Shown in pieces: positions 1 through 64,000 of a stretch of 64,000 nt of DNA. The stretch comes from Trebouxia sp. TZW2008 (taxonomy: Eukaryota; Chlorophyta; Trebouxiophyceae; Trebouxiales; Trebouxiaceae): positions 62,001 through 126,000 of the forward strand of contig BDIU01000021.1 of the NCBI GenBank assembly GCA_002118135.1. The letters are read 5' to 3'. Numbering within the stretch: the first letter of the stretch is position 1; each line of letters opens with the position of its first letter. The notes under the pieces were generated by a model. That model did not search any database and was not told the origin of the DNA. It saw only the letters and a program-made list of their open reading frames with translations. The translations under genes and the position numbers were made by a program.

Positions 1-842
1 GGCAGTACTGTCCTTGCTGACTGGCTGCCTGAGACCTGCTGATTGCATCTTCCAAAGCTGAAGCTTTCTTAGCTAGGCTAGATCTGTCACCCTCAAGCCT
101 CACCCTGACGTCTTCAAGGGTTGCAACCGAGGCCAAAAGCTCATGAGTATGCGCTTGAGAGGCAGTGAGATCAGCTTGAGACCGCTTGAGGAGTTCCGAC
201 AACGCATCATTCTGCTTGTAAGCTGCTTGCGCTTCATTCTGTGCTGACTGCAAAGCCTTCTTGGCTGAAGAGACCTCAGTTCCAAGCTGTGCTATCTTGG
301 CTTTATCAGCCTTGCTGACAACTTCAGAGATAGCGGAAGGCGCTGTTTGACGGTGAATCAAGCTGGGGAAGGATAGTCCTGAATTAGCAAGATGAAACAA
401 AGCCTGCTGACTGCTGAGGCTGAGTTTGTCAAAGCTGTCACGGACAGAAGATCCCTCAGGCACTAATTTTGAGCCTTGAGTGACAAGCTGCTGAAATGCT
501 TGTTGGCTGTTGCTACTGAGCTTGTCAAAGGCTTCTGAGAATGGACCATTGAGTGATGGACCTGTATGACGCAACAAAGTGTCTACGCAAGCGCATACAT
601 GACAGGTTGCAACAGTCTTTGTGCGTGTGTAATAACGCAGTGAAGACAACAGCAAAGATCAATAGCAAACTACAGTGCATGGCCATACCTGAATGATATC
701 TTATGGTTTGATAGCCAAGAGCAGAAGCAGTGATACTCAAAGCTATCAGAGCTACTGTAAAGAGACGCTGCCAATGGCGGACTTTGCTGTGAAGCTGATC
801 ACCCCAACGAGCAAGCTCTGGACTGTTTGCTAGACCGGTCAA
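1..842 (-). CDS. Membrane-anchored coiled-coil protein, N-terminal part (partial at window edge)
   Basis: Two exons are visible: 842-689 from an ATG, then 561-1, which stays open to the window edge. The junction is phase 1 with donor CAG|GTATGG and acceptor ATACAG|GTCC, and reading frame is kept across it. The first exon encodes about 25 residues, then a hydrophobic stretch (LFTVALIALSITASALGYQT) that could be a membrane anchor. The second exon carries two related segments around FDKLSSNSQQAF and FDKLSLSSQQAL, followed by a long Ala/Gln/Ser/Leu-rich heptad-like region typical of coiled coil (for example KIAQLGTEVSSAKKALQ). I do not recognise the family. The remainder lies outside the window. 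It is divergently arranged with the monooxygenase gene, with about 1 kb between start codons. Confidence 0.5.
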
Positions 843-1844
843 GGCTGCTGTGGTTGCTTGCTTTCTCCTGCAGACCAGATGTCAAAAGCTAAGCTGAAGC
901 AAAATTTGAACTGCACTTGCTAGCTGGTAGCTTGCACATGCCTATTTCCAGGGCAAACACAGCGACAAGCACTGGTACCTAGCCACATATGAGTCTACGC
1001 TCTGCTGGCCTGGAGAAAATGCTAACTCCTCCCCGGCCGCGGGTCGCCTCCGTGGAGGCATGCTTCAAAGATCTACCTGCGGCCAGCGCAATGTATCAGT
1101 TGCTGTTCTGTCGCACTGTATTTTGTGCTCATAATGTGTCGCGGATGAACGACAAAGCAGCTTGCAACTTGCTGTTATGCGGCACTAAAGCGGCGAACTT
1201 TCAAGATCTAAGTTTCGCATGCCATGTACCAGTGACTATGCTGCTTCGAGGCGTCACTGCTGAACATTATTGCCACGCCGGCAGCGGAAACACTTGTTGA
1301 CACAAGTCCCGAGCTGATCCGCACGGACAACTCAAATTGCTCGCCCTGCTCAGCCTGGACAAGCCTCAAGCAGGCCTGAGCTCAGCACGCTGATGTCCGA
1401 CAGGCATGCTGCGCTCTCATGTCGTGCTCAAGTACGCTCAACACGTCTGCAGCGGCTTTCTCACAGAACAAAGCTTCCGCCTGCGTGGCCCTCTGTCGTG
1501 ACTGAGGTTTGAGCTTGCATGCGTCGAGACGGAAACACGCCACAATTCGTACTAACAACAAGGGCGCTAATCAAGAAGGCAGGGCCTGCATTGAGAGCCA
1601 GTTTGACCCATCCCCTGCCACTCCCCCTTGGCCCCTAGCAACCCCACCACCACCTGAACGCTGAGGTAAGGCTCCTTGCGCTACCAGATCGAAGACTTTT
1701 GCTGCCCGGCACAGTTGCTGTATAGCCCTTTTCGTCTAAAAAAGTACAACAGCTGTGCCGGGCAGCGGTAGCGCTCGCCATAAGTCGACCAAACAGCTGT
1801 GACCACACTGATCAACATTATCAGTCTATATCAAGGTCGCCACG
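843..1844. promoter_or_regulatory. CG-rich intergenic region between two divergent genes
   Basis: About 1 kb without a convincing gene. It lies between the start of the coiled-coil protein gene (-) and the start of the monooxygenase gene (+). The part from about 1020 to 1560 is clearly richer in CG dinucleotides than the gene bodies, as are the other divergent-gene gaps in the window. An open frame at 989-1300 has no family features and is probably not coding. No clear TATA box was identified. Confidence 0.4.
1701..1766. repeat. Perfect 14-bp inverted repeat upstream of the monooxygenase start
   Basis: The left arm GCTGCCCGGCACAG (1701-1714) is matched exactly by CTGTGCCGGGCAGC (1753-1766), separated by 38 bp. 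The structure ends 78 bp before the predicted ATG at 1845. It could form a GC-rich hairpin in the 5' untranslated region or be a palindromic binding site; nothing in the sequence decides. Confidence 0.6.
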
Positions 1845-4800
1845 ATGGTGCACAAGCTCGCTGTGGTATCGGGCGGAGGACCCGCCGGTGCAGTGACGGC
1901 AATTTTGCTGGCAAAGCAAGGCTGGCAGGTTCAGGTACTGCAGCTGCCCTTGGCAACTGCTTCAGAGATCTCTGCTGGCTATGCTTGTGCACAACTGGCC
2001 CATGATGACCTGAAGGTCAAAGGGCACAATTTGCCATGCGCTGGGTTGGGGGTGCAATTTTGCTGATGTTCAATGCATTTATTGCAGGTGTTTGAGCAGG
2101 CAAGCCTTCCTGCTGCGCGGCCATCTCAGCAGGACCAGCGGGCTTACAGGCTGACGCTCAACTCTCGAGCAATGCGTGTTCTCAAGCTCGCTCATGTGAA
2201 TATGCTGCCAATCATTGAAAAGCAAGGCGGGTTCCTTGGTGAGGATCCTCTTCCGCTACTTGTTGCTGCAATTGCTGCAGCTCAAAAACCCATGCATCAT
2301 CCTGCTAGACCTCAACTTGAAATTTGACCTGCTTAGCAGCAAAGCCAGGTCCTGCCACACCTTTCAACATTGAGTTATTGAAACTGCTCTTGCTGCAGAG
2401 GCAACAATCTTTAAGGCGAAGGGAGACAAAGCAGTATCTGGAGGGCAAAAGATACCTGTGACAGATGATGCACTCAGTGTGAGGGCCTACCGTGATGAAT
2501 TAGCCTTATGTGTGATCAAGGAGGCACAGCGCCTCTTCCCAAATGCCATTGAGTTCCACTTTAATGCCCCCATACAGAAAGTGGACCTACATAGGCGCTT
2601 GATTTATCATGGCCCTCCATCAGAGCCAGATGCAACACAGGTGCACATCTCTCCAAGCTCATTTTCATGCTGTTGAATGCAGCAGGTGCACAACACCTTT
2701 CCTCGCTCATGTCGATGGATCCCAATGCAGCAGGTGCACATCTCTCCCAGCTCATGTTGTTGATGTCCAATGCAGCTGCAATTTGATGGGAATTGTGCAA
2801 GCAGCTGAGGCACATCATTCAAGCAAATTTTGTCAGGGGATATGTGCAGCCCACCTGTTTGTCAAAAGTTATTGTCCCATTGGTCCTTCGAGACTTTTTG
2901 AGCAATCTGGCTATCATGCGACGGAACTGAGTGATCAGCTGACCATGTTTGCTCCAGGTTCATTGTGCTGACAACAGGCAGATCTCAGTCCTGCAGAAGA
3001 GGGCAGATATGCTTGAGCAATTGAGCTTGGCTTGTTGACATTATGCTGTGCTTGCCACTGCTGTGGTCTTTTCTCTTTGGTAAAGAGGCGCACATCAAAG
3101 TGCATGTGGATCCTCCATGATGTTGTTGAGCTTGCAATGTTACCGCTATGAAAGAAAGAGACTTGGTGCAACAAACTAGAAACATAATTCGCGCTCCTGT
3201 AGGCAAATGTACTGTTGGGGGCATTTGACAGCAGGAAGCTTTGCACTGTCCACATGGATTATGCATGGAAAATTAGGGATCTTGTGTATGTCGTCCCTGC
3301 TCCAGACCTGATCATACTCATGATTCAGGCAAACGCTGACCAGCTGCCTTTGGCTGCTAGACACATGGCACCTGTGCTCTCAAGCCAGGAAGTTCAAGGA
3401 GTTGCACCTGACTCCACGCACCAGACTGCACGCTGCGTCGACTGGTTGAAAGATTGATTTGATGACTGATGGACTAATTGCTTGATTCATTTGACAATTG
3501 ATTGAATGATGTTGTTGCAGGTGCCGTATGATTTGTTGATTGGGGCTGATGGAGCAGGCAGTGTTACAAGATCAGCTTTACAGCATGCAATGCCATTATT
3601 AAATTGCTTGCTTATGTCTTAGGTGCCATATGACTTGTTGGTGGGGGCTGATGGGGCAGGCAGTGTTGTGAGGTCAGCTTTGCAGCGAGTCATGCCTGCA
3701 AGGTACATGCGGCGCTACACACACAAGCAGGTCTACTCCATGGGTCAAGTCGCTCCTTGCTCACCAGAAGAGATCCCGCCGCACTCTGTCATTCAAGCTC
3801 ACGCTGCAAAGGTACAGCATTTGTTTCAGGCATGGATAGAAGGCACACTGCTTGCACTGTGTCATTTGGTCATCATTCCCAACATCATCACCATCAACAA
3901 CATCACTTTTAAATGCTTTCTAGCAAGGTTCCATGACTCAGCTCCATGAAGACGCAAAGAACTGCCTTCAGCCAATTCTGTGATCAGCAGAACAAGCATG
4001 CTCAAGACGACGCTGATTACATGTCCATCATGTGAAAGACACAGAAACAGGAGGATACTCAACCAGATGACAGTATCGCAAGATGCAGTATCAAATCACA
4101 CATACTTATTCCCATGGCCATTGTGCAGGAAGGCATGGTCATATGGGATGCACAAGGCAGCAATGACTGCCGTGTCGGCCTGGTTCTGCCCAAAGAGCGT
4201 GCTGCAGCCCTCAGGTGAGCTCATAAGCAATTAAACAAGTGTTGCATCCTTCTGTCTTCACTCAGGTGTCTGTTCGTCTGGCTGTCTGTCTGTCGCTGTG
4301 TCTGTCTGTCTGTGCAAGAGTCTGTCTGTCTGTCTGTCCATCGCTATATGTGCAAGCCAATCTCTGCTGTCACCAGTTTGGAGGCTGAGCAGTCTGTGAA
4401 GAGTGTTCACATGCAACGGCTTTGCTGCCAACAAGACTGTCTTCAACCTTGCTACAAATTCTACATAAGTCCACCAATGACATTGTCACATCACAGCTCT
4501 CAGCCGCAGGAACAGCTGTGTCTTAGCTCAAACAGCGCCTTGCACATAAGAACATGTGCAGGAAGGGTGTTACAGAGGGGTCGCTGGACCTTGAAGCAAG
4601 CGCTCCTGCGCTGCTGCACTATACCTGCCAAGCAGCCGTAGAGTCAACGCAGTTGTAGCCAGGAGTCCGCATATGACCATCTTACACATCAGCTCCCACA
4701 GCAGAAATGCTTGTGTTTAGCTAACACAACTCAGTTCACCATAACACATGCAGGAAGGGTGACACAGAGGGCGTTGTCAAGATGCTTGAAGCCAGTGCTC

Positions 4801-7501
4801 CTGCACTGCCACACTATGCCCGCCAAGCAGTCTTGGAATTGGCGCAGTCCAAGCCCAGCTTCTACCCTATGCCTAGTTGGACACATCTTTCCCAACTTCA
4901 TGGTCCCAAGGCAAGTGTCAAAAGAAGTATCTTCTGGAAAAGCCAGCTTTGCAGCATGCCTGTTGTTTTGCGCATGCCTCTTCTACGTGCTATTACCCCA
5001 TCCTCGGCTGGGCTCACCTTGCTGAGCTAAATGGACTAAAGCCAAATCTATAGAACAGGCAACATATCCCGTGAAAAGCTGAGTATACCTGCACCAGCTT
5101 TGCCCTTCAGGCAAGTCTTCAGGACCTTGAGTCATGTTGTACTGACACACTTCAACTACTGGAATAAGGATGTAGCAGTGTCTGCTCTGTGCATTGAGAT
5201 CTACAAATCTTTCTGGTTGAGGTGACTGTGTTGCTCTGCAGTTTGTGCCCCCGGGCAATGCAGCACACGCTGTGTTTTCAGTACTGAGACAAGGCTTTAG
5301 TATAGCCATGAAGTTGCGGCAAATCAGTTGCTATTGCCGTCACAATTATGCATACATTTCCCTTTCACATGAGTATATTACTCTGCAGACTGTGCTCCTA
5401 GAAGAAGCAGCTCACACAACGTCCCCGATTTTATGAGCGCTTGGATGTTGCAAGCTGAATGCAGCCTTGCAGTATGAGGCAGCTTCACTATCAATACCTG
5501 CACATGAACACAAGTGGTTTGCATCAACTTCATTGTATTGCTGTGCAGATTGCGCTTCTGAGCAGTGCAGCTCACACAATGCCCCCAGCGTTAGGGCAAG
5601 GCCTGAATGCAGCCCTGGAGGACTTGGGAGTCTTTGCTCAGTGCTTGGAGCAGCACCAAGGCAATGTGGTGGCGGCGCTGCCAGCTCACACCATGAACAC
5701 AAGTCTGCATCAACTCCATTGTATTGCTCTGCAGGCTGTACTGTTGGGCGATGCAGCACACACAATATCCCCAGTGGTAGGGCAAGGCTTGAACGCAGCC
5801 TTGGAGGATGTGGGAGTCTTTGCTCAGTGCATGGAGCAGCACCAAGGCAATTTGGATGTGGCCACTGCCAGCTGACAACGTGAACACAAGTCTGCATCAA
5901 CTCCATTGTATTGCTCTGCAGGCTGTACTGTTGGGCAATGCAGCACACACAATATCCCCAGTGGTAGGGCAAGGCCTGAACGCAGCCTTGGAGGATGTGG
6001 GAGTCTTTGCTCAGTGCATGGAGCAGCACCAAGGCAATTTGGATGCGGCCACTGCCAGCTGACAACGTGAACACAAGTCTTGAGCATCAACTCCATTGTA
6101 TTGCTCTGCAGACTGAGCTGTTGGGCGATGCAGCACACACAATGTCCTCAGTGCTAGGGCAAGGCCTGAATGCAGCCTTGGAGGATGTGGGAGACTTTGC
6201 TTCAGTGACTTCAGTTCTTCTCTTGTAAACAAGCTGGCATTGCTCTGCAGACTGTGCTTTTGGGCGACGCAGCGCACACAATGTCCCCAGTACTAGGGCA
6301 AGGTTTGAATGCAGCCTTGGAGGATGTGGGGGTCTTTGCTCAGTGCTTGGAGCAGCACCAAAGCAATGTTGATGCGGCGCTGCCAGCTTACAACAAAGCA
6401 CGCTTGCCGGATGTGCAGGCCATCATGCTGGTCAATGAAATGGTTGCCTCGTCTGATGCTGGGCTTACTGTACAGGTGAAGCCTCGTTTCATCACATGCA
6501 TTCAGCACGCATGCTAGACAGGCTCAGCAGGCCCAGCTGGGTAGGCAATGGAGCAGTCAAGTGTCAAGCCTAGCTGCCGCTTTCTTGCAGTGAGCATACA
6601 ATGCAGCAAGTGACTATCAGTCAATCCGTCTGTCCGTCAATGGCTAAAATCATCCATGCATGCATCAATCGCCCTTTCCTGCAGCAAGCATACAATGCAG
6701 CAAAGGTCTAGCATCCAATCGACTGGTCCATCAACGCATTCAGCCATGCATCAATTACACTTTCTTGCAGCGAGCATACACTGCAGCAAGTATCTGTCAA
6801 TCAACCCATCCGCCTGCCACTCGTCCATGCATCAAACGACCAATCAATCAATACATGTGCTGACCAATCATGACTACTGTCTCAACAGTTTTGATGTTTC
6901 TAAACTCAACATGTGAGTGTAGCAATACGCCTGCTCAATTTGCGCTATCTGGTCTCAATCAAGATGCAGTGCAGATTCTGCCCTCATGATATGCACCTTA
7001 CTCAAGTGGTATGCATGGCAGCATGATGAAATGAGACTTGAGCAGTGCTTGTTGCTGCTGAAGTCAAAACGAAAATACAATGCCATAGGCCAGCTGCATT
7101 TTCGTAAACAGGGGCAGCAGAGAACCTGCATTGGCTGAGCAAACAAGTGTCTTTTGAGCATGCATGATTACTTCGGCAGAGCTCTGCTTGTTGCCCTGTT
7201 GAAGACACAGGTCTGATGCTGCAAAGTCAGGTGCTTGAACGTATGTACTGTGCGCATCCAGGATCAGGATTTAGCGCACAAGCTGTGGGTGACTGGTCAC
7301 AAGCTGCTCTTCAAGTTACACATGATCTCCCACACAATACTGAACAAAGCTGCGCCAAGTATGATCCCTGGACCTCAGTTGATCAAGTTGGTGACTGGCG
7401 CTGCACCGTACAGAGCCTTCATATCAGCCTTGTACCAGGATGCCATTTTCACAGCTGGATTACTGATAGCTGCTGTAGCTTTAGTTCTGTACATGGTTTA
7501 G
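1845..7501 (+). CDS. Kynurenine 3-monooxygenase-like FAD-dependent hydroxylase
   Basis: Eight exons join in frame to 459 codons plus stop: 1845-1934, 2088-2238, 2399-2640, 3623-3811, 4129-4214, 4754-4910, 6251-6475, 7262-7501. Residues 5-17 hold the dinucleotide-binding GxGxxG-type motif (VVSGGGPAGAV). Exon 4 starts VPYDLLVGADGAGSVVRSAL, the second FAD/NADPH motif with GADG. Exon 7 carries the third flavin motif GDAAHTMSPVLGQGLNAALE. The last exon ends in a hydrophobic helix (FTAGLLIAAVALVLYMV), matching the C-terminal membrane anchor of eukaryotic kynurenine 3-monooxygenase, which hydroxylates kynurenine at the outer mitochondrial membrane. Substrate specificity is inferred from family resemblance only; another group A aromatic hydroxylase is possible. 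The intron after exon 6 starts with GC (AAG|GCAAGT). A short exon between 6475 and 7262 may be missed. Several introns contain decayed tandem copies of neighbouring exon ends. Confidence 0.78.
2641..2775 (+). repeat. Three tandem copies of the exon 3 donor region (monooxygenase)
   Basis: The exon 3 end ACACAG|GTGCACATCTCTCC is followed by related units starting at 2686 and 2734 (GCAGCAG|GTGCACA...), a period of 45-48 bp. Each repeats the CAG|GTGCAC junction, so the array multiplies donor-like sites just downstream of the real one. Confidence 0.7.
3522..3592 (+). repeat. Pseudo-exon copy of monooxygenase exon 4 start
   Basis: GTGCCGTATGATTTGTTGAT after a TTGCAG acceptor repeats the start of exon 4, which begins about 100 bp downstream at 3623. 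The copy encodes the same GADGAGS motif for about 23 codons, then diverges. Acceptor and frame are intact in the copied part, but no donor follows at the end of the similarity. Confidence 0.8.
4264..4342 (+). repeat. (TGTC)n-type microsatellite in a monooxygenase intron
   Basis: Imperfect runs of TGTC/TGTG tetranucleotides fill this part of the intron between exons 5 and 6. Confidence 0.7.
4559..4640 (+). repeat. Decayed copy of monooxygenase exon 6 start
   Basis: GCAGGAAGGGTGTTACAGAG and the following ~70 bp repeat the exon 6 start at 4751 (CAGGAAGGGTGACACAGAGG). The copy ends in an in-frame TAG where the true exon continues, so it cannot replace exon 6. Confidence 0.75.
5239..6250 (+). repeat. 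Tandem array of copies of the FAD-motif exon (monooxygenase exon 7)
   Basis: Upstream of the full exon 7 (6251-6475), about six shorter copies start after CTGCAG acceptors near 5241, 5388, 5547, 5733, 5921 and 6109. The central ones are spaced 188 bp apart. Copies at 5547, 5733, 5921 and 6109 keep the GxAAHTxxPxxGQGLNAALED core. Those at 5241 and 5388 are badly decayed. Copies 5733 and 5921 encode about 46 residues of exon 7, then meet TGA at a CCAGCTGACAACGTGAACAC junction where exon 7 reads on. Each unit is therefore the intron end plus roughly the first 140 of 225 bp of exon 7. Only the last copy has a good donor (ACAG|GTGAAG). Confidence 0.88.
6583..6800 (+). repeat. Three tandem units with acceptor-like TTGCAG in a monooxygenase intron
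   Basis: The motif CTTGCAGYGAGCATACAATG recurs at about 6587, 6681 and 6767 (period 86-94 bp), each followed by TCAATC/CCATC-rich sequence. They resemble copies of an acceptor plus the start of a short exon, but no intact exon is recognised here. Confidence 0.6.
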
Positions 7502-8706
7502 ACAAACTCTTGATTGTTCAAACCATGTACTGAGCACTCTGGATGTGTGTGTTGATTGTGTCGTCATTATTGTGCATGTTGTACCAGTGATGTTCATCTG
7601 AACTTTTTGCACGTTGCACAGTGTGTTCAATTGCCAGTGTGCAGTTTGAAGTCAAGATGTTATGTGTGCGACGAAGAAAACAACTGCTGGCAAGGTGTGC
7701 GTGCTTCATCAAGTAAACATTTGCTGTGTGTGACAGAGCATCAATGAGCAATCACATCCGCTGAAACAGCAGACAGGGTTGTGCATGGCAGTAACAATCT
7801 TGCAATATGTCTCACAGAGAAACGTTGATCACCTGCTATATGAATCTAGCTCTTTGAACAAATGAAAGTGTGCCAGCAATTCACAGTACTGCAAGTTTCC
7901 AGTCACACTGACCTCAAACCTCTACAAACAATGCTCTTCATCACCTGCTGTGAATTATCACTACTGGAATAATGAATAAGCAGGACATTGCGATAGGGCA
8001 ATATGAGCAACCCAAGCTACTCAACACAGGCAATATTAATGGCTGAGATCTTGCTGCTGTTGTCAACAAAGCTGAAAGAAATAACCAAATTGCGCCACAT
8101 CCTGCGTCTAGCATCGTCAGCAGTAGTTGCCTCCAGAACAGAAGGCAGATGACCTTGAGGGCTGATGCGCCCCAATGCAAACTCCATCTTGACCAGTCGC
8201 TAGTGATCACAAATATCTGCAACCAAACACAGGCTTGTTGACATGTTGCTCGGCAGTGGCAAACTTCGACCTTGACATGATAGCGACATGGCATGTGAGG
8301 GTCCTGTGCATAGCCTCATTGGCTGTGGAGCTATGTGCAAGAGCAAATTGTGACATATCACTGTGCATCAACACGTTAGCATACAATCTTTATTTTAGTC
8401 ACAGGGCGAATGTTTTGATCAGCATCTGTTGCAACAAGGGAACCCCATGTTACCATCCTGTGCTGAGACAAGATGTGCAGTTTATTTATGCAAAAGCAAA
8501 ATGTGCATCATCAAGTTGCGCCCTCACAAGCTCAAGCGTATGCATTCTCAAGCATGAAAAGATGCGCAAGCATGAGTTGGGGCAGCAGTCACAGAGTGCA
8601 CTGTGCAGAAACAGTGCAGGTTGATTGCATGCACTGCTCTGTTGTTGCTAGGCATTGAGCAGGGCGTTACCAAGTGACAGTCCCAGGCCAAAACAAGCCT
8701 TGAATC
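7502..8706. other. Intergenic stretch, no gene recognised
   Basis: Lies between the 3' ends of the monooxygenase (+) and the small secreted protein (-). Only short open frames without family features were found. It presumably holds both 3' untranslated regions. Confidence 0.4.
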
Positions 8707-9216
8707 TCAAGCTGCTGGGGCTGGTGCTGCAGCAGAAGAAGGGACGTTGTTGGGACTACCACCTTCGACTGGTGGCTGCGCTGTAGGGTGAGGGTGCGGT
8801 GCGTGGTCAGGACCGTTGCCAGAGACAGGAGTCGCGGTTGGGTCCGGGCCAGGGCAGCAGGAGACCTCGTGCCCGTCTGCACACAAGTGCACAGTTTGCA
8901 CAGCGATGTTGAGCTAGAGTGACAACAGCAATTGAGTACGACGTGAACCACATGGCGCCAACAGGTAGTGTCCACAACACTTACATTGATCGACACGGAC
9001 GCAGTCACAAATTGGGCCCCTGTGGTCGTCTGCAGCTGAAGCTACAGAAGCCAGCAGCACCATAGCAATCACCGCCACTGCACCCAACCGGATGTTGACC
9101 AATTGTGCCTGCGCATTCGTGCAAGCTCGGCTTGGGCATATGTTAAGCGAGAAGCTGTCGTGGAGGCCGTGTCGCAAAACAACACGCGTGAAAGTCAACG
9201 AGATGTGCATGCGCAT
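8707..9216 (-). CDS. Small secreted Cys- and Pro-rich protein (hypothetical)
   Basis: Two exons: about 9216-8985 and 8876-8707, with donor AAT|GTAAGT and acceptor TGTGCAG|ACGG. The joined frame runs ...CDCVRVDQ-Y-GHEVSCCPGP. A hydrophobic signal-like segment (GAVAVIAMVLLASVASA) precedes ADDHRGPICDC, suggesting secretion with cleavage after ASA. The mature part is under 75 residues, with two CxC/CC pairs and a Pro/Ala/His-rich tail. The start is unsure: the ATG at 9216 gives a long N-terminal extension, and the true start may lie in an upstream exon. No family recognised. Confidence 0.4.
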
Positions 9217-9375
9217 GCCTCAAGCAACGTTCAACCCAGGTGCAACAACAAGCGGCGAATATTCGGCATCGCGACTTTCACAATCACAGGTGCTTGATTG
9301 TGTGCGTTCACCTTGTTTGACGCAACCATCGTGCTGTCTGACGTAGTCTTCGCTGGTGCAAGCTGAAGCTTCTGA

Positions 9376-9642
9376 TCACAAAAGGGCTGCTGTTTTGCGA
9401 GCGATAGCGAAGCGGGAACGTGTTGTGTCTTCTCGCATGCGCTTCGTTGTACGATATATCAACTTGAAAGCATCGAGCACGAGCCTTCGTCGAATATTCG
9501 TGCCCGTTTCTCGAGCTGTCTCACCTGGTGCATTCAATAGATAGTGGTTGACTGTCGCTTCAAGTCGTCTTTGACCTAATGAAATGCATGTGGGTACCAC
9601 ATGCTTGTAATAATCATAAATCATACCCAGCTCGACTGACAA
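9376..9642 (-). CDS. Hypothetical basic 88-residue ORF
   Basis: An uninterrupted frame rich in Arg, Thr and Ala in CG-rich DNA. No family, signal peptide or splice structure recognised. It might be promoter-associated sequence rather than a gene, or lie near the edge of the virus-like block that follows. Confidence 0.15.
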   Translation of the reverse strand: MSVELGMIYDYYKHVVPTCISLGQRRLEATVNHYLLNAPGETARETGTNIRRRLVLDAFKLIYRTTKRMREDTTRSRFAIARKTAALL

Positions 9643-9936
9643 ACGGACGCAAGAAATGCAAGCTGCAGCATCAAAATGTGCATCTTAAGGTTGCCGTGGT
9701 AGAGCCTTGCTTGCTCTGTGTGAGGACTTTTCGTGTAGCACAATTGATTCCTCGCATGTGATCGCGTCATGACCGGACATGTTGACGCAGCAGGACAGCA
9801 AAGATAGCAAGCTGGGTCAATTTTGGAGGCACCCGAAGACTCTGAGAGCAGATCTGGCCCCAAAGTTTGCTCTTGGGTGCACTGCTCATGATAACAAGCA
9901 GCAGGCAATGACAGGTTCAGAAGTCAATGCATGATG

Positions 9937-10740
9937 TCAATGCATGGTGTTTTGCATTGAAATCACAAGCTCTGTATCGGCCACCAACGGATAGATCACT
10001 GACAGAAACTCAACATTGTAAGCATCTATTTCACATTCTGCTGCAGGCAACATTGTGAATAGAATTTTTGTCATTGATTTTGGTCCAACCACTGAGAGTA
10101 AAAACATATGAGCCACAAAACATAACAGGCTCTTGACACCAGCTTTGTATTTGAGCTCTTCTTCGAACCTCACATCTTTGTCATCTATTGGAGCCAGCTG
10201 CGAATGTAACCATTGACGGTCTCCTGATGCCTCTTGAACTTCTCGCATACAGCTGTCCAGCACAACAGTGCTGAAGTTCTTTCCAGGAAATTCCCAGAGT
10301 TCTAACTGAGTTACGTCTCTGACAAGCCGAGCATACAGTTTCGCATAGTCACGGCATAATTTGATGTTTTGAACTAAGGTAGCTATTTTGCTCTCGAGAG
10401 CTGTCTGGCTACGCACTTTGTTAAACCGCTTCAGCTCTTGAAACATGATATCATAGGTTTTTTCTGTAATTTTGTTGAGAATGCCTTTGAGTTTTCGTAA
10501 AATCACAAGATCCGCATCTATCTCTTGATCACTTATGCGGACAATGTCACCTTCTTGTATGGTAACTTGCAACTGCTCTACAAGCTGAGGACATCTTGTC
10601 AAGTACAGTTTGAAGTTCTGCATCTCAGCAGGAACACTGCGCGGGTCGTAATCATGTTTTAGACTGAGCAGCTGCTCAACCCCGTAGACAGCCATGGTAC
10701 CAACGCACATATTCTTTTGAGAATTCCAGTCGACAGACAT
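9937..10740 (-). CDS. MIF4G-domain (eIF4G-like) protein, intronless
   Basis: A 267-residue uninterrupted frame from the ATG at 10740. Residues about 81-100 (LRKLKGILNKITEKTYDIMF) match the start of the MIF4G domain of eIF4G, whose consensus is close to VRGILNKLTPEKFD. The following helices (ESKIATLVQNIKLCRDYAKL, YARLVRDV) fit the HEAT-like repeat. In cellular eIF4G this domain binds eIF4A and RNA during cap-dependent initiation; giant viruses encode similar small proteins. There is no eIF4E-binding YxxxxLL motif that I can see. The C-terminus (ISMQNTMH) ends just where TCAATGCATG-type host repeats begin, so it may be truncated. A TATA-like TTGTATAAGG lies about 35-45 bp before the ATG. Confidence 0.65.
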   Translation of the reverse strand: MSVDWNSQKNMCVGTMAVYGVEQLLSLKHDYDPRSVPAEMQNFKLYLTRCPQLVEQLQVTIQEGDIVRISDQEIDADLVILRKLKGILNKITEKTYDIMFQELKRFNKVRSQTALESKIATLVQNIKLCRDYAKLYARLVRDVTQLELWEFPGKNFSTVVLDSCMREVQEASGDRQWLHSQLAPIDDKDVRFEEELKYKAGVKSLLCFVAHMFLLSVVGPKSMTKILFTMLPAAECEIDAYNVEFLSVIYPLVADTELVISMQNTMH

Positions 10741-10799
10741 TGTTGTGACTTGTGATTGAAGTGCTTATGTCCTTATACAATAGCGCAAAAAATGTCAAG

Positions 10800-11075
10800 C
10801 TATTGGTCATAAACCTTGTCTACCTTTAAAGGCGTAATATTATACTTGATTTCCCATTTTCCTTCTGTCCAGGGTTTGTCGAAAGACGCAGCAATTTCAT
10901 GTGTGGAAAACAGGCCAATAATTTTGGTGTCAAGCTCCGAGTCATAGATGCGTCCGGTCCAGATTGTTCTGACTTCCTCTACAAGATACAGTATCATCAT
11001 TTCAAGCTCCTGGGCACCCTCTGCTATATGTTTACCATATGAGACCTCATTGGTCCACTTTGTGAGGCAGATCAT
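10800..11075 (-). CDS. Hypothetical 91-residue protein of the virus-like block
   Basis: Uninterrupted frame beginning MICLTKWTNEVSYGKH, rich in aromatic and acidic residues (EEVRTIWTGRIYDSEL, FDKPWTEGKWEIKYN). No family recognised. It sits 59 bp upstream of the MIF4G gene on the same strand and diverges from the RRM gene across a 143-bp gap that contains a 15-bp inverted repeat. Compactness and context support it as a real viral-type gene. Confidence 0.45.
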   Translation of the reverse strand: MICLTKWTNEVSYGKHIAEGAQELEMMILYLVEEVRTIWTGRIYDSELDTKIIGLFSTHEIAASFDKPWTEGKWEIKYNITPLKVDKVYDQ

Positions 11076-11081
11076 GGGCTT

Positions 11082-11153
11082 GATTGATTTAGGAAATGAC
11101 GTACTTCTACCTGAAAGTGCATTGGCGACAAAGCTTACTTTTCTAAATCAATC
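11082..11153. promoter_or_regulatory. Inverted repeat in the divergent promoter of the virus-like block
   Basis: GATTGATTTAGGAAA (11082-11096) and TTTTCTAAATCAATC (11139-11153) are inverted copies with one mismatch. They bracket most of the gap between the leftward ORF (start 11075) and the rightward RRM ORF (start 11219), so each arm lies near one gene start. A shared promoter or operator element is the simplest reading. Confidence 0.5.
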
Positions 11154-11218
11154 TGAGGGCCAATTTAGTATCCGACTTGCGACTACAAAGCTGCAAAGCG
11201 CGCCAATAATAATCAGAC

Positions 11219-11719
11219 TTGCCCGCAACAATGCCGCGACTGTTTTTAGACATTGGTTACTATCTTTTTTACAATGATATCCACGAGTACTTTTCAAAGA
11301 AAGGAACCGTCAAAGATCTCTATTTGCCACAGCACAGACCTGGACGAAACGTCGGTTATGCGTTCATCACAGTATACCCTCTTTCTGTCAGCCACAGGCA
11401 GCTTTACTCAAGACACGTAATTAAAGGCTATTCGGTTACAGTACGGCCAGCATATTTTCAAGAACACCCCGAGAGATCGAGATACTTAGAACCAATGAGT
11501 GAGAAAGAAAAGCGCATCAGTCGGTCTGAGACCCTCTCACATCATCTGACAAAAGAGCCCCGGCTGATATCAAGGTACCTATCAAGATATCGTTCCATAG
11601 ATATTCCAGCAGCAACAAAACAATCTGATTATTTTGCTTGGCGAGCAAAACACGATACGTCAAGACTGTTCACGAAAACGTTTAAGCTTGGCTGGCTTTT
11701 CCAAAACCCTGAGATGTAG
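11219..11719 (+). CDS. RRM RNA-binding protein, intronless
   Basis: A 166-residue frame; the start may be the ATG at 11219 or the one at 11231. Residues about 5-11 (PRLFLDIG) take the place of RNP2, and NVGYAFITVYPL matches RNP1 (consensus RGFGFVxF) at about residues 47-58. Spacing and the basic VKDLYLPQHRPGR loop between them fit a single N-terminal RNA recognition motif. The C-terminal half is basic (HHLTKEPRLISRYLSRYRS) and unrecognised. Next to an eIF4G-like protein, a role in viral or host mRNA handling is plausible but inferred. Confidence 0.6.
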   Translation: MPATMPRLFLDIGYYLFYNDIHEYFSKKGTVKDLYLPQHRPGRNVGYAFITVYPLSVSHRQLYSRHVIKGYSVTVRPAYFQEHPERSRYLEPMSEKEKRISRSETLSHHLTKEPRLISRYLSRYRSIDIPAATKQSDYFAWRAKHDTSRLFTKTFKLGWLFQNPEM

Positions 11720-11745
11720 GGTTTAACCCTGTATGACGCACGATC

Positions 11746-12432
11746 TTGCTGGCAGGTAGCTTTATCAGCACAAACCGTATGGGACAAGCTTGTGTGACTT
11801 GCCGACGGGCTTTCGAAACGGGTCCCTCAAATGATGCGCCACCAGTCGTTCATTTTTTGCTCATCAGTCCAGATTGGCAAGCAAAAAAACAGGCAGTGAA
11901 GCGATGTCTTGTGAGTTGCGTTGACGTAAACAAGCCTGATGACTGGAATCTGGCTCAGCTAGACGCGACAGGGTTGAATCTCAAGAGTTTTCTTACGCCT
12001 GAGAAGGTAGATATTTATCCGAAAGCATCTCGTCACAAGCAGCAAATTGTCAAAAAGCATCCCGAGATAGAGATTGTGGATTATCAAGTCAGTAGATACA
12101 AATCTAAGATCGAAGCTGTCACAGACCAGAAGAGAAACACACAAGCATCTGAAGAGCTCACAAGGCAAATCGCAAATCTGGCTCAGGAAATAGACATTAT
12201 GGAGTCAGCCCAGCTGCGAGAAGTCATCCACTTTGTAGCCACCTTTACACTACCTAGTGCAGATGAAACACATAGCATCAGACACAAAGGGAGAGCGATG
12301 GAGCTTTTGGGGGGGCAATTAGTGTTTGAAAAGCCAGCAGATTGGGGCGAGCTTGTACATGCGGAACCACGGGCGAGCATGAGTTTGAGGCGCAGCAGTA
12401 GCAGATTCGTTGACAGGCACAGTGAAAGCTAA
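11746..12432 (+). CDS. Putative N-myristoylated protein of unknown function, intronless
   Basis: The frame opens at 11746, but the ATG at 11779 gives an N-terminus MGQACVTCRRAF, which fits an N-myristoylation signal (Met-Gly, small residue at position 5) with nearby Cys for palmitoylation. This favours the second start and membrane attachment. The middle (about residues 110-165) is charged and helical (EELTRQIANLAQEIDIM), consistent with a short coiled coil. The tail is Ser/Arg-rich. No enzyme motif recognised. It follows the RRM ORF by 26 bp on the same strand. Confidence 0.5.
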   Translation: MLAGSFISTNRMGQACVTCRRAFETGPSNDAPPVVHFLLISPDWQAKKQAVKRCLVSCVDVNKPDDWNLAQLDATGLNLKSFLTPEKVDIYPKASRHKQQIVKKHPEIEIVDYQVSRYKSKIEAVTDQKRNTQASEELTRQIANLAQEIDIMESAQLREVIHFVATFTLPSADETHSIRHKGRAMELLGGQLVFEKPADWGELVHAEPRASMSLRRSSSRFVDRHSES

Positions 12433-12484
12433 TTTGATGAAGAGTCATAGGAACAGAACAGGCATAAGAATGTGACTATCAGAT

Positions 12485-12958
12485 TTGACTAATACGCGCA
12501 CAATGAATACATCTCGAGTTCAGGCTGTATTGCTTGTTCTTGGGTATGCCTGCTTTTTTGCTTGGATCATATCATGTGCTTTTTATGCATCATCTGCTTC
12601 AGCTTCATGTGACACAAAAGTATCCGCATTGGTTTTCAATGTATCTCAAGGTCGAAGCGAGTCAGAATGCACATTGGACATCAACTACGAGTGGCGCGGA
12701 CGAAACCTGACATCATGCCTGTTTGACAATTGTCCTTATAAATTTTCAGAACCATACTATCGAAGCGTCTGCTTTAAAGAAAAATCGCCTTTAAAGGTTC
12801 ATCCCGGAGATTGGCCTACAAGTAGCGTGAAGAAGAAGCGCATAAGTCTTGGGTTTTTTGTAAGCTTTTGCGGATTGTTGGTCATGATTGTTGCTTTAAT
12901 GTTTTGGTCAGATGCAAATACGTTTCGGAGGTCATCATTCCAGTACCGCCACAGATAA
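12485..12958 (+). CDS. Double-pass membrane glycoprotein-like protein, intronless
   Basis: A 157-residue frame; the start is 12485 or the second ATG at 12503. One hydrophobic helix near the N-terminus (AVLLVLGYACFFAWIISCAF) and one near the C-terminus (LGFFVSFCGLLVMIVALMFW) enclose about 90 residues with several Cys and two N-glycosylation sequons (NVS, NLT). A short basic tail follows. The arrangement suits a viral envelope or inner-membrane protein with its loop in the lumen. No family name can be given. Confidence 0.5.
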   Translation: MTNTRTMNTSRVQAVLLVLGYACFFAWIISCAFYASSASASCDTKVSALVFNVSQGRSESECTLDINYEWRGRNLTSCLFDNCPYKFSEPYYRSVCFKEKSPLKVHPGDWPTSSVKKKRISLGFFVSFCGLLVMIVALMFWSDANTFRRSSFQYRHR

Positions 12959-12995
12959 TCTCATCGATTTTGCTGTCCTTTTCAAGACAGACAAG

Positions 12996-13115
12996 ATGTC
13001 TGAACCCCCTGCAAATGATGAGTACCAATTGTCAAGAGGTTCTGCAATAACTACATTTGCATGTCTGATCACGGATTTCCAGTGTTTCAGAAACTGTGGC
13101 ATCGCTAGGTTCTAG
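12996..13115 (+). pseudogene. Truncated start of a further ORF at the right edge of the virus-like block
   Basis: MSEPPANDEYQLSRGS reads like a normal N-terminus with the composition of the block, but the frame stops after 39 codons. From about 13050 the DNA takes on host texture. I read this as a gene cut by the insertion junction. Confidence 0.35.
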
Positions 13116-14560
13116 GCAATGAAGCGCACCACAGCTGAGAGCATCTCACAATGGTTGTGTGTAGATCACAACAGAGCTATGCTGTTGCCTAAGATGGACT
13201 GGCAACTCTAACTGCAGAACCTTGAACCAGTTTGGGAATCAGCTACTAAGCATGCCTGTTTTCAGGGACAAGGCTCAGTCTGTTGAAGGTTCTCTGGGCC
13301 ATTTGTAACGACGCAACTTCAATTGCAACAGCCCAGATGTGTGGACACATGCCTAGACGTCAGAAACAGGGTGAGGCATACCTGTTACCTACCTCGCGCT
13401 CACCCGGGCACAGGTATTGATCAATCAATCAATGTCTAGATGTCATACCTGAGCCAGCAGGCAGCAGACGTCTGCCATGTGTAGTCATGGCACAGGCTCT
13501 GAGGTAACACTGCAAAAGATCTGCAGGGTTTTGCATCTTTTTCAAGCGAAGCTCTCAAGTACTGTGTACGCTGGCAAGGGCTGGTCAGAGCTGACCCTGT
13601 AACAGGCGCCTCACAACTGAGAGCACATATGTAGGCCGAAGGTTGGTCACGACGTGTTGTGGTCCAGTCAACAGCTGTCGGTCCCTCACAGCTGCGTCAA
13701 GCAAGCCATTTGCCTCTATTGCGCCGTTTTGAAAGGGTGCAATAGAGGCAACAGTATGGTCCAAAACAGAGCTGCTTCAGAAGTTTTGGCCAGACATAGC
13801 CTTGAGTGTCTGCTGACTTGCTGATAGACGAAGGAGCAGCTTTTCGGAGTAGCTTTTCTGAAACAAGGTTGTTCGCTACAACTGTTGACTAGACCACGAT
13901 GATGCGAGTGGCAAGTGATGCAACTGTGAGAACAGCTGCTACGCTGTGAGTTTTCGTTACGAGCGGGACCAGCGAGCTGACCTCAATACGCTGTCAACAC
14001 AACTTTGCCAGTCTTGACAGTACCACAGTGCGTCTGTCACGCGCGCAGAGCTGCTTCAGGCTCGGTGCAACCGCCGAGTGTGGAAGGTGCCGAGGTGTCC
14101 TGCAAAGTGCCAGCCCGTTTATTGTCTATGATGCAAAATATGAAGGACATCTGCTCTTGTGCGACGATAAACCAGAACAAGATGACTGCCGGCGCCTTCT
14201 TGCCTGTCGTTAATGGACCAAAACCCTGCATAGGGTTGGCAGGCCCATACTCTGTGTGAGTTCTGTATAGACCAATTCAGATATGATGAGATTTGACTGG
14301 AAGAAGACAGAAAAGTGGAGCTGAGAAGATCTTTCAACAAGATGACACGATGACCTTCGACAGACATCATGCAGTGTTCAGTTGACGAGGGTGTATCTTT
14401 CGACATATGACCAACTCGCTGTTCGGTCTGCATGGAAGACAAACTTTAAACTTACATCAAACGCCAGTTTTGTATTTCGACACAGGTACGTTAATAGGTA
14501 GTACATGCCGCTTGCTGTAATGCACTGCAATCAAGAGCCAATTGCAAGCTTGGATCGCCA
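13116..14560. other. Stretch without a recognised gene
   Basis: Only short frames without family features. Contains a TCAATCAATCAATG run near 13420 and one perfect hairpin at 13710-13751. Part of it may be untranslated or promoter sequence of the copper transporter gene downstream. Confidence 0.4.
13710..13751. repeat. Perfect 13-bp hairpin
   Basis: TTGCCTCTATTGC (13710-13722) and GCAATAGAGGCAA (13739-13751) are exact inverted copies around a 16-bp loop. Role unknown. Confidence 0.6.
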
Positions 14561-14990
14561 ATGTACCTAACTCTATTATTGTGGGCATACTTTGTGGCTC
14601 CACAGCCCGGTAAGCAGGGTTGGCAATACACCACGAAACTACTGCTATACAAATTCAGCAATGCTTGGACGCAACGCTGCATGTCCATGGCAGGCTATAG
14701 CCTGATTAGTCACAATGACTACACGGGTGTGATCAGCTCGTGGGCAAGTGCCAAGTGGGAAGTGCAGTGAGAGCGATGCTTAAAGGCGTGTTCGCGGCAT
14801 GCAAGGCATTGAATCCGCATCGTAGCTGAGGACCCTGGCTTTGCAATCTCGCAAGCAGTCTTTGGTGCAAGTCTTTCTCTTCATCTGCGCAGTTTACAGC
14901 TGTGCTGTCCTCTTTGGGTTCAACTCCACGAAGGCACCCTCGGCGCAAGTCGCAGCGGGACAGCCAGCAGCCAGAAGCAAGATCAAAGCT

Positions 14991-15747
14991 ATGAGCGAGG
15001 GAAATGCCATGCATATGAGCATGCAGATGTCCTTCGAGGCCAGCACGGCCGTCACTCTGTGGCTAAAACAATGGCACACACATAGCTGGGGCTCGTACCT
15101 CCTCACTTGCCTGGCTTTGGTGGGACTGTGCCTGCTGCACGAGCTCCTTAACGCCTATCGGACGACCTTTCACCAGCAATATGTCAGCGCTCCAGCTGCA
15201 GAGTATGACAGACTCCAAGCTCCAGGAGAGACTGCAGGCAATGGGTCTGGTGGCAAAACGTGAGCACTTTCTGCTTGCTGACAGCACCGTGCCATGCATG
15301 GACTCTCTGCATGCCTGAAACTACGCAGCAGCTTTGTTCAATGTGCTGTGACTTGCATGGGTGCAATGCTTCTACAAGCCCACCTGAATTCCTGTTTTGC
15401 AAGATGTGCACTGCAAAGGTTTAGGTCACAACATGTGTAATGTGTTGGTAGTCTTGCTGTATACATAGTCACTGGTGCAATGCTCTCAACAAGCTGTAAA
15501 CACATACATCATGCATAAACTCACATGTATGCATGTGGGTGACTGCAGGCCAATGAGCATCACAGCAGCACGCGCTACGCATAGCCTCCTATATGCAGTC
15601 AATCTATCGTTTTCCTATCTTCTGATGTTGGCAGTGATGACATTCAATGTTGGGTTCTTCTTTGTCACTGTCCTTGGACTGGCTCTGGGGAACTTCCTAT
15701 TTGGCGGCAGCAGCAAAACAAGTGATGTGTGCCATACACAGTCGTGA
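14991..15747 (+). CDS. Ctr-family high-affinity copper transporter
   Basis: Two exons, 14991-15259 and 15549-15747 (phase 2, donor AAAC|GTGAGC, acceptor TGCAG|GCC), give 155 residues. The N-terminus has the copper-binding Met motif MHMSMQMSF. Helix 1 is YLLTCLALVGLCLLHELL. Helix 2 holds the MxxxM motif (LMLAVMTFN) that forms the trimer selectivity pore. Helix 3 has the GxxxG-type packing motif (GLALGNFLFG). Such proteins import Cu(I) at the plasma membrane or release it from vacuoles. The frame is open upstream to 14826 and encodes a signal-like hydrophobic stretch (VFLFICAVYSCAVLFGF), but no ATG precedes it, so an additional 5' exon may add a signal peptide. Confidence 0.85.
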
Positions 15748-16466
15748 GAGCTTACACTGGCAGCGTGCAGTACATTATAAACATAATTTGCTTCAGAAAC
15801 AGCTGAAACAGACATGCAGAGTTTGAACTGCTAGAGACCCTTGATACAAGCAAGCAGCGTATGCAGGCTTTGATGTGACTTGCGAGTCCTTTCTGCAGCA
15901 GCTTTTGTGCTTGCTCATGAATCATTAGCTGATAATTATTCAGCAAAGAAGTTGCAGGTCATTATGACCAATGCTTTGAACACGAAATAAGCAGATTCTA
16001 CTATGCGTGGCATGCTGAAAATAAATTTTCTCAACTTTCACCGCAGCGTCATTCATTCATTCAGCATAGCAGGGGTGTGATCTGTTGCCGAACATGTAAC
16101 ACAACATGTATGACAGATGCCTCATGTTAGGCAGACATCACCATGTTATGTTAAACTGCACCACAACCTCTTTCAACTGTATTCTGTCCGGCCTGTAAGT
16201 TCACACATGTGACAAATGTAAAGCAAGAGCGCATTCTGCCGGCAAGTCAATGCCATCCCTGATTCTGCTTGCTTACCTCACCGTGATTTTGCCCGTGGGT
16301 TGCTGCATATGGCCCGTGCTTGTCACATTGGTTTTGTCTGTTTTCGTTTGTCACAGTCAGTGTTGGTGAAGGGACAGATTATGAGTGACCCACTCGCCAG
16401 CATTCATTCGCCTGCACCATCTATTTGATACTGCTGTTCATCTGTTGCACAGCTTGCCTCTTGTGC
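15748..16466. other. Intergenic stretch between convergent genes
   Basis: No gene recognised. It lies between the 3' ends of the copper transporter (+) and the TAN1-like gene (-) and presumably holds their 3' untranslated regions. Confidence 0.4.
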
Positions 16467-19408
16467 CTATTGCTGTGCACGTTGTGCGCTTGCCTTGTGC
16501 TTCTGAGAGTGTGAGCCATGAGCACTGGGCTGACTGACCTTTGCTGAGGCTACAAGAGGCTTGACTGAAAGTTTGGGTGATTGGCATGTCATACCATGCT
16601 GTAGCCAGCTTAGTGCAAACACAGAGCCTGTATTGAGAGGTAGTGTCTCCACAAAGATCACCACCTGCACCACCATTCTGCCATGTCTGCCTGATTCACA
16701 GCCATGTTTTGTGACAGTTGCTTCGTCACTAATGGACTTGACACTTGAAAGGCAACATCCTACAAATGCAGCTATAGTACATTAAATCAGATGGGTAGCT
16801 GCATCGACGCATCCTTATGCGCCAGCAACAACATGATGCCAGAGTACAGTCAACTTGCATGCTGTCATCATGAGTCAAGCAACACCTGTGACTGACCTCT
16901 GGAGACTGCAAGTCAACCTTGACTTTGCCTTGAGCTGCTAAGACAGCGTCTTCAACAGCCTTTGCCACCGCAGCAATGAGTTCCTCCCTTTTCATTGGTT
17001 CTGCGTCCTGTGACTTTCCAGCTGATGTTGCCTGCTTGATCTTTGTGGAGCCTCGGCTTTTGTATGCAACTGCAGAAAGGGGAACAGAACAGGTTTACAG
17101 CCTCAGATTGTATGCGCAACTGCAGACAGGGAAACCAAACAGCCTTACAGCCTCGGTTTTTGTATGCAACTGCACAAAGGGGAGCAAATCACGTTCAACA
17201 AATATGACATGAACAACCAAAGTATGCATCATGTTGACACACATCATGCTGATCTATTATCATATGCATAACAGATCAGCATAGCATCTCTGACATGATC
17301 TGAGATGTCATCAGATTATCTCATGATCTAAATATGCATGTTGCTCAATCTGCAGGCTTGATCTTCAGGCTGGTCTGCAAACAATGCACATGGTGCTGAA
17401 AGGTCTGGGCTACCCAAATGATTGCTGAGCCTGACCCTGATGTCTGCCGAGGCTCACATCACTGCAGTCGGTCTGAAGGTGGGCGACTGGATATATATAG
17501 CCAGAATACTTGCATCTCTGTATCGAAAGCCGATGGGTGATGCTAGCAATGATGCTTGCATGTTTGACAGATGCTGTATCCATCAGAAGTGCAGACAAAA
17601 TGCACAGACGACCCCAGTACAAACTGTACCACAGGACACACAGATTCTGCATGTACAGCAATTTCCTTATTTTCCTGAAGGACATGCAATACAAGGGCAT
17701 TGTTGTTGATGTAAGGACAATACAAATGGGAAGCAATCACTACACTCTGGCTGCAGTGTCACCTTTGAACCAGGGCGGCTCAATGTACAGACAAGGTACA
17801 TCGAAATCTCTCTTTGTAATGATTGCTTTGATTCCTGAGAGAACTGTTTTTAGATTGAACTGTCCTTACGCAGAGGTGCCACTGCAGTAAAAATGCAGAA
17901 AAATTGCAGTGATGGGTACCAATTGCGTTGTCCTTGCATCCAAATTGTCCTTACATTGAGTGTCACTGCAGCTTGAAGACAGTAACCAAAGCAGTCGATA
18001 TAAGGAGAAATCAATGTAAGGGAATGGTTTTGGGCCTGCTGAGGGTTCACTTACCCGCGAACTTGACCAACTGGTTGTCAGCAGCTTGAACTGCCTGCGC
18101 AGCATGCAGTGCTGCTATCTGCTGTGCTGCAGCTGTCAAAGCCGCCATTGTCATGCTGCATGTGGTCTGTACAGGGATGATACGCTCACAAAACCTGCAA
18201 AAGAAAAAGCCTTTATGAGCAATGCTGCATGTGCTTTGCACAGGCATGGTACGCTCACAAAATCTGCAGTGGACAAAGTCTTTGCGAGCAATGCTGCATG
18301 TGGTCTGCACAGGTATAATTTGCTCACAAAACCTGCAGAAGACACAGTCATGGGTGAACAGGATGTAGCAAGGTAAACAAGATCAACTTGTGTCTAGATT
18401 TGTTGCAAAGCCGCCATTGTCATGCTGCACGTGGTCTGCACAGGGACAATATGCTCACAAAACCTGCGAAAAAAGACAAAGTGTTTGTGAGCAATGCTGC
18501 ATGTGGTTCACACAGGGAGGATACACCCACCAATTCTGCCAAAGACAAAGCCTTTGTGAGCCATGCTGCATGTGCTTTGCACAGGCATGATTTGCTCTAC
18601 AAAAGACAAAGTCTGTGGTTAGCAGCCAGGTCAACCTTGTCTTGTGCAGCCTTGGCAAAAGGAGATCACCATAAAAGCTGGAGTTCAGGAATTGAAATGC
18701 AAGACAGGCATGCTTGAGAATTGACAATCCATGCAGGCATGAGTCATTGAACAGTGCTGCACACGATGACTGAGACGCTGTCAAAGTTGGCATGTAGTGC
18801 CGCGGTCGACTGACAGCTCCAAACAGGACAGGACGACCAGCCTGGTGCAGCACAGAGGCATAGATCCAATGGTCAGGACTTCGTTCAATCTCATTCAAAA
18901 GTGTGTGCTAGACAGGCTCAGCAGGCCCAGCTAGGTATGTACTTGCAGGCCAGCACTTGCAATGGCTTTGCAAACTCACTCATGCCTGGATGCTCACTTG
19001 TGAGGTCAGTTTGAGTGGAACCCATTGTAGTAAAGATGTTCTACGGTAACCTCGCATTTTGGAACGTTCTCAATTTGAAGCATTATGCGCTAACTTTCCC
19101 CGTCTAAGTACAAAGTCTAGCGTTCATGCCACCCTGTCAGAAACATCTGCATCATGCATGCAGGACCGAGCAGTACTTTCAGTACGGTACACTTACATAC
19201 TCAGAGGCAGCCAGCACTTGAGCTGGATGTGCAAACTCACACATGAGTAGGTGCTGCCGTCAGGCTTAGAAATCTAGCTTTCATGCCCTGTCAAGAACAT
19301 CTGCATCATGCATGCAGGGGTGTGCAGGACTTTCAGTGAACATGTAGCTGTGCTTTCAAGCCAGGAAGCCCGATGAGTCACATATGGCTCCCTACCCCGC
19401 ACTGAAAA

Positions 19409-19440
<32 letters not shown>

Positions 19441-20239
19441 CTTGAGTACAGGGCACTCACTTACTCAGGGGAAGCAAGTCTTCCTGCCTGAAGATCCTGC
19501 AGAATGTGGCGCAGAATTTCGACTGGCACTGCCTGGCTTTTTGTGTCTGATGCATCTGTCTGTTGTGTGCCTTCTGGACTGCTGACCGTGCTATGTAGCT
19601 GAAGCATCAATAGACCGCTGGTTGCAAGCTTTGCAAGAGATAAGCTGTGTTGCGGGGTGTTTGCTGGCAACTGCACTGCAGGCTGTGGTGATGCTGATTC
19701 ATTGGCAGAAGGCTGTCCATCACAGGTGGCAGGTTTTGTTGTACACTCAGCAGCTTGATCTGTATCAGCTTCAGAATGCTGCAGCACTGTGAGTACAGCA
19801 CAATATGGTCGCCATGTGTATGGTGCATTCTGGATGAACATTTTATGCCAAGCTCGACTCCCTTACCAAGATATTTGTTCAGCAACTGCATAACTTCTTT
19901 TGTAGCACTCTTCTCCCTGTCAGCGGCATTGCAAATCAGATCACACGCAAGCATAGGACAGACTTCTGGTACAATGCATCCTGACCTGCGAAAAGCGCAG
20001 GTGACAACGAAGCCTTGGGCACCATTTTGTAAGCTCTCTTCTGAGGAGTAGTTGTATCTGGCTATACCTTCTGCAACAGCCAAAAAGTGAACTGGCTGAC
20101 AGCGACAGACATTGTGAGCTTGTTATGTTTAGCAGAAGCTGCCTGTACCGTCCCCAGTCTTCTGCCTTTTCGACAGATGCTGCTCAGGGGCTGAACGCCG
20201 CATCTGCTGCTCTGCGGCTTTCACCGTCTGTGCATTCAT
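16467..20239 (-). CDS. TAN1/THUMPD1-like protein (THUMP-domain adaptor for tRNA acetylation)
   Basis: Exons seen: 20239-20149 (start, basic SKRQKTGD), 20070-19986, 19916-19867, 19786-19465, 18155-18055, 17069-16897 and 16664-16467. Junction phases agree except around one missing exon between 19465 and 18155. QGFVVTCAF joined to REKSATKEVMQLLNKYL matches the N-terminal strand and helix of THUMPD1. FAVAYKSRG followed by KREELIAAVAKAV and KVKVDLQSPE matches the THUMP core (FxVxYKxR...REEVI...KVDLxNP). VVIFVETLP, then KLSVKPL, fits the final strand. Family members bind tRNA and help NAT10/Kre33 make N4-acetylcytidine in tRNA-Ser and tRNA-Leu. A diverged candidate for the missing exon lies near 19391-19330 (HRASWLESTATCSL). 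Start codons of this gene and panB are 395 bp apart in divergent arrangement. Confidence 0.7.
17051..17185 (-). repeat. Three tandem copies of a TAN1 exon acceptor boundary
   Basis: The start of the exon at 17069 (minus-strand CTGCAG|TTGCATACAAAAGCC) recurs in units at 17101 and 17151, a 50-bp period on the upstream side of the exon. Each copy keeps the CAG|TTGCATAC-like or CAG|TTGCGCATAC junction but only about 20 bp of exon. Confidence 0.75.
17797..18018. mobile_element. MITE-like element with TACATYGA...GTA termini (copy 1)
   Basis: About 222 bp. The left end TACATCGAAATCTCTCTTTG with downstream GATTGCTTTG is inverted at the right end (CAAAGCAGTCGATATAAGGAGAAATCAATGTA). Internal GTCCTTACATTGAG-like motifs are shared with the elements at 36365 and 38188. 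No ORF; non-autonomous. It sits in a TAN1 intron. Confidence 0.6.
18140..18615 (-). repeat. ~64-bp minisatellite derived from a TAN1 exon acceptor
   Basis: Units containing GCTGCATGTGSTYTGCACAG and TTTGTGAGC/GCTCACAAAACCTGC repeat about three times between 18155 and 18345 and three to four more times between 18403 and 18610. The second block begins with GCCGCCATTGTCATGCTGCA, a copy of the exon boundary at 18155, so the array grew by a larger duplication as well as by single units. Confidence 0.75.
19409..19442. repeat. (TTGA)n microsatellite
   Basis: Uninterrupted TTGATTGA repeats, about eight units, in a TAN1 intron. Confidence 0.85.
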
Positions 20240-20633
20240 GATGGAAGGGATATTTTGCTCTGTGCTTCAAAGCCACATGGAATGATGCGCTGTCATCAAC
20301 GGAACATCAAGGCTCTGATCTTGCGCAAAATTTTGTCGCATGATGTGCGTGCTTTGGGTCAACATGCTGGTCAACATAGTCAAAGTCGCGACTCGCAATT
20401 GCATAAGCTTACGGACGCGCATCGGCATTGAACACACGGCGACCACTTGTAGAAAGGATCTGCTACAATCGGCTTGCGTCTGCCAGCAAGAACCAACAGC
20501 AAGGCACCGTTCTAGAAGTCCACCGTGCAACGCGCATGCATCGAAGTGTATAAGCTTTGTCGCAGCGATCTGCAAGGACTGTTAATACTACATCTGAAGC
20601 TGCTGCAGAGCCGCACACATACTTTCACGTTCG
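20240..20633. promoter_or_regulatory. Shared 394-bp region between divergent TAN1-like and panB genes
   Basis: Lies between two predicted start codons. CG dinucleotides are frequent (GCGACTCGCAATTGC, ACGGACGCGCATCGG), unlike the gene bodies on either side. No TATA box identified. Part will be 5' untranslated sequence of both genes. Confidence 0.5.
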
Positions 20634-23600
20634 ATGCTGTCAAGCTTGCGATTCAGATCTCGAACCATACCTGCGCTTGTTATGGAAGCATGGGCAGCAA
20701 GCGCCACTGGAGGTGAGCTCTGCCAAACAGCAAAAGCAGCATCAGACCTGTTCTTGCATTATTGCAATGCAGCAAGATTCATCTTTGCAGGTACTACTTG
20801 GCAAGTACAGTGTAGCAGCGTTAGCAACAGGACTTTTTCCATCCAGCCAGAAAATACGGTATATGGAGGTCCAACAACACCATCACCAAAAAGAGTCACG
20901 CTCCGCACACTGCAGACTAAGTACAAGAAGCAGCAGCCTATCAGCATGGTCACAGCGTATGACTACCCTTCAGCAGTGCATGTAAGTTTGGTTATATCAC
21001 GGTCAATACATGTGGCATGACGCTTTCAAAAACAGTTCATCTGCAACACATATACTTTTTGATGTGTGCAAAACAGGTCATGCAGCTGTTGCGTACTGCT
21101 GCACGCAACCAGTTGTTGTACACATGGTCTGATACCAGTGCTGTATGCTGCCGTGTAATTCCTAATGTACACCTGCAGTGTCTCACTCGAAGTCGACTCC
21201 CTGACCACTCAATCTGCCCCCAGTTCACATTCAGTGAAAGGCCAGATCAGCTCGAGTGAACGGTGCATGTAGTGATGCCTTGCAAACACCCTGTGGCTGG
21301 TCCGGCCTTGTTGAATTTGGATTCCAGCAAACTGTGATACCTATTGCTAGGCATTTTGAGCTGGCACGAGATCAGCACTCCTCTCTGATGGGTGCATTGC
21401 AAATTATACTTGACTACAGTAGGACATTGCAAGCTCGAGCGTGATGTAGACACAGCAGGACATTGCAACTGCGGCAGTGCACTGCAACTTGCTGGTAGAT
21501 ACAGCAGGCATTCACGCTCTGCTGATGATGACTCACATGAGCTCATTGCAATTTGCAGGTAGACACAGCGGGCATTGACATTCTGCTGGTGGGTGACTCA
21601 GTTGCCATGGTTGTGCATGGTCATGACACCACGCTGCCAGTCACCGTTGATGACATGATTCTGCACTGCAAGGCTGTATATAGGGGGGCAAGAAGGTAGC
21701 AATCTAAACCCGTCTGTCCTCGTGAGGCTTTTCTTTATGGGCAGAGCCGCAAAGGCTGCCCGTGAACTCTGATTGATACAAGCCTGGGTGCCACTCTCAC
21801 ATGAACATTGACAGATGACAAGCCTCTCCATGGTAAAGCTGTGTTGAAGCAGATAGGACTTCACATCACCTCATCTTGCCTGACAGCAGTCATCTCTCCA
21901 AAAATTCTCATCATGACGCACTCAAAAGCTCAAAATGGGCGTCATGCATAAAACAGCAAGACAAGCACGGAAACCCTGTTCACCAAGAAAAGGATGCGCT
22001 GTTGCTTGCTCTGTGTATGGATATTCACAAATCAGCCTGTATGGACTGCAGGCGCTGTGACCCTCACAATGCAGTTGCATGCATGACATCATCATCATGC
22101 TGGTAATTGACTGTTCAAATGCTGCCATGACATTCCAGTGCAGGCTCTTTACCACCATCATAATCAGCAACAGGTTTCCTCGTGAATAGGTGCAACCCTG
22201 CAGTGCAGGCCCTTCCTGGTCTTTACCACTACCACAATCAGCAACACATTTTCTAGTGAGGTTATGCAACCCTGCAGTGCAGGCCCTTCCTGGTTGGCGA
22301 CCTGCCTTTTGGCTGCTATGAGTCATCCCCTCAGGAAGCTGTCAGGAACGCAGTGCGCGTTATGAAGGAGGGCAACATGGACGCTGTAAAACTTGAAGGC
22401 ATGCTCGCGGTTTCTTCTCTCTGTTACACCATTTCTTTGCGTGTGTGGCTGATACTGTACTGCTGCTACCATTGCTGGTTGAGGTAACATGGACCCTGTC
22501 AAGCTTGAAAGCAAGCTCTGCTGCATAAATTATGACAAGTCACTGTGACTTTGACTGCTGCTTTGCTGTGACCTTCCACTTGGCTGCTATAAGCCATCCC
22601 CGCAGGAAGCTGTCAGGAAGGCGGTGCGCGTCATGCAGTGATGCAACACAGATGCTGCAAAGCTCTATTGTACCTGGCCTGCATGTAGCACTTTGACTTT
22701 GCCTTAATGACTGTCACTGTATCGCTGCTACTGTTGCTGGAGTTGAGGCTGCTAATGCTGTTGCTGTGATTGCTGCTGCTGTTGCTGCTGCTGCTGCTGG
22801 ACTGCCGTACTCATGCCATAAGCGCCTGTTCTGTGAGCACACCTACAGCAGTACTGTGTACCATGGGGTTGGGCATGGCCGTGGTCATGATGGTGATGGT
22901 GATGGTGATGGTGATGGTGATGGTGATGGTGATGGTGATGGTGATGGTGATGACAATAATAATAATGGTGATAGTAAAGATGTGCATATACATGCAGGTG
23001 GAGGGCCACACAGGGCGGCCTCAGTGCAAGCAGTGGTTGAATCCGGCATCGCAGTCATGGGCCATGTAGGGCTGTTACCCCAGTCCATCAGTGTGCTGGG
23101 TGGCTTTAGGCCTCAAGGCCAGTCCGCTGCATCAGCCATACAAGTCCTCAAGAACGCCAAGGTGTGTGTGCTTGCAATTGCTGGCGCTCTTTGTTTGGGT
23201 GTTATGACTTCAACTTCATGACACTTGATATCAGACAATTTGTCACAGCAAATGAAGCGGTATCAAAGAAGTTGCACATGCATGTGCTGAAGGGCTTTAG
23301 GCCTCAAGGACGGTCTGCCGCATCAGCCATACAAGTTCTTAGAAATGCCAAAATATGCATGATTGCCAGTGCTGGTGTTCCTCACTCAATTGCTGTGGAG
23401 TATGCTGGTGCTTTGCATTGCTGAGTGGCTTGATACTAGACTAATGTCCCAGAGCAAATGTAGCAGTACAAGAGAAGCTGCACAGCAATAGCATGTACCG
23501 CTGTTGCCTCAGTCTATCAGTGTGCTAGGGGGTTTCAGGCCTCAAGGCCAGTCTGCTGCCTCAGTCATACAGGTCCTAGAAACTGCTAAGGTGTACAGGA

Positions 23601-24907
23601 TGCAAGCTGCTTTGCCACAATGCTGTCTGCCCATGGTCTACCCTTGTTCAGCTGCTTCAATGCTGCTGCCACTCCTGTCACTCTCTGGACAATAAATTGA
23701 CTGACAGGCTTGTCATGTTGTACACAGGCTCTACAAGATGCAGGCTGTTTTGTCACATTGCTATCTGGTTGCTCAGGCATTCGCAAAAGGGTTGATTGCA
23801 CCCATGCTCTTTTGTTTCATTCCTGTGTTGTCATGCTCTAGACAGTGTATCATCTTGTAAGGTTGTTATGTGGTACAGGTACACTCCACAGGAGGCGGGC
23901 TGTTTTGCCATAGTCCTTGAGTGCTTGGCCCCTCTGGTGGCACAGGCGCTGAACAAGGAGTTGATCCTTCCTTGTTGTTGCATGCAGCTTTCCCTGGTCT
24001 TCCTTCAACACAATTCAGGACATCAATTTATCATCAAAGCTTTCATGTGACATGAAGGCTCTGCAAGATGCGGGCTGCTTTGCCATAGTGCTTGAGTGTC
24101 TGCCTCCTTTGGTGGCAGAGGCGCTGACCAAGGAGCTGAGCGTGCCCACCATAGGCATTGGAGCAGGCCCTCACTGCAGCGGGCAGGTGAAAACTTTGCC
24201 ACAAAAAGTCAACCCCTAAAATATCGTATGAACACATATCCTATCATTCTGATGGTGTCTGAGGTTTAATGATGGTGTGCGCTAGTATATTTGCTGGAAC
24301 GCGCTGGAAACACACCAACATCAATGTATAACCCTTGCCATACATTGGTTGCCAAGTCTTCAGCTGCATACACTGAGTTCAGCTAACCCACTATCGGCAT
24401 TGGAGCAGGCACTCACTGAGTGGTCAGCTGACTAGCTTGCCACAGATAGTGACAATTGTGGACGGAACGCCCCAAGTCGTTTCAGCAACTCGCCTTGAAA
24501 CAGTTCTAGACCGCCTTGTGCATGGGAGATTTGTCTGGCTCAACCTGGTGTGAACAATGCTAAAGATTTCTGTTGGAAATGATTAGACGTGCAAACATGT
24601 GATTGCGATGCAGGTGCTGGTATACCATGACTTGCTGGGTATGATGCAGCACCCGCACCATGCCAAGGTCACCCCCAAATTCTGCAAGCAATTTGGCAAT
24701 GTGGGAGAAGTTGTGCAAGCAGCTCTGCAGCAGTACAGGGCTGAGGTGACTACTGGCGAGTTCCCCAGTGCGCAGTTTTCACCATACAAATTGGCAGAAA
24801 ACGAGGCAGCTGTCTTTGCTGAGCAGCTTGATGCTGCTGGCTTCTCCAGAGCTGCTCATGCTGTGGGTGATATGACTAAAGCCACAGAGCCAGATGAGAA
24901 GCTATAG
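20634..24907 (+). CDS. panB: Ketopantoate hydroxymethyltransferase (PanB)
   Basis: Seven exons give 369 residues: 20634-20712, 20791-20981, 21559-21695, 22283-22398, 22998-23161, 24058-24186, 24614-24907; all phases agree. PanB transfers a hydroxymethyl group from 5,10-methylene-THF to 2-ketoisovalerate, the first committed step of pantothenate and CoA synthesis. Recognisable family blocks are [56 protein letters not shown] (catalytic/metal region), and [20 protein letters not shown]. The first exon ([15 protein letters not shown]) resembles a mitochondrial targeting peptide, where plant PanB acts. The intron after exon 4 begins GC (GAAG|GCATGC) and exon 6 has an unusual acceptor (CATGAAG). 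Exons 4, 5 and 6 have extra decayed copies in flanking introns. Confidence 0.93.
22132..22290 (+). repeat. Tandem copies of the panB exon 4 acceptor
   Basis: GCAGTGCAGGCCCTTCCTGGT, the junction and start of exon 4 at 22283, also occurs at about 22203-22222, with a weaker version at 22138. Units are about 77 bp and include ACCAYNATCAGCAACA. Only 10-15 bp of exon are copied. Confidence 0.75.
22399..22745 (+). repeat. Copies of the panB exon 4 end
   Basis: AACATGGACCCTGTCAAGCTTGAAAG (22488-22513) repeats the exon 4 end at 22375-22398. A longer, worse copy at 22562-22665 (CCGCAGGAAGCTGTCAGGAA) repeats its last ~80 bp. Both carry parts of the following intron (GCTGCTACTGTTGCTGG), so the units span the exon end and donor. 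Confidence 0.7.
22756..22952 (+). repeat. (GCTGTT)n-like and (GATGGT)n microsatellites
   Basis: A TGC/GCTGTT run (22756-22800) is followed by about eleven perfect GATGGT units (22886-22952) in panB intron 4. An open frame reads through both but is simple repeat, not coding. Confidence 0.85.
23162..23600 (+). repeat. Two extra copies of panB exon 5 end
   Basis: The exon 5 end GGCTTTAGGCCTCAAGGCCAG (from 23100) recurs at 23291 and 23531, each reading about 20-30 codons of the same frame (GFRPQGxSAASxIQVL) and ending in a possible donor (AATGCCAAAATATG, GCTAAG|GTGTAC). Period roughly 190-240 bp. Confidence 0.82.
23722..24057 (+). repeat. Two extra copies of panB exon 6 start, plus a fragment at 24395-24420
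   Basis: ACAG|GCTCTACAAGATGCAG (23726) and ACAG|GTACACTCCACAGGAGGC (23877) repeat the start of exon 6 at 24058. The second runs for about 100 bp in the same frame ([21 protein letters not shown]) before diverging. A piece of the exon's end (GGCATTGGAGCAGGCACTCAC) recurs near 24396. Confidence 0.82.
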
Positions 24908-25655
24908 CCTCTGATAGAGCAGCTCATGCTGTGAATGATATGTTTCAAGTCAGCTTTTCCCATCCTTTTTTTGTTTGGTGAGTGATTTGACTGAAGGTAC
25001 AGAGCCAGAAAGAGATCTAGCCCAATTTGGGGTGCAACGTTGTTTTGTGGTAGAAGCGGTTTTGCGTATCTTGATGTCCAGCTCTGCAGTGTCACACCTC
25101 AAACAGCTGCAAAGATGGTTGGTGAAGTCAGCGCAGCTTGCACAGCTCTGAACATTCTGATGGAACCTAGGCACAATCTGTAGCACAAGCCCCACACCAG
25201 AAAGCGTCGAGTAATACTTTCAGCAGCAAACATGGTCAGGCCAAGGTTGAAAACATGAGCTATGACGAGTCCGTTTGCAGCAGCTGCATCAAACAGCATG
25301 TTAAGTACAATGTGCATCTTGTCATCCTGGCCTGGACCAGATCCTTCATGTATTCAGTGGATGACGCCTGTGCAGTGAGACTGCACATGAGCGATGCATC
25401 AGCTGATTGCGTGCAATCGGCTTAATGGTCAAGCATGCCTTCATCAAATGGATGAAGCGTTGCGATGTGATGTGTTACAACATGATGCTCGACAAGTTTA
25501 GCACATGCAGATCTGAGAAAAACTGGAAACCACGACACACATGAAATTGTCAATAGCTAGCACCTAGTCAACATGCAAGTCAGCTGTTGCTTTGTCAGGC
25601 TGTCACTGTTCAAACAAAACACCCACACACACGCACAAAATACACAGGCCAACAC
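24908..25655. other. Intergenic stretch between convergent panB and desaturase genes
   Basis: No gene recognised. Directly after the panB stop, 24915-25020 is a decayed second copy of the gene's last ~60 coding bases (GAGCAGCTCATGCTGTGAATG; GTACAGAGCCAGA), so boundary duplication also affected the 3' end. Confidence 0.5.
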
Positions 25656-28070
25656 CTACAAGCCCTTGACTGCTTTCTTGACAGGCAAGGTCTGCAGATT
25701 TGTGATGTCTGCAAATGCTGTCTTGGTGTGCAAAGCAATAGGCTCCTGGCCGCCATCAGTTCCCTCCCTTGTTTCCCGCTTCATTCGAGTCCATGGGCCA
25801 ACAGCAGGGTCAGAGATGAACTTCCAGATAACCCATACCCAAGATGTGTGACACGCCAGGGGGGTGTAGAACTCTGGGGCAATCTCCCGAAGCTGCAGAA
25901 AGATAGACACCCATCAGCAATATATTTCTTGCACTCTACTTACAGCACTATGGAGCAACCTGAGTGACTGCAAGATTACACAAGGTAGTCAGCAAGACGA
26001 TTTGAGGGTATGTGCACGGCGCGTTTTGACAGCATGAATGTATTGAATCATGTGCAGGTCTGACGAACCATTCAATTGATGCACAATCATAAGTTAGGAT
26101 GCAGCAGGTACACTCACATCAAAAAGCAGCCAGACCTGCTTGTAATACAGTGTCATGCAAGGATTCACAATATGCACCTTCAGTTGTCAGGACGAATTGC
26201 AACAGCATACTCAGACACTGACTTGGTGACAAGAATGTACCTCATGAAGGCGGGTCTGGGGAATTTGGGGAAAGTCATGGTGCTCATTGTGGTACCCCAC
26301 GTTGTATGTGAAGGCGTTCAGGGGCCCATAGTAAGAGTATGTCTCCTGACCCTAAAAATCACAAGACACTATGAGGCCTTACAAATCACAGCAAGACACT
26401 ATGAGCAACTATTGCACCAGGGCTGATGCAAGCAGAACTTTAGCAACAATACAGGCAAATTATTGATACCAAGGGAAGACACCCATTGAGATGAAGCTGG
26501 AAGGTGAATGCACAAACTACAAAACAGTGTGAAACAATGCAGCGCATGCATCGACGGGCATGTGAAGCAGTCAAAGATGCGCAGCAATGGGGTGCGTGCG
26601 TAGCTCACTCATGGAGTGCCTCTAAAACACATCACCAGCAAGCAATGAGATGCATGACATCGCAGTCAAGGCTGAAGCTCACCGTAACAAACATGTAGTG
26701 CTCCTGAATCAGGTGACCAGCAATGGGGTGTAATCCCCCACCAAACACTGTGCCCAGCACCAAGTACAGCAGCGACTTGAAGCCGCAAGTGTACAGCAGC
26801 ACCCCATCAAAAGCCAGCACCAGACCCCAGTTGATCACGTCAGTCAAGCCCACAGGCTTTGGCCTGATGATCAGCGGGCGGATGCCGTACACCAGGATGT
26901 ACACAAACATCCAGCAGACCTTGGCAATGGTGTGTGCAATCACGTTTGCCTCAATGCCTGTGGGAAGGTCTACGTCCCAGCCCTCAACGCCCTGTAACAT
27001 CACATGGTGAAGTCAGACAGTTATGCCAAGAGAGAATTGGGGGTGGTGTGGGCAATCATGTGTGCCTCAATGCCTGTGGGAAGGTCTACGTCCCAGCCCT
27101 CAACGCCCTGCATTAGCAAAGAACGGACTAAGGCAGTTGTTTCAAGCGACTGTGAGCCTCATTACAGGTTGCCAGCCTGCTAGTCCTTGTGAGATTACAT
27201 GATGAGTCAGGCATTTGTGCCAAGAAAGCATGGAGTGGTTGACAAGTTGTTTCTCAACAGATACAAACAGAATTTGCGTTCAACTGCTGACCACACTGTT
27301 CCAAGCACTGCCACCCTGAAGCAGACACTGCAAAATCACAAGCTATCTTGCACAATGCAGCTGGCAGGACCTAGCAGGCTTGCTCACTGCTTTGCACTGC
27401 ATTATAACCTATCACTTCTCTTCTTGTCTTTAAAGTCATTGGAAACAGCATGGACCTATCAATTCTCTTCTTGTCTTTAAAGTCATTGAAAACAGCATGC
27501 ACCCTTGGAAACTCACCAGGTGAGAGTGGTGCTCCTGGTGGTACTGCCTGAACTTGGTAGCCATGGGAACCACAATAGGGCAGTTGGATGCAATTGCCAG
27601 GGCCTTGTTCCAGAAGGGCTTCTTCAGTGCAAGGAAATGGCTGATCTCATGTTGCGCTGACAGCAGATTCTGGTTGCAAGTGCCGCTGACTGTATATGCC
27701 AAAACTAGCACCTTCCACCACGACAGGTTGCGTACATGGTACGCCATAAGAAATTGAACTGCCATTACAAACAGGACCTGCAACAACAACACAGCCTGTC
27801 ATGCCAGCAGCTGGAATGCAAATGAAGCGTCGATGACTTGGTGGCGCAAGTGGCTTGTATAGCACTCAAAGAGGTAGATGCACACGCAAGAACTGCGTGA
27901 CCAGCAGACTGTGACAAAGCACAGCATACCTGATATGCTGTCTTGTTGTCATAGCCGTACAGCTTGCGGACTTGGTTCCCATACTTAGCGAGCACAGCCT
28001 TTCGCCTCTGTGCGTGAGGCTCGTTGCTGTCAACCCAGAAGAAGTCGTCTAGCTGCTGTGCTTCAGGCAT
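25656..28070 (-). CDS. Sphingolipid Delta4-desaturase (dihydroceramide desaturase, DES1 type)
   Basis: Five phase-0 exons, 28070-27930, 27777-27517, 26991-26683, 26351-26241 and 25892-25656, give 352 residues, the usual length. The N-terminal [19 protein letters not shown] is the DES1 signature. Three di-iron histidine boxes are present: QHEISH, HQEHHSH and [12 protein letters not shown], plus HPIAGH. Further conserved blocks are [12 protein letters not shown] and [12 protein letters not shown]. The enzyme introduces the 4,5-trans double bond into the sphingoid base of dihydroceramide in the ER membrane. Exon 4 has a non-pyrimidine-rich acceptor (TTTTTAG). Copies of the exon 3 start and of sequence near the exon 2 end lie in adjacent introns. 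Confidence 0.92.
26926..27118 (-). repeat. Duplicate of desaturase exon 3 start
   Basis: The plus-strand string TGCCTCAATGCCTGTGGGAA and the following ~45 bp occur in exon 3 (26947-26995) and again at 27063-27112, nearly identical, each ending at a CCCTG(T/C) acceptor. The copy therefore offers an alternative acceptor and about 22 codons of exon 3, lying 116 bp upstream in the gene's sense. Confidence 0.82.
27410..27505. repeat. Duplicated ~52-bp intron unit beside desaturase exon 2
   Basis: TCTTCTTGTCTTTAAAGTCATTGGAAACAGCATG at 27419 is repeated at 27468 with one difference, in the intron just downstream (gene sense) of exon 2. Confidence 0.8.
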
Positions 28071-28469
28071 TTGCCAAGCAGGCAGCCTCTACGAGGCCTT
28101 TATCGCTGGCACTGGCAGTAAGGTAGGCGCAAGGGTGCTCAAAGAAGTATAAAGAGCAAGGCCTGTCAGGCTCTCCTAGCTTCAAGCGAGGGATGCCTTC
28201 ACAAACTTTAATATAGTCACTCGCAGTTGAGCTGCGGTTCACACCAGGCAAACGTAGCTTCGAACAACACACAGACAAGGTCCCCGCACGCAGCGCCAAG
28301 GATGCGAGCAAAACGTTGTGAGTACCTTCTCCTGTCGGGCAGGAGCTAGGTCCGTTGCCGGATTTACATATTTCGCTTCAAATTAATCCAAGGCCGTGCG
28401 TTAGGGCTACACGTGGAGCAGCCGCCAGAAACTGCCCTTGCCGTAAGCTGTCGTAAACTGCGCCAACGC
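28071..28469. promoter_or_regulatory. CG-rich promoter region of the desaturase
   Basis: The 400 bp upstream of the desaturase start are CG-rich (GTCCCCGCACGCAGCGCCAA, TTGCCGGATTTACATATTTCG). A small plus-strand frame begins at 28470, so this may be a divergent promoter. Confidence 0.4.
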
Positions 28470-28682
28470 ATGGCGTTGGTGCATTTCGGTGCCCATCGTC
28501 CCACTAACTCCCAGGCGCAGGCGCAATCCACTGCAGGTGCCTCTCACTCTCTCTCAGTAGTCAATGATGACATGCTTGCCGTGTTTACAGACACAGACAT
28601 TGTCATTGCAGTGATGACAGCATTGCTCCCACGTATCAGAACCTTGCTGACTGCTAATGACCAAGAGAGGAAGAAGCTTTGA
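28470..28682 (+). CDS. Hypothetical 70-residue protein
   Basis: From the ATG at 28470 (MALVHFGAHRP) the frame runs to 28682. The second half (DIVIAVMTALLPRIRTLL) is hydrophobic and could be a short membrane or amphipathic helix. A CTGCAG|GTGCCTC within the frame could be a splice site. No family recognised; it may be the first part of an unrecognised gene or no gene. Confidence 0.25.
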   Translation: MALVHFGAHRPTNSQAQAQSTAGASHSLSVVNDDMLAVFTDTDIVIAVMTALLPRIRTLLTANDQERKKL

Positions 28683-28997
28683 AAAAGCGTGCGCTAGCAT
28701 GATATCTATCAGCCTAAGATCTCCTGCGAGATGTCTGCGGAATAAGGCTCAACCTTCATGCTCGTAAACTCATCCTGCGAGCTGTGTAATCAATAACACT
28801 GTCAGGCAAGTGGAGACGGCACCTTCCGAGCAGAACTTGTGACTTAAACACTTGTGATTTAAACATCTGCAGCTGGACACGCTTTACACCTTAGCTGCTA
28901 AATCTCAGCCCTGCTGCATGGCAGGCCTGTTGTGCTGTGTGAGACCTGCAGACAGCTGTGTCCTTGACATGAAATATGTGATGTCCATCTCACAGGA

Positions 28998-34076
<5,079 letters not shown>

Positions 34077-34502
34077 GTTCGACCAAAGGCTGCCAATCCG
34101 GCAGTTGCACAACCACAACCAGTGAGGCTTGCTTGAATGGCCTGAGCTGCGCTCAAAGATTTAGCGAAGCTTCCAATTCGAACGCAACGTCGAATATCAC
34201 AGCGGTGCTGCTGACAGCGGCGACAAGTCCGATGATTCCCAGCCTCCGTGCGATCGCAGCACATCAGGCAATGAAGAAGACCTCAGCATGCGCACCCAAG
34301 TTCCGAAACGCTTGTGCACCTGTTGAGCGCTGTGAGAGCGGTCAGGGCTGGAACGTTGCGAAAAGTGTACTCCTATCACAGTCCAGACGTTGTGCATGGC
34401 GCTGTGAAGCATGATCACGGCAGCTGTTCTTCGCCAAAGTGTCCTCTCTGCATGTTGAGCGACAATAAACGGTGAACGGTCGTCTCGGCCACTTCGCGTG
34501 AC
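34077..34502. promoter_or_regulatory. Shared 426-bp region between threonine synthase and homoserine kinase
   Basis: The two predicted start codons point away from each other across this CG-rich segment. It can serve as a single bidirectional promoter for two consecutive steps of threonine synthesis. ORFs reading through it have no family features. No TATA box identified. Confidence 0.6.
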
Positions 34503-37500
34503 ATGTACAGCAGTAGTGTACTCCTATCGGGGAGCTGCAATCCGTGTCTGCTGGGCCGCCGCAGTCATGCCCGAACGACACGCATCAACAGGACATGGCA
34601 GATTGCAGTAGCACAGCAAACGACTGTCGCGCAGCAGCAAAGAACCTCGACTGGCAAACTTCAACCCCAGCAGAACATTGCCAAAGCCTTCGCTCCAGCC
34701 ACTATCGCCAACCTTGGACCAGGCTTTGACTGGATGGGATGTGCTGTAGAGGTCAGCCAGACTGACTGATGCTTGCAGCTGTGCATCCCTCACAAGCAGA
34801 GCATACAACGTGCAGAAAACCGCAAAACTTAAATTGGCTTATCTGTTTGCCCTGCAGGGTGAAGGGGATGTGGTCACGGCAAGAGTAGACTCCCAATTAC
34901 CAGCAGGTCAAGTTGTGATTGAGGACATCACAGGGGATGACGGCAGGCTGCCTCGGATAGCAGAAAGGAACTGTGTGGGCATTGCTGCCATTGAGACCAT
35001 CAAGCTGCTGGGTGACATTGACTGCGGCGTTTCCCTGACTCTCAACAAGGTGAACATCAGATCATCATCATGACCATCATTACCACTTACATGCTTTCTA
35101 GTGAGGTTCTATGACCTTGCTAGGTACAGACACAAGCAATGAACTGTCTGCAAACAGTGTTTGAAGGCCTTGAGTTCAAATGCAGATGAACCCTTGACAG
35201 CAATAGTTGTCATGCGCTTTGCTGTTGAGAGTATGGTCAGTCGAATGCACTGACCTCTTCATGGCCTTGACTTGCAGTCGCTACTATCATGGCAGGCACC
35301 CTGCTGTTGAAAAACAGCGTCGGTAATGCATTGCTTGACACTGTATGTATGCCCCTCCCAGCCCAACTGCAATGGCAATGCTGTCCTGTGTTGTCCCTGC
35401 TTGATCTGTACAAGGGCAAGCAGAAACTGGGTTTTGGGCCTTTGGATGTATCTCGCAACCAAGTGTGCAATCCCAGTTGTGCTGTTTCATCAGCAGCTCT
35501 TGTGAGTGAAACAATACAAACTATATGTTGTGTCAATAGTGATCAATAAAAGATAGTAATTGACCTCTTCAGGGATTGCCTCTAGGTAGTGGCATGGGCA
35601 GCAGCGCAGCCAGTGCAGCAGCTGGGGCAATTGCCGTAAATGCCCTGTTTGGCAGCCCTCTCACCAAGGAGGAGCTGATCCTGCCTGGTCTCACATCTGA
35701 AGCTACAGTCAGCGGATACCATGCTGACAACATTGCCCCAGCATTGCTCGGAGGCTTCATACTAGTAAGGTGAGTCTGTTGTGCTGGTGCCCCAATTTTG
35801 GGTCTGCCGTGTGTAATTGAGCCGTCCAGCTTCTGCCTGGTCAGTATTCTGCCCAGTCTTACGTTTGCAGCTACAGTCAGCAGCTACCATGCTGACAACA
35901 TTGCCTCAGCATTGCTTGCAGGCTTCATACTAGTAAGGTAAGCCTGCTGCGATATTGACCCTAGTATGCTGAGTGTGCCTTGTCTGGTTGAGCGTCCAAG
36001 CCTCCTCATGGTACCACATGTGAAGCTAGAGTCAGTGGCCAACCTGGTGACAATATTGCCCCAGCACTGCTTGGAGGCTTTGTGCTATTGAGGTAGCTAC
36101 AGTTGTTCCTCTGATGTGCTACCAACTCAGCACTCTGCCTGGTTTTTTCTCTGGAACTACAGTCAGCAGCTTTCATGCTGGCAACATTGGCACAGCATTG
36201 CTTGGAGGGTTTGATCAGCGGTTGACACAATGCTTGCAAGCAAGCCTTGGGATATTCAGCAGCTCCTCTTATTACTGTGACATCATCTTCGGCATCGTCT
36301 TCGTAAGCAGGTTGTTAAAGCCTCTGGACATACAGCAGCCGCTGCACAGTCACTTACCCATCACTACAGTAAACTCTCTTTGTAAGGAGACTCGATGTAA
36401 GGACAATCTTGATGTAAGGACAATGCCTTTGGTGACCAATCACTGCATACTGACTGCAATGGTCCCTCTGAGTAAGGACAATTCGGTGTACGGACAAGTT
36501 TCTTGGTAACCAAACCAGTCGTTACAAAGAGAGTTTACTGTACCAGTTTTTGAACAGCATGATCCTTGAACGCAGGTCTGTGAAGCCTCTGGACATACAG
36601 CAGCTGTTGTTTGCCAAAGGAGACCTCTTCTTTGTCCTGGTGAACCCCAAGTTTGAGGCGCCAACGGCCCAGATGCGGGCGGTGTTGCCACAGGTTGTGC
36701 CAATGGCTGCTGCCATCAACAATTGTGCGATGGGCGCATCTCTTGTGAGTAATCAGTAACTCATTATCATCATCACCAATATCAGCGTCAGCAACATGCT
36801 TGCTATATAGCTTCTGTGACCCTGCTAGGTGCATCCCTGAGGGACTGTCTCTGCTTGCTCTCTACAGCGCAAATTGCCTTCTCCTGACCTCTGCTACCAG
36901 TGTATGCTCACACACCAGTTTCTGCTATCTCATTGTCACATTAAGACAGGACAGAAGACAGAATATAGGCCACACGCAGCTAGCTCATGTGCTCAACCCA
37001 TATCCTTGTCCTGATATTGGTCGCTTCTGGCATTTTGAAGGAACCAAACACCATGGATGCCTCCTAGTACAGCAATGCGAGTTGCATGCGTAACTCATGC
37101 ATTCTTCTTATTACCTTCAGAGCTTGCTGCATGTCAGTTTCTGTCCAGTTCACAGATGTTCAAGCTATCAGAGCCAGGCAAGTGTTGGGGAGCACCACAG
37201 GTACAGGGAATAACGTTCCATGGCACCCACTCTGTTGTGCTGCCAACAGATTGTATACATTCTTGGTGGGATGCAGTGCTGCTGGGCTATTCAGATGTGG
37301 TTGTTGAGCCTATGAATGAGTCATGTAGTCAGTCAGTCGGTCGGTCAGTCAGTCACTCAGTGGGTCAGTGTGTCAGTCAGGCAGTCAAGCATTCCTGTTC
37401 TGGCGCCTGCAGATTGCAGGGATCATGAGTGGGGATGCTGCTTTAGTGGTCAAGTCCCTCAGTCAGTTGATTGGTCAGTCATTGTGTCAGTCAGTCAGAC

Positions 37501-39511
37501 ATCCAGTTTATTGATTGAGCACATTGTAGTGCATGCAGATTGCCGGGATCATGAGTGGTGATACTGTTCTAGTGGGCAAGTTTCTGAATTCAGATGCCAT
37601 TGTAGAGCCAGTCATTCAATTAGTCATTCACTCAAAGATCGTGCTGTGTTGGTTCCATTGCTGAGATTCTGGTGTTTGCAGATTGCAGGGATCACGAGTG
37701 GTGATGCTGCTCTGGTGGGCAAGGCTCTGAACTCAGATGCCATTGTAGAGCCAGTCATTCAATTAGTCATTCACTCAAAGACCGTGCTGTGTCAGTTCCA
37801 TTGCTGAGATTCTGGTTTTTGCAGGTTGCAGGGATCACGAGTGGTGATGCTGCTCTAGTGGGCAAGCCTCTGAACTCAGATTTTCTTGTTGAGCCAGTCA
37901 TTCAATCAGTCAATTTAAAAGATCATACTGTGTTGGATCCATTGCTGAGATTCTGGTTTTGGCAGATTGCAGGGATCATGAGTGGTGATGCTGCTCTTGT
38001 GGGCAAGGCTCTGGACTCAGATGTGATTGTTGAGCCAGTGAGAGGGCCCCTAGTCCCAGGTTTTGCAGCTGTCAAAGCTGCAGCCAAGGCTGCAGGTGCG
38101 CAACACTCTCGTACTGACATGTGCAACACCATCATGACTGTCACTGTCTTCATATCCATGCTTGTCAGTGGTGTTTTGAGGCCCTGCTACAGTAATCTCT
38201 CATTGTAACGACTGCTTTGGTCACCAACAAATTTGTCCATACACAGAGGGATCACCGCAGTCAGAACGCAGTGATTGGTTACTGATGGCGTGGTTGTTAC
38301 ATCGAGATTATCCTTACATCAAGTGTCCTTACAACAAGAGTTTAATGTATGCGCATTCAGGAATTGGGCATTCCCTTGAGATCTGCAAGCAAGCAGCACA
38401 TACCTACTGACACGGCCACTCATTACGATCCTCGTCATTGTTGTTGTCATCATCATCGCATGCTGGCTAGTGAGTTTGCATAATTCTGCTATGTGCGTTG
38501 AATGTGGGGCGAAAAGTAGGTCCTGTCTCCAATTGTAACAACCAATGCCCCTGCTTCTGCTGATATTGAAGCATTTCATGCTGGCGCTGCAAATGTGAAC
38601 GAGCTTGTCAGAAGCATGCCGCAACTTTCCTGCAGCGCAGCAGCAAAGGACTGGCCCTCAAGCTGCAGTAGATTGGCACATGTGGCTAATGGCATAGCAA
38701 GTCATCCGCACTATCAACATCTGCACGCTTGCTTGTCAGGCTCACTGGCCCTGCTGAGTGCATACAGACTTTGCGCAGCACGTGCAGCACAGACAGGAAT
38801 GCAGCCAATGGCAAAGAATTTAGTCTGTGTTTGATTGAATCTGTTTGACTGATTCTGTTTTGTTGAGTCTTACATGTGCTGCAGGTGCTGCAGGTGCTTT
38901 TGAGTTCACTATCAGCGGAGCAGGGCCAACCTGTGTGGCTGTGGCTGACACTCAGCAGATAGCATGGGGTGAGGACGTGCTCCATTAAAGGCGCAAATTC
39001 GCTTGCAATCTATGTCACAGGACATAAGACATGTTGTATTGCTGTATGTTGCTGCAGGCGCCTTTGGGTGCACTATCAGCGGAGCAGGGCCAACCTGTGT
39101 GGCTGTGGCTGACACTCAGCAGATAGCATGGGGTGAGGACGTGCTCCATTCAAGGCGCAAATCCGCTTGCAACCTACGTCACAGGACATAACATACGTTG
39201 TATTATTGTATGTCGCTGCAGGTGCATTTGGGTGCACTATCAGTGGAGCAGGCCCAACCTGTGTGGCTGTGGTCGACAATCAGCAGCTGACTTGGAGCTG
39301 AGACATGTCGCATTGAGTTTGTACTGTTGCAGGGGCATTTGGGTGTACTATCAGTGGAGCAGGCCCAACTTGTGTGGCTGTGGTTGACAATCAGCAGCTA
39401 GGGCAAAAGGTAGCAGCAGCCATGGTGCATGCCTTTGAAAACGATGGCAAACTCGAAGTCAACTCAGTAAATGTTGCAAGGTTGGATCAGCAAGGGGCGC
39501 GTGTGCTATAG
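34503..39511 (+). CDS. Homoserine kinase (plastid-targeted)
   Basis: Six exons give 371 residues with consistent phases: 34503-34751, 34858-35049, 35573-35769, 36576-36744, 37966-38095, 39333-39511. The first ~60 residues are a Ser/Arg/Thr/Gln-rich transit-like extension before AKAFAPATIANLGPGFDWMG. The GHMP-kinase ATP loop is in exon 3 (GLPLGSGMGSSAASAAAGA). Exon 4 holds DLFFVLVNPKFEAPTAQMR. Exons 5-6 hold SGDAALVGKAL and the C-terminal motif GCTISGAGPTCVAV. It phosphorylates homoserine to O-phosphohomoserine, the substrate of threonine synthase, which is the divergent neighbour. Exons 3, 4, 5 and 6 all have tandem partial copies in their introns, and two MITE-like elements sit in introns 3 and 5. 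Confidence 0.93.
35770..36240 (+). repeat. Three extra copies of homoserine kinase exon 3 end
   Basis: The last ~75 bp of exon 3 (ACAGTCAGCGGATACCATGC ... ATACTAGTAAG|GTGAGTC) recur at about 35870-35945, 36018-36098 and 36158-36220. The first copy keeps a donor (GTAAG|GTAAGCC). The second has an in-frame TGA before the donor, and the third diverges before it. Spacing is about 145-180 bp. Confidence 0.85.
36285..36345 (+). repeat. Copy of homoserine kinase exon 4 start
   Basis: AGCAGGTTGTTAAAGCCTCTGGACATACAGCAGC (36306-36339) repeats the acceptor and start of exon 4 at 36572. The MITE-like element lies between copy and exon. Confidence 0.8.
36365..36542. mobile_element. MITE-like element with 21-bp terminal inverted repeats (copy 2)
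   Basis: TACAGTAAACTCTCTTTGTAA at 36365-36385 is matched exactly in inverse by TTACAAAGAGAGTTTACTGTA at 36522-36542. Internal GATGTAAGGACAAT and AGTAAGGACAATTCGG motifs repeat. No ORF. Terminal TA dinucleotides would fit a Tc1/mariner-type target duplication. Confidence 0.8.
37300..37965 (+). repeat. Tandem copies of homoserine kinase exon 5 start
   Basis: After GCAG acceptors at about 37412, 37541, 37681 and 37824 the sequence ATTGCAGGGATCAYGAGTGG recurs, followed by the fifth, functional copy at 37966. The last units are 141-144 bp each and nearly identical, reading IAGITSGDAALVGKALNSD before turning into TCAGTCATTCA-rich sequence. Another decayed piece (GTTGAGCC...GTCAGTCAG) precedes the array near 37303. 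The copies carry about 65-70 bp of the 130-bp exon. Confidence 0.9.
38188..38349. mobile_element. MITE-like element (copy 3)
   Basis: TACAGTAATCTCTCATTGTAA at 38188 and TTACAACAAGAGTTTAATGTA ending at 38349 are imperfect inverted repeats closely related to those of the element at 36365. Internal CTTACATCAAGTGTCCTTAC motifs are shared. 162 bp, no ORF. Confidence 0.7.
38884..39332 (+). repeat. Three extra copies of homoserine kinase exon 6 start
   Basis: After GCAG acceptors at about 38885, 39057 and 39221, the ~65-bp start of exon 6 (GTGCATTTGGGTGCACTATC, encoding GCTISGAGPTCVAV) is repeated. The functional copy begins at 39333. The first two units are 172 bp and almost identical over their intron part too (AGATAGCATGGGGTGAGGAC). 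Copies 2 and 3 keep the GHMP motif but soon meet stops. Confidence 0.9.
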
Positions 39512-39784
39512 CAGTGCAATGAGCAACAGGTCTCAACCATGAGTCTCAGCATGGAATGCGACAATGGTATGTTGCCCTAGCTGGGTTAAGGTCAATCCTG
39601 TGAAGCTGAATGGTGTCAGGTTTTTAACAGATGCTATCACAGTCAGGGCTTGAAGGCTGACACTCATTTTAGCACCCCATGCCATTGCTGTGTTCGTGTT
39701 CAGGTCTAAGGATGTCTGAAAGTTTCCTGGAAAGTCCCCAGAGGCGATATGCCTGGTTCGTGCTTGATGCTGTCAATGATGATA

Positions 39785-40150
39785 CTATAAACTATACTGG
39801 ACAACACGATTTGACAAGCTCGCCGTGATCCAGACATGCGACCTGCAGAAAACCATTTTCATTCTTTTGTTTTGAACAATCTTGGACTCTTGCAGCCCTC
39901 GTGCCGAAGGCCACAAATTTTCATAGCAATTTTGAGCAGCTTGAGACTCGTTGGTCACTTGGGCATCAAAGCAGCTGTGACATGACGCACTCTCAAGCTG
40001 AAGCAGATGCCGCTCAAGCTGTGCGGAGGGTGCAGGCTGCATGCTCTGCATCATGCTTGCCCATTCATCAGCGGCAGAGGATGCTTTGCTAATTTTTTTG
40101 AGCCTGGTAGTCATTATGACATCTGCCATAGAGATCACTGTCGAGAACAT
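39785..40150 (-). CDS. Hypothetical ~120-residue ORF divergent from the SnoaL-like gene
   Basis: An unspliced frame from the ATG at 40150 ends at 39785, with its start 47 bp from the SnoaL-like gene's start on the other strand. The middle part has paired cysteines (ASCHSCFDAQ ... AAQNCYENL), which might suggest a small mitochondrial or disulfide-linked protein. The C-terminal ~35 residues look like read-through past a splice donor. No family assigned. Confidence 0.3.
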   Translation of the reverse strand: MFSTVISMADVIMTTRLKKISKASSAADEWASMMQSMQPAPSAQLERHLLQLESASCHSCFDAQVTNESQAAQNCYENLWPSARGLQESKIVQNKRMKMVFCRSHVWITASLSNRVVQYSL

Positions 40151-40197
40151 AATGATCGCATGCAACTTGCGCTTGGACCGTTTTGCTAGTACCAAGC

Positions 40198-40852
40198 ATG
40201 TCTACAATGAGCCTGGATAAGCAATACGTCGCTGAAGTTTTTCACAACCTGGAAGTCAAGGGACAGGCTCCAAAGTTTTTAGAGAAGGTTGCAGACGATG
40301 TGGACTGGACAGTGAAAGGCACGCATCCACTGGCAGGCCACTACACCAGCAAGAAAACGTTTCAGGTAAACATCAATGCTGACTTTTCTACACAGGAGAA
40401 GCTCCGCGAGCACAGAAAGCACGCAATCTTGAAGTCGACCAGCAGAAAGCGCTGCTTATTAATGCCCTGCTCAGCCGGATCGAGGATTGTACACGCTCGC
40501 AGACTTGAGCGTTGATGGGTGCTGACGGACTGCAGGAAGACGCTCTAGCAAGAGTCGGTGCCAATCTGAAGGAACCCTTGGTCATGAAGGTCACCAGGAT
40601 CTTGATCGACAAGGACTGGGCAGTGGTTGAGATGTTTGCAAACGGCGCTGTGGCGAAGGACGGCTGGCAATTCGACAACAACTACTGCTGGATCTGCCGC
40701 TTTGACAAGGTAGGCATTGCATCCGTGATCATTACAGCTGAAAGCTGTGCTTGACACCTGAACTCTTCAAGTAACACCTGCAGGGAGTGATTGTTGAGGC
40801 TAGGGCCTATCTTGATTCTGCAATGGTGGCTCGACTGATCAATCGGGCTTGA
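40198..40852 (+). CDS. SnoaL-like / NTF2-fold protein
   Basis: Three phase-0 exons, 40198-40365, 40536-40709 and 40784-40852, encode 136 residues. The pattern of an N-terminal helix (KQYVAEVFHNLEVKG), a DDVDWTVKGTHPLAGHYTSK segment, a strand with EMFANGAVAKDGW and a final DKGVIVEARAYLDSAMVARL matches SnoaL-like proteins of the ketosteroid-isomerase/NTF2 superfamily. Members are small dimeric proteins that bind or isomerise hydrophobic ligands; the ligand here is unknown. All junctions are in frame and the length is typical. Confidence 0.8.
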
Positions 40853-41866
40853 GGGTCAGTCGCTGCTGAAAGCAATGCTGGACCCGTCTGGCATACTTAT
40901 GACCTAGTAGGCTTGCTGCAAAGGCCAAGAAATTTGCAGTATTTCAAAAGGGCAGCAGCAGCTCATGTCGCCACATACATTGGTGGTTCAGCTGTTACAG
41001 TCAGGAGGTCTGCACACATGCAGCTGCAAAGTCTATGACCATAGACATGGTTCTCGCCAACATTGCTGTTTTCACTGATCAACTGTCATACTCACTCAGT
41101 TGATGCAAATATGTTTACAGCTCCATTTCAGCCTAGCATGGACGTGCATCATTCAGTTGGCCTGCAAGGTCTGTGTGAGACAGGTTATGCACAGATTGCA
41201 AGAGAGTAGCTAGAGCATTTGCTCCTGATGTTAGATGCAGTCACAACCAATGCACAGTGACCTTACGGAAGTACAGCCAGTGATACGTTTGAGGCAAATG
41301 TAGACTGTAGGTTCCTGTCTGTTTTTGCGTGTCTGAAAAGCTTCTCAGGCTGATGCTGTCTCGAGCTTATTCTGATTCTGGCAAAGCCCACAGCCTTTTT
41401 AACACATCTCAAATGTGGCATGCTATGTGCATGTCAAATCGACCTTGAGTTCCATGCTGTCAAATTGAACTTGTTACAGCAAGTCACATAAAGCACCGTG
41501 CCCTGGTGTGGGGCATCACCCATTGCAGTTGGCACCAGCTTGACTTTCGGTCATCAGTCTGACGCACTCCATTATCATTATCAATCACAAACGGACTGGA
41601 CCTTCACTATTGATGATTGGCACATTCTGACATTTGTTGCAAGCAGCCAAGCAACTTTTGGGAACTCGCTTCGAGATCAACAACAGCTAAGAGAACACCC
41701 AGGAAAAGTATGCAGGTCTACACTGATGTCATGACATACGCACTGTAATGCGACACAGTCAAGTCTGTTGCAAAAAGGCAGCAAACAGCACCAGATACTT
41801 CAAACAGTGAGTCAAGCTTCTGTCAAGGGTCAAATGAAATGGAAGAGGGGTAAGTCCATAGCATGA
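40853..41866. other. Intergenic stretch between convergent genes
   Basis: About 1 kb between the SnoaL-like gene (+) and the lipase gene (-). No gene recognised; presumably both 3' untranslated regions. Confidence 0.4.
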
Positions 41867-44800
41867 TCACAAATTGGGGTTGTCTACAACAATTTCCTTG
41901 AGATTGCCCTCAAATTTGTCAGCATCCTTTGCCTTCTGTGCCTGATTGGATGTCGATTTGGCAAGCCTTTGAGGGTGATTCTCAGCCACAAACCGCAGTG
42001 CAGGAATTAACGCCTTCTCACTCAAGTGATCTTCCAGCATCTGCAGTTTGCATCCAGTTCAGCACACAATGGTTTGAGCAGGATCAGGCAGCAATTGATT
42101 AGATGCCAGGAACTTCTTCTTCTTTGCCCAATATGCACGCTCAGAGCTTCACAACAGCAATGTGCACCTTTTGGACTCAAACAGCATTAAGGGCCTCCCA
42201 ACTTAATGAGTTTTGAATGCTGCAAGTTGCTGAATACCATACACTTGGTGTAAATCTGACAGCAATCCAGGAATGTAGTGGCTAGTGCCCAAGTAGGCAA
42301 GATGCCATCCTGCCCTTACAAGACACAGGTGTAATGTCCATGTGACCACTGGTGAGGGTCTGTTGCGGGTCCAACGGCTTTGCAGCCTTCCGTGGGGTGG
42401 ACCCACACTATTGAGTCAGGGAGCATGAGACATGGCTGGTGACAGACAGCAACACCTCACCCACAACTTCCGTGAGTCTGAGTGCTCTTACAGAGCGCTA
42501 TGTGCAAACCTCCAAAGGCTGAGATTACACAGCATAAGACCCATGCACAGAAGCAACAACTTACCCTCTTTGAGACCAGAATCCCTTCTCCCACAACTTC
42601 CCTAGGGCTGACCCACACTGCGTCCCACTTCTTCTCCAGCCTGCCCTCACCTCCAGACTTCCTCTTCTTCCTGACCTTGATGGGACGCAAGAAGATGATG
42701 CGGCCAGGGGGGTACATGTTCAACGCGCGCCCCTTCCTTTCCTGAGCTATGTGATACCTGCAGTGGCAAAAGTTTGCTGAAAGGAGGGAAGCTGACACAG
42801 GTGTAAAGCAACTACAGTAGCTATGCAAGTGTGGGAGTGCAAATGACAACTCAAGTGCCAAAGCAGTTCCTGTGCAGCATGCTGCCTGCTGGCCCAAATG
42901 CAATGGTGCTCCAACATGATGTTGTTGCAGAACAGTGACACATGCAAAACAGTTACAGGTGCAGAACAGTCACAGGTGCAGGACAGTCACAGGTGCAGGA
43001 CAGTCAGAGGTGCAGGACAGTTTCAGGGGCAGAACAGTTACAGGTGCAGGACAGTGCCTCAGCCAGAGCACGACATGGCATAAATCTTGATCAAGACCAT
43101 ACCCACCTTTCTAGGAGCGCTCTGGCTTCTTTAGGGATCTTATTGTAGGGGCAGAAGAGGGAGTCAGGGGCAGGGCGGCGCTCCTTCCACCACCAGCCCC
43201 CCATGATCACATGCAGCTTGTGATACCTGCACACCACGCCAATCAGCACGCTGCATCTTTGCTCATACTACTCATCCACTTGCACCAGTCTACCGGTTTG
43301 GTAGGCCAAATTGAAGCGGACATCTGTTTGTTGCAGCTCACACAGCATGCTATGTCTTCTGGAGCTGTGCAGACAATGTAAGCCGTAAGGAAATCTAATT
43401 GTTGCAGCTCACATAGCATGCTAAGTGCAGACAATGTAAGTCTTGAAAAGGACGACACAGTGTGAATAAAGTGATCTTGCTGCTGACACTGTGGCTGGCT
43501 ATGCCAATGACTAATGCTGTACAAATCTTGATGTTCCTCAACCCTGCTGGGTAAACTCAGTGTTGCGGGTTGTCAGAGTAATATGCCTCTGCTAAGCGTT
43601 TGCCATCATGGAATGCTAAGAGCACCACCCATGTGACCCTTTTAGCCCAGCAAGCCTAGGAATCAGATGATGTTGACTACAATCTGATGTAATTCAGCCA
43701 TCATGTCAATTCATAAGACCTGCTGATACAGCGGATGACATACAAGACTCATGATAATGCTTCAGGTGATTATTGAAGGACAGCAGCTGTATGATGCAAT
43801 TATCAAACCATGCAATTGTTGAATTTGCTTCCCACTGCCACGTGACTGTCCTCAACAACAAATGCAAGAAAACAGTATGGCATGGAGAGCTTCGCTACAA
43901 TACAAGCTGCCAATGACTGAAGGGTTGCCAGCATTGTTGTAGATCTTGCCCAACACTGCCGGATAGATGCAGGTTTGCAAATTGTCAAAGTGACATACCT
44001 CTGCCCTCAGCATCTGCCATTCTGCAATGCTGACGTCAGAGAGTCTGTCAACGTGGCAGCGTGTGAAGCCTGACCTATCAAGTGATGATGACCAAAACCA
44101 GATGCGATCCAGCTATAATGTCAACATGCTTGAGTTATGACACCTGACAATGCAATTGATGATAATGCTTGGGGATAATTGAGGTGACTGTTGAGTGACA
44201 GCAGCTGTATGGTGCAGTGATCACACCATGCAATTGGTGGAATCGCTTCTTCTTCCTAGTGCCAGGTGAATGACCACAACAACTAATGCAAAAAAATTAG
44301 TATGGCATGGAGAGCTTCACAACACTACGAGCTGCCAATGACTCAAGGGATGCCAGCATTGTTCTTGATCTTGCCTGACACTGCCTGATACATTCGGCTT
44401 TGCAGGTTGTCAAAGTCACATGCCCGTGCCCTCGGCTTTTGCCATCACAGAACGCCGAAAGCTACAAGCATGTCAGATTGACAGCCTGCCAAGCCAGACC
44501 TATCAAATAATGTCGACCAAAGTCAAATGTAATCCAGCTACAAGGCCAAGCTGCCTGGGTTATGATCCCCAGTGATACAGTTGACAACACAACAGACTAG
44601 ACGGCAGATTTAGGGGTTGCCAGGATTGTTGCTGATCTTGCCCAACACTGCCTAACAGACTCAGTGTTGAATGTTGTTGGAGCGACATGCCTGTGCCCTC
44701 AGCGTTTGCCATCCTGGAATGCTGAGCGCAGCACACATGTGACCCTTACAGCCCGGCAAGCCTAGCTATCAGGTAATGTGACCAAGGTCAAATATGATCC

Positions 44801-47800
44801 AGCAGTAGCATCCTCTTGCCTGAATTGCAATGACTTGCAATACACTTGACAATACAAGAGACTATACGGCAGACTCAGGGGCTGCCAGCATTGTTCCTGA
44901 TCTTGCCCAACACTGCCTGATAGATTCAGCTTGGCCTGCTGCCCGAACGACATGCCTCTGCCCACAGCGTTTGCCATCATGCAATGCTGTGGAGAGCGAC
45001 ATATGACTCTTACAGCCCAGCAAGTCTGGCCTATCAGGTGATGTTGACCAAGATCAGATCAGATTCAGCTATCATGCCGTCCTGTCTGGATTGCAATACC
45101 TGATGATATAGTTGGCAATACAACAGACTGCGCAGCAGATGCAAGGATTGCCAGCATCCTTGCTGAGCTTGCCCAACACTGCCTGATAGATTCAGCTTGG
45201 CATGCTGTCAGAGTGACACGCCTCTGCCCTCAGCGTTTGCCATCAGGCAATGCTAAAGTCAGAACCTATGTAACTTTGACATAGCGCCAAGCCTGATCTA
45301 TCAAGTGATGATCAGAATCAAGAGTGATCCAGCTATACCACCGTCCTGCCTGGACTATGGTGCGTGACAGTACAGTCGGCAACATGAAAGACTGAAAGGC
45401 AAACTCAGGGGTTGCCAGCATTGTTTTTGATCTGGCTCAACACTGCCTGATAGTTTCAGCTTGGCATGCTGTCAGAATGACATGCCTGTGCCCTCAGCAT
45501 TTGCCATAATGGTATGCTGAAGCCATAAACTATGTCGCTCTGACAGCCTGCCAAGCCTAACCTATCAGGTGATGTCGACTAAGGTCACACAGTGTGACAC
45601 AGGTCTAATGCTTGCCTGGATCATGATGCCTGAGGACACATTTGGCAACACAAAAGACTGAATGACAGACCCAGGAATGGCCAGGATTTGTTGTTGGTCC
45701 TGCTCAAGACCGCCTGATAGATTCAACTTTGCAGGTTGTCAGAGTGACATGTCTTTGCCCTCAGCATATGCCATTGTGGCATGCTGAAGGCATCAAACAC
45801 GGATTTCTTACAGCCTGCCAAGTCTGCCTGATCAGGTGATGTTGACCAAAAGCAACCATGATTCAGCTAACATGCCGTTATGTCTAAATTGCAATACCTG
45901 ATGATGCAGCTGGCAACACAAAAGATTGATTGGGATACTCAAAGGTTGGCAGCATTGTTCTTGATCTTGTCCAAGACTGCCTAACAGATTCAGTGTTGCA
46001 TGTCGTCAGAGTGACATGCCTGTGCCCTCTGCATTTGCCGTCATAAAATGCTGAGCGCAGCACATATGTGACTCTTACAGCCCGGCAAGCCTAGCTGTCA
46101 GGTAATGTCGACCAAGGTCAGATGCAATCCAGCTATGACGCCGTCTTGCCTGAAGTATGATCCCAAATGACAGAGTTGGCAACACAAAAACACTGAACGG
46201 CAGACTCAGGGGTCGCCAGCATTGTTCTTGTTTCTGCCCAGTTCTGCCTTCTAGACTCAGCCTTGCAGTTTGTCAGAGTTACACGCTTTTTTCTCCAGGC
46301 CCCGTCATGTAACGCTGAAGCTGTCAAGTGTGACTTTGATACTCAGCAAAGCCTAGCTAGCAGGTGACAATGAACCAGAACCAGAATGAGTCGCCGCGGT
46401 GCCAGTCTACTCACATATAATGACTCATGCTACAGCAGAGCCTATGCAACAGCACAAGTCTGTTGGTCACATTGCTTCAGGCAATGGAACAACAGCAGCC
46501 ATGTAACGTGTGCAAGTGCATTCCAATCATGCACTTGGTGACATCAAGACAGCAGCCACCCAGCTACCATCTGCCCTCCCATCTGCCTTCAGAACAATAT
46601 AAAAGGGAAGATTAACGGCGCGCCAGGGCAGTAACAGTTCCATGCTTTCTTCTACACTGTTTCCATTTTCCCGTCCAAACAGGGGACATAAGACAGTGTG
46701 AAAACAAGAAAAAAGGAAGAAAAGTCACATCATCATACCTGCAGCGCGCAAGGGCAGTAACCATTTCGTCCATGAGCCTGCTGAGGTTGTTCACGGTGCC
46801 ACGGCTGACAGCGTCCTTGCCCACCACCAGGCTTGTGCAGAAGGTATCCAGCACACGGTTCAGATTCCTGCTGACCAAACCACCAGGCGGGTTGAAGGCC
46901 CAGGTCCTGATATCTGCGCATTGGGCAATAGCAGTCAGGTCAGGTGTCAGGCAGGTCCAGATGGTATTCACACACTTCAGGTTGCAGCTCACTCAGCCAC
47001 CAGGCGGGTTGGACGCCCAAGTTTGGATGTCTGCACAAGCAGAATGAAGCGTCACTTGGGTCTAAAGCTGCATCACAACCGTTCAGACATGTATTGTGCC
47101 AAGTACACTTGCTAGGTGGTGCAGAAGATGTCCAGCATGCGCTTCTGTTTGCAGCTGACCAAAGCACCAGGCGAATTGAATGCCCGTGTCCAGAAATCTG
47201 CATGCACAGCACTCAGGAACAGCCAGTGTTGGGAAAAATGACAGCAACATTTGCATTGCTCAAGGTGTCCAGATGCAGTTCAGATCTTTACTGACCAGGC
47301 CACCAAGTGGCTTGAACACCCATGTCTCGATGTGTGCAGGCAGGAAGTGCAGGCAGGAAGTGACAACAACTTCAGGTGCCTGCTGAAAAGAATGCCGCGT
47401 GTCTCAATTTGCACAAAAACAGGTGACGTCAGACACTGATGCAATGTAAAGTGTGCTATTCGGAAAAGAAAGTCTTGAGTGATGTACTTTCGGCACCAGA
47501 GCCGGCCATGTTTTGTGTCCGGACTCTAGCTGTTATGTCTTAAAGGCTTGACAGCACTTTCTGCACTAAAGCCAGTCATACTACAAGACTGTTCATGTCA
47601 GCCATGTATTATGACCGGACTCTAGCGTCAGCCGAGTGATCGAATGAGGTGAATTGGTTTGATGAAATTTTTGGCTGTTGAATCATTTGACTCATTTTCA
47701 GCCGATTCAACTTATGTTCAAGATTGACCCAGCAGAGTCAATCAATCCATTCAGCTCATTCTGCACAATTCATCGGACTCATTTTAGCCAATTCAACCCA

Positions 47801-50800
47801 GCGGAATCGATAGCTCACTGAGTCGAATACGTTTGTTGATCTGAATGAGCTAAATTTGCTGAATTAGCACAGTCATCAAGCACTGATCATACTGTCGTTT
47901 TATGAGACTGACATTACAGGCTCTTGTATGTATGACTGCGTTCAAGGTGCTATCTCTCCCTCCCAGGTGGGTCTCCCTCCCAGGTGGGAGAGAGGTCGAC
48001 AGCACTTGCAGCCAAAAGGCAGTCATATAACAGGACTATCATTTACAGGCTTTTGTGTGTATAACTGCTCTTACGGTGTTATCTTTTAAAAGGTCAACAG
48101 CACTTGCAGCCAAAAGGCAGTCATACTATGAGACTATCGTTACAGGCTCTGTGTATGTGACCAGACCACATAAATTTTAGTCGTAAGTGCTGGCAGATGA
48201 TCTCGGTGAATACAGGACACCAAACGCTGTGTTCAAAAAGTCTAAAAAGACATTAGCTGCTTGCACACAATCGCTTTTGTTGATTCTCGTATCGTTCTGG
48301 TAAAAGTCACTACATATTTTGCAATCAACTCGACCTTTCCAGATGACTTGACACTTGAGAAAAGCACATGTTCTATAGCAAAGTTCTCCCTTGTACAAGT
48401 CTGCTTGATAGTAGTCGACCTCAAAGATCCCAGCAGTGTCCCATTCGTTTCGGCATATGCTGATGCCCGGAGCACCCTTCTGTGTGTACGGCAACATCAG
48501 AGGCAGATCCTCGCAACCCTCTGCCGCGTGAGCCAGATGCAGGAAGGGGTGAGCTGCAAGGCGACTAGGATTAACAGTGATACGTGTGGGGGTATCGTCA
48601 TCAGACATGCACCAGTAAGTTAGTGTCGTTGGCATGAAGGCTGCGCGGGAAGTGAAAGAGGTGAAAATTTGCTGTTGCAGCACGGCAAAGTTCGGCCTTT
48701 GCGAGTTCGTCATGTTTCGAAGAGTAACGGTCGCAGCGGTCGTTGGCGACGAAGCCGCGCTCGATTTTGCACCAGAAAATTGTCTGGCTTCTGCCAGCTT
48801 CTTACGACCAGGCCTCTACAGGGCCTCTGACGATCCGGGGTTTGCCCACACTACAAATACAGGTTTGTGGAGGTTGCGGAGCACTTTGTGTGGGCTACAC
48901 TAGTAATGTACTGACATTGAGGCAAATTTGTGTGGGGTGCCGAAGGCCGTGCGCGGTTTTGGGTGCTCCCCCCCCCAGGGGAAGCGGGGGGTGTAAAGGC
49001 CTGCTTACGAGTAGTTTTACGATTGCCGCAGTATAGACGGAACTGGTTATTCAAGTACGAAATTCAAGTACTTCAGTGTTGATGCTGACCTGGGAACCTG
49101 TCCTTGAGCTTGAGGCCAATCAGCGAGGCTGTGCCAGCGCCGAGGGAGTGGCCTGTGATGACCAGCTGGTAATCCTTGCCGTCCAGGGCCTCGGCCATGC
49201 GCGCTCCCACCCCCTCACCAGTCGCCTCATGCCTATATCCAGCCGCATATGTTGTAAGTACTCCTGTTTGTTTGATCAACCAGAATAGCTCAAAGCATGG
49301 TGTTAGCTTATACAGATGTGCAAGGTTCTGTTTTCGAAGTGGTTGCTGACAACTCAGCCATGTCAAATGCTCTGTTCATTCTTCACAAGCGCTATCATAG
49401 CAGCATGGCAGCTTGAACACCCTGAGCACACTGTCCATCCCTTCACACAGTCCCCTGACTCCTCATTGCAATCCCTGATACTGCTTTTCATGAAGCGGCG
49501 TTTGCAGGACGCCATGCTCCTCTGCGCCCTTCAGGATGGCATGCAGTCATGCACTTCTCTGAGAAGCAACACATGCCCACAGGCTTGGCATATTGCAAAG
49601 GATGAGTTAATACTTGGTGCTAAATCTGCTCTACATGAAGCAGTGTTTGCACTAAGCCTGGCAGCATGTCCGTGAGAAGCTGGCATTCCTTACAGAGGGG
49701 GTATAAGGCAACAGGCAGGTGACACACTGCACGATGGACTTACTCTTGATCCTGATACTGCTCGCCATGGAGCAGTGTCTGCAGAACGCCATGCTCCTCC
49801 ATGTCTTTCAGGATGGCTTCAGCTGAGGCCACCATGCCTGCATGCCCAAAAACTGGACCCAACGGCTTGTGGTTCTTCTGAAAGTCCTGCAATCAGCCGC
49901 AGCATGCTACAGTGTCTCCCTGAGAATGTGTAATACAGCAATGACATGAGTCCACTAGTCAATGTTCAGAAACAAAAGGGACCAAATTGACAACCAGCAA
50001 CTGCTCATTCAACTGTTGAAAGCCCACGTAGTGTTACAGAGCGCGTATGGGATAAAAAGCATTGCTAGCTAGATGGCGAGGTGCTAATTCCTCACACTGC
50101 TACATTTCCCCCCACTAAGTACAGAGCCAGCGTAACAACTCTGCTGCGAATAGCGTCAGGTGCGCCCCCCTGCAAAGGCGTCCTCAAGAGTGAAATGCAG
50201 CGAAATCCCGTGCGGAAGGGATTCGAACCCACGACCCCTCGCGTGAGAGGGAGCCGTGCTAGGCTCTCAAAACCATTGTTACAGAGCGCGTATGGGATAA
50301 AAAGCATTGCTAGCTAGATGGGGAGGTGCTGATTCCTCACACTGCTACACGTAGCCAGGCTTGTTGCTGATGAACTCGGGCTCAGTTGATACCAGGCAGC
50401 ATGCAACAAATGCAGAAGGCGCAATGATCAAGCTTACAGCTCCAAGCCCAACCTTCCCCACAGACGTGCAAGGGCTACACATACTCAGCATGTAGATGAG
50501 CAGACAGCTGTGCTTGCTGACCGCCAAGCAGGACTCTTGAGGCGCAAAGACATCAGTGTGCATAGGCAAACCTTAGGAATCCAGCTTTCCATGGGCTCAG
50601 GGTGCACAACAGCGTCAGTCACCAGGTCTGCTATGCTCTGAGTGCCCCTGATGGCCACAACCACCGCCTTCTTCTCCCTGCGTTATGAGTGACTGTGTGT
50701 GTGAGTGAGGCAGCAAGCATTTGAGTGCGGCTGGGAGGTTTCACAGCAATGAGAGAACCTGGCATGCCCTTGCAGCTTCATTGGCAATCTCCTTGCTCAT

Positions 50801-53800
50801 AAGTGAGCAAGATCGACCTCCACCAGCTAAGGCTGGCCACAAGGGTCACAAATGTGATGTCTGCGCATTGATAACATGGCAGAGCTCGGAGTGATTGTGA
50901 ACAGACGCATGAGCTACAGCTAGTCTAGTTCATCACACCAACATAAAGTTGCTAGAATCATGAGACCAAGGCCTGTACTGTACTAGCTGAGACCGATGCA
51001 ATGTAATAAACCACGCAACATTTAAGACAGCTGAATGCCTGCTCTGTGCTGCAACTGCTTGGTAAGGAAAGCAACTAGCTCTAACAAAATTTGCAACAAC
51101 ATGAGACAGTGCAGCTCACTTGTCAAGGATGATCATGTAGGGCAAATGAGACAAAGCCCTGTTGTCATGACTCCAATAAAGCAACTCCTCAGGCTTCAGG
51201 TCTGCTAGCTTGATAATGTCTGCAGTGATGCTGTCCCCAGAGATGATCTTCTTGGCACACGCTCCACATGTCAAGGGAGACCGTTGCAGCCGGCTGCAAG
51301 GCAGCAAGAAGCAACAGAATGAGTGACAACAGTGAGCACTGCAGGTCTTGCAGCTCTGCTACTTGAGTGATGTCTGCAGTGCTGCTGCCCCAAGAGATAA
51401 TCGTCTTTGCACACGCTCCACATGTCAAGGGAGACCGTTGCAGCCGGCTGCAAGGCAGCACAAACAGGTTGAATGACAAAACAATTTGCAGAGCAGGTCT
51501 TGCAGCTCTGCCAGCTTGATGATGTTTGCAGTGATGCTGTCCCCAGAGATGATCTTCTTTGCACTTGCTCCACATGTCAAGGGAGACTGTTGCAGCCGGC
51601 TGCAGGACATGCAAATGAGCAGCATGAGGGACAGACAGTGGGCATTGAAAGTGGCTGCAACATATAGAAAGCATACTTCACAAGTGACAAAGCTGTGCAA
51701 GGCCGGCTGCAAACCTCAGCATGGAACTGAACAAACAAGAGCGCATTTGTCTGACCTCTATGAATTGGGTCTGTCCTCTTGAGGGGCAGGAGACCATGCG
51801 TGATGTAAAATATGTCCAGAGTGCGAGGGCGCACTGCTAGCGCAATGTTGCAGTGACTGTGCTTGCAGTGCTGATCACGTGAGCTCTGCTGTCATGACAT
51901 GATAAGCAAACTGGTCTCTTCAGCCTCAGTTCCCAACAGACTTGGCACACACCAGTGTCATGGAAACAGGCAACAGCTGCCATGCACAATGACTATACTC
52001 CTGTATTGATAGGAGACCATGGTGCAGATTGAGCTCACATACCTCTTGTCAGCATTCTCTGTGACAGGCTGTATAGCATATGACGCCACTGCGTACTTGA
52101 CATAGTGGCTAGCCGTCTCGAGGTCTTCCAGCTCAACAGCACTGAAGGTACCTGCATTTGCACAGCATTCCTGAGGACCAGTTTGACGTGTCTTGATGAT
52201 TTCACAAGCAAGCTGAGAATACCAGGGCTGCAGGGACAGATGCAATAGTCAGGATTTGCTGAAGCTGCATGTGCACTACGCTCGTGAGTGTGACATATAC
52301 CTTATGTCTGACGATGGGATATTGCTTGTAATGCGCCAAAAAGTTTCATGCCAGTCGGGTCTGCTGACAAACGCAATTTTGCCCATGAAGGTTGGCTTGA
52401 CCAAGAAGAAGCCACAATCAGAGCAAAACTCAAACTTGTATTCTCATGTGTCTTGGTCAAGCAGCGCTTGCGCTGAGTTGTCTGTGTCATCATACAAATG
52501 CTATCTTGCAAGGAAACCAGCAGCAACAGCAGCAGCAGGTCACCAGCATAAGCCTTCGCAGCTTGCTTAGCAGTCAGCACTTGCTCGACGCCATTCTCAG
52601 CAGTCTGAATATGCCTCACATCCTCCGCTTGCTCAGAGGGCGTAATGACAGTAGGGAACTTGAAGGAGATTTGGCGCTCCAAGGGGATCTCAATCGAATG
52701 CGCCTGGCCCAATGTATCTGTGGGTTTGCTGTCGGGCCCTATGAGCTCTGTATCTGCTACCTTGGCAAGTGCTGGATGCGCAGTGTCCGCAATTGGCACG
52801 CCATGATCATCGACAATCTGCAAACACGCAAGCGTGCAAATGGGTACAGCAATGTGCTGGCTGTTCCAATGTGTCTTTGGGTTGCTGTCTGGCCCTATGG
52901 GCTCTGTGTCTGCTACTTTGGCAAGTGCTGGAGGCGCTGTGCCTGCAATTGGCACACCATGCTCGTCCACAATCTGCAAACACATAGGCTGAGAACGCAT
53001 GCATGGACACAAGCGCAAATGGATTGTGCCTGTCCCAATATATCTGTTGGTTTGCTATCAGGCCATACGAGCTTGGTGTCTGCTACTTTGGCAAGTGCTG
53101 GATGCGCAGTGTCAGCAGTTCTGTGACAGCTACTTTAGCAATTGCTACATGCACAGTGCCCATAAATGGCACACTGTGGTCATTGACAATCTGCAAACAC
53201 ACAAGGCTGAGTGCCCTATGAGTTCTGTCGTCAACGCTAGCAGGCGCTGAATGCGCAGTGTTTGTGATGAGCAAGCCATGCTCAACCACAATCTGCAAAC
53301 ACATGAGACTCAGTTTGCTTGTGTGCACTTGCACATGCCCTCAAAGATCCTAATGCTTTGTACATGATATTGGCCATTATTCACTTCTGAAACATGCAAT
53401 TCCTCAACTGGCATGGGTACCAGGACCGCTGTCCAGGTGGTGGCCCAACAGGCTGACAAGCAGATTCAAGGGCACAGCTGCTCTTTGAAACTGTTCCCTC
53501 AGCAGCAGCATCTGATGCTGAGGGGCTATGACAAGAGCAGCCTTGCCCCTCAAACAATGTGCTTGAACAGACTGCTAACCTGCTTGACAATCATTTGAGT
53601 CATGAGCCTCACAGACAGCATGAAGTTGTGCAGCAGGGACAGACACAATCCCAATGCAGTCTATGATGCACTATTAGAACCAAGTTTTTTTTGTGGACAG
53701 CTGTACATGCAAGTCTGCAAAGCAAATCTCACGCAGACAAACTGATCTGATGCAAGAACCCAGAGCACAGCACGTCAACCAGCAACAGATGCTGGGCATG

Positions 53801-56800
53801 GAAAATGACCCACGATGTCCTGTTGCATTCCGTTGTATCACTAGTCTGAAACAAAGTTTTGCGTACGATTGCAAGCACTATCAATCACTGCTGTATAAGT
53901 CTTCACGTGCAAGAATACCTCAAATTTTTAGCAAGCTTGACGTTACCTTGCCACTGTAGGTGGTGTGCTGCAGTGATAGCTCGCTAGGGGCTCCCAGGGC
54001 TCCTGACGGCTCATTCATACCAGCTTGCATCAGCCCAGCTGTAGGCACACCATCAGGTCCCAAGGTGACAAAGTCATGCTCTGACATGTCTGACTCTGCT
54101 CTCTCAAAACCGACAGGCCCTGTCTCTGGACCCCTCTCGTCTGCCAGCACCTCCGGATTGATCTGGCTCAGGCTGACCACAGTGGCGTTCGGGTCATCCT
54201 CTAAGTTTGAACCGGCGGTGGCAAACGGCGAGACCCAATTTGGATCGTCTGGCCTGTTGGATGCGTCACTGACAGGCCGACCGTATGGCATTGTCTCGCT
54301 GCCTCTCTCCCATGACGCACCCTTAGCTGAGGTGACGATGCGATCTGAACCTTTGCCCATTTCCCGCTTGATCTGCCTGTCCTCGGCGGCCTCGTCCGCC
54401 GTCACATGCTTAGCCGGCACTCCGCCATTTTGATGCGTGTCTGCATACGGCAAAGGCTTGCGTGTGTCTTCTAGGCTGCGGCGGTGCGGAGTAGTCTCAG
54501 GAGGCGGACCTGCCCTCTTGGGAAGCTTGCTGGTGTCCACTTTGTCAATATGCTCCGCTGCTTCTTGGTAGCCTTGAGCAAACTTCTTTTTCCACTCAGC
54601 AGGGTAGTTGTCTGGCATGGCAACACCGTTGCTGCCAGCATCCAGCTGACCAGACTGCTGATGCCGTTTGGCAGGAGGTACCTCAAGGTCAGACTCCTCA
54701 GGAATATCAGCCAGTCTATCATCATCATCATTGAGGTCACTCCCTGCTCAAGAAAGCCACAATCAGCAGAGTGACCTGGCCCCAAATACTAAGCACCGAT
54801 TGATGAGACACAGTGCTGTTATCAGTCAGGCAAAACAGATGGGCATCTGCCCTGATGCAGCACATGCTTGGCACGCACTTGACAACCCGTTGTGCACAAG
54901 CTTGACAAGATCTATGTTTGCTATTCCAGCAAGCAACCTCCTAAGGTGGTGAGTGAGCTCATGTATTTGCTGTGCTGTAGCAGGATGGTCTGACAATAGT
55001 AAGACCACGAGAAGGTATGGGACAATGCAGTCATTCATCTTCGGTAATGCTGACTGTGCTGGAAGGTTGGCTGAACGCCAGTAGACAAGGCAGAGGTGTG
55101 GACCGACACAGTGAGCAAGCTAATGCGTTTGTTGCAGATTGGCATCATGCACATGATGTAGCGCTTATATGCTGCAATGCACAGCTTACTCGCGTCAACG
55201 CTTTCTGTCTCAATGTCTGACACGTCATCAGTGGTTGTTGATGTAGCAGCATTGGAGGCTGCCTTGATGACAGGATTAAGTGCCTTCTTGATGCGGTTTT
55301 TGCGCCGCCTTCGCTGTGCAGCAGCAGCTAACACCATGGCTGCCGTGATGTCAGAGGGCGCAAGATCAACTGAGCCAAACAGTCCTGAGATCCACTGTGC
55401 TACGCTGGGCAAAGGCGCTCCTCTGCAGGACAGAAAGCTGAGTGAGCGCAAGACTACGTAACAGTTGGGCACAATAAGCAAACTGCAATGTATTGTTGCA
55501 GGTTGGCCGCCTAGGCTGTGCAGCGACAGCTAACACCGTGGCTGCTGTGATGTCAGAAGACGTAAGATCACCTGAGCCAAACGGTCCTGAGATCCATTGT
55601 GCTATGCTGGGCAAAGGTGCTCCTCTGTAGGACGTGAAAATTGATAAATTACAGCTTGGTATAAGAAAGTGCTAGCTTGAGTCAGCAGACAGCCCATGTA
55701 CTGAGCTATGTGGGGCACAGACACTTGTCGTCAACTTAGAGCGTCGTGAGTCAAATCAATGCCGCAAAATCTGCTTTCAGCTCCAAATGCAGTCAAGGAC
55801 AGGATGGTCTATGCAGGATGCTGATGCAGGATGTTCAGCCAAATTGGAGGTCTGCATAAAGGCAGAGAGCAACTTCATGCCTCAAAATGATGGGAACTAA
55901 ACACAGCCTGTAGGCCCTGAGTTGAGCAGCCTACATGCCTGATGGTCAACAGCCATATACAGGGGCAGTCAAGCAGGCAAATTGGCCAGTGAACTTTCTG
56001 ATGGTAATTACAAAATAACACAAGCAGGCAAACGGTCCAGCACTTTGTAACAGCATGTCTGCTTTGGCATAAGCAAGCCTTGCACTTTCAACGCACACAA
56101 ATTTCACAGCCACTTGCAAGGCTGTAGGAGGCCTGCACAGATTCATATGCTTTGAGGGCGCAAAGCTCTCTGACTCCAAAATCAACACACGCTGTCAGAA
56201 AAGGCTGGTTTCAATTGTGCATGCTGCCACAGAAAATGCTCAGGTGGTGACAGGACAATGCTCCCTTGCCACGGGCCTATCAGCATGCTAACAAGTTGCA
56301 CAGCAGCGAGCCCATCTGTGCTATGGTTGGCATACATGCAGTTTGATGATGCACTGGTACACAAAAACTTAGGCAATCTTGCGCTGCAATGATGCAGCGA
56401 CAATAGCATGCCTGATGTATGGCCTGTTCAAAATTCCATGCACACAAGCTCTAGGCACGTTACTGCTTAGTATGCATGCTCCAGTGCAAAACCAGGTTGC
56501 TTCCTTTGTAGGTCAGACGCTTCACCTGCCATCAACATCTTGCTTGACATCTTGAGAGCAGCCACACAGCCAGGAGACGCAAAGGCACCGCTTCTCCCAA
56601 TTCTCTTGCTTGTTGTGCTCAGGGTAGGCATTGTAAATGCTGAAGATGCAAAGCCTGCAAGTCATGATCCTATCTGGAAGGGTACATCAAACTGCTGCTG
56701 ACCTGCGGCTGAGCTGTTGTCACATGAAGTTGGAGCTTTAACAAGCTAGATGACCACTTGTTGATGAGGAGTTATCGATGCAGCGCTTAGCACAGGAGAG

Positions 56801-58053
56801 GGCATGGGGTACACATGATGCAAGCAGCAAGCATAAGCAAGCAGCACAATGTTTGTCTCTGTCGATGGCTCAGTGAATGGTCAACAGCATATCAGCTGTG
56901 TACATTTTCAAATACGCTAGCTGAAAGGCAAAGCCGTCCCTGCTGGCAAATCCAGTGAACAAAGGCAACTTGTATGCAATGATGCAGCAGGACGCAGCAA
57001 TGACAGTAATCATGCAAACGGTGGCAGCAACGTACGCTAGAAGGACGGTCAGCACCCATGTGAGATACGTCATTCCCTGCGCAATGTGAACCACATGGCG
57101 GGCCTCTCTGCCAGTCCAACAGCTAGCTGACTTGTTGTGCACAACAGCTACGCCATACACTGCAGAAACACCATGAACCATCATAACCATGTTTAGGCTT
57201 GCTGATGAGGTACATGACCATGCTGGATGCATACAGAAGCAGTGAGCTGCCGTTAATGTCTCTGTTCAAAGTCTTCTTATGCCACTGGAAGTTACAAATG
57301 CAAAAAGGTGCCATTGCTTCATGCTTGCACATGACAGACGTTGACCAGCATGTCAACAGCCAGGTGTGACTGGCTTTGCATAAATCCTACTATGCAACTA
57401 TCAAGTGTGCTAAAGTGTGCTGACAATTTTGTCCTGCTACGACGTGCATTTGAAGGTCTTGTTCCTAGCTGTGTGCCAGAGCTCTCACTCCAATGGTAAG
57501 CAGTGCAGTTGCAACACAAGCGGCAAATGCTGCTAGTACCTCCAACTGCAAATCTGGTCGTGAGCATGCAGCACAACAGCACTGCACTCCCTGACACGCT
57601 GCTTACCAGCGAAGAGCAGTTGACTAAGCCATATGAAAGACATGACGTACAGAAGTGGTATGACAGCTTTCCTTTTCTGGACTTCAAGGGGTGTACCTGG
57701 ACACCAAGACAGGTGAGAATGCAACAAAGCATGAAATGACAGCTTACAGGTCAAAATACGACATGGAGCAGGCAGTACACCCTCAAATACGCACCTCTGC
57801 AACCAATGATGAACAGGGCCAACTCAAAGAACCATGACAACACGTAGATGGCGATGAACCCGCCAATAATGGCTTGATAGTTCACACCGGGACTGTGACA
57901 CGCCTGATCAGTGTCAAATACATGGTATGCACCGACCAGCGGAATGAACACGATAATCCAAATCGCGTGGATAACAAGCGCTGCTAGAGCAGGAATGGGC
58001 ATCATGTCGGTGGCCATATGCCACCGTCTGCCATATATCTTCAATGCCGGCAT
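41867..58053 (-). CDS. sn1-specific diacylglycerol lipase-like protein (class 3 lipase)
   Basis: Sixteen exons sum to 1,077 residues with consistent phases: 58053-57795, 57696-57607, 57159-56904, 56654-56526, 55422-55190, 54743-53947, 52817-52761, 52227-52043, 51293-51120, 50677-50572, 49886-49744, 49232-49090, 46913-46739, 43226-43107, 42757-42565, 42040-41867. The start (MPALKIYGRRWHMATDMMPI) and following hydrophobic segments match the four-helix N-terminus of animal DAGL. Then come LAPSDITAA, ETASHYVKYAVASY and AVVVAIRGTQS, the nucleophile elbow GHSLGAGTASL, WAFNPPGGL with acid region VVGKD, and MYPPGRII. DAGL releases 2-acylglycerol from diacylglycerol. The residue after PPGRII is Phe (GRIIFLRPI), where I recall the animal catalytic His. 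A ~265-residue acidic insert (exon 6) is unlike animal enzymes. The choice of exon 7 copy is uncertain. Confidence 0.85.
42385..42480 (-). repeat. Partial copy of lipase exon 42757-42565 end
   Basis: CACCCACAACTTCCGTGAGTCTG with upstream GGTGGACCCACACTATTGAG repeats parts of the exon end at 42588-42625 (TCCCACAACTTCCCTAGGGC, GACCCACACTGCG), downstream of its donor. The copy reads EVVGEVLLSVTSH before a stop. Confidence 0.6.
42927..43062. repeat. ~17-bp minisatellite
   Basis: Eight tandem units of about ACAGGTGCAGGACAGTC in the intron between lipase exons 43226-43107 and 42757-42565. Short reading frames through it are simple repeat. Confidence 0.85.
43530..46400. repeat. ~266-bp satellite array inside a lipase intron
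   Basis: The landmark GCCAGCATTGTTCTTGATCTTGCC and variants recur near 43925, 44345, 44613, 44876, 45143, 45408, 45672, 45941 and 46211. Intervals are 263-270 bp except the first, which is larger. Each unit continues CAACACTGCCTGATAGATTC, GTCAGAGTGACATGCC, CCCTCAGCGTTTGCCAT, GGTGATGTTGACCAA and CAATGACTC-like parts. About ten diverged units, no coding potential. It fills most of the 3.5-kb intron between exons 46913-46739 and 43226-43107. Confidence 0.88.
46914..47335 (-). repeat. Three decayed copies of lipase exon 46913-46739
   Basis: Plus-strand strings such as CACCAGGCGGGTTGGACGCC (46997), CACCAGGCGAATTGAATGCC (47165) and CACCAAGTGGCTTGAACACC (47302) repeat CACCAGGCGGGTTGAAGGCC of the exon (46880-46900), each with CAGATTCCTGCTGACC-like sequence before and a TCT-GCA acceptor-like piece after. 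Spacing is about 115-170 bp. They lie on the acceptor side of the exon. Confidence 0.8.
47485..48165. repeat. Tandem ~100-bp repeats and ATTCA-rich sequence in a lipase intron
   Basis: Units containing GACAGCACTT(T/G)CWGC and AGTCATACTAYRAGACT recur at about 47550-47640, 47985-48080 and 48090-48165. A middle stretch (47650-47870) is a degenerate series of TTCAGCYSATTCAAC and GAATC motifs. A CTCCCTCCCAGGTGGG direct repeat lies at 47956-47985. No coding signal. Confidence 0.7.
48177..48713 (-). CDS. Intronless 178-residue ORF nested in a lipase intron (possible second viral remnant)
   Basis: An uninterrupted frame from 48713 (later ATGs at 48635 and 48608 also possible) in DNA with CG dinucleotides retained, unlike the surrounding repeats. 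Residues about 36-76 (TRITVNPSRLAAHP ... DLPLMLPYTQ) vaguely recall the start of a BTB/SKP1-type fold. The second half has several Cys (CYRTCAFLKC, CKICSDFYQN) and a helical end (ANVFLDFLNTAFG). No confident family. It is on the same strand as the lipase, between exons 49232-49090 and 46913-46739, and stylistically resembles the virus-like block at 9937. Confidence 0.45.
   Translation of the reverse strand: MTNSQRPNFAVLQQQIFTSFTSRAAFMPTTLTYWCMSDDDTPTRITVNPSRLAAHPFLHLAHAAEGCEDLPLMLPYTQKGAPGISICRNEWDTAGIFEVDYYQADLYKGELCYRTCAFLKCQVIWKGRVDCKICSDFYQNDTRINKSDCVQAANVFLDFLNTAFGVLYSPRSSASTYD
48714..49089. other. CG-rich intron segment upstream of the nested ORF
   Basis: CG-rich sequence (GGTCGCAGCGGTCGTTGGCG) directly upstream of the nested ORF resembles the promoter-like gaps elsewhere and could be its promoter. 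Includes a C9/G6 hairpin-like stretch near 48969-48990. No gene recognised. Confidence 0.35.
49480..49560 (-). repeat. Copy of lipase exon 49886-49744 end
   Basis: CCTGATACTGCTTTTCATGA with GCAGGACGCCATGCTCCTCT repeats CCTGATACTGCTCGCCATGG ... GCAGAACGCCATGCTCCTCC from the exon (49752-49800), downstream of the donor. Confidence 0.75.
50033..50349. repeat. 72-bp direct repeats flanking a 173-bp tRNA-like segment
   Basis: GTTACAGAGCGCGTATGGGA and the following 52 bp occur at 50033-50104 and 50278-50349 with two differences. Between them, on the minus strand, GTGGGTTCGAATCCC (near 50215-50232) is a textbook RNA polymerase III box B (T-arm). Nearby CCTAGCACGGCT could be a weak box A. I cannot fold a complete tRNA, so this is a tRNA-derived SINE or tRNA pseudogene at best. 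It lies in a lipase intron. Confidence 0.5.
51294..51720 (-). repeat. Extra copies of lipase exon 51293-51120 start
   Basis: GGGAGACCGTTGCAGCCGGC with ACACGCTCCACATGTCAA and ATGCTGTCCCCAGAGATGAT recurs at about 51360-51455 and 51515-51605, about 155 bp apart. The copies preserve the acceptor (minus strand TTGCAG|CCGGCTGCAACGG) and about 100 bp of exon (SPLTCGACAKKIISGDSITA), then diverge. Confidence 0.85.
52745..53310 (-). repeat. Five copies of the 57-bp lipase exon 7
   Basis: After minus-strand TTTGCAG, the exon ATTGTSGAYGAKCATGGNGT occurs at 52817, 52977, 53191 and 53291, with a 3'-half copy near 53112. Full copies translate as IVDDHGVPIADTAHPALAK, IVDEHGVPIAGTAPPALAK, IVNDHSVPFMGTVHVAIAK and IVVEHGLLITNTAHSAPAS. 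Most are followed by (A)AG|GTAGCAG or AAAGTAGC. The exon is 57 bp and phase 0 at both ends, so any copy could be included without a frameshift. Confidence 0.82.
55500..55630 (-). repeat. Second copy of lipase exon 55422 start
   Basis: The copy with acceptor at about 55623 repeats GGAGCRCCTTTGCCCAGCRT and about 100 bp of the exon (APLPSIAQWISGPFGSGDL). The frame is intact and the acceptor good, but there is no matching donor. Confidence 0.85.
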
Positions 58054-58320
58054 TCTGGCGAAACTTCAGTGCCAGCCACCCGAATCGTTACCAGCCGCAA
58101 GCTACCGCGAGCCGGGCTGACCTACACCCACCCGACATGTGCTTCTGGTCTTAGCCAAGTTCGCATCTCGGAGACGTAGCTCCGCGATTATGCGAGAGAG
58201 AGAGAACCTTCGTTGAGTCAGCGTTGTCAGCGCTCAGAAGTCCAATAAGCACTTGCGTACGTGCGTGAGCCCTAGCCAAACTTTGCAACCTGGGAAAATA
58301 AGAGCCTAACTAGGGAAACC
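58054..58320. promoter_or_regulatory. CG-rich promoter region of the lipase gene
   Basis: CG-rich sequence (ACCAGCCGCAAGCTACCGCGAGCC; TCGCATCTCGGAGACGTAGC) begins directly upstream of the predicted lipase start and ends near 58310. Confidence 0.45.
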
Positions 58321-59039
58321 CTTGACTACTCTAGACCAAAATCAGGGCCAACAAAGGCTTCTGTTGCTGCAAATGTAGGCACAGATCGATCACACAAGCA
58401 ACGGGACTTTTGACACTTCTGTTGCAAGGCCTTTACCGCCTGTGATGTGCAGCAACTGCATCGCCGAGTTCTATGATACCATATGTGCACGAGCAATGTT
58501 TTTGCCACGTGCAGCTGCAGTGTGCCAGCTAGCGGTGCCTGATATTAAGTGTCTGTTCTTACCACCTGCAACTCAAAAGGACTTTCAAGTATCCTGGCAA
58601 TCGAAACCCATGATGACATGCTGCATGTTTAACTACTGCCAATTTTGCATAGATTGGGCAACTCAAAATTGTTGTTGCAACGAATGCATGAAATGCTCGA
58701 GGCAGAGCTGCCAAAACCTGCAAAAGGTATGAAAACAAGACACATAACAGGCAGACAGAGGGGAAGGGCAGAACAGACCACCAGACACACACCCACACCA
58801 ACATCAGACACAACTGCGCTGTCTAACAGTATGCTATGATCACAACTCCTGTCAACCTAAGTAGTTATCACCTGGCTATCAACACAATGCCCTTAGTCTG
58901 GCTCAGCGCGTACAGCAAGCGAGCAACATTGATACAATCATCCAACGACTCACTTTCTCCCATGCAGCAAATCCATTGCTGTTGTGAACAAAACTTTCAC
59001 TGGTGAGCAAGAGGGGGGGAACGGGAAAGATGCCAGCCA
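58321..59039. other. Intergenic stretch, no gene recognised
   Basis: Lies between the lipase 5' region and the 3' end of the carotenoid oxygenase gene, both on the minus strand. A frame at 58442-58732 (+) is Cys-rich without family features and probably not coding. Confidence 0.35.
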
Positions 59040-62000
59040 TCAGGGGCCATAATAGGTAGGAACCCATGAGCCATGAATTCCATACCCTACAGGGCTGGCC
59101 AAGGGCAGTACGGCAATAGGCCCAGCTTCAATGTCAGCTGCATCCAGCAGCACCACTTCACTGCGTTGCAGCTCTGCATCAAACCCAACTGCCAACAACC
59201 ACCCATCATCTTCCTTCACTTGGGGCAGTACAGTACCCTCGGGATCTTGCTTCACTCCTTGTGACTGTTGCAAATTTGGTTGTGATGATACACCATTGCC
59301 ATTTGATGCTGCAGGCGTCTGTTGCTTTGCAGTTTGTGACTGTTGCAAATCCTGTCTTGGTGTTGCGCCATTGCCGTTTGATGCTGTCTGTTGCAAAAGC
59401 GGGTGCAATTTTGGGTCTGTTTGCTCCCCTCGGGGTATGAACTCGGGTTCACCCATGAAGTAGCGGATGCTCTTGGACCACTGGTGCATGCGACCTGTCT
59501 CCAAGTCAAATTTGGCAACTGACTGAATAGGCAGATTCCTCTTGGGATCCAGTCCAGCACCGCCATATATGTACCTAGCTTTCCTGCCTGCAGAAGTCAA
59601 CACAAACCCGTGTTGTAACATGCTTTGCTGCAGAAAGACATATCTCACCTGCATGTGTTGGGTGAGTCAAGGAATGCACACAAATGTTACCTCCAGTATG
59701 TTAGGGGACTCGTGATGCGCGCACATCTACTTTCTGCACATGCTGAGTGAGTCGTGGTGCGCACACATGTTCTACATGCATATACTTGGGTGAATCATGA
59801 TGCAATCACACGTCTCACCTGCATATGCTGGGTGTGTGGAGGGGAACTCAAAGTTGCGGGTGGAAAGGCATTGCTGCTTACAACTGCCATCGGCCATGTT
59901 GATGTCATACCGCCACAGCTGTGCTACTGGCTGTGCGTCCATGTCCACATCCTGAACAGGCACAACACACTGATGAGTATCAACTGAAACTCATTGACTC
60001 ACTCTTGGGCTACCTTTGCATAAGATTGACAAGCTCATTGCTTGCTGACAGTCATGATGTATCATGCTTGCTGTCAACTGCTGACAAGATGACTGCTTGC
60101 TGATGAGGATGAGTCATGATGCTGCGGATCATATGGTCGAAGTGGTTTCCAGCTAGTAGCGTTTGACACAGGGTAGCACAGGGCTTGACTTGGCAAGCCA
60201 AGCTGACACATATACAGCCATGCATACAATGTCAGACACCATACGCTTGATGACTGAAACCAAAAGCATGTCTGTCTCTGCGTGGATGTGGAAGCTGCTT
60301 ACCGTATATGATCTGCCAGGGGCTGCAGCTTGCGACTCAAAGTCTGGGAAGGCATCATAGCGTACACAAATGATGACCATGCAGTTTGTGTCTGGGTCAT
60401 AATAGGAGTTGCCTTGATGAAATACAAACCCTGGAGGCACCTGTCATCAACAACAAACTGTTGCTGACCATGCGCCACTTGTGGTAATAGATACATTAGT
60501 ACAGCAGATCATATAACGCCATAGGACATGTAGTCTAACTGTCAGGTCTCACACACCCCTAGGTTGATGCAATTCTGGATGGCAAGCATGCACAGCCGCC
60601 AGATGTGACAATCTGGTACGTTCTGCAAGGGCCGCACAATTGAAAGTCTAGCATGATATGCACGCTGTGCAGCTCACACAACAGAAGCAGGCTGTTATCC
60701 ACCGCAGCAATGCAACAAATACCAGCACACAAGCCAACAATGCAAACTTGTTTTTTGCAAAGCATGCAAAGCATACAAAGCGTGCAAAGCATGCAAAGCA
60801 GGCACAGCAGTTGTGTGCACTCACTCTGGACACCAGGTGATCTGGGAAGGCAGCAGAGACAGCAGCTGAGCCTCCTTTGATACCAATACGCTTCTGGCTT
60901 TCTGCATACATCCTGAACGCATGGCTAGCATCAATTGTGTTCCCATTGATGCTGAAGTCACTGCCAACTTCCTGTTTTGCTCCAGACTGCCGCTGCAGCT
61001 GCGGCGCTGCCTGCTGCAGCTGTGGCAACTCTTCCTGCTGCCGCTGCAGCTGTGGCGCTGTCTGCTGCAGCTGTGGCCGCCGCTGTGCAGCCGTGGTAGA
61101 GCTTACTACAGGCCGGTTAAGTAGGTGAACTTCAGAAGGCTTGCCATCAATCCATTTGACTGACGCTGCAGCGCCACTTTTGCCTAGTAGGAATGGCGCA
61201 GGATCCAAGTCGACTGGGTTTTGGACAATGACGTAGTGTGTGGGTGTGAGGGCAAAGTCATGAAGGAAAGTGTAGCCGTCAGTCCAATGCTCGAGGCTGC
61301 AAACCAAATTCATGTCCTGCAAAGCATGCATTTTATGTCGTGAGAACTTTAGATTCAATGCTCCAGGCTGCAGATCAGGTTCATAGCCTGCAACGCATGC
61401 ATTACATGATGCAATCCAAACTGCAACGTAGCCATGTGTTTAACACCCGTTGACATTGACCAATCTCAAACAAATCAGCATACATGTTGCGGCGCAGCCC
61501 ATGATATGGCTGCTATGGCCAGTTTCAACTCCTGGTCAAACGTCACGAAACTGTGAATCACTGCGTCATCTAGTGGATGAAAGTACGTTTGATTTAATGG
61601 CGCGCAATCAAGCGCAACAAAAACGTTACCTCATCCACTTCAAAGAATGTGATGACTGACTTCAAAGGCAGCTTTTTGCCTGTCAGTATGGCACGCCCAT
61701 TCTTGAATGGGTTGATAGACAGCACCTGCTGAAATTTGAAAAACACCAAACGCCCTGCAATGTGACACACTTCTTCAGCCCCCAAAGCATAAAAGTACCC
61801 TCAATTTATTTCACATCACCAAAGCTCAGTTTGAACTGAACAGGATGATGGGCAACACCTGCTGTAATTTGCACTCCCAGCCGTCCTGCAACGTGACATA
61901 ACTAAACTTGCAAGGGATGAGAAGCATCTGTTTTCACAATGCAATATCCTCATCAAGAGTGGAGACGCTGGTACTACACACTTGTTGGAGTGGTTGACAC

Positions 62001-64000
62001 TGCATGCAAGATTTTGTTGATTATTGGCATACTGCGCCTTGCTGAATCTCTGAATAAAACATATGTGCTATGCATGATTGCTTGTGCACAAAATATTGGC
62101 TATGTGTGCGCCAAATTGTTGTCAAAACCATGACTGAAAACAGGCTCACCAGTGTCAGGATCAAATCTGGGGTGTGCAGTGACCGCCTCCCCTCCTAGCC
62201 TGGACTCTGACCCATACTTACCCCCCACACCCAAAGCCTTGAAGAAAGCCTCTGCATGCACTCAAGCCTTGTCAGCTCAGCCTTCACAATAGAGCTAAAC
62301 TTGATGATGTTGTTCACGACGCGCACATTGACGCTGGCGCTGAGTCTTCTGCATGCAGCCAAGACCTGTCAGCTTAGCTTAAGGATTCAGGTAGAGATTG
62401 GATACTATTACTCGTAGTGTGCAAATTGACACTGAGGGTAAGATGTCTGCATGCACTCAAGCCTTAGCAGTTCAGACTTGCGCGCTGGATGATGGCACAT
62501 GCGCTTTGCAGGAGCTAACAGGACAAGGATGCTGATGACAAGCAATGCTGGAAATGCTGCTGCTGACAATCACTCGATGCTGAAGACACTTGATTCTAAT
62601 GATGCTATGTCACAGAGACACTGTTTAAAGGAAGAACTCATGCTGCAATCTAGCGTCATCACTGAGGAAGACTCACCTGAGAGTCTGTGAACAATGTTGC
62701 AAGGTGGCAAATAACATCCTAATCAATGAGACAAAATGACAGAGGAAACAAGACCATGACTGCAACCTCGCAACAGAGTGGCTTCAAACAAATGAACACA
62801 GAGAAATATTCACCTGAGAGTTTATTCACAGCCTTGCCCAGGTTGAATGAGGCCCCAGCCTTGACATTACCACCCAACAGATCCACCCCCAGGGTCTCAA
62901 GGGTGTAGGGGTCCATGGCAACTGGCTGAGCGGCCTCAAACAATGCCAGGAGTCTACCTCCCCAGTGGACAATGCTGGTGTTGGCAGCATTCTTCACAAA
63001 GATGTCAAAGGCGTTCTTTTTTGCTCCCCCTGGCCGCTGTGTGCCGAATGAGCCTCTGAACAGAATCTTTTGCTGTGAGACCTCGCTCTTGTACCTGCAA
63101 GGAATGCAGTCAAGCGACCACCTTACACAGCAGCTTGAGCCGATTATCCAGAAGACTGACATTTACAGCCTGCAAACAAAGCTTGAGGGATCCACTCCAA
63201 AGGATGCCAATGCATTGTACTAGAGTTCATTGAGCAGCAGGATCCTGATCAACAGAGAAACTTGCACAAGGCTCCTTGCCTTGCTAAAAACACAAAGCAG
63301 CAATGCAGTGCAGCTGGCAAAGTAGAAGAGAAAGCTCATGTGCAGTGCTTACTCAGGAGTTTCTACAAAGCGTGCTCGGGCAAAGGCTTTGCCATCTTTG
63401 ATGGCAATGCTGATGATGTAGCCATGGCCATCAAAGGGGTGAGCTAGCTCCTGATTTCCCAAAGTGTATATCCCAGCGCCATTCCTGCATGTCACAGGTG
63501 TCATGACACCGCCAGAACAAGCTGAGCTGGCAAGACAGGACTTGGGCCACATGTACCATGCGCTTGTGCTTGCACATGTAACAGTGACTGATGCTATTGC
63601 AGATAAGCTCCAGAACACAGCTGGTGATGGCATGTTTTGATGGTGTCACATCACAATGATGTTACATCACGAGCAACAGTGGGTGGAGGCAGCAACTGAT
63701 AGTTGTGATGATGGCCTGATGCAGACAAGCTGATTGATGCAAACACCTGTAGTAAGTGCCTGTAATATCTGCGGGAATTTTGCCTTGCACATCTATCCAG
63801 TACCCTTCCTGCTCCTTGTGGTTGACATGGGCTGAGGCCCAATCCCTGCATATCGTAGACACATGTGGATGTTTGCTTGCTGACTCAGCTCGTGCGCAGA
63901 GAATAAACACAGGAGGTACTGCTGCACATAACAGGCTGGCAAGTGCTTGGCACTCTATGACCTCCAGAGGGCGCTGCACCACTGGCTGAGATGAGCCCAG
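59040..64000 (-). CDS. Carotenoid cleavage oxygenase (partial, 5' end outside window)
   Basis: Nine exons are phase-consistent: 63845-63747, 63484-63353, 63094-62814, 62251-62150, 61754-61630, 61316-60825, 60440-60303, 59951-59819, 59587-59040. A further upstream exon may lie at 63966-64000. The family start is GYWIDVQGKIPADITGTYYR, then HPFDGHGYIISI. The four iron-binding histidines appear to be present: TAHPRFDP, FLHDFALT, FVFHQGN and YGIHGSW. These non-haem iron dioxygenases cleave carotenoid or apocarotenoid double bonds; which ones cannot be told. Two Gln-rich inserts made of internal repeats are unusual: PQLQQTAPQLQRQ-type units (about 60980-61090) and ASNGNG...LQQSQ units (about 59250-59400). 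Confidence 0.88.
59640..59835. repeat. Degenerate ~50-bp repeats beside carotenoid oxygenase exon 59951-59819
   Basis: CACCTGCATRTGYTGGGTG and GTGAATCATGATGC/GTGAGTCGTGGTGC motifs recur about four times from 59650 to the exon end at 59819. They are copies of the exon end and donor (CAGCATATGCAG|GTGAGA on the minus strand). Confidence 0.65.
60765..60812. repeat. (GCAAAGCAT)n microsatellite
   Basis: Five to six 9-bp units next to the donor of carotenoid oxygenase exon 61316-60825. Confidence 0.8.
61290..61420 (-). repeat. Duplicate of carotenoid oxygenase exon 61316 acceptor
   Basis: GGCTGCAAACCAAATTCATGTCCTGCAAAGCATGCATT (61295-61332) recurs as GGCTGCAGATCAGGTTCATAGCCTGCAACGCATGCATT (61367-61404), a 72-bp period, on the acceptor side. 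Confidence 0.8.
61735..61905 (-). repeat. Duplicate of carotenoid oxygenase exon 61754 acceptor
   Basis: ACCTGCTGAAATTTGAAAAACACC ... CGCCCTGCAATGTGACA (61725-61768) is repeated as ACCTGCTGTAATTTGCACTC ... CGTCCTGCAACGTGACA (61857-61900). Confidence 0.7.
62235..62480 (-). repeat. Repeats of carotenoid oxygenase exon 62251 acceptor
   Basis: TCTGCATGCACTCAAGCCTTGTCAGCTCAG (62251-62280) recurs at about 62348 (TCTGCATGCAGCCAAGACCTGTCAGCTTAG) and 62449 (TCTGCATGCACTCAAGCCTTAGCAGTTCAG), a ~100-bp period. Confidence 0.8.

Follow-up and report, generated by a model that had tools for sequence, protein, structure and literature searches.

The window, a 64-kb stretch of the Trebouxia sp. TZW2008 genome (contig BDIU01000021.1), carries a KMO-like monooxygenase gene and genes for homoserine kinase (HK), threonine synthase (TS), a desaturase-like protein and a lipase (LIP). 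In these five closely examined genes, 27 partial exon copies adjoin 13 exons. The exons and their copies are as follows.

2638..2776, + strand: donor-side array at KMO-like exon 3, 45-bp unit in 3 copies, mostly intronic with almost no exon
3521-3584, + strand: single upstream copy of KMO-like exon 4, 84.4% identical over 64 bp
3623..3811, + strand: KMO-like exon 4, live (P0121 100%)
4754..4916, + strand: KMO-like exon 6, live (P0121 match); upstream copy 4562-4653
5227..6207, + strand: upstream copies of KMO-like exon 7 (TRF period 187), four scored by exon alignment (5551, 5736, 5923, 6112) and two older ones from 5227 and 5377 (blastn/tblastn)
6251..6475, + strand: KMO-like exon 7, live, last of its array (P0121 98.7%)
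26683..26991, - strand: desaturase-like exon, taken as live from an HMM gene model only (family name by eye, no database match)
27107-27044, - strand: upstream copy of the desaturase-like exon, 95.3% identical, intron flanks unrelated
29794..29968, - strand: TS exon, live; upstream copy 30134-30023; the segment appears twice in the alignment to 1e5x threonine synthase
31184..31406, - strand: TS exon, live (alignment to 1e5x); upstream copies 31559-31474 and 31704-31620
35573..35769, + strand: HK exon 3, live, first of a donor-side array (P0001 98.5%)
35846..36211, + strand: three downstream copies of the 3' part of HK exon 3 (35846-35937, 36003-36080, 36135-36211)
37413..37898, + strand: four upstream copies of the HK exon 5 head (37413, 37539, 37682, 37826; TRF period 143)
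37966..38095, + strand: HK exon 5, live, last (P0001 100% over 45 aa)
38896..39288, + strand: three upstream copies of the HK exon 6 head (38896, 39060, 39224; TRF period 164)
39333..39508, + strand: HK exon 6, live, last (P0001 100% over 60 aa)
44340..46367, no strand: degenerate array of a 267-bp unit, about 7 copies, between lipase exons, overlapping no predicted exon
46739..46913, - strand: lipase exon 13 (LIP_E14), live; upstream copies 47022-46948, 47197-47119 and 47326-47262
49744..49886, - strand: lipase exon 11, live; donor-side downstream copy 49540-49474
51120..51293, - strand: lipase exon 9, live; upstream copies 51447-51342 and 51599-51494 (TRF period 152)
55190..55422, - strand: lipase exon 5, live (P0242 88.3%); upstream copy 55624-55506

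Live copies were assigned from the proteins P0001, P0121 and P0242, which resemble processed transcripts. P0001 (identity 100%, with 75% of the query covered; longest contig 1643 bp) and P0121 (99% identical; longest contig 1552 bp) are intron-free versions of sequence that takes up about 5 kb in the genome, and a single copy is used in each. In every case covered by the three proteins, the live copy stands last at acceptors and first at donors, as the first-pass annotation had described, and the alignment to 1e5x likewise places the live threonine synthase copy last at the acceptor. This polarity gives no information on mechanism, because splicing can remove a partial exon copy only if it lies on the side of the intron. 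The same annotation had reported exon-copy arrays at the junctions of nearly every multi-exon gene. Such arrays are present at KMO-like exons 4, 6 and 7, HK exons 3, 5 and 6, two threonine synthase exons, the desaturase-like exon and lipase exons 5, 9, 11 and 13, but the donor array of KMO-like exon 3 is nearly exon-free. The breadth of the claim stands for the five genes examined closely; in a hand tally, exon copies occur in 3/7 KMO-like, 3/5 HK and 5/15 lipase introns, that is, in only 11/27 introns of these three genes.

Divergence between copy and live exon ranges over about 5-31%. This divergence, which had been said to grow with distance from the live exon, shows this trend at KMO-like exon 7 (copy-versus-live values, nearest copy first,.895,.876,.881,.839,.805,.689) and HK exon 6 (.942,.873,.845). 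Exceptions are HK exon 5 (.904,.919,.851,.869), HK exon 3 (.892,.788,.823), lipase exon 9, where both copies are equally divergent, and TS exon 5, where the order is reversed.

Local duplication extends well beyond these genes. The sample comprised 254 kb (the 64-kb window plus 190 kb elsewhere; 80 kb of the total form one block), about 0.4% of the 68.5-Mb genome. Near direct repeats, searched up to 1.5-2 kb apart, make up 19.6% of the window and about 12% of the 190 kb. There are 256 direct and 19 inverted pairs against 0 in shuffled sequence (one local dinucleotide shuffle per sequence), so that near direct repeats exceed chance genome-wide. Adjacent pairs number 150 in the 254 kb. Because the blastn self-search returned no offsets below 60 bp, which was taken as a limit of the method, offsets were recounted by an ungapped scan, itself weak below about 40 bp; they peak at 120-180 bp and drop sharply above 200 bp. 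Copies thus lie mostly 60-200 bp apart, a range that holds 93/118 exonic and 51/92 non-exonic pairs (summed counts). Repeats account for 13.6% of bases in intergenic, 15.5% in exonic and 13.2% in intronic sequence, as predicted outside the named genes by a self-trained, sequence-only HMM that merges genes and takes copies as exons. The first-pass proposal of one recurrent process at junctions is therefore supported as recurrent local duplication, but not as one confined to junctions; the degenerate array at 44340..46367 is a repeat of the same sort lying clear of all junctions. The further statement that duplication supplies much of the intron sequence exceeds what is recognisable, detectable repeats amounting to about 13% of predicted intron.

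Two high-identity pairs have another source: one consists of the terminal repeats of a TRIM-like element (window 50031-50350), the other of a target-site duplication around a SINE-like insert in the sampled sequence L006. Both (window 50032, L006 598) were removed from the splice-site-spanning, edge, TGCAG, adjacent-pair and simulation counts, and are still included in the 256 direct and 19 inverted pairs, in the coverage values and in the junction count given below. Extending transposon features, or an assembly artefact, to the arrays as a whole is most improbable. The exon copies diverge from the live exon to the extent given above, and for 98/107 spacers the 254 kb, 0.4% of the genome, contain no match at a distance, the remaining 9 having one there; whole-genome matching covered L006 and window 44001-63900, among the matches listed. 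Apart from the two pairs, a transposon origin of the spacers is weakened by these counts.

The arrays had been called tandem, and this is true of a part of them. A contiguous unit is seen in HK exon 5 (c1, c2), lipase exon 9 (c1) and the inner KMO-like exon 7 copies, but among 53 spaced pairs (identity at least 80%, length at least 40, gap 20-250) the spacer in 39 resembles neither of the places expected for a contiguous unit. Intron tails, scored with a low threshold for likeness such that scores of 22-30 may mainly reflect the shared last 10-15 bp, reach 58-120 among dead copies (KMO-like exon 7 c1-c4, HK exon 5 c1-c2, HK exon 6 c1-c2), which points to contiguous amplification among dead copies. 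Plain contiguous duplication at random places, followed by neutral decay and without homogenisation, would leave exon parts recognisable for longer because the live exon is constrained. This would account for the polarity, the growth of introns, the donor edges and the contiguous arrays. It is an unlikely account of the whole, since the acceptor edges described below exceed its simulated range and some close copies have unrelated flanks. At HK exon 6 the histories of exon and tail conflict: among the copies, c1 has the exon most similar to the live one (.953), while its intron tail matches copy c2 (score 95) and not the live exon (14). Here and at the desaturase-like exon, copies 95% alike in the exon carry unlike intron tails, so that plain decay is insufficient and homogenisation is assumed.

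By number, splice junctions hardly form a hot spot. Pairs spanning a predicted junction amount to 120/256 versus 106 +- 11 for shifted pairs (p = 0.11), and repeats span 14.3% of acceptors and 13.7% of donors (314 each) versus 12.3% of positions drawn at random (8000). Close to a junction, within 10 bp, base coverage is 1.26 times that farther away at acceptors (95% interval 1.04-1.53) and 1.19 times at donors (0.95-1.47), which is a mild excess. Self-alignment of the 254-kb sample against random positions thus shows spanning hardly above random, but array edges that pile up at splice sites. In pairwise edge counts, both copies can count as junctions where the HMM predicted copies as exons. 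Counting each array once per edge type, with arrays of one gene not independent of each other, edges lie 0-20 bp intronward of acceptors in 22 cases versus 7.2 expected and of donors in 13 versus 7.3. Outside the window the values are 11 versus 4.8 and 12 versus 4.7, and within it donor edges at 0-20 bp come from a single array. Blind contiguous duplication with decay, simulated under settings of our choice, places 30-36% of edges there. In pairs of at least 84% identity, the edge falls at 0-20 bp in 13/20 at acceptors, above the simulated range, and in 7/21 at donors, which fits it. Acceptor edges inside the exon make up 5/30 entries, whereas about half lie there under the simulation settings that come closest to the pile-up. 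Among the acceptor edges not inside the exon, 19/25 are at 0-20 bp versus 30-71% simulated over the indel rates tried, and the top value of 71% is reached only when roughly half the edges fall inside the exon. Edge position therefore does support a link to junctions, beyond blind duplication and decay at acceptors and not at donors. Duplication directed by TGCAG, the acceptor consensus, was considered and set aside, as the motif is no more frequent at non-exonic edges (.202) than in interiors (.203).

Such edges could also arise if exon ends, up to the splice site and at most about 20 bp of intron, were pasted into the adjoining intron by a process coupled to transcription or splicing, or from a template delimited by splice signals. 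The pile-up in and outside the window, the acceptor excess over simulation and the failure of TGCAG to account for the edges agree with this, as do the unrelated spacers and the fact that 21/23 acceptor copies start at exon base 0-2, although the query was the exon alone. It is nevertheless doubtful, because non-exonic DNA is repeated about equally, donor edges do not rise above simulation and are nearly absent from the window, some arrays include intron tail (HK exon 5 c1-c2, lipase exon 9 c1) and a slight residual likeness persists past the edges in every class; this last test did not separate the models. We also know of no enzyme that performs exon-bounded copying, which counts against it. 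In a broader form, exon ends of Trebouxia-type algae, cut at splice sites and at acceptors above all, might be copied into the adjoining intron in a step coupled to splicing or transcription, with introns accreting dead ends and gene conversion with the live exon possible; this appears rather unlikely.

The preferred explanation, to which we give a probability of about one half, is gene-blind local duplication after which exon blocks were kept or re-made alike. A genome-wide mutation process, indifferent to genes, would keep making short direct duplications. Where the source is an exon end, the extra copy would land in the adjacent intron, in most cases carrying an AG or GT of its own, be removed with the intron and decay as a dead pseudo-exon, so that the intron grows. 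The live exon would stand last at acceptors and first at donors because no other arrangement leaves the mRNA intact. Similarity would tend to end at the splice site if purifying selection on the live exon and gene conversion among nearby repeats hold the exon block alike, with the intron flanks free to change. Gene-blind duplication is favoured by the similar coverage of intergenic, exonic and intronic sequence, the near-random spanning of splice sites, the predominance of direct pairs at short spacing, the use of one copy in P0001 and P0121, the frame-shifting indels described below, the donor edges that fit the simulation, the conflict between exon and tail at HK exon 6 and the contiguous amplification among dead copies. 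The acceptor edge excess, the scarcity of edges inside the exon and the unlike tails of copies 95% alike in the exon speak against it. The sequence itself shows how dense, direct and closely spaced the repeats are, which copies are live, that coding constraint is lacking in the others and that edges pile up; homogenisation is proposed to explain these, and the molecular origin may be break repair with local re-synthesis.

The exon copies look dead, because all 24 of their indels shift the frame; these are spread over 13/27 copies, and 14/27 have no indel. Several other properties are less expected of dead sequence and, like the copies free of indels, count against gene-blind duplication: copy-live dN/dS is 0.34, below the value of about 0.5 that we would expect for a dead and a live sequence, stops number 2 versus 4.4-6.7 expected (P from 0.18 to 0.035 depending on assumption), and AG is kept in 21/23 acceptor copies versus 17.2 expected (P = 0.04). 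Copy acceptors are as strong as live ones (mean score 6.5 versus 5.6). Coding constraint on the copies is nonetheless weakened as an explanation by the uniform frame-shifting of the indels. Together with the few stops, these acceptors would suit working alternative or decoy exons, a very improbable role, since neither P0001 nor P0121 contains an extra copy and a partial copy would pull its spacer into the mRNA. The kept frame of mutually exclusive exons is likewise not found in these copies.

Short local duplications are known from other systems. A single-gene precedent exists in potato RdRp, where a tandem duplication crosses an intron-exon boundary (Ma, Lan and Niu 2016, PMC4974935). As described in the available text, an acceptor-crossing segment was duplicated, and two parts turned intronic, the exonic part of the upstream copy and the intronic part of the downstream one. 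That case concerns one gene and a new intron, whereas in Trebouxia existing introns appear to grow, several genes are affected, copies number as many as six and spacers are frequently unrelated. In the AGGT model of intron gain by exon duplication (Rogers 1989, as told in PMC4974935), duplicated exon sequence also turns intronic, but the intron begins in one copy and ends in the other, whereas whole partial copies lie inside one Trebouxia intron and the donors of acceptor-array introns lie outside the copies. In vertebrates, repair-mediated duplication capturing proximal DNA (Pace et al. 2009, PMC2671141) yields, according to the accessible text, short copies near their source, with exons and splice sites included and a median proximal size of 147 bp. 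The close linkage of donor and acceptor is shared, within the 1.5-2 kb searched, but vertebrate spacing averages about 1.2 kb with at least one inverted example, and 824 proximal events were counted in the human genome by a TE-based method, compared with the adjacent pairs in 254 kb here. The "doublets" of Thomas et al. (as cited in PMC2671141) are likewise short close pairs found genome-wide, from which Trebouxia differs in its multi-copy arrays with edges at splice sites. Small tandem duplications formed by fill-in and end joining (Schimmel et al. 2021, PMC8355091) offer, in the text available, a break-repair route to short direct duplications; they are contiguous, whereas many Trebouxia pairs have a spacer. 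Direct near copies above chance and spread beyond genes and junctions place the Trebouxia repeats within local direct duplication. By term search, "tandem" and "exon" are absent from the main text of two Trebouxia genome papers (PMC12712428, PMC11523091), and no description of the exon-copy pattern occurs among the literature matches listed, whose coverage leaves subscription journals mostly outside.

The origin of intron sequence is an old question with few traceable cases, according to the part of PMC4974935 available. Dead copies of neighbouring exon ends in many introns are a visible way for introns to grow in a lichen-type green alga, and with many copies in a single genome, each traceable to its source and diverged to differing degrees, the contribution of local duplication to intron growth could become a matter of measurement instead of inference. 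Open frames and strong acceptors also occur in many of the copies, and the HMM gene finder called several of them as exons, so that annotations of algae like this one may include repeated segments that are spurious.

The tandem duplications reported in the first-pass annotation are largely borne out by self-comparison of 254 kb (the window and 190 kb elsewhere in the genome), which yielded 256 direct pairs against 19 inverted pairs, and 0 pairs in a control with one local dinucleotide shuffle per sequence. Copies had to lie within 2 kb of each other and score at least 38 bits. The window (C21:62001-126000, from an assembly of 68.5 Mb in 527 contigs) contains 104 such direct pairs, which occupy 19.6% of it; outside the window, near direct repeats take up 22,631 of 190,000 bases. 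At least one pair occurs in 10 of 11 random 10-kb loci, with coverage in those ten ranging from 1% to 44%. Under relaxed settings, TRF called 156 arrays with a period of at least 20 (9.5% coverage), including 109 of period 20-39, many of them weak; shuffled sequence (144 kb) gave 19 arrays. Pair spacing peaks at 120-180 bp and drops steeply beyond 200 bp. Exonic pairs (n=118, median 146.5) adhere to this peak more tightly than non-exonic pairs (n=92, median 157), which are more frequent at 80-100 and beyond 260.

Two further arrays were noted. One, old and built of a 267-bp unit in about 7 copies (window 44340-46367), lies between lipase exons and overlaps no predicted exon, and a perfect TGATGG hexamer array of 10.8 copies (22888-22952) lies within a predicted, possibly spurious panB exon.

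Genes located in the window:
KMO-like monooxygenase (KMO)
MIF4G-domain gene
panB
RPE65 (carotenoid cleavage)
threonine synthase, strand -
homoserine kinase (HK), strand +
lipase (LIP)
desaturase, identified by eye only

Threonine synthase and homoserine kinase (29008-39508), consecutive enzymes of the threonine pathway, are divergent neighbours with about 0.4 kb between their predicted starts. Past homoserine kinase, predicted exons at 40267-40907 resemble a small separate protein that was joined to it by the gene finder.

The protein P0001 is 100% identical to the homoserine kinase query over 75% of the query length (longest contig 1643 bp), and P0121 is 99% identical to the monooxygenase query (longest contig 1552 bp). 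The same queries share 81% identity with a Trebouxia sp. C0004 protein and about 47-62% with named Trebouxia proteins, respectively. On these matches the source alga belongs to Trebouxia or to a near relative. Because P0001 and P0121 are uninterrupted by introns and their genomic counterparts extend over about 5 kb each, they are taken to be spliced transcripts of the same species. In tblastn with these two and with P0242, a relative of 80% identity, the mature protein uses one copy, and the live copy is indeed last in acceptor arrays (homoserine kinase exons 5 and 6; KMO exons 4, 6 and 7; lipase exons 5, 9 and 13) and first in donor arrays (homoserine kinase exon 3, lipase exon 11). This order says nothing about mechanism, since a partial exon copy could be spliced away in no other arrangement. 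In an alignment of threonine synthase with the structure 1e5x, segments of two exons appear more than once.

The proposal that the process acts at splice junctions hardly holds for repeat number, and finds its support in repeat edges. Near repeats cover 13.6% of intergenic, 15.5% of exon and 13.2% of intron sequence (predicted classes); 120 of 256 pairs cross a predicted splice site, where random shifts give 106 +- 11. Of 314 sites of each type, 14.3% (acceptors) and 13.7% (donors) fall in repeated segments, against 12.3% of random positions (n=8000), and coverage is higher by a factor of 1.26 (1.04-1.53) close to acceptors than at a greater distance from them. Edges were counted once per array (112 arrays; null from 400 random shifts). 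At 0-20 bp intronward, 22 arrays end at acceptors (null 7.2 +- 2.6; reached in 0/400 shifts) and 13 at donors (7.3 +- 2.7, p = 0.045). The corresponding counts are 11 (null 4.8, p = 0.0125) and 12 (null 4.7; 0/400) outside the window, and 11 (null 2.4) and 1 (null 2.3) within it. From 1 to 40 bp exonward, acceptor edges are depleted (7 vs 14.1) and donor edges are not (14 vs 14.5).

Some edges should collect at splice sites in any case, since constraint acts on the live exon and not on the introns. A simulation of blind contiguous duplication, in which sequence changed by substitution and by small and large indels and the live exon was kept under constraint, placed 30-36% of edges at 0-20 bp (29-36% in a companion run). 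Among observed pairs of at least 84% identity, under the same limits, donor edges (7/21, against 30-36% simulated) thus fit the blind model, and acceptor edges (13/20) exceed it. This excess counts against plain decay after duplication, an improbable account of the pattern. The large-indel rates nearest to the observed pile-up place about half of the edges in the exon, against 5/30 observed. Duplication directed by TGCAG was unsupported when tested at repeat edges.

The copies cannot be counted as conserved coding exons, although some come close to being open. The set scored, 27 copies from 13 exons, comprises 765 codons with 332 substitutions. It holds 2 stops, against 4.4, 5.5 or 6.7 expected (P 0.18, 0.08, 0.035) if 50, 65 or 80% of substitutions fell at random on the copy, and copies compared with their live exons give a dN/dS of 0.34. 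All 24 indels shift the frame; they lie in 13 copies, and 14 are indel-free. A KMO exon 6 copy and the HK exon 5 copy at 37413 each carry three one-base gaps, three bases in total. AG is retained in 21 of 23 acceptor copies (17.2 expected, P 0.04), and the mean acceptor score is 6.5 in copies and 5.6 in live exons, both of which speak mildly against pure decay.

Contiguity is lacking in many pairs. Of 53 spaced pairs, 39 have a spacer that matches neither position expected for it under a contiguous unit. A desaturase-like copy is 95.3% identical across 64 bp of exon, and the intron past CAG is unrelated. Dead copies frequently have similar tails (scores 58-120; KMO exon 7 c1-c4, HK exon 5 c1-c2, HK exon 6 c1-c2), and the live exon tail is unlike or only weakly like these tails, except in HK exon 5 and LIP exon 9. 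In HK exon 6, the exon part of c1 is nearest the live exon and its tail nearest c2, so exon and tail differ in history. Gene conversion confined to the exon block accounts for the discrepancy; copying bounded by the exon, which has a minor share of the probability, about as large as that of plain decay, would do so as well. Residual likeness past the edges is weak in every class and does not discriminate.

The favoured reading is that gene-blind local duplication would come first, perhaps through break repair with local re-synthesis of the kind described in PMC2671141 and PMC8355091; contiguous amplification among dead copies may then follow, alongside which exon blocks would be retained or homogenised. 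PMC4974935 provides a single-case precedent, a duplication across an acceptor in one potato gene, and PMC2671141 reports close duplicates, splice sites included, in vertebrates. No description of such repeat density or of splice-site edges was found among the leading entries of the literature searches, and the pattern is not treated in the parts of two Trebouxia genome papers (PMC12712428, PMC11523091) reached by term search.

At the sampled locus L010 (3949-4336), a whole predicted exon of 181 bp is duplicated with TGCAG and GT, with 11 bp between the repeated segments; by eye it resembles the helicase VIDEAHN motif. Dispersed elements are present as well. The element at window 50031-50350 (~320 bp; 73-bp terminal direct repeats; start TG, end CA) is TRIM-like, and has at least 7 other full-length copies at 85-97% and at least 4 more over at least 80% of its length. 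A SINE-like element of about 137 bp at sampled locus L006 (598-779) has at least 40 genome matches and lies between perfect direct repeats of 23 bp that presumably represent a target-site duplication. A further dispersed family of about 200 bp is represented at window 48805-49006, with many copies at 75-91% among the matches listed.
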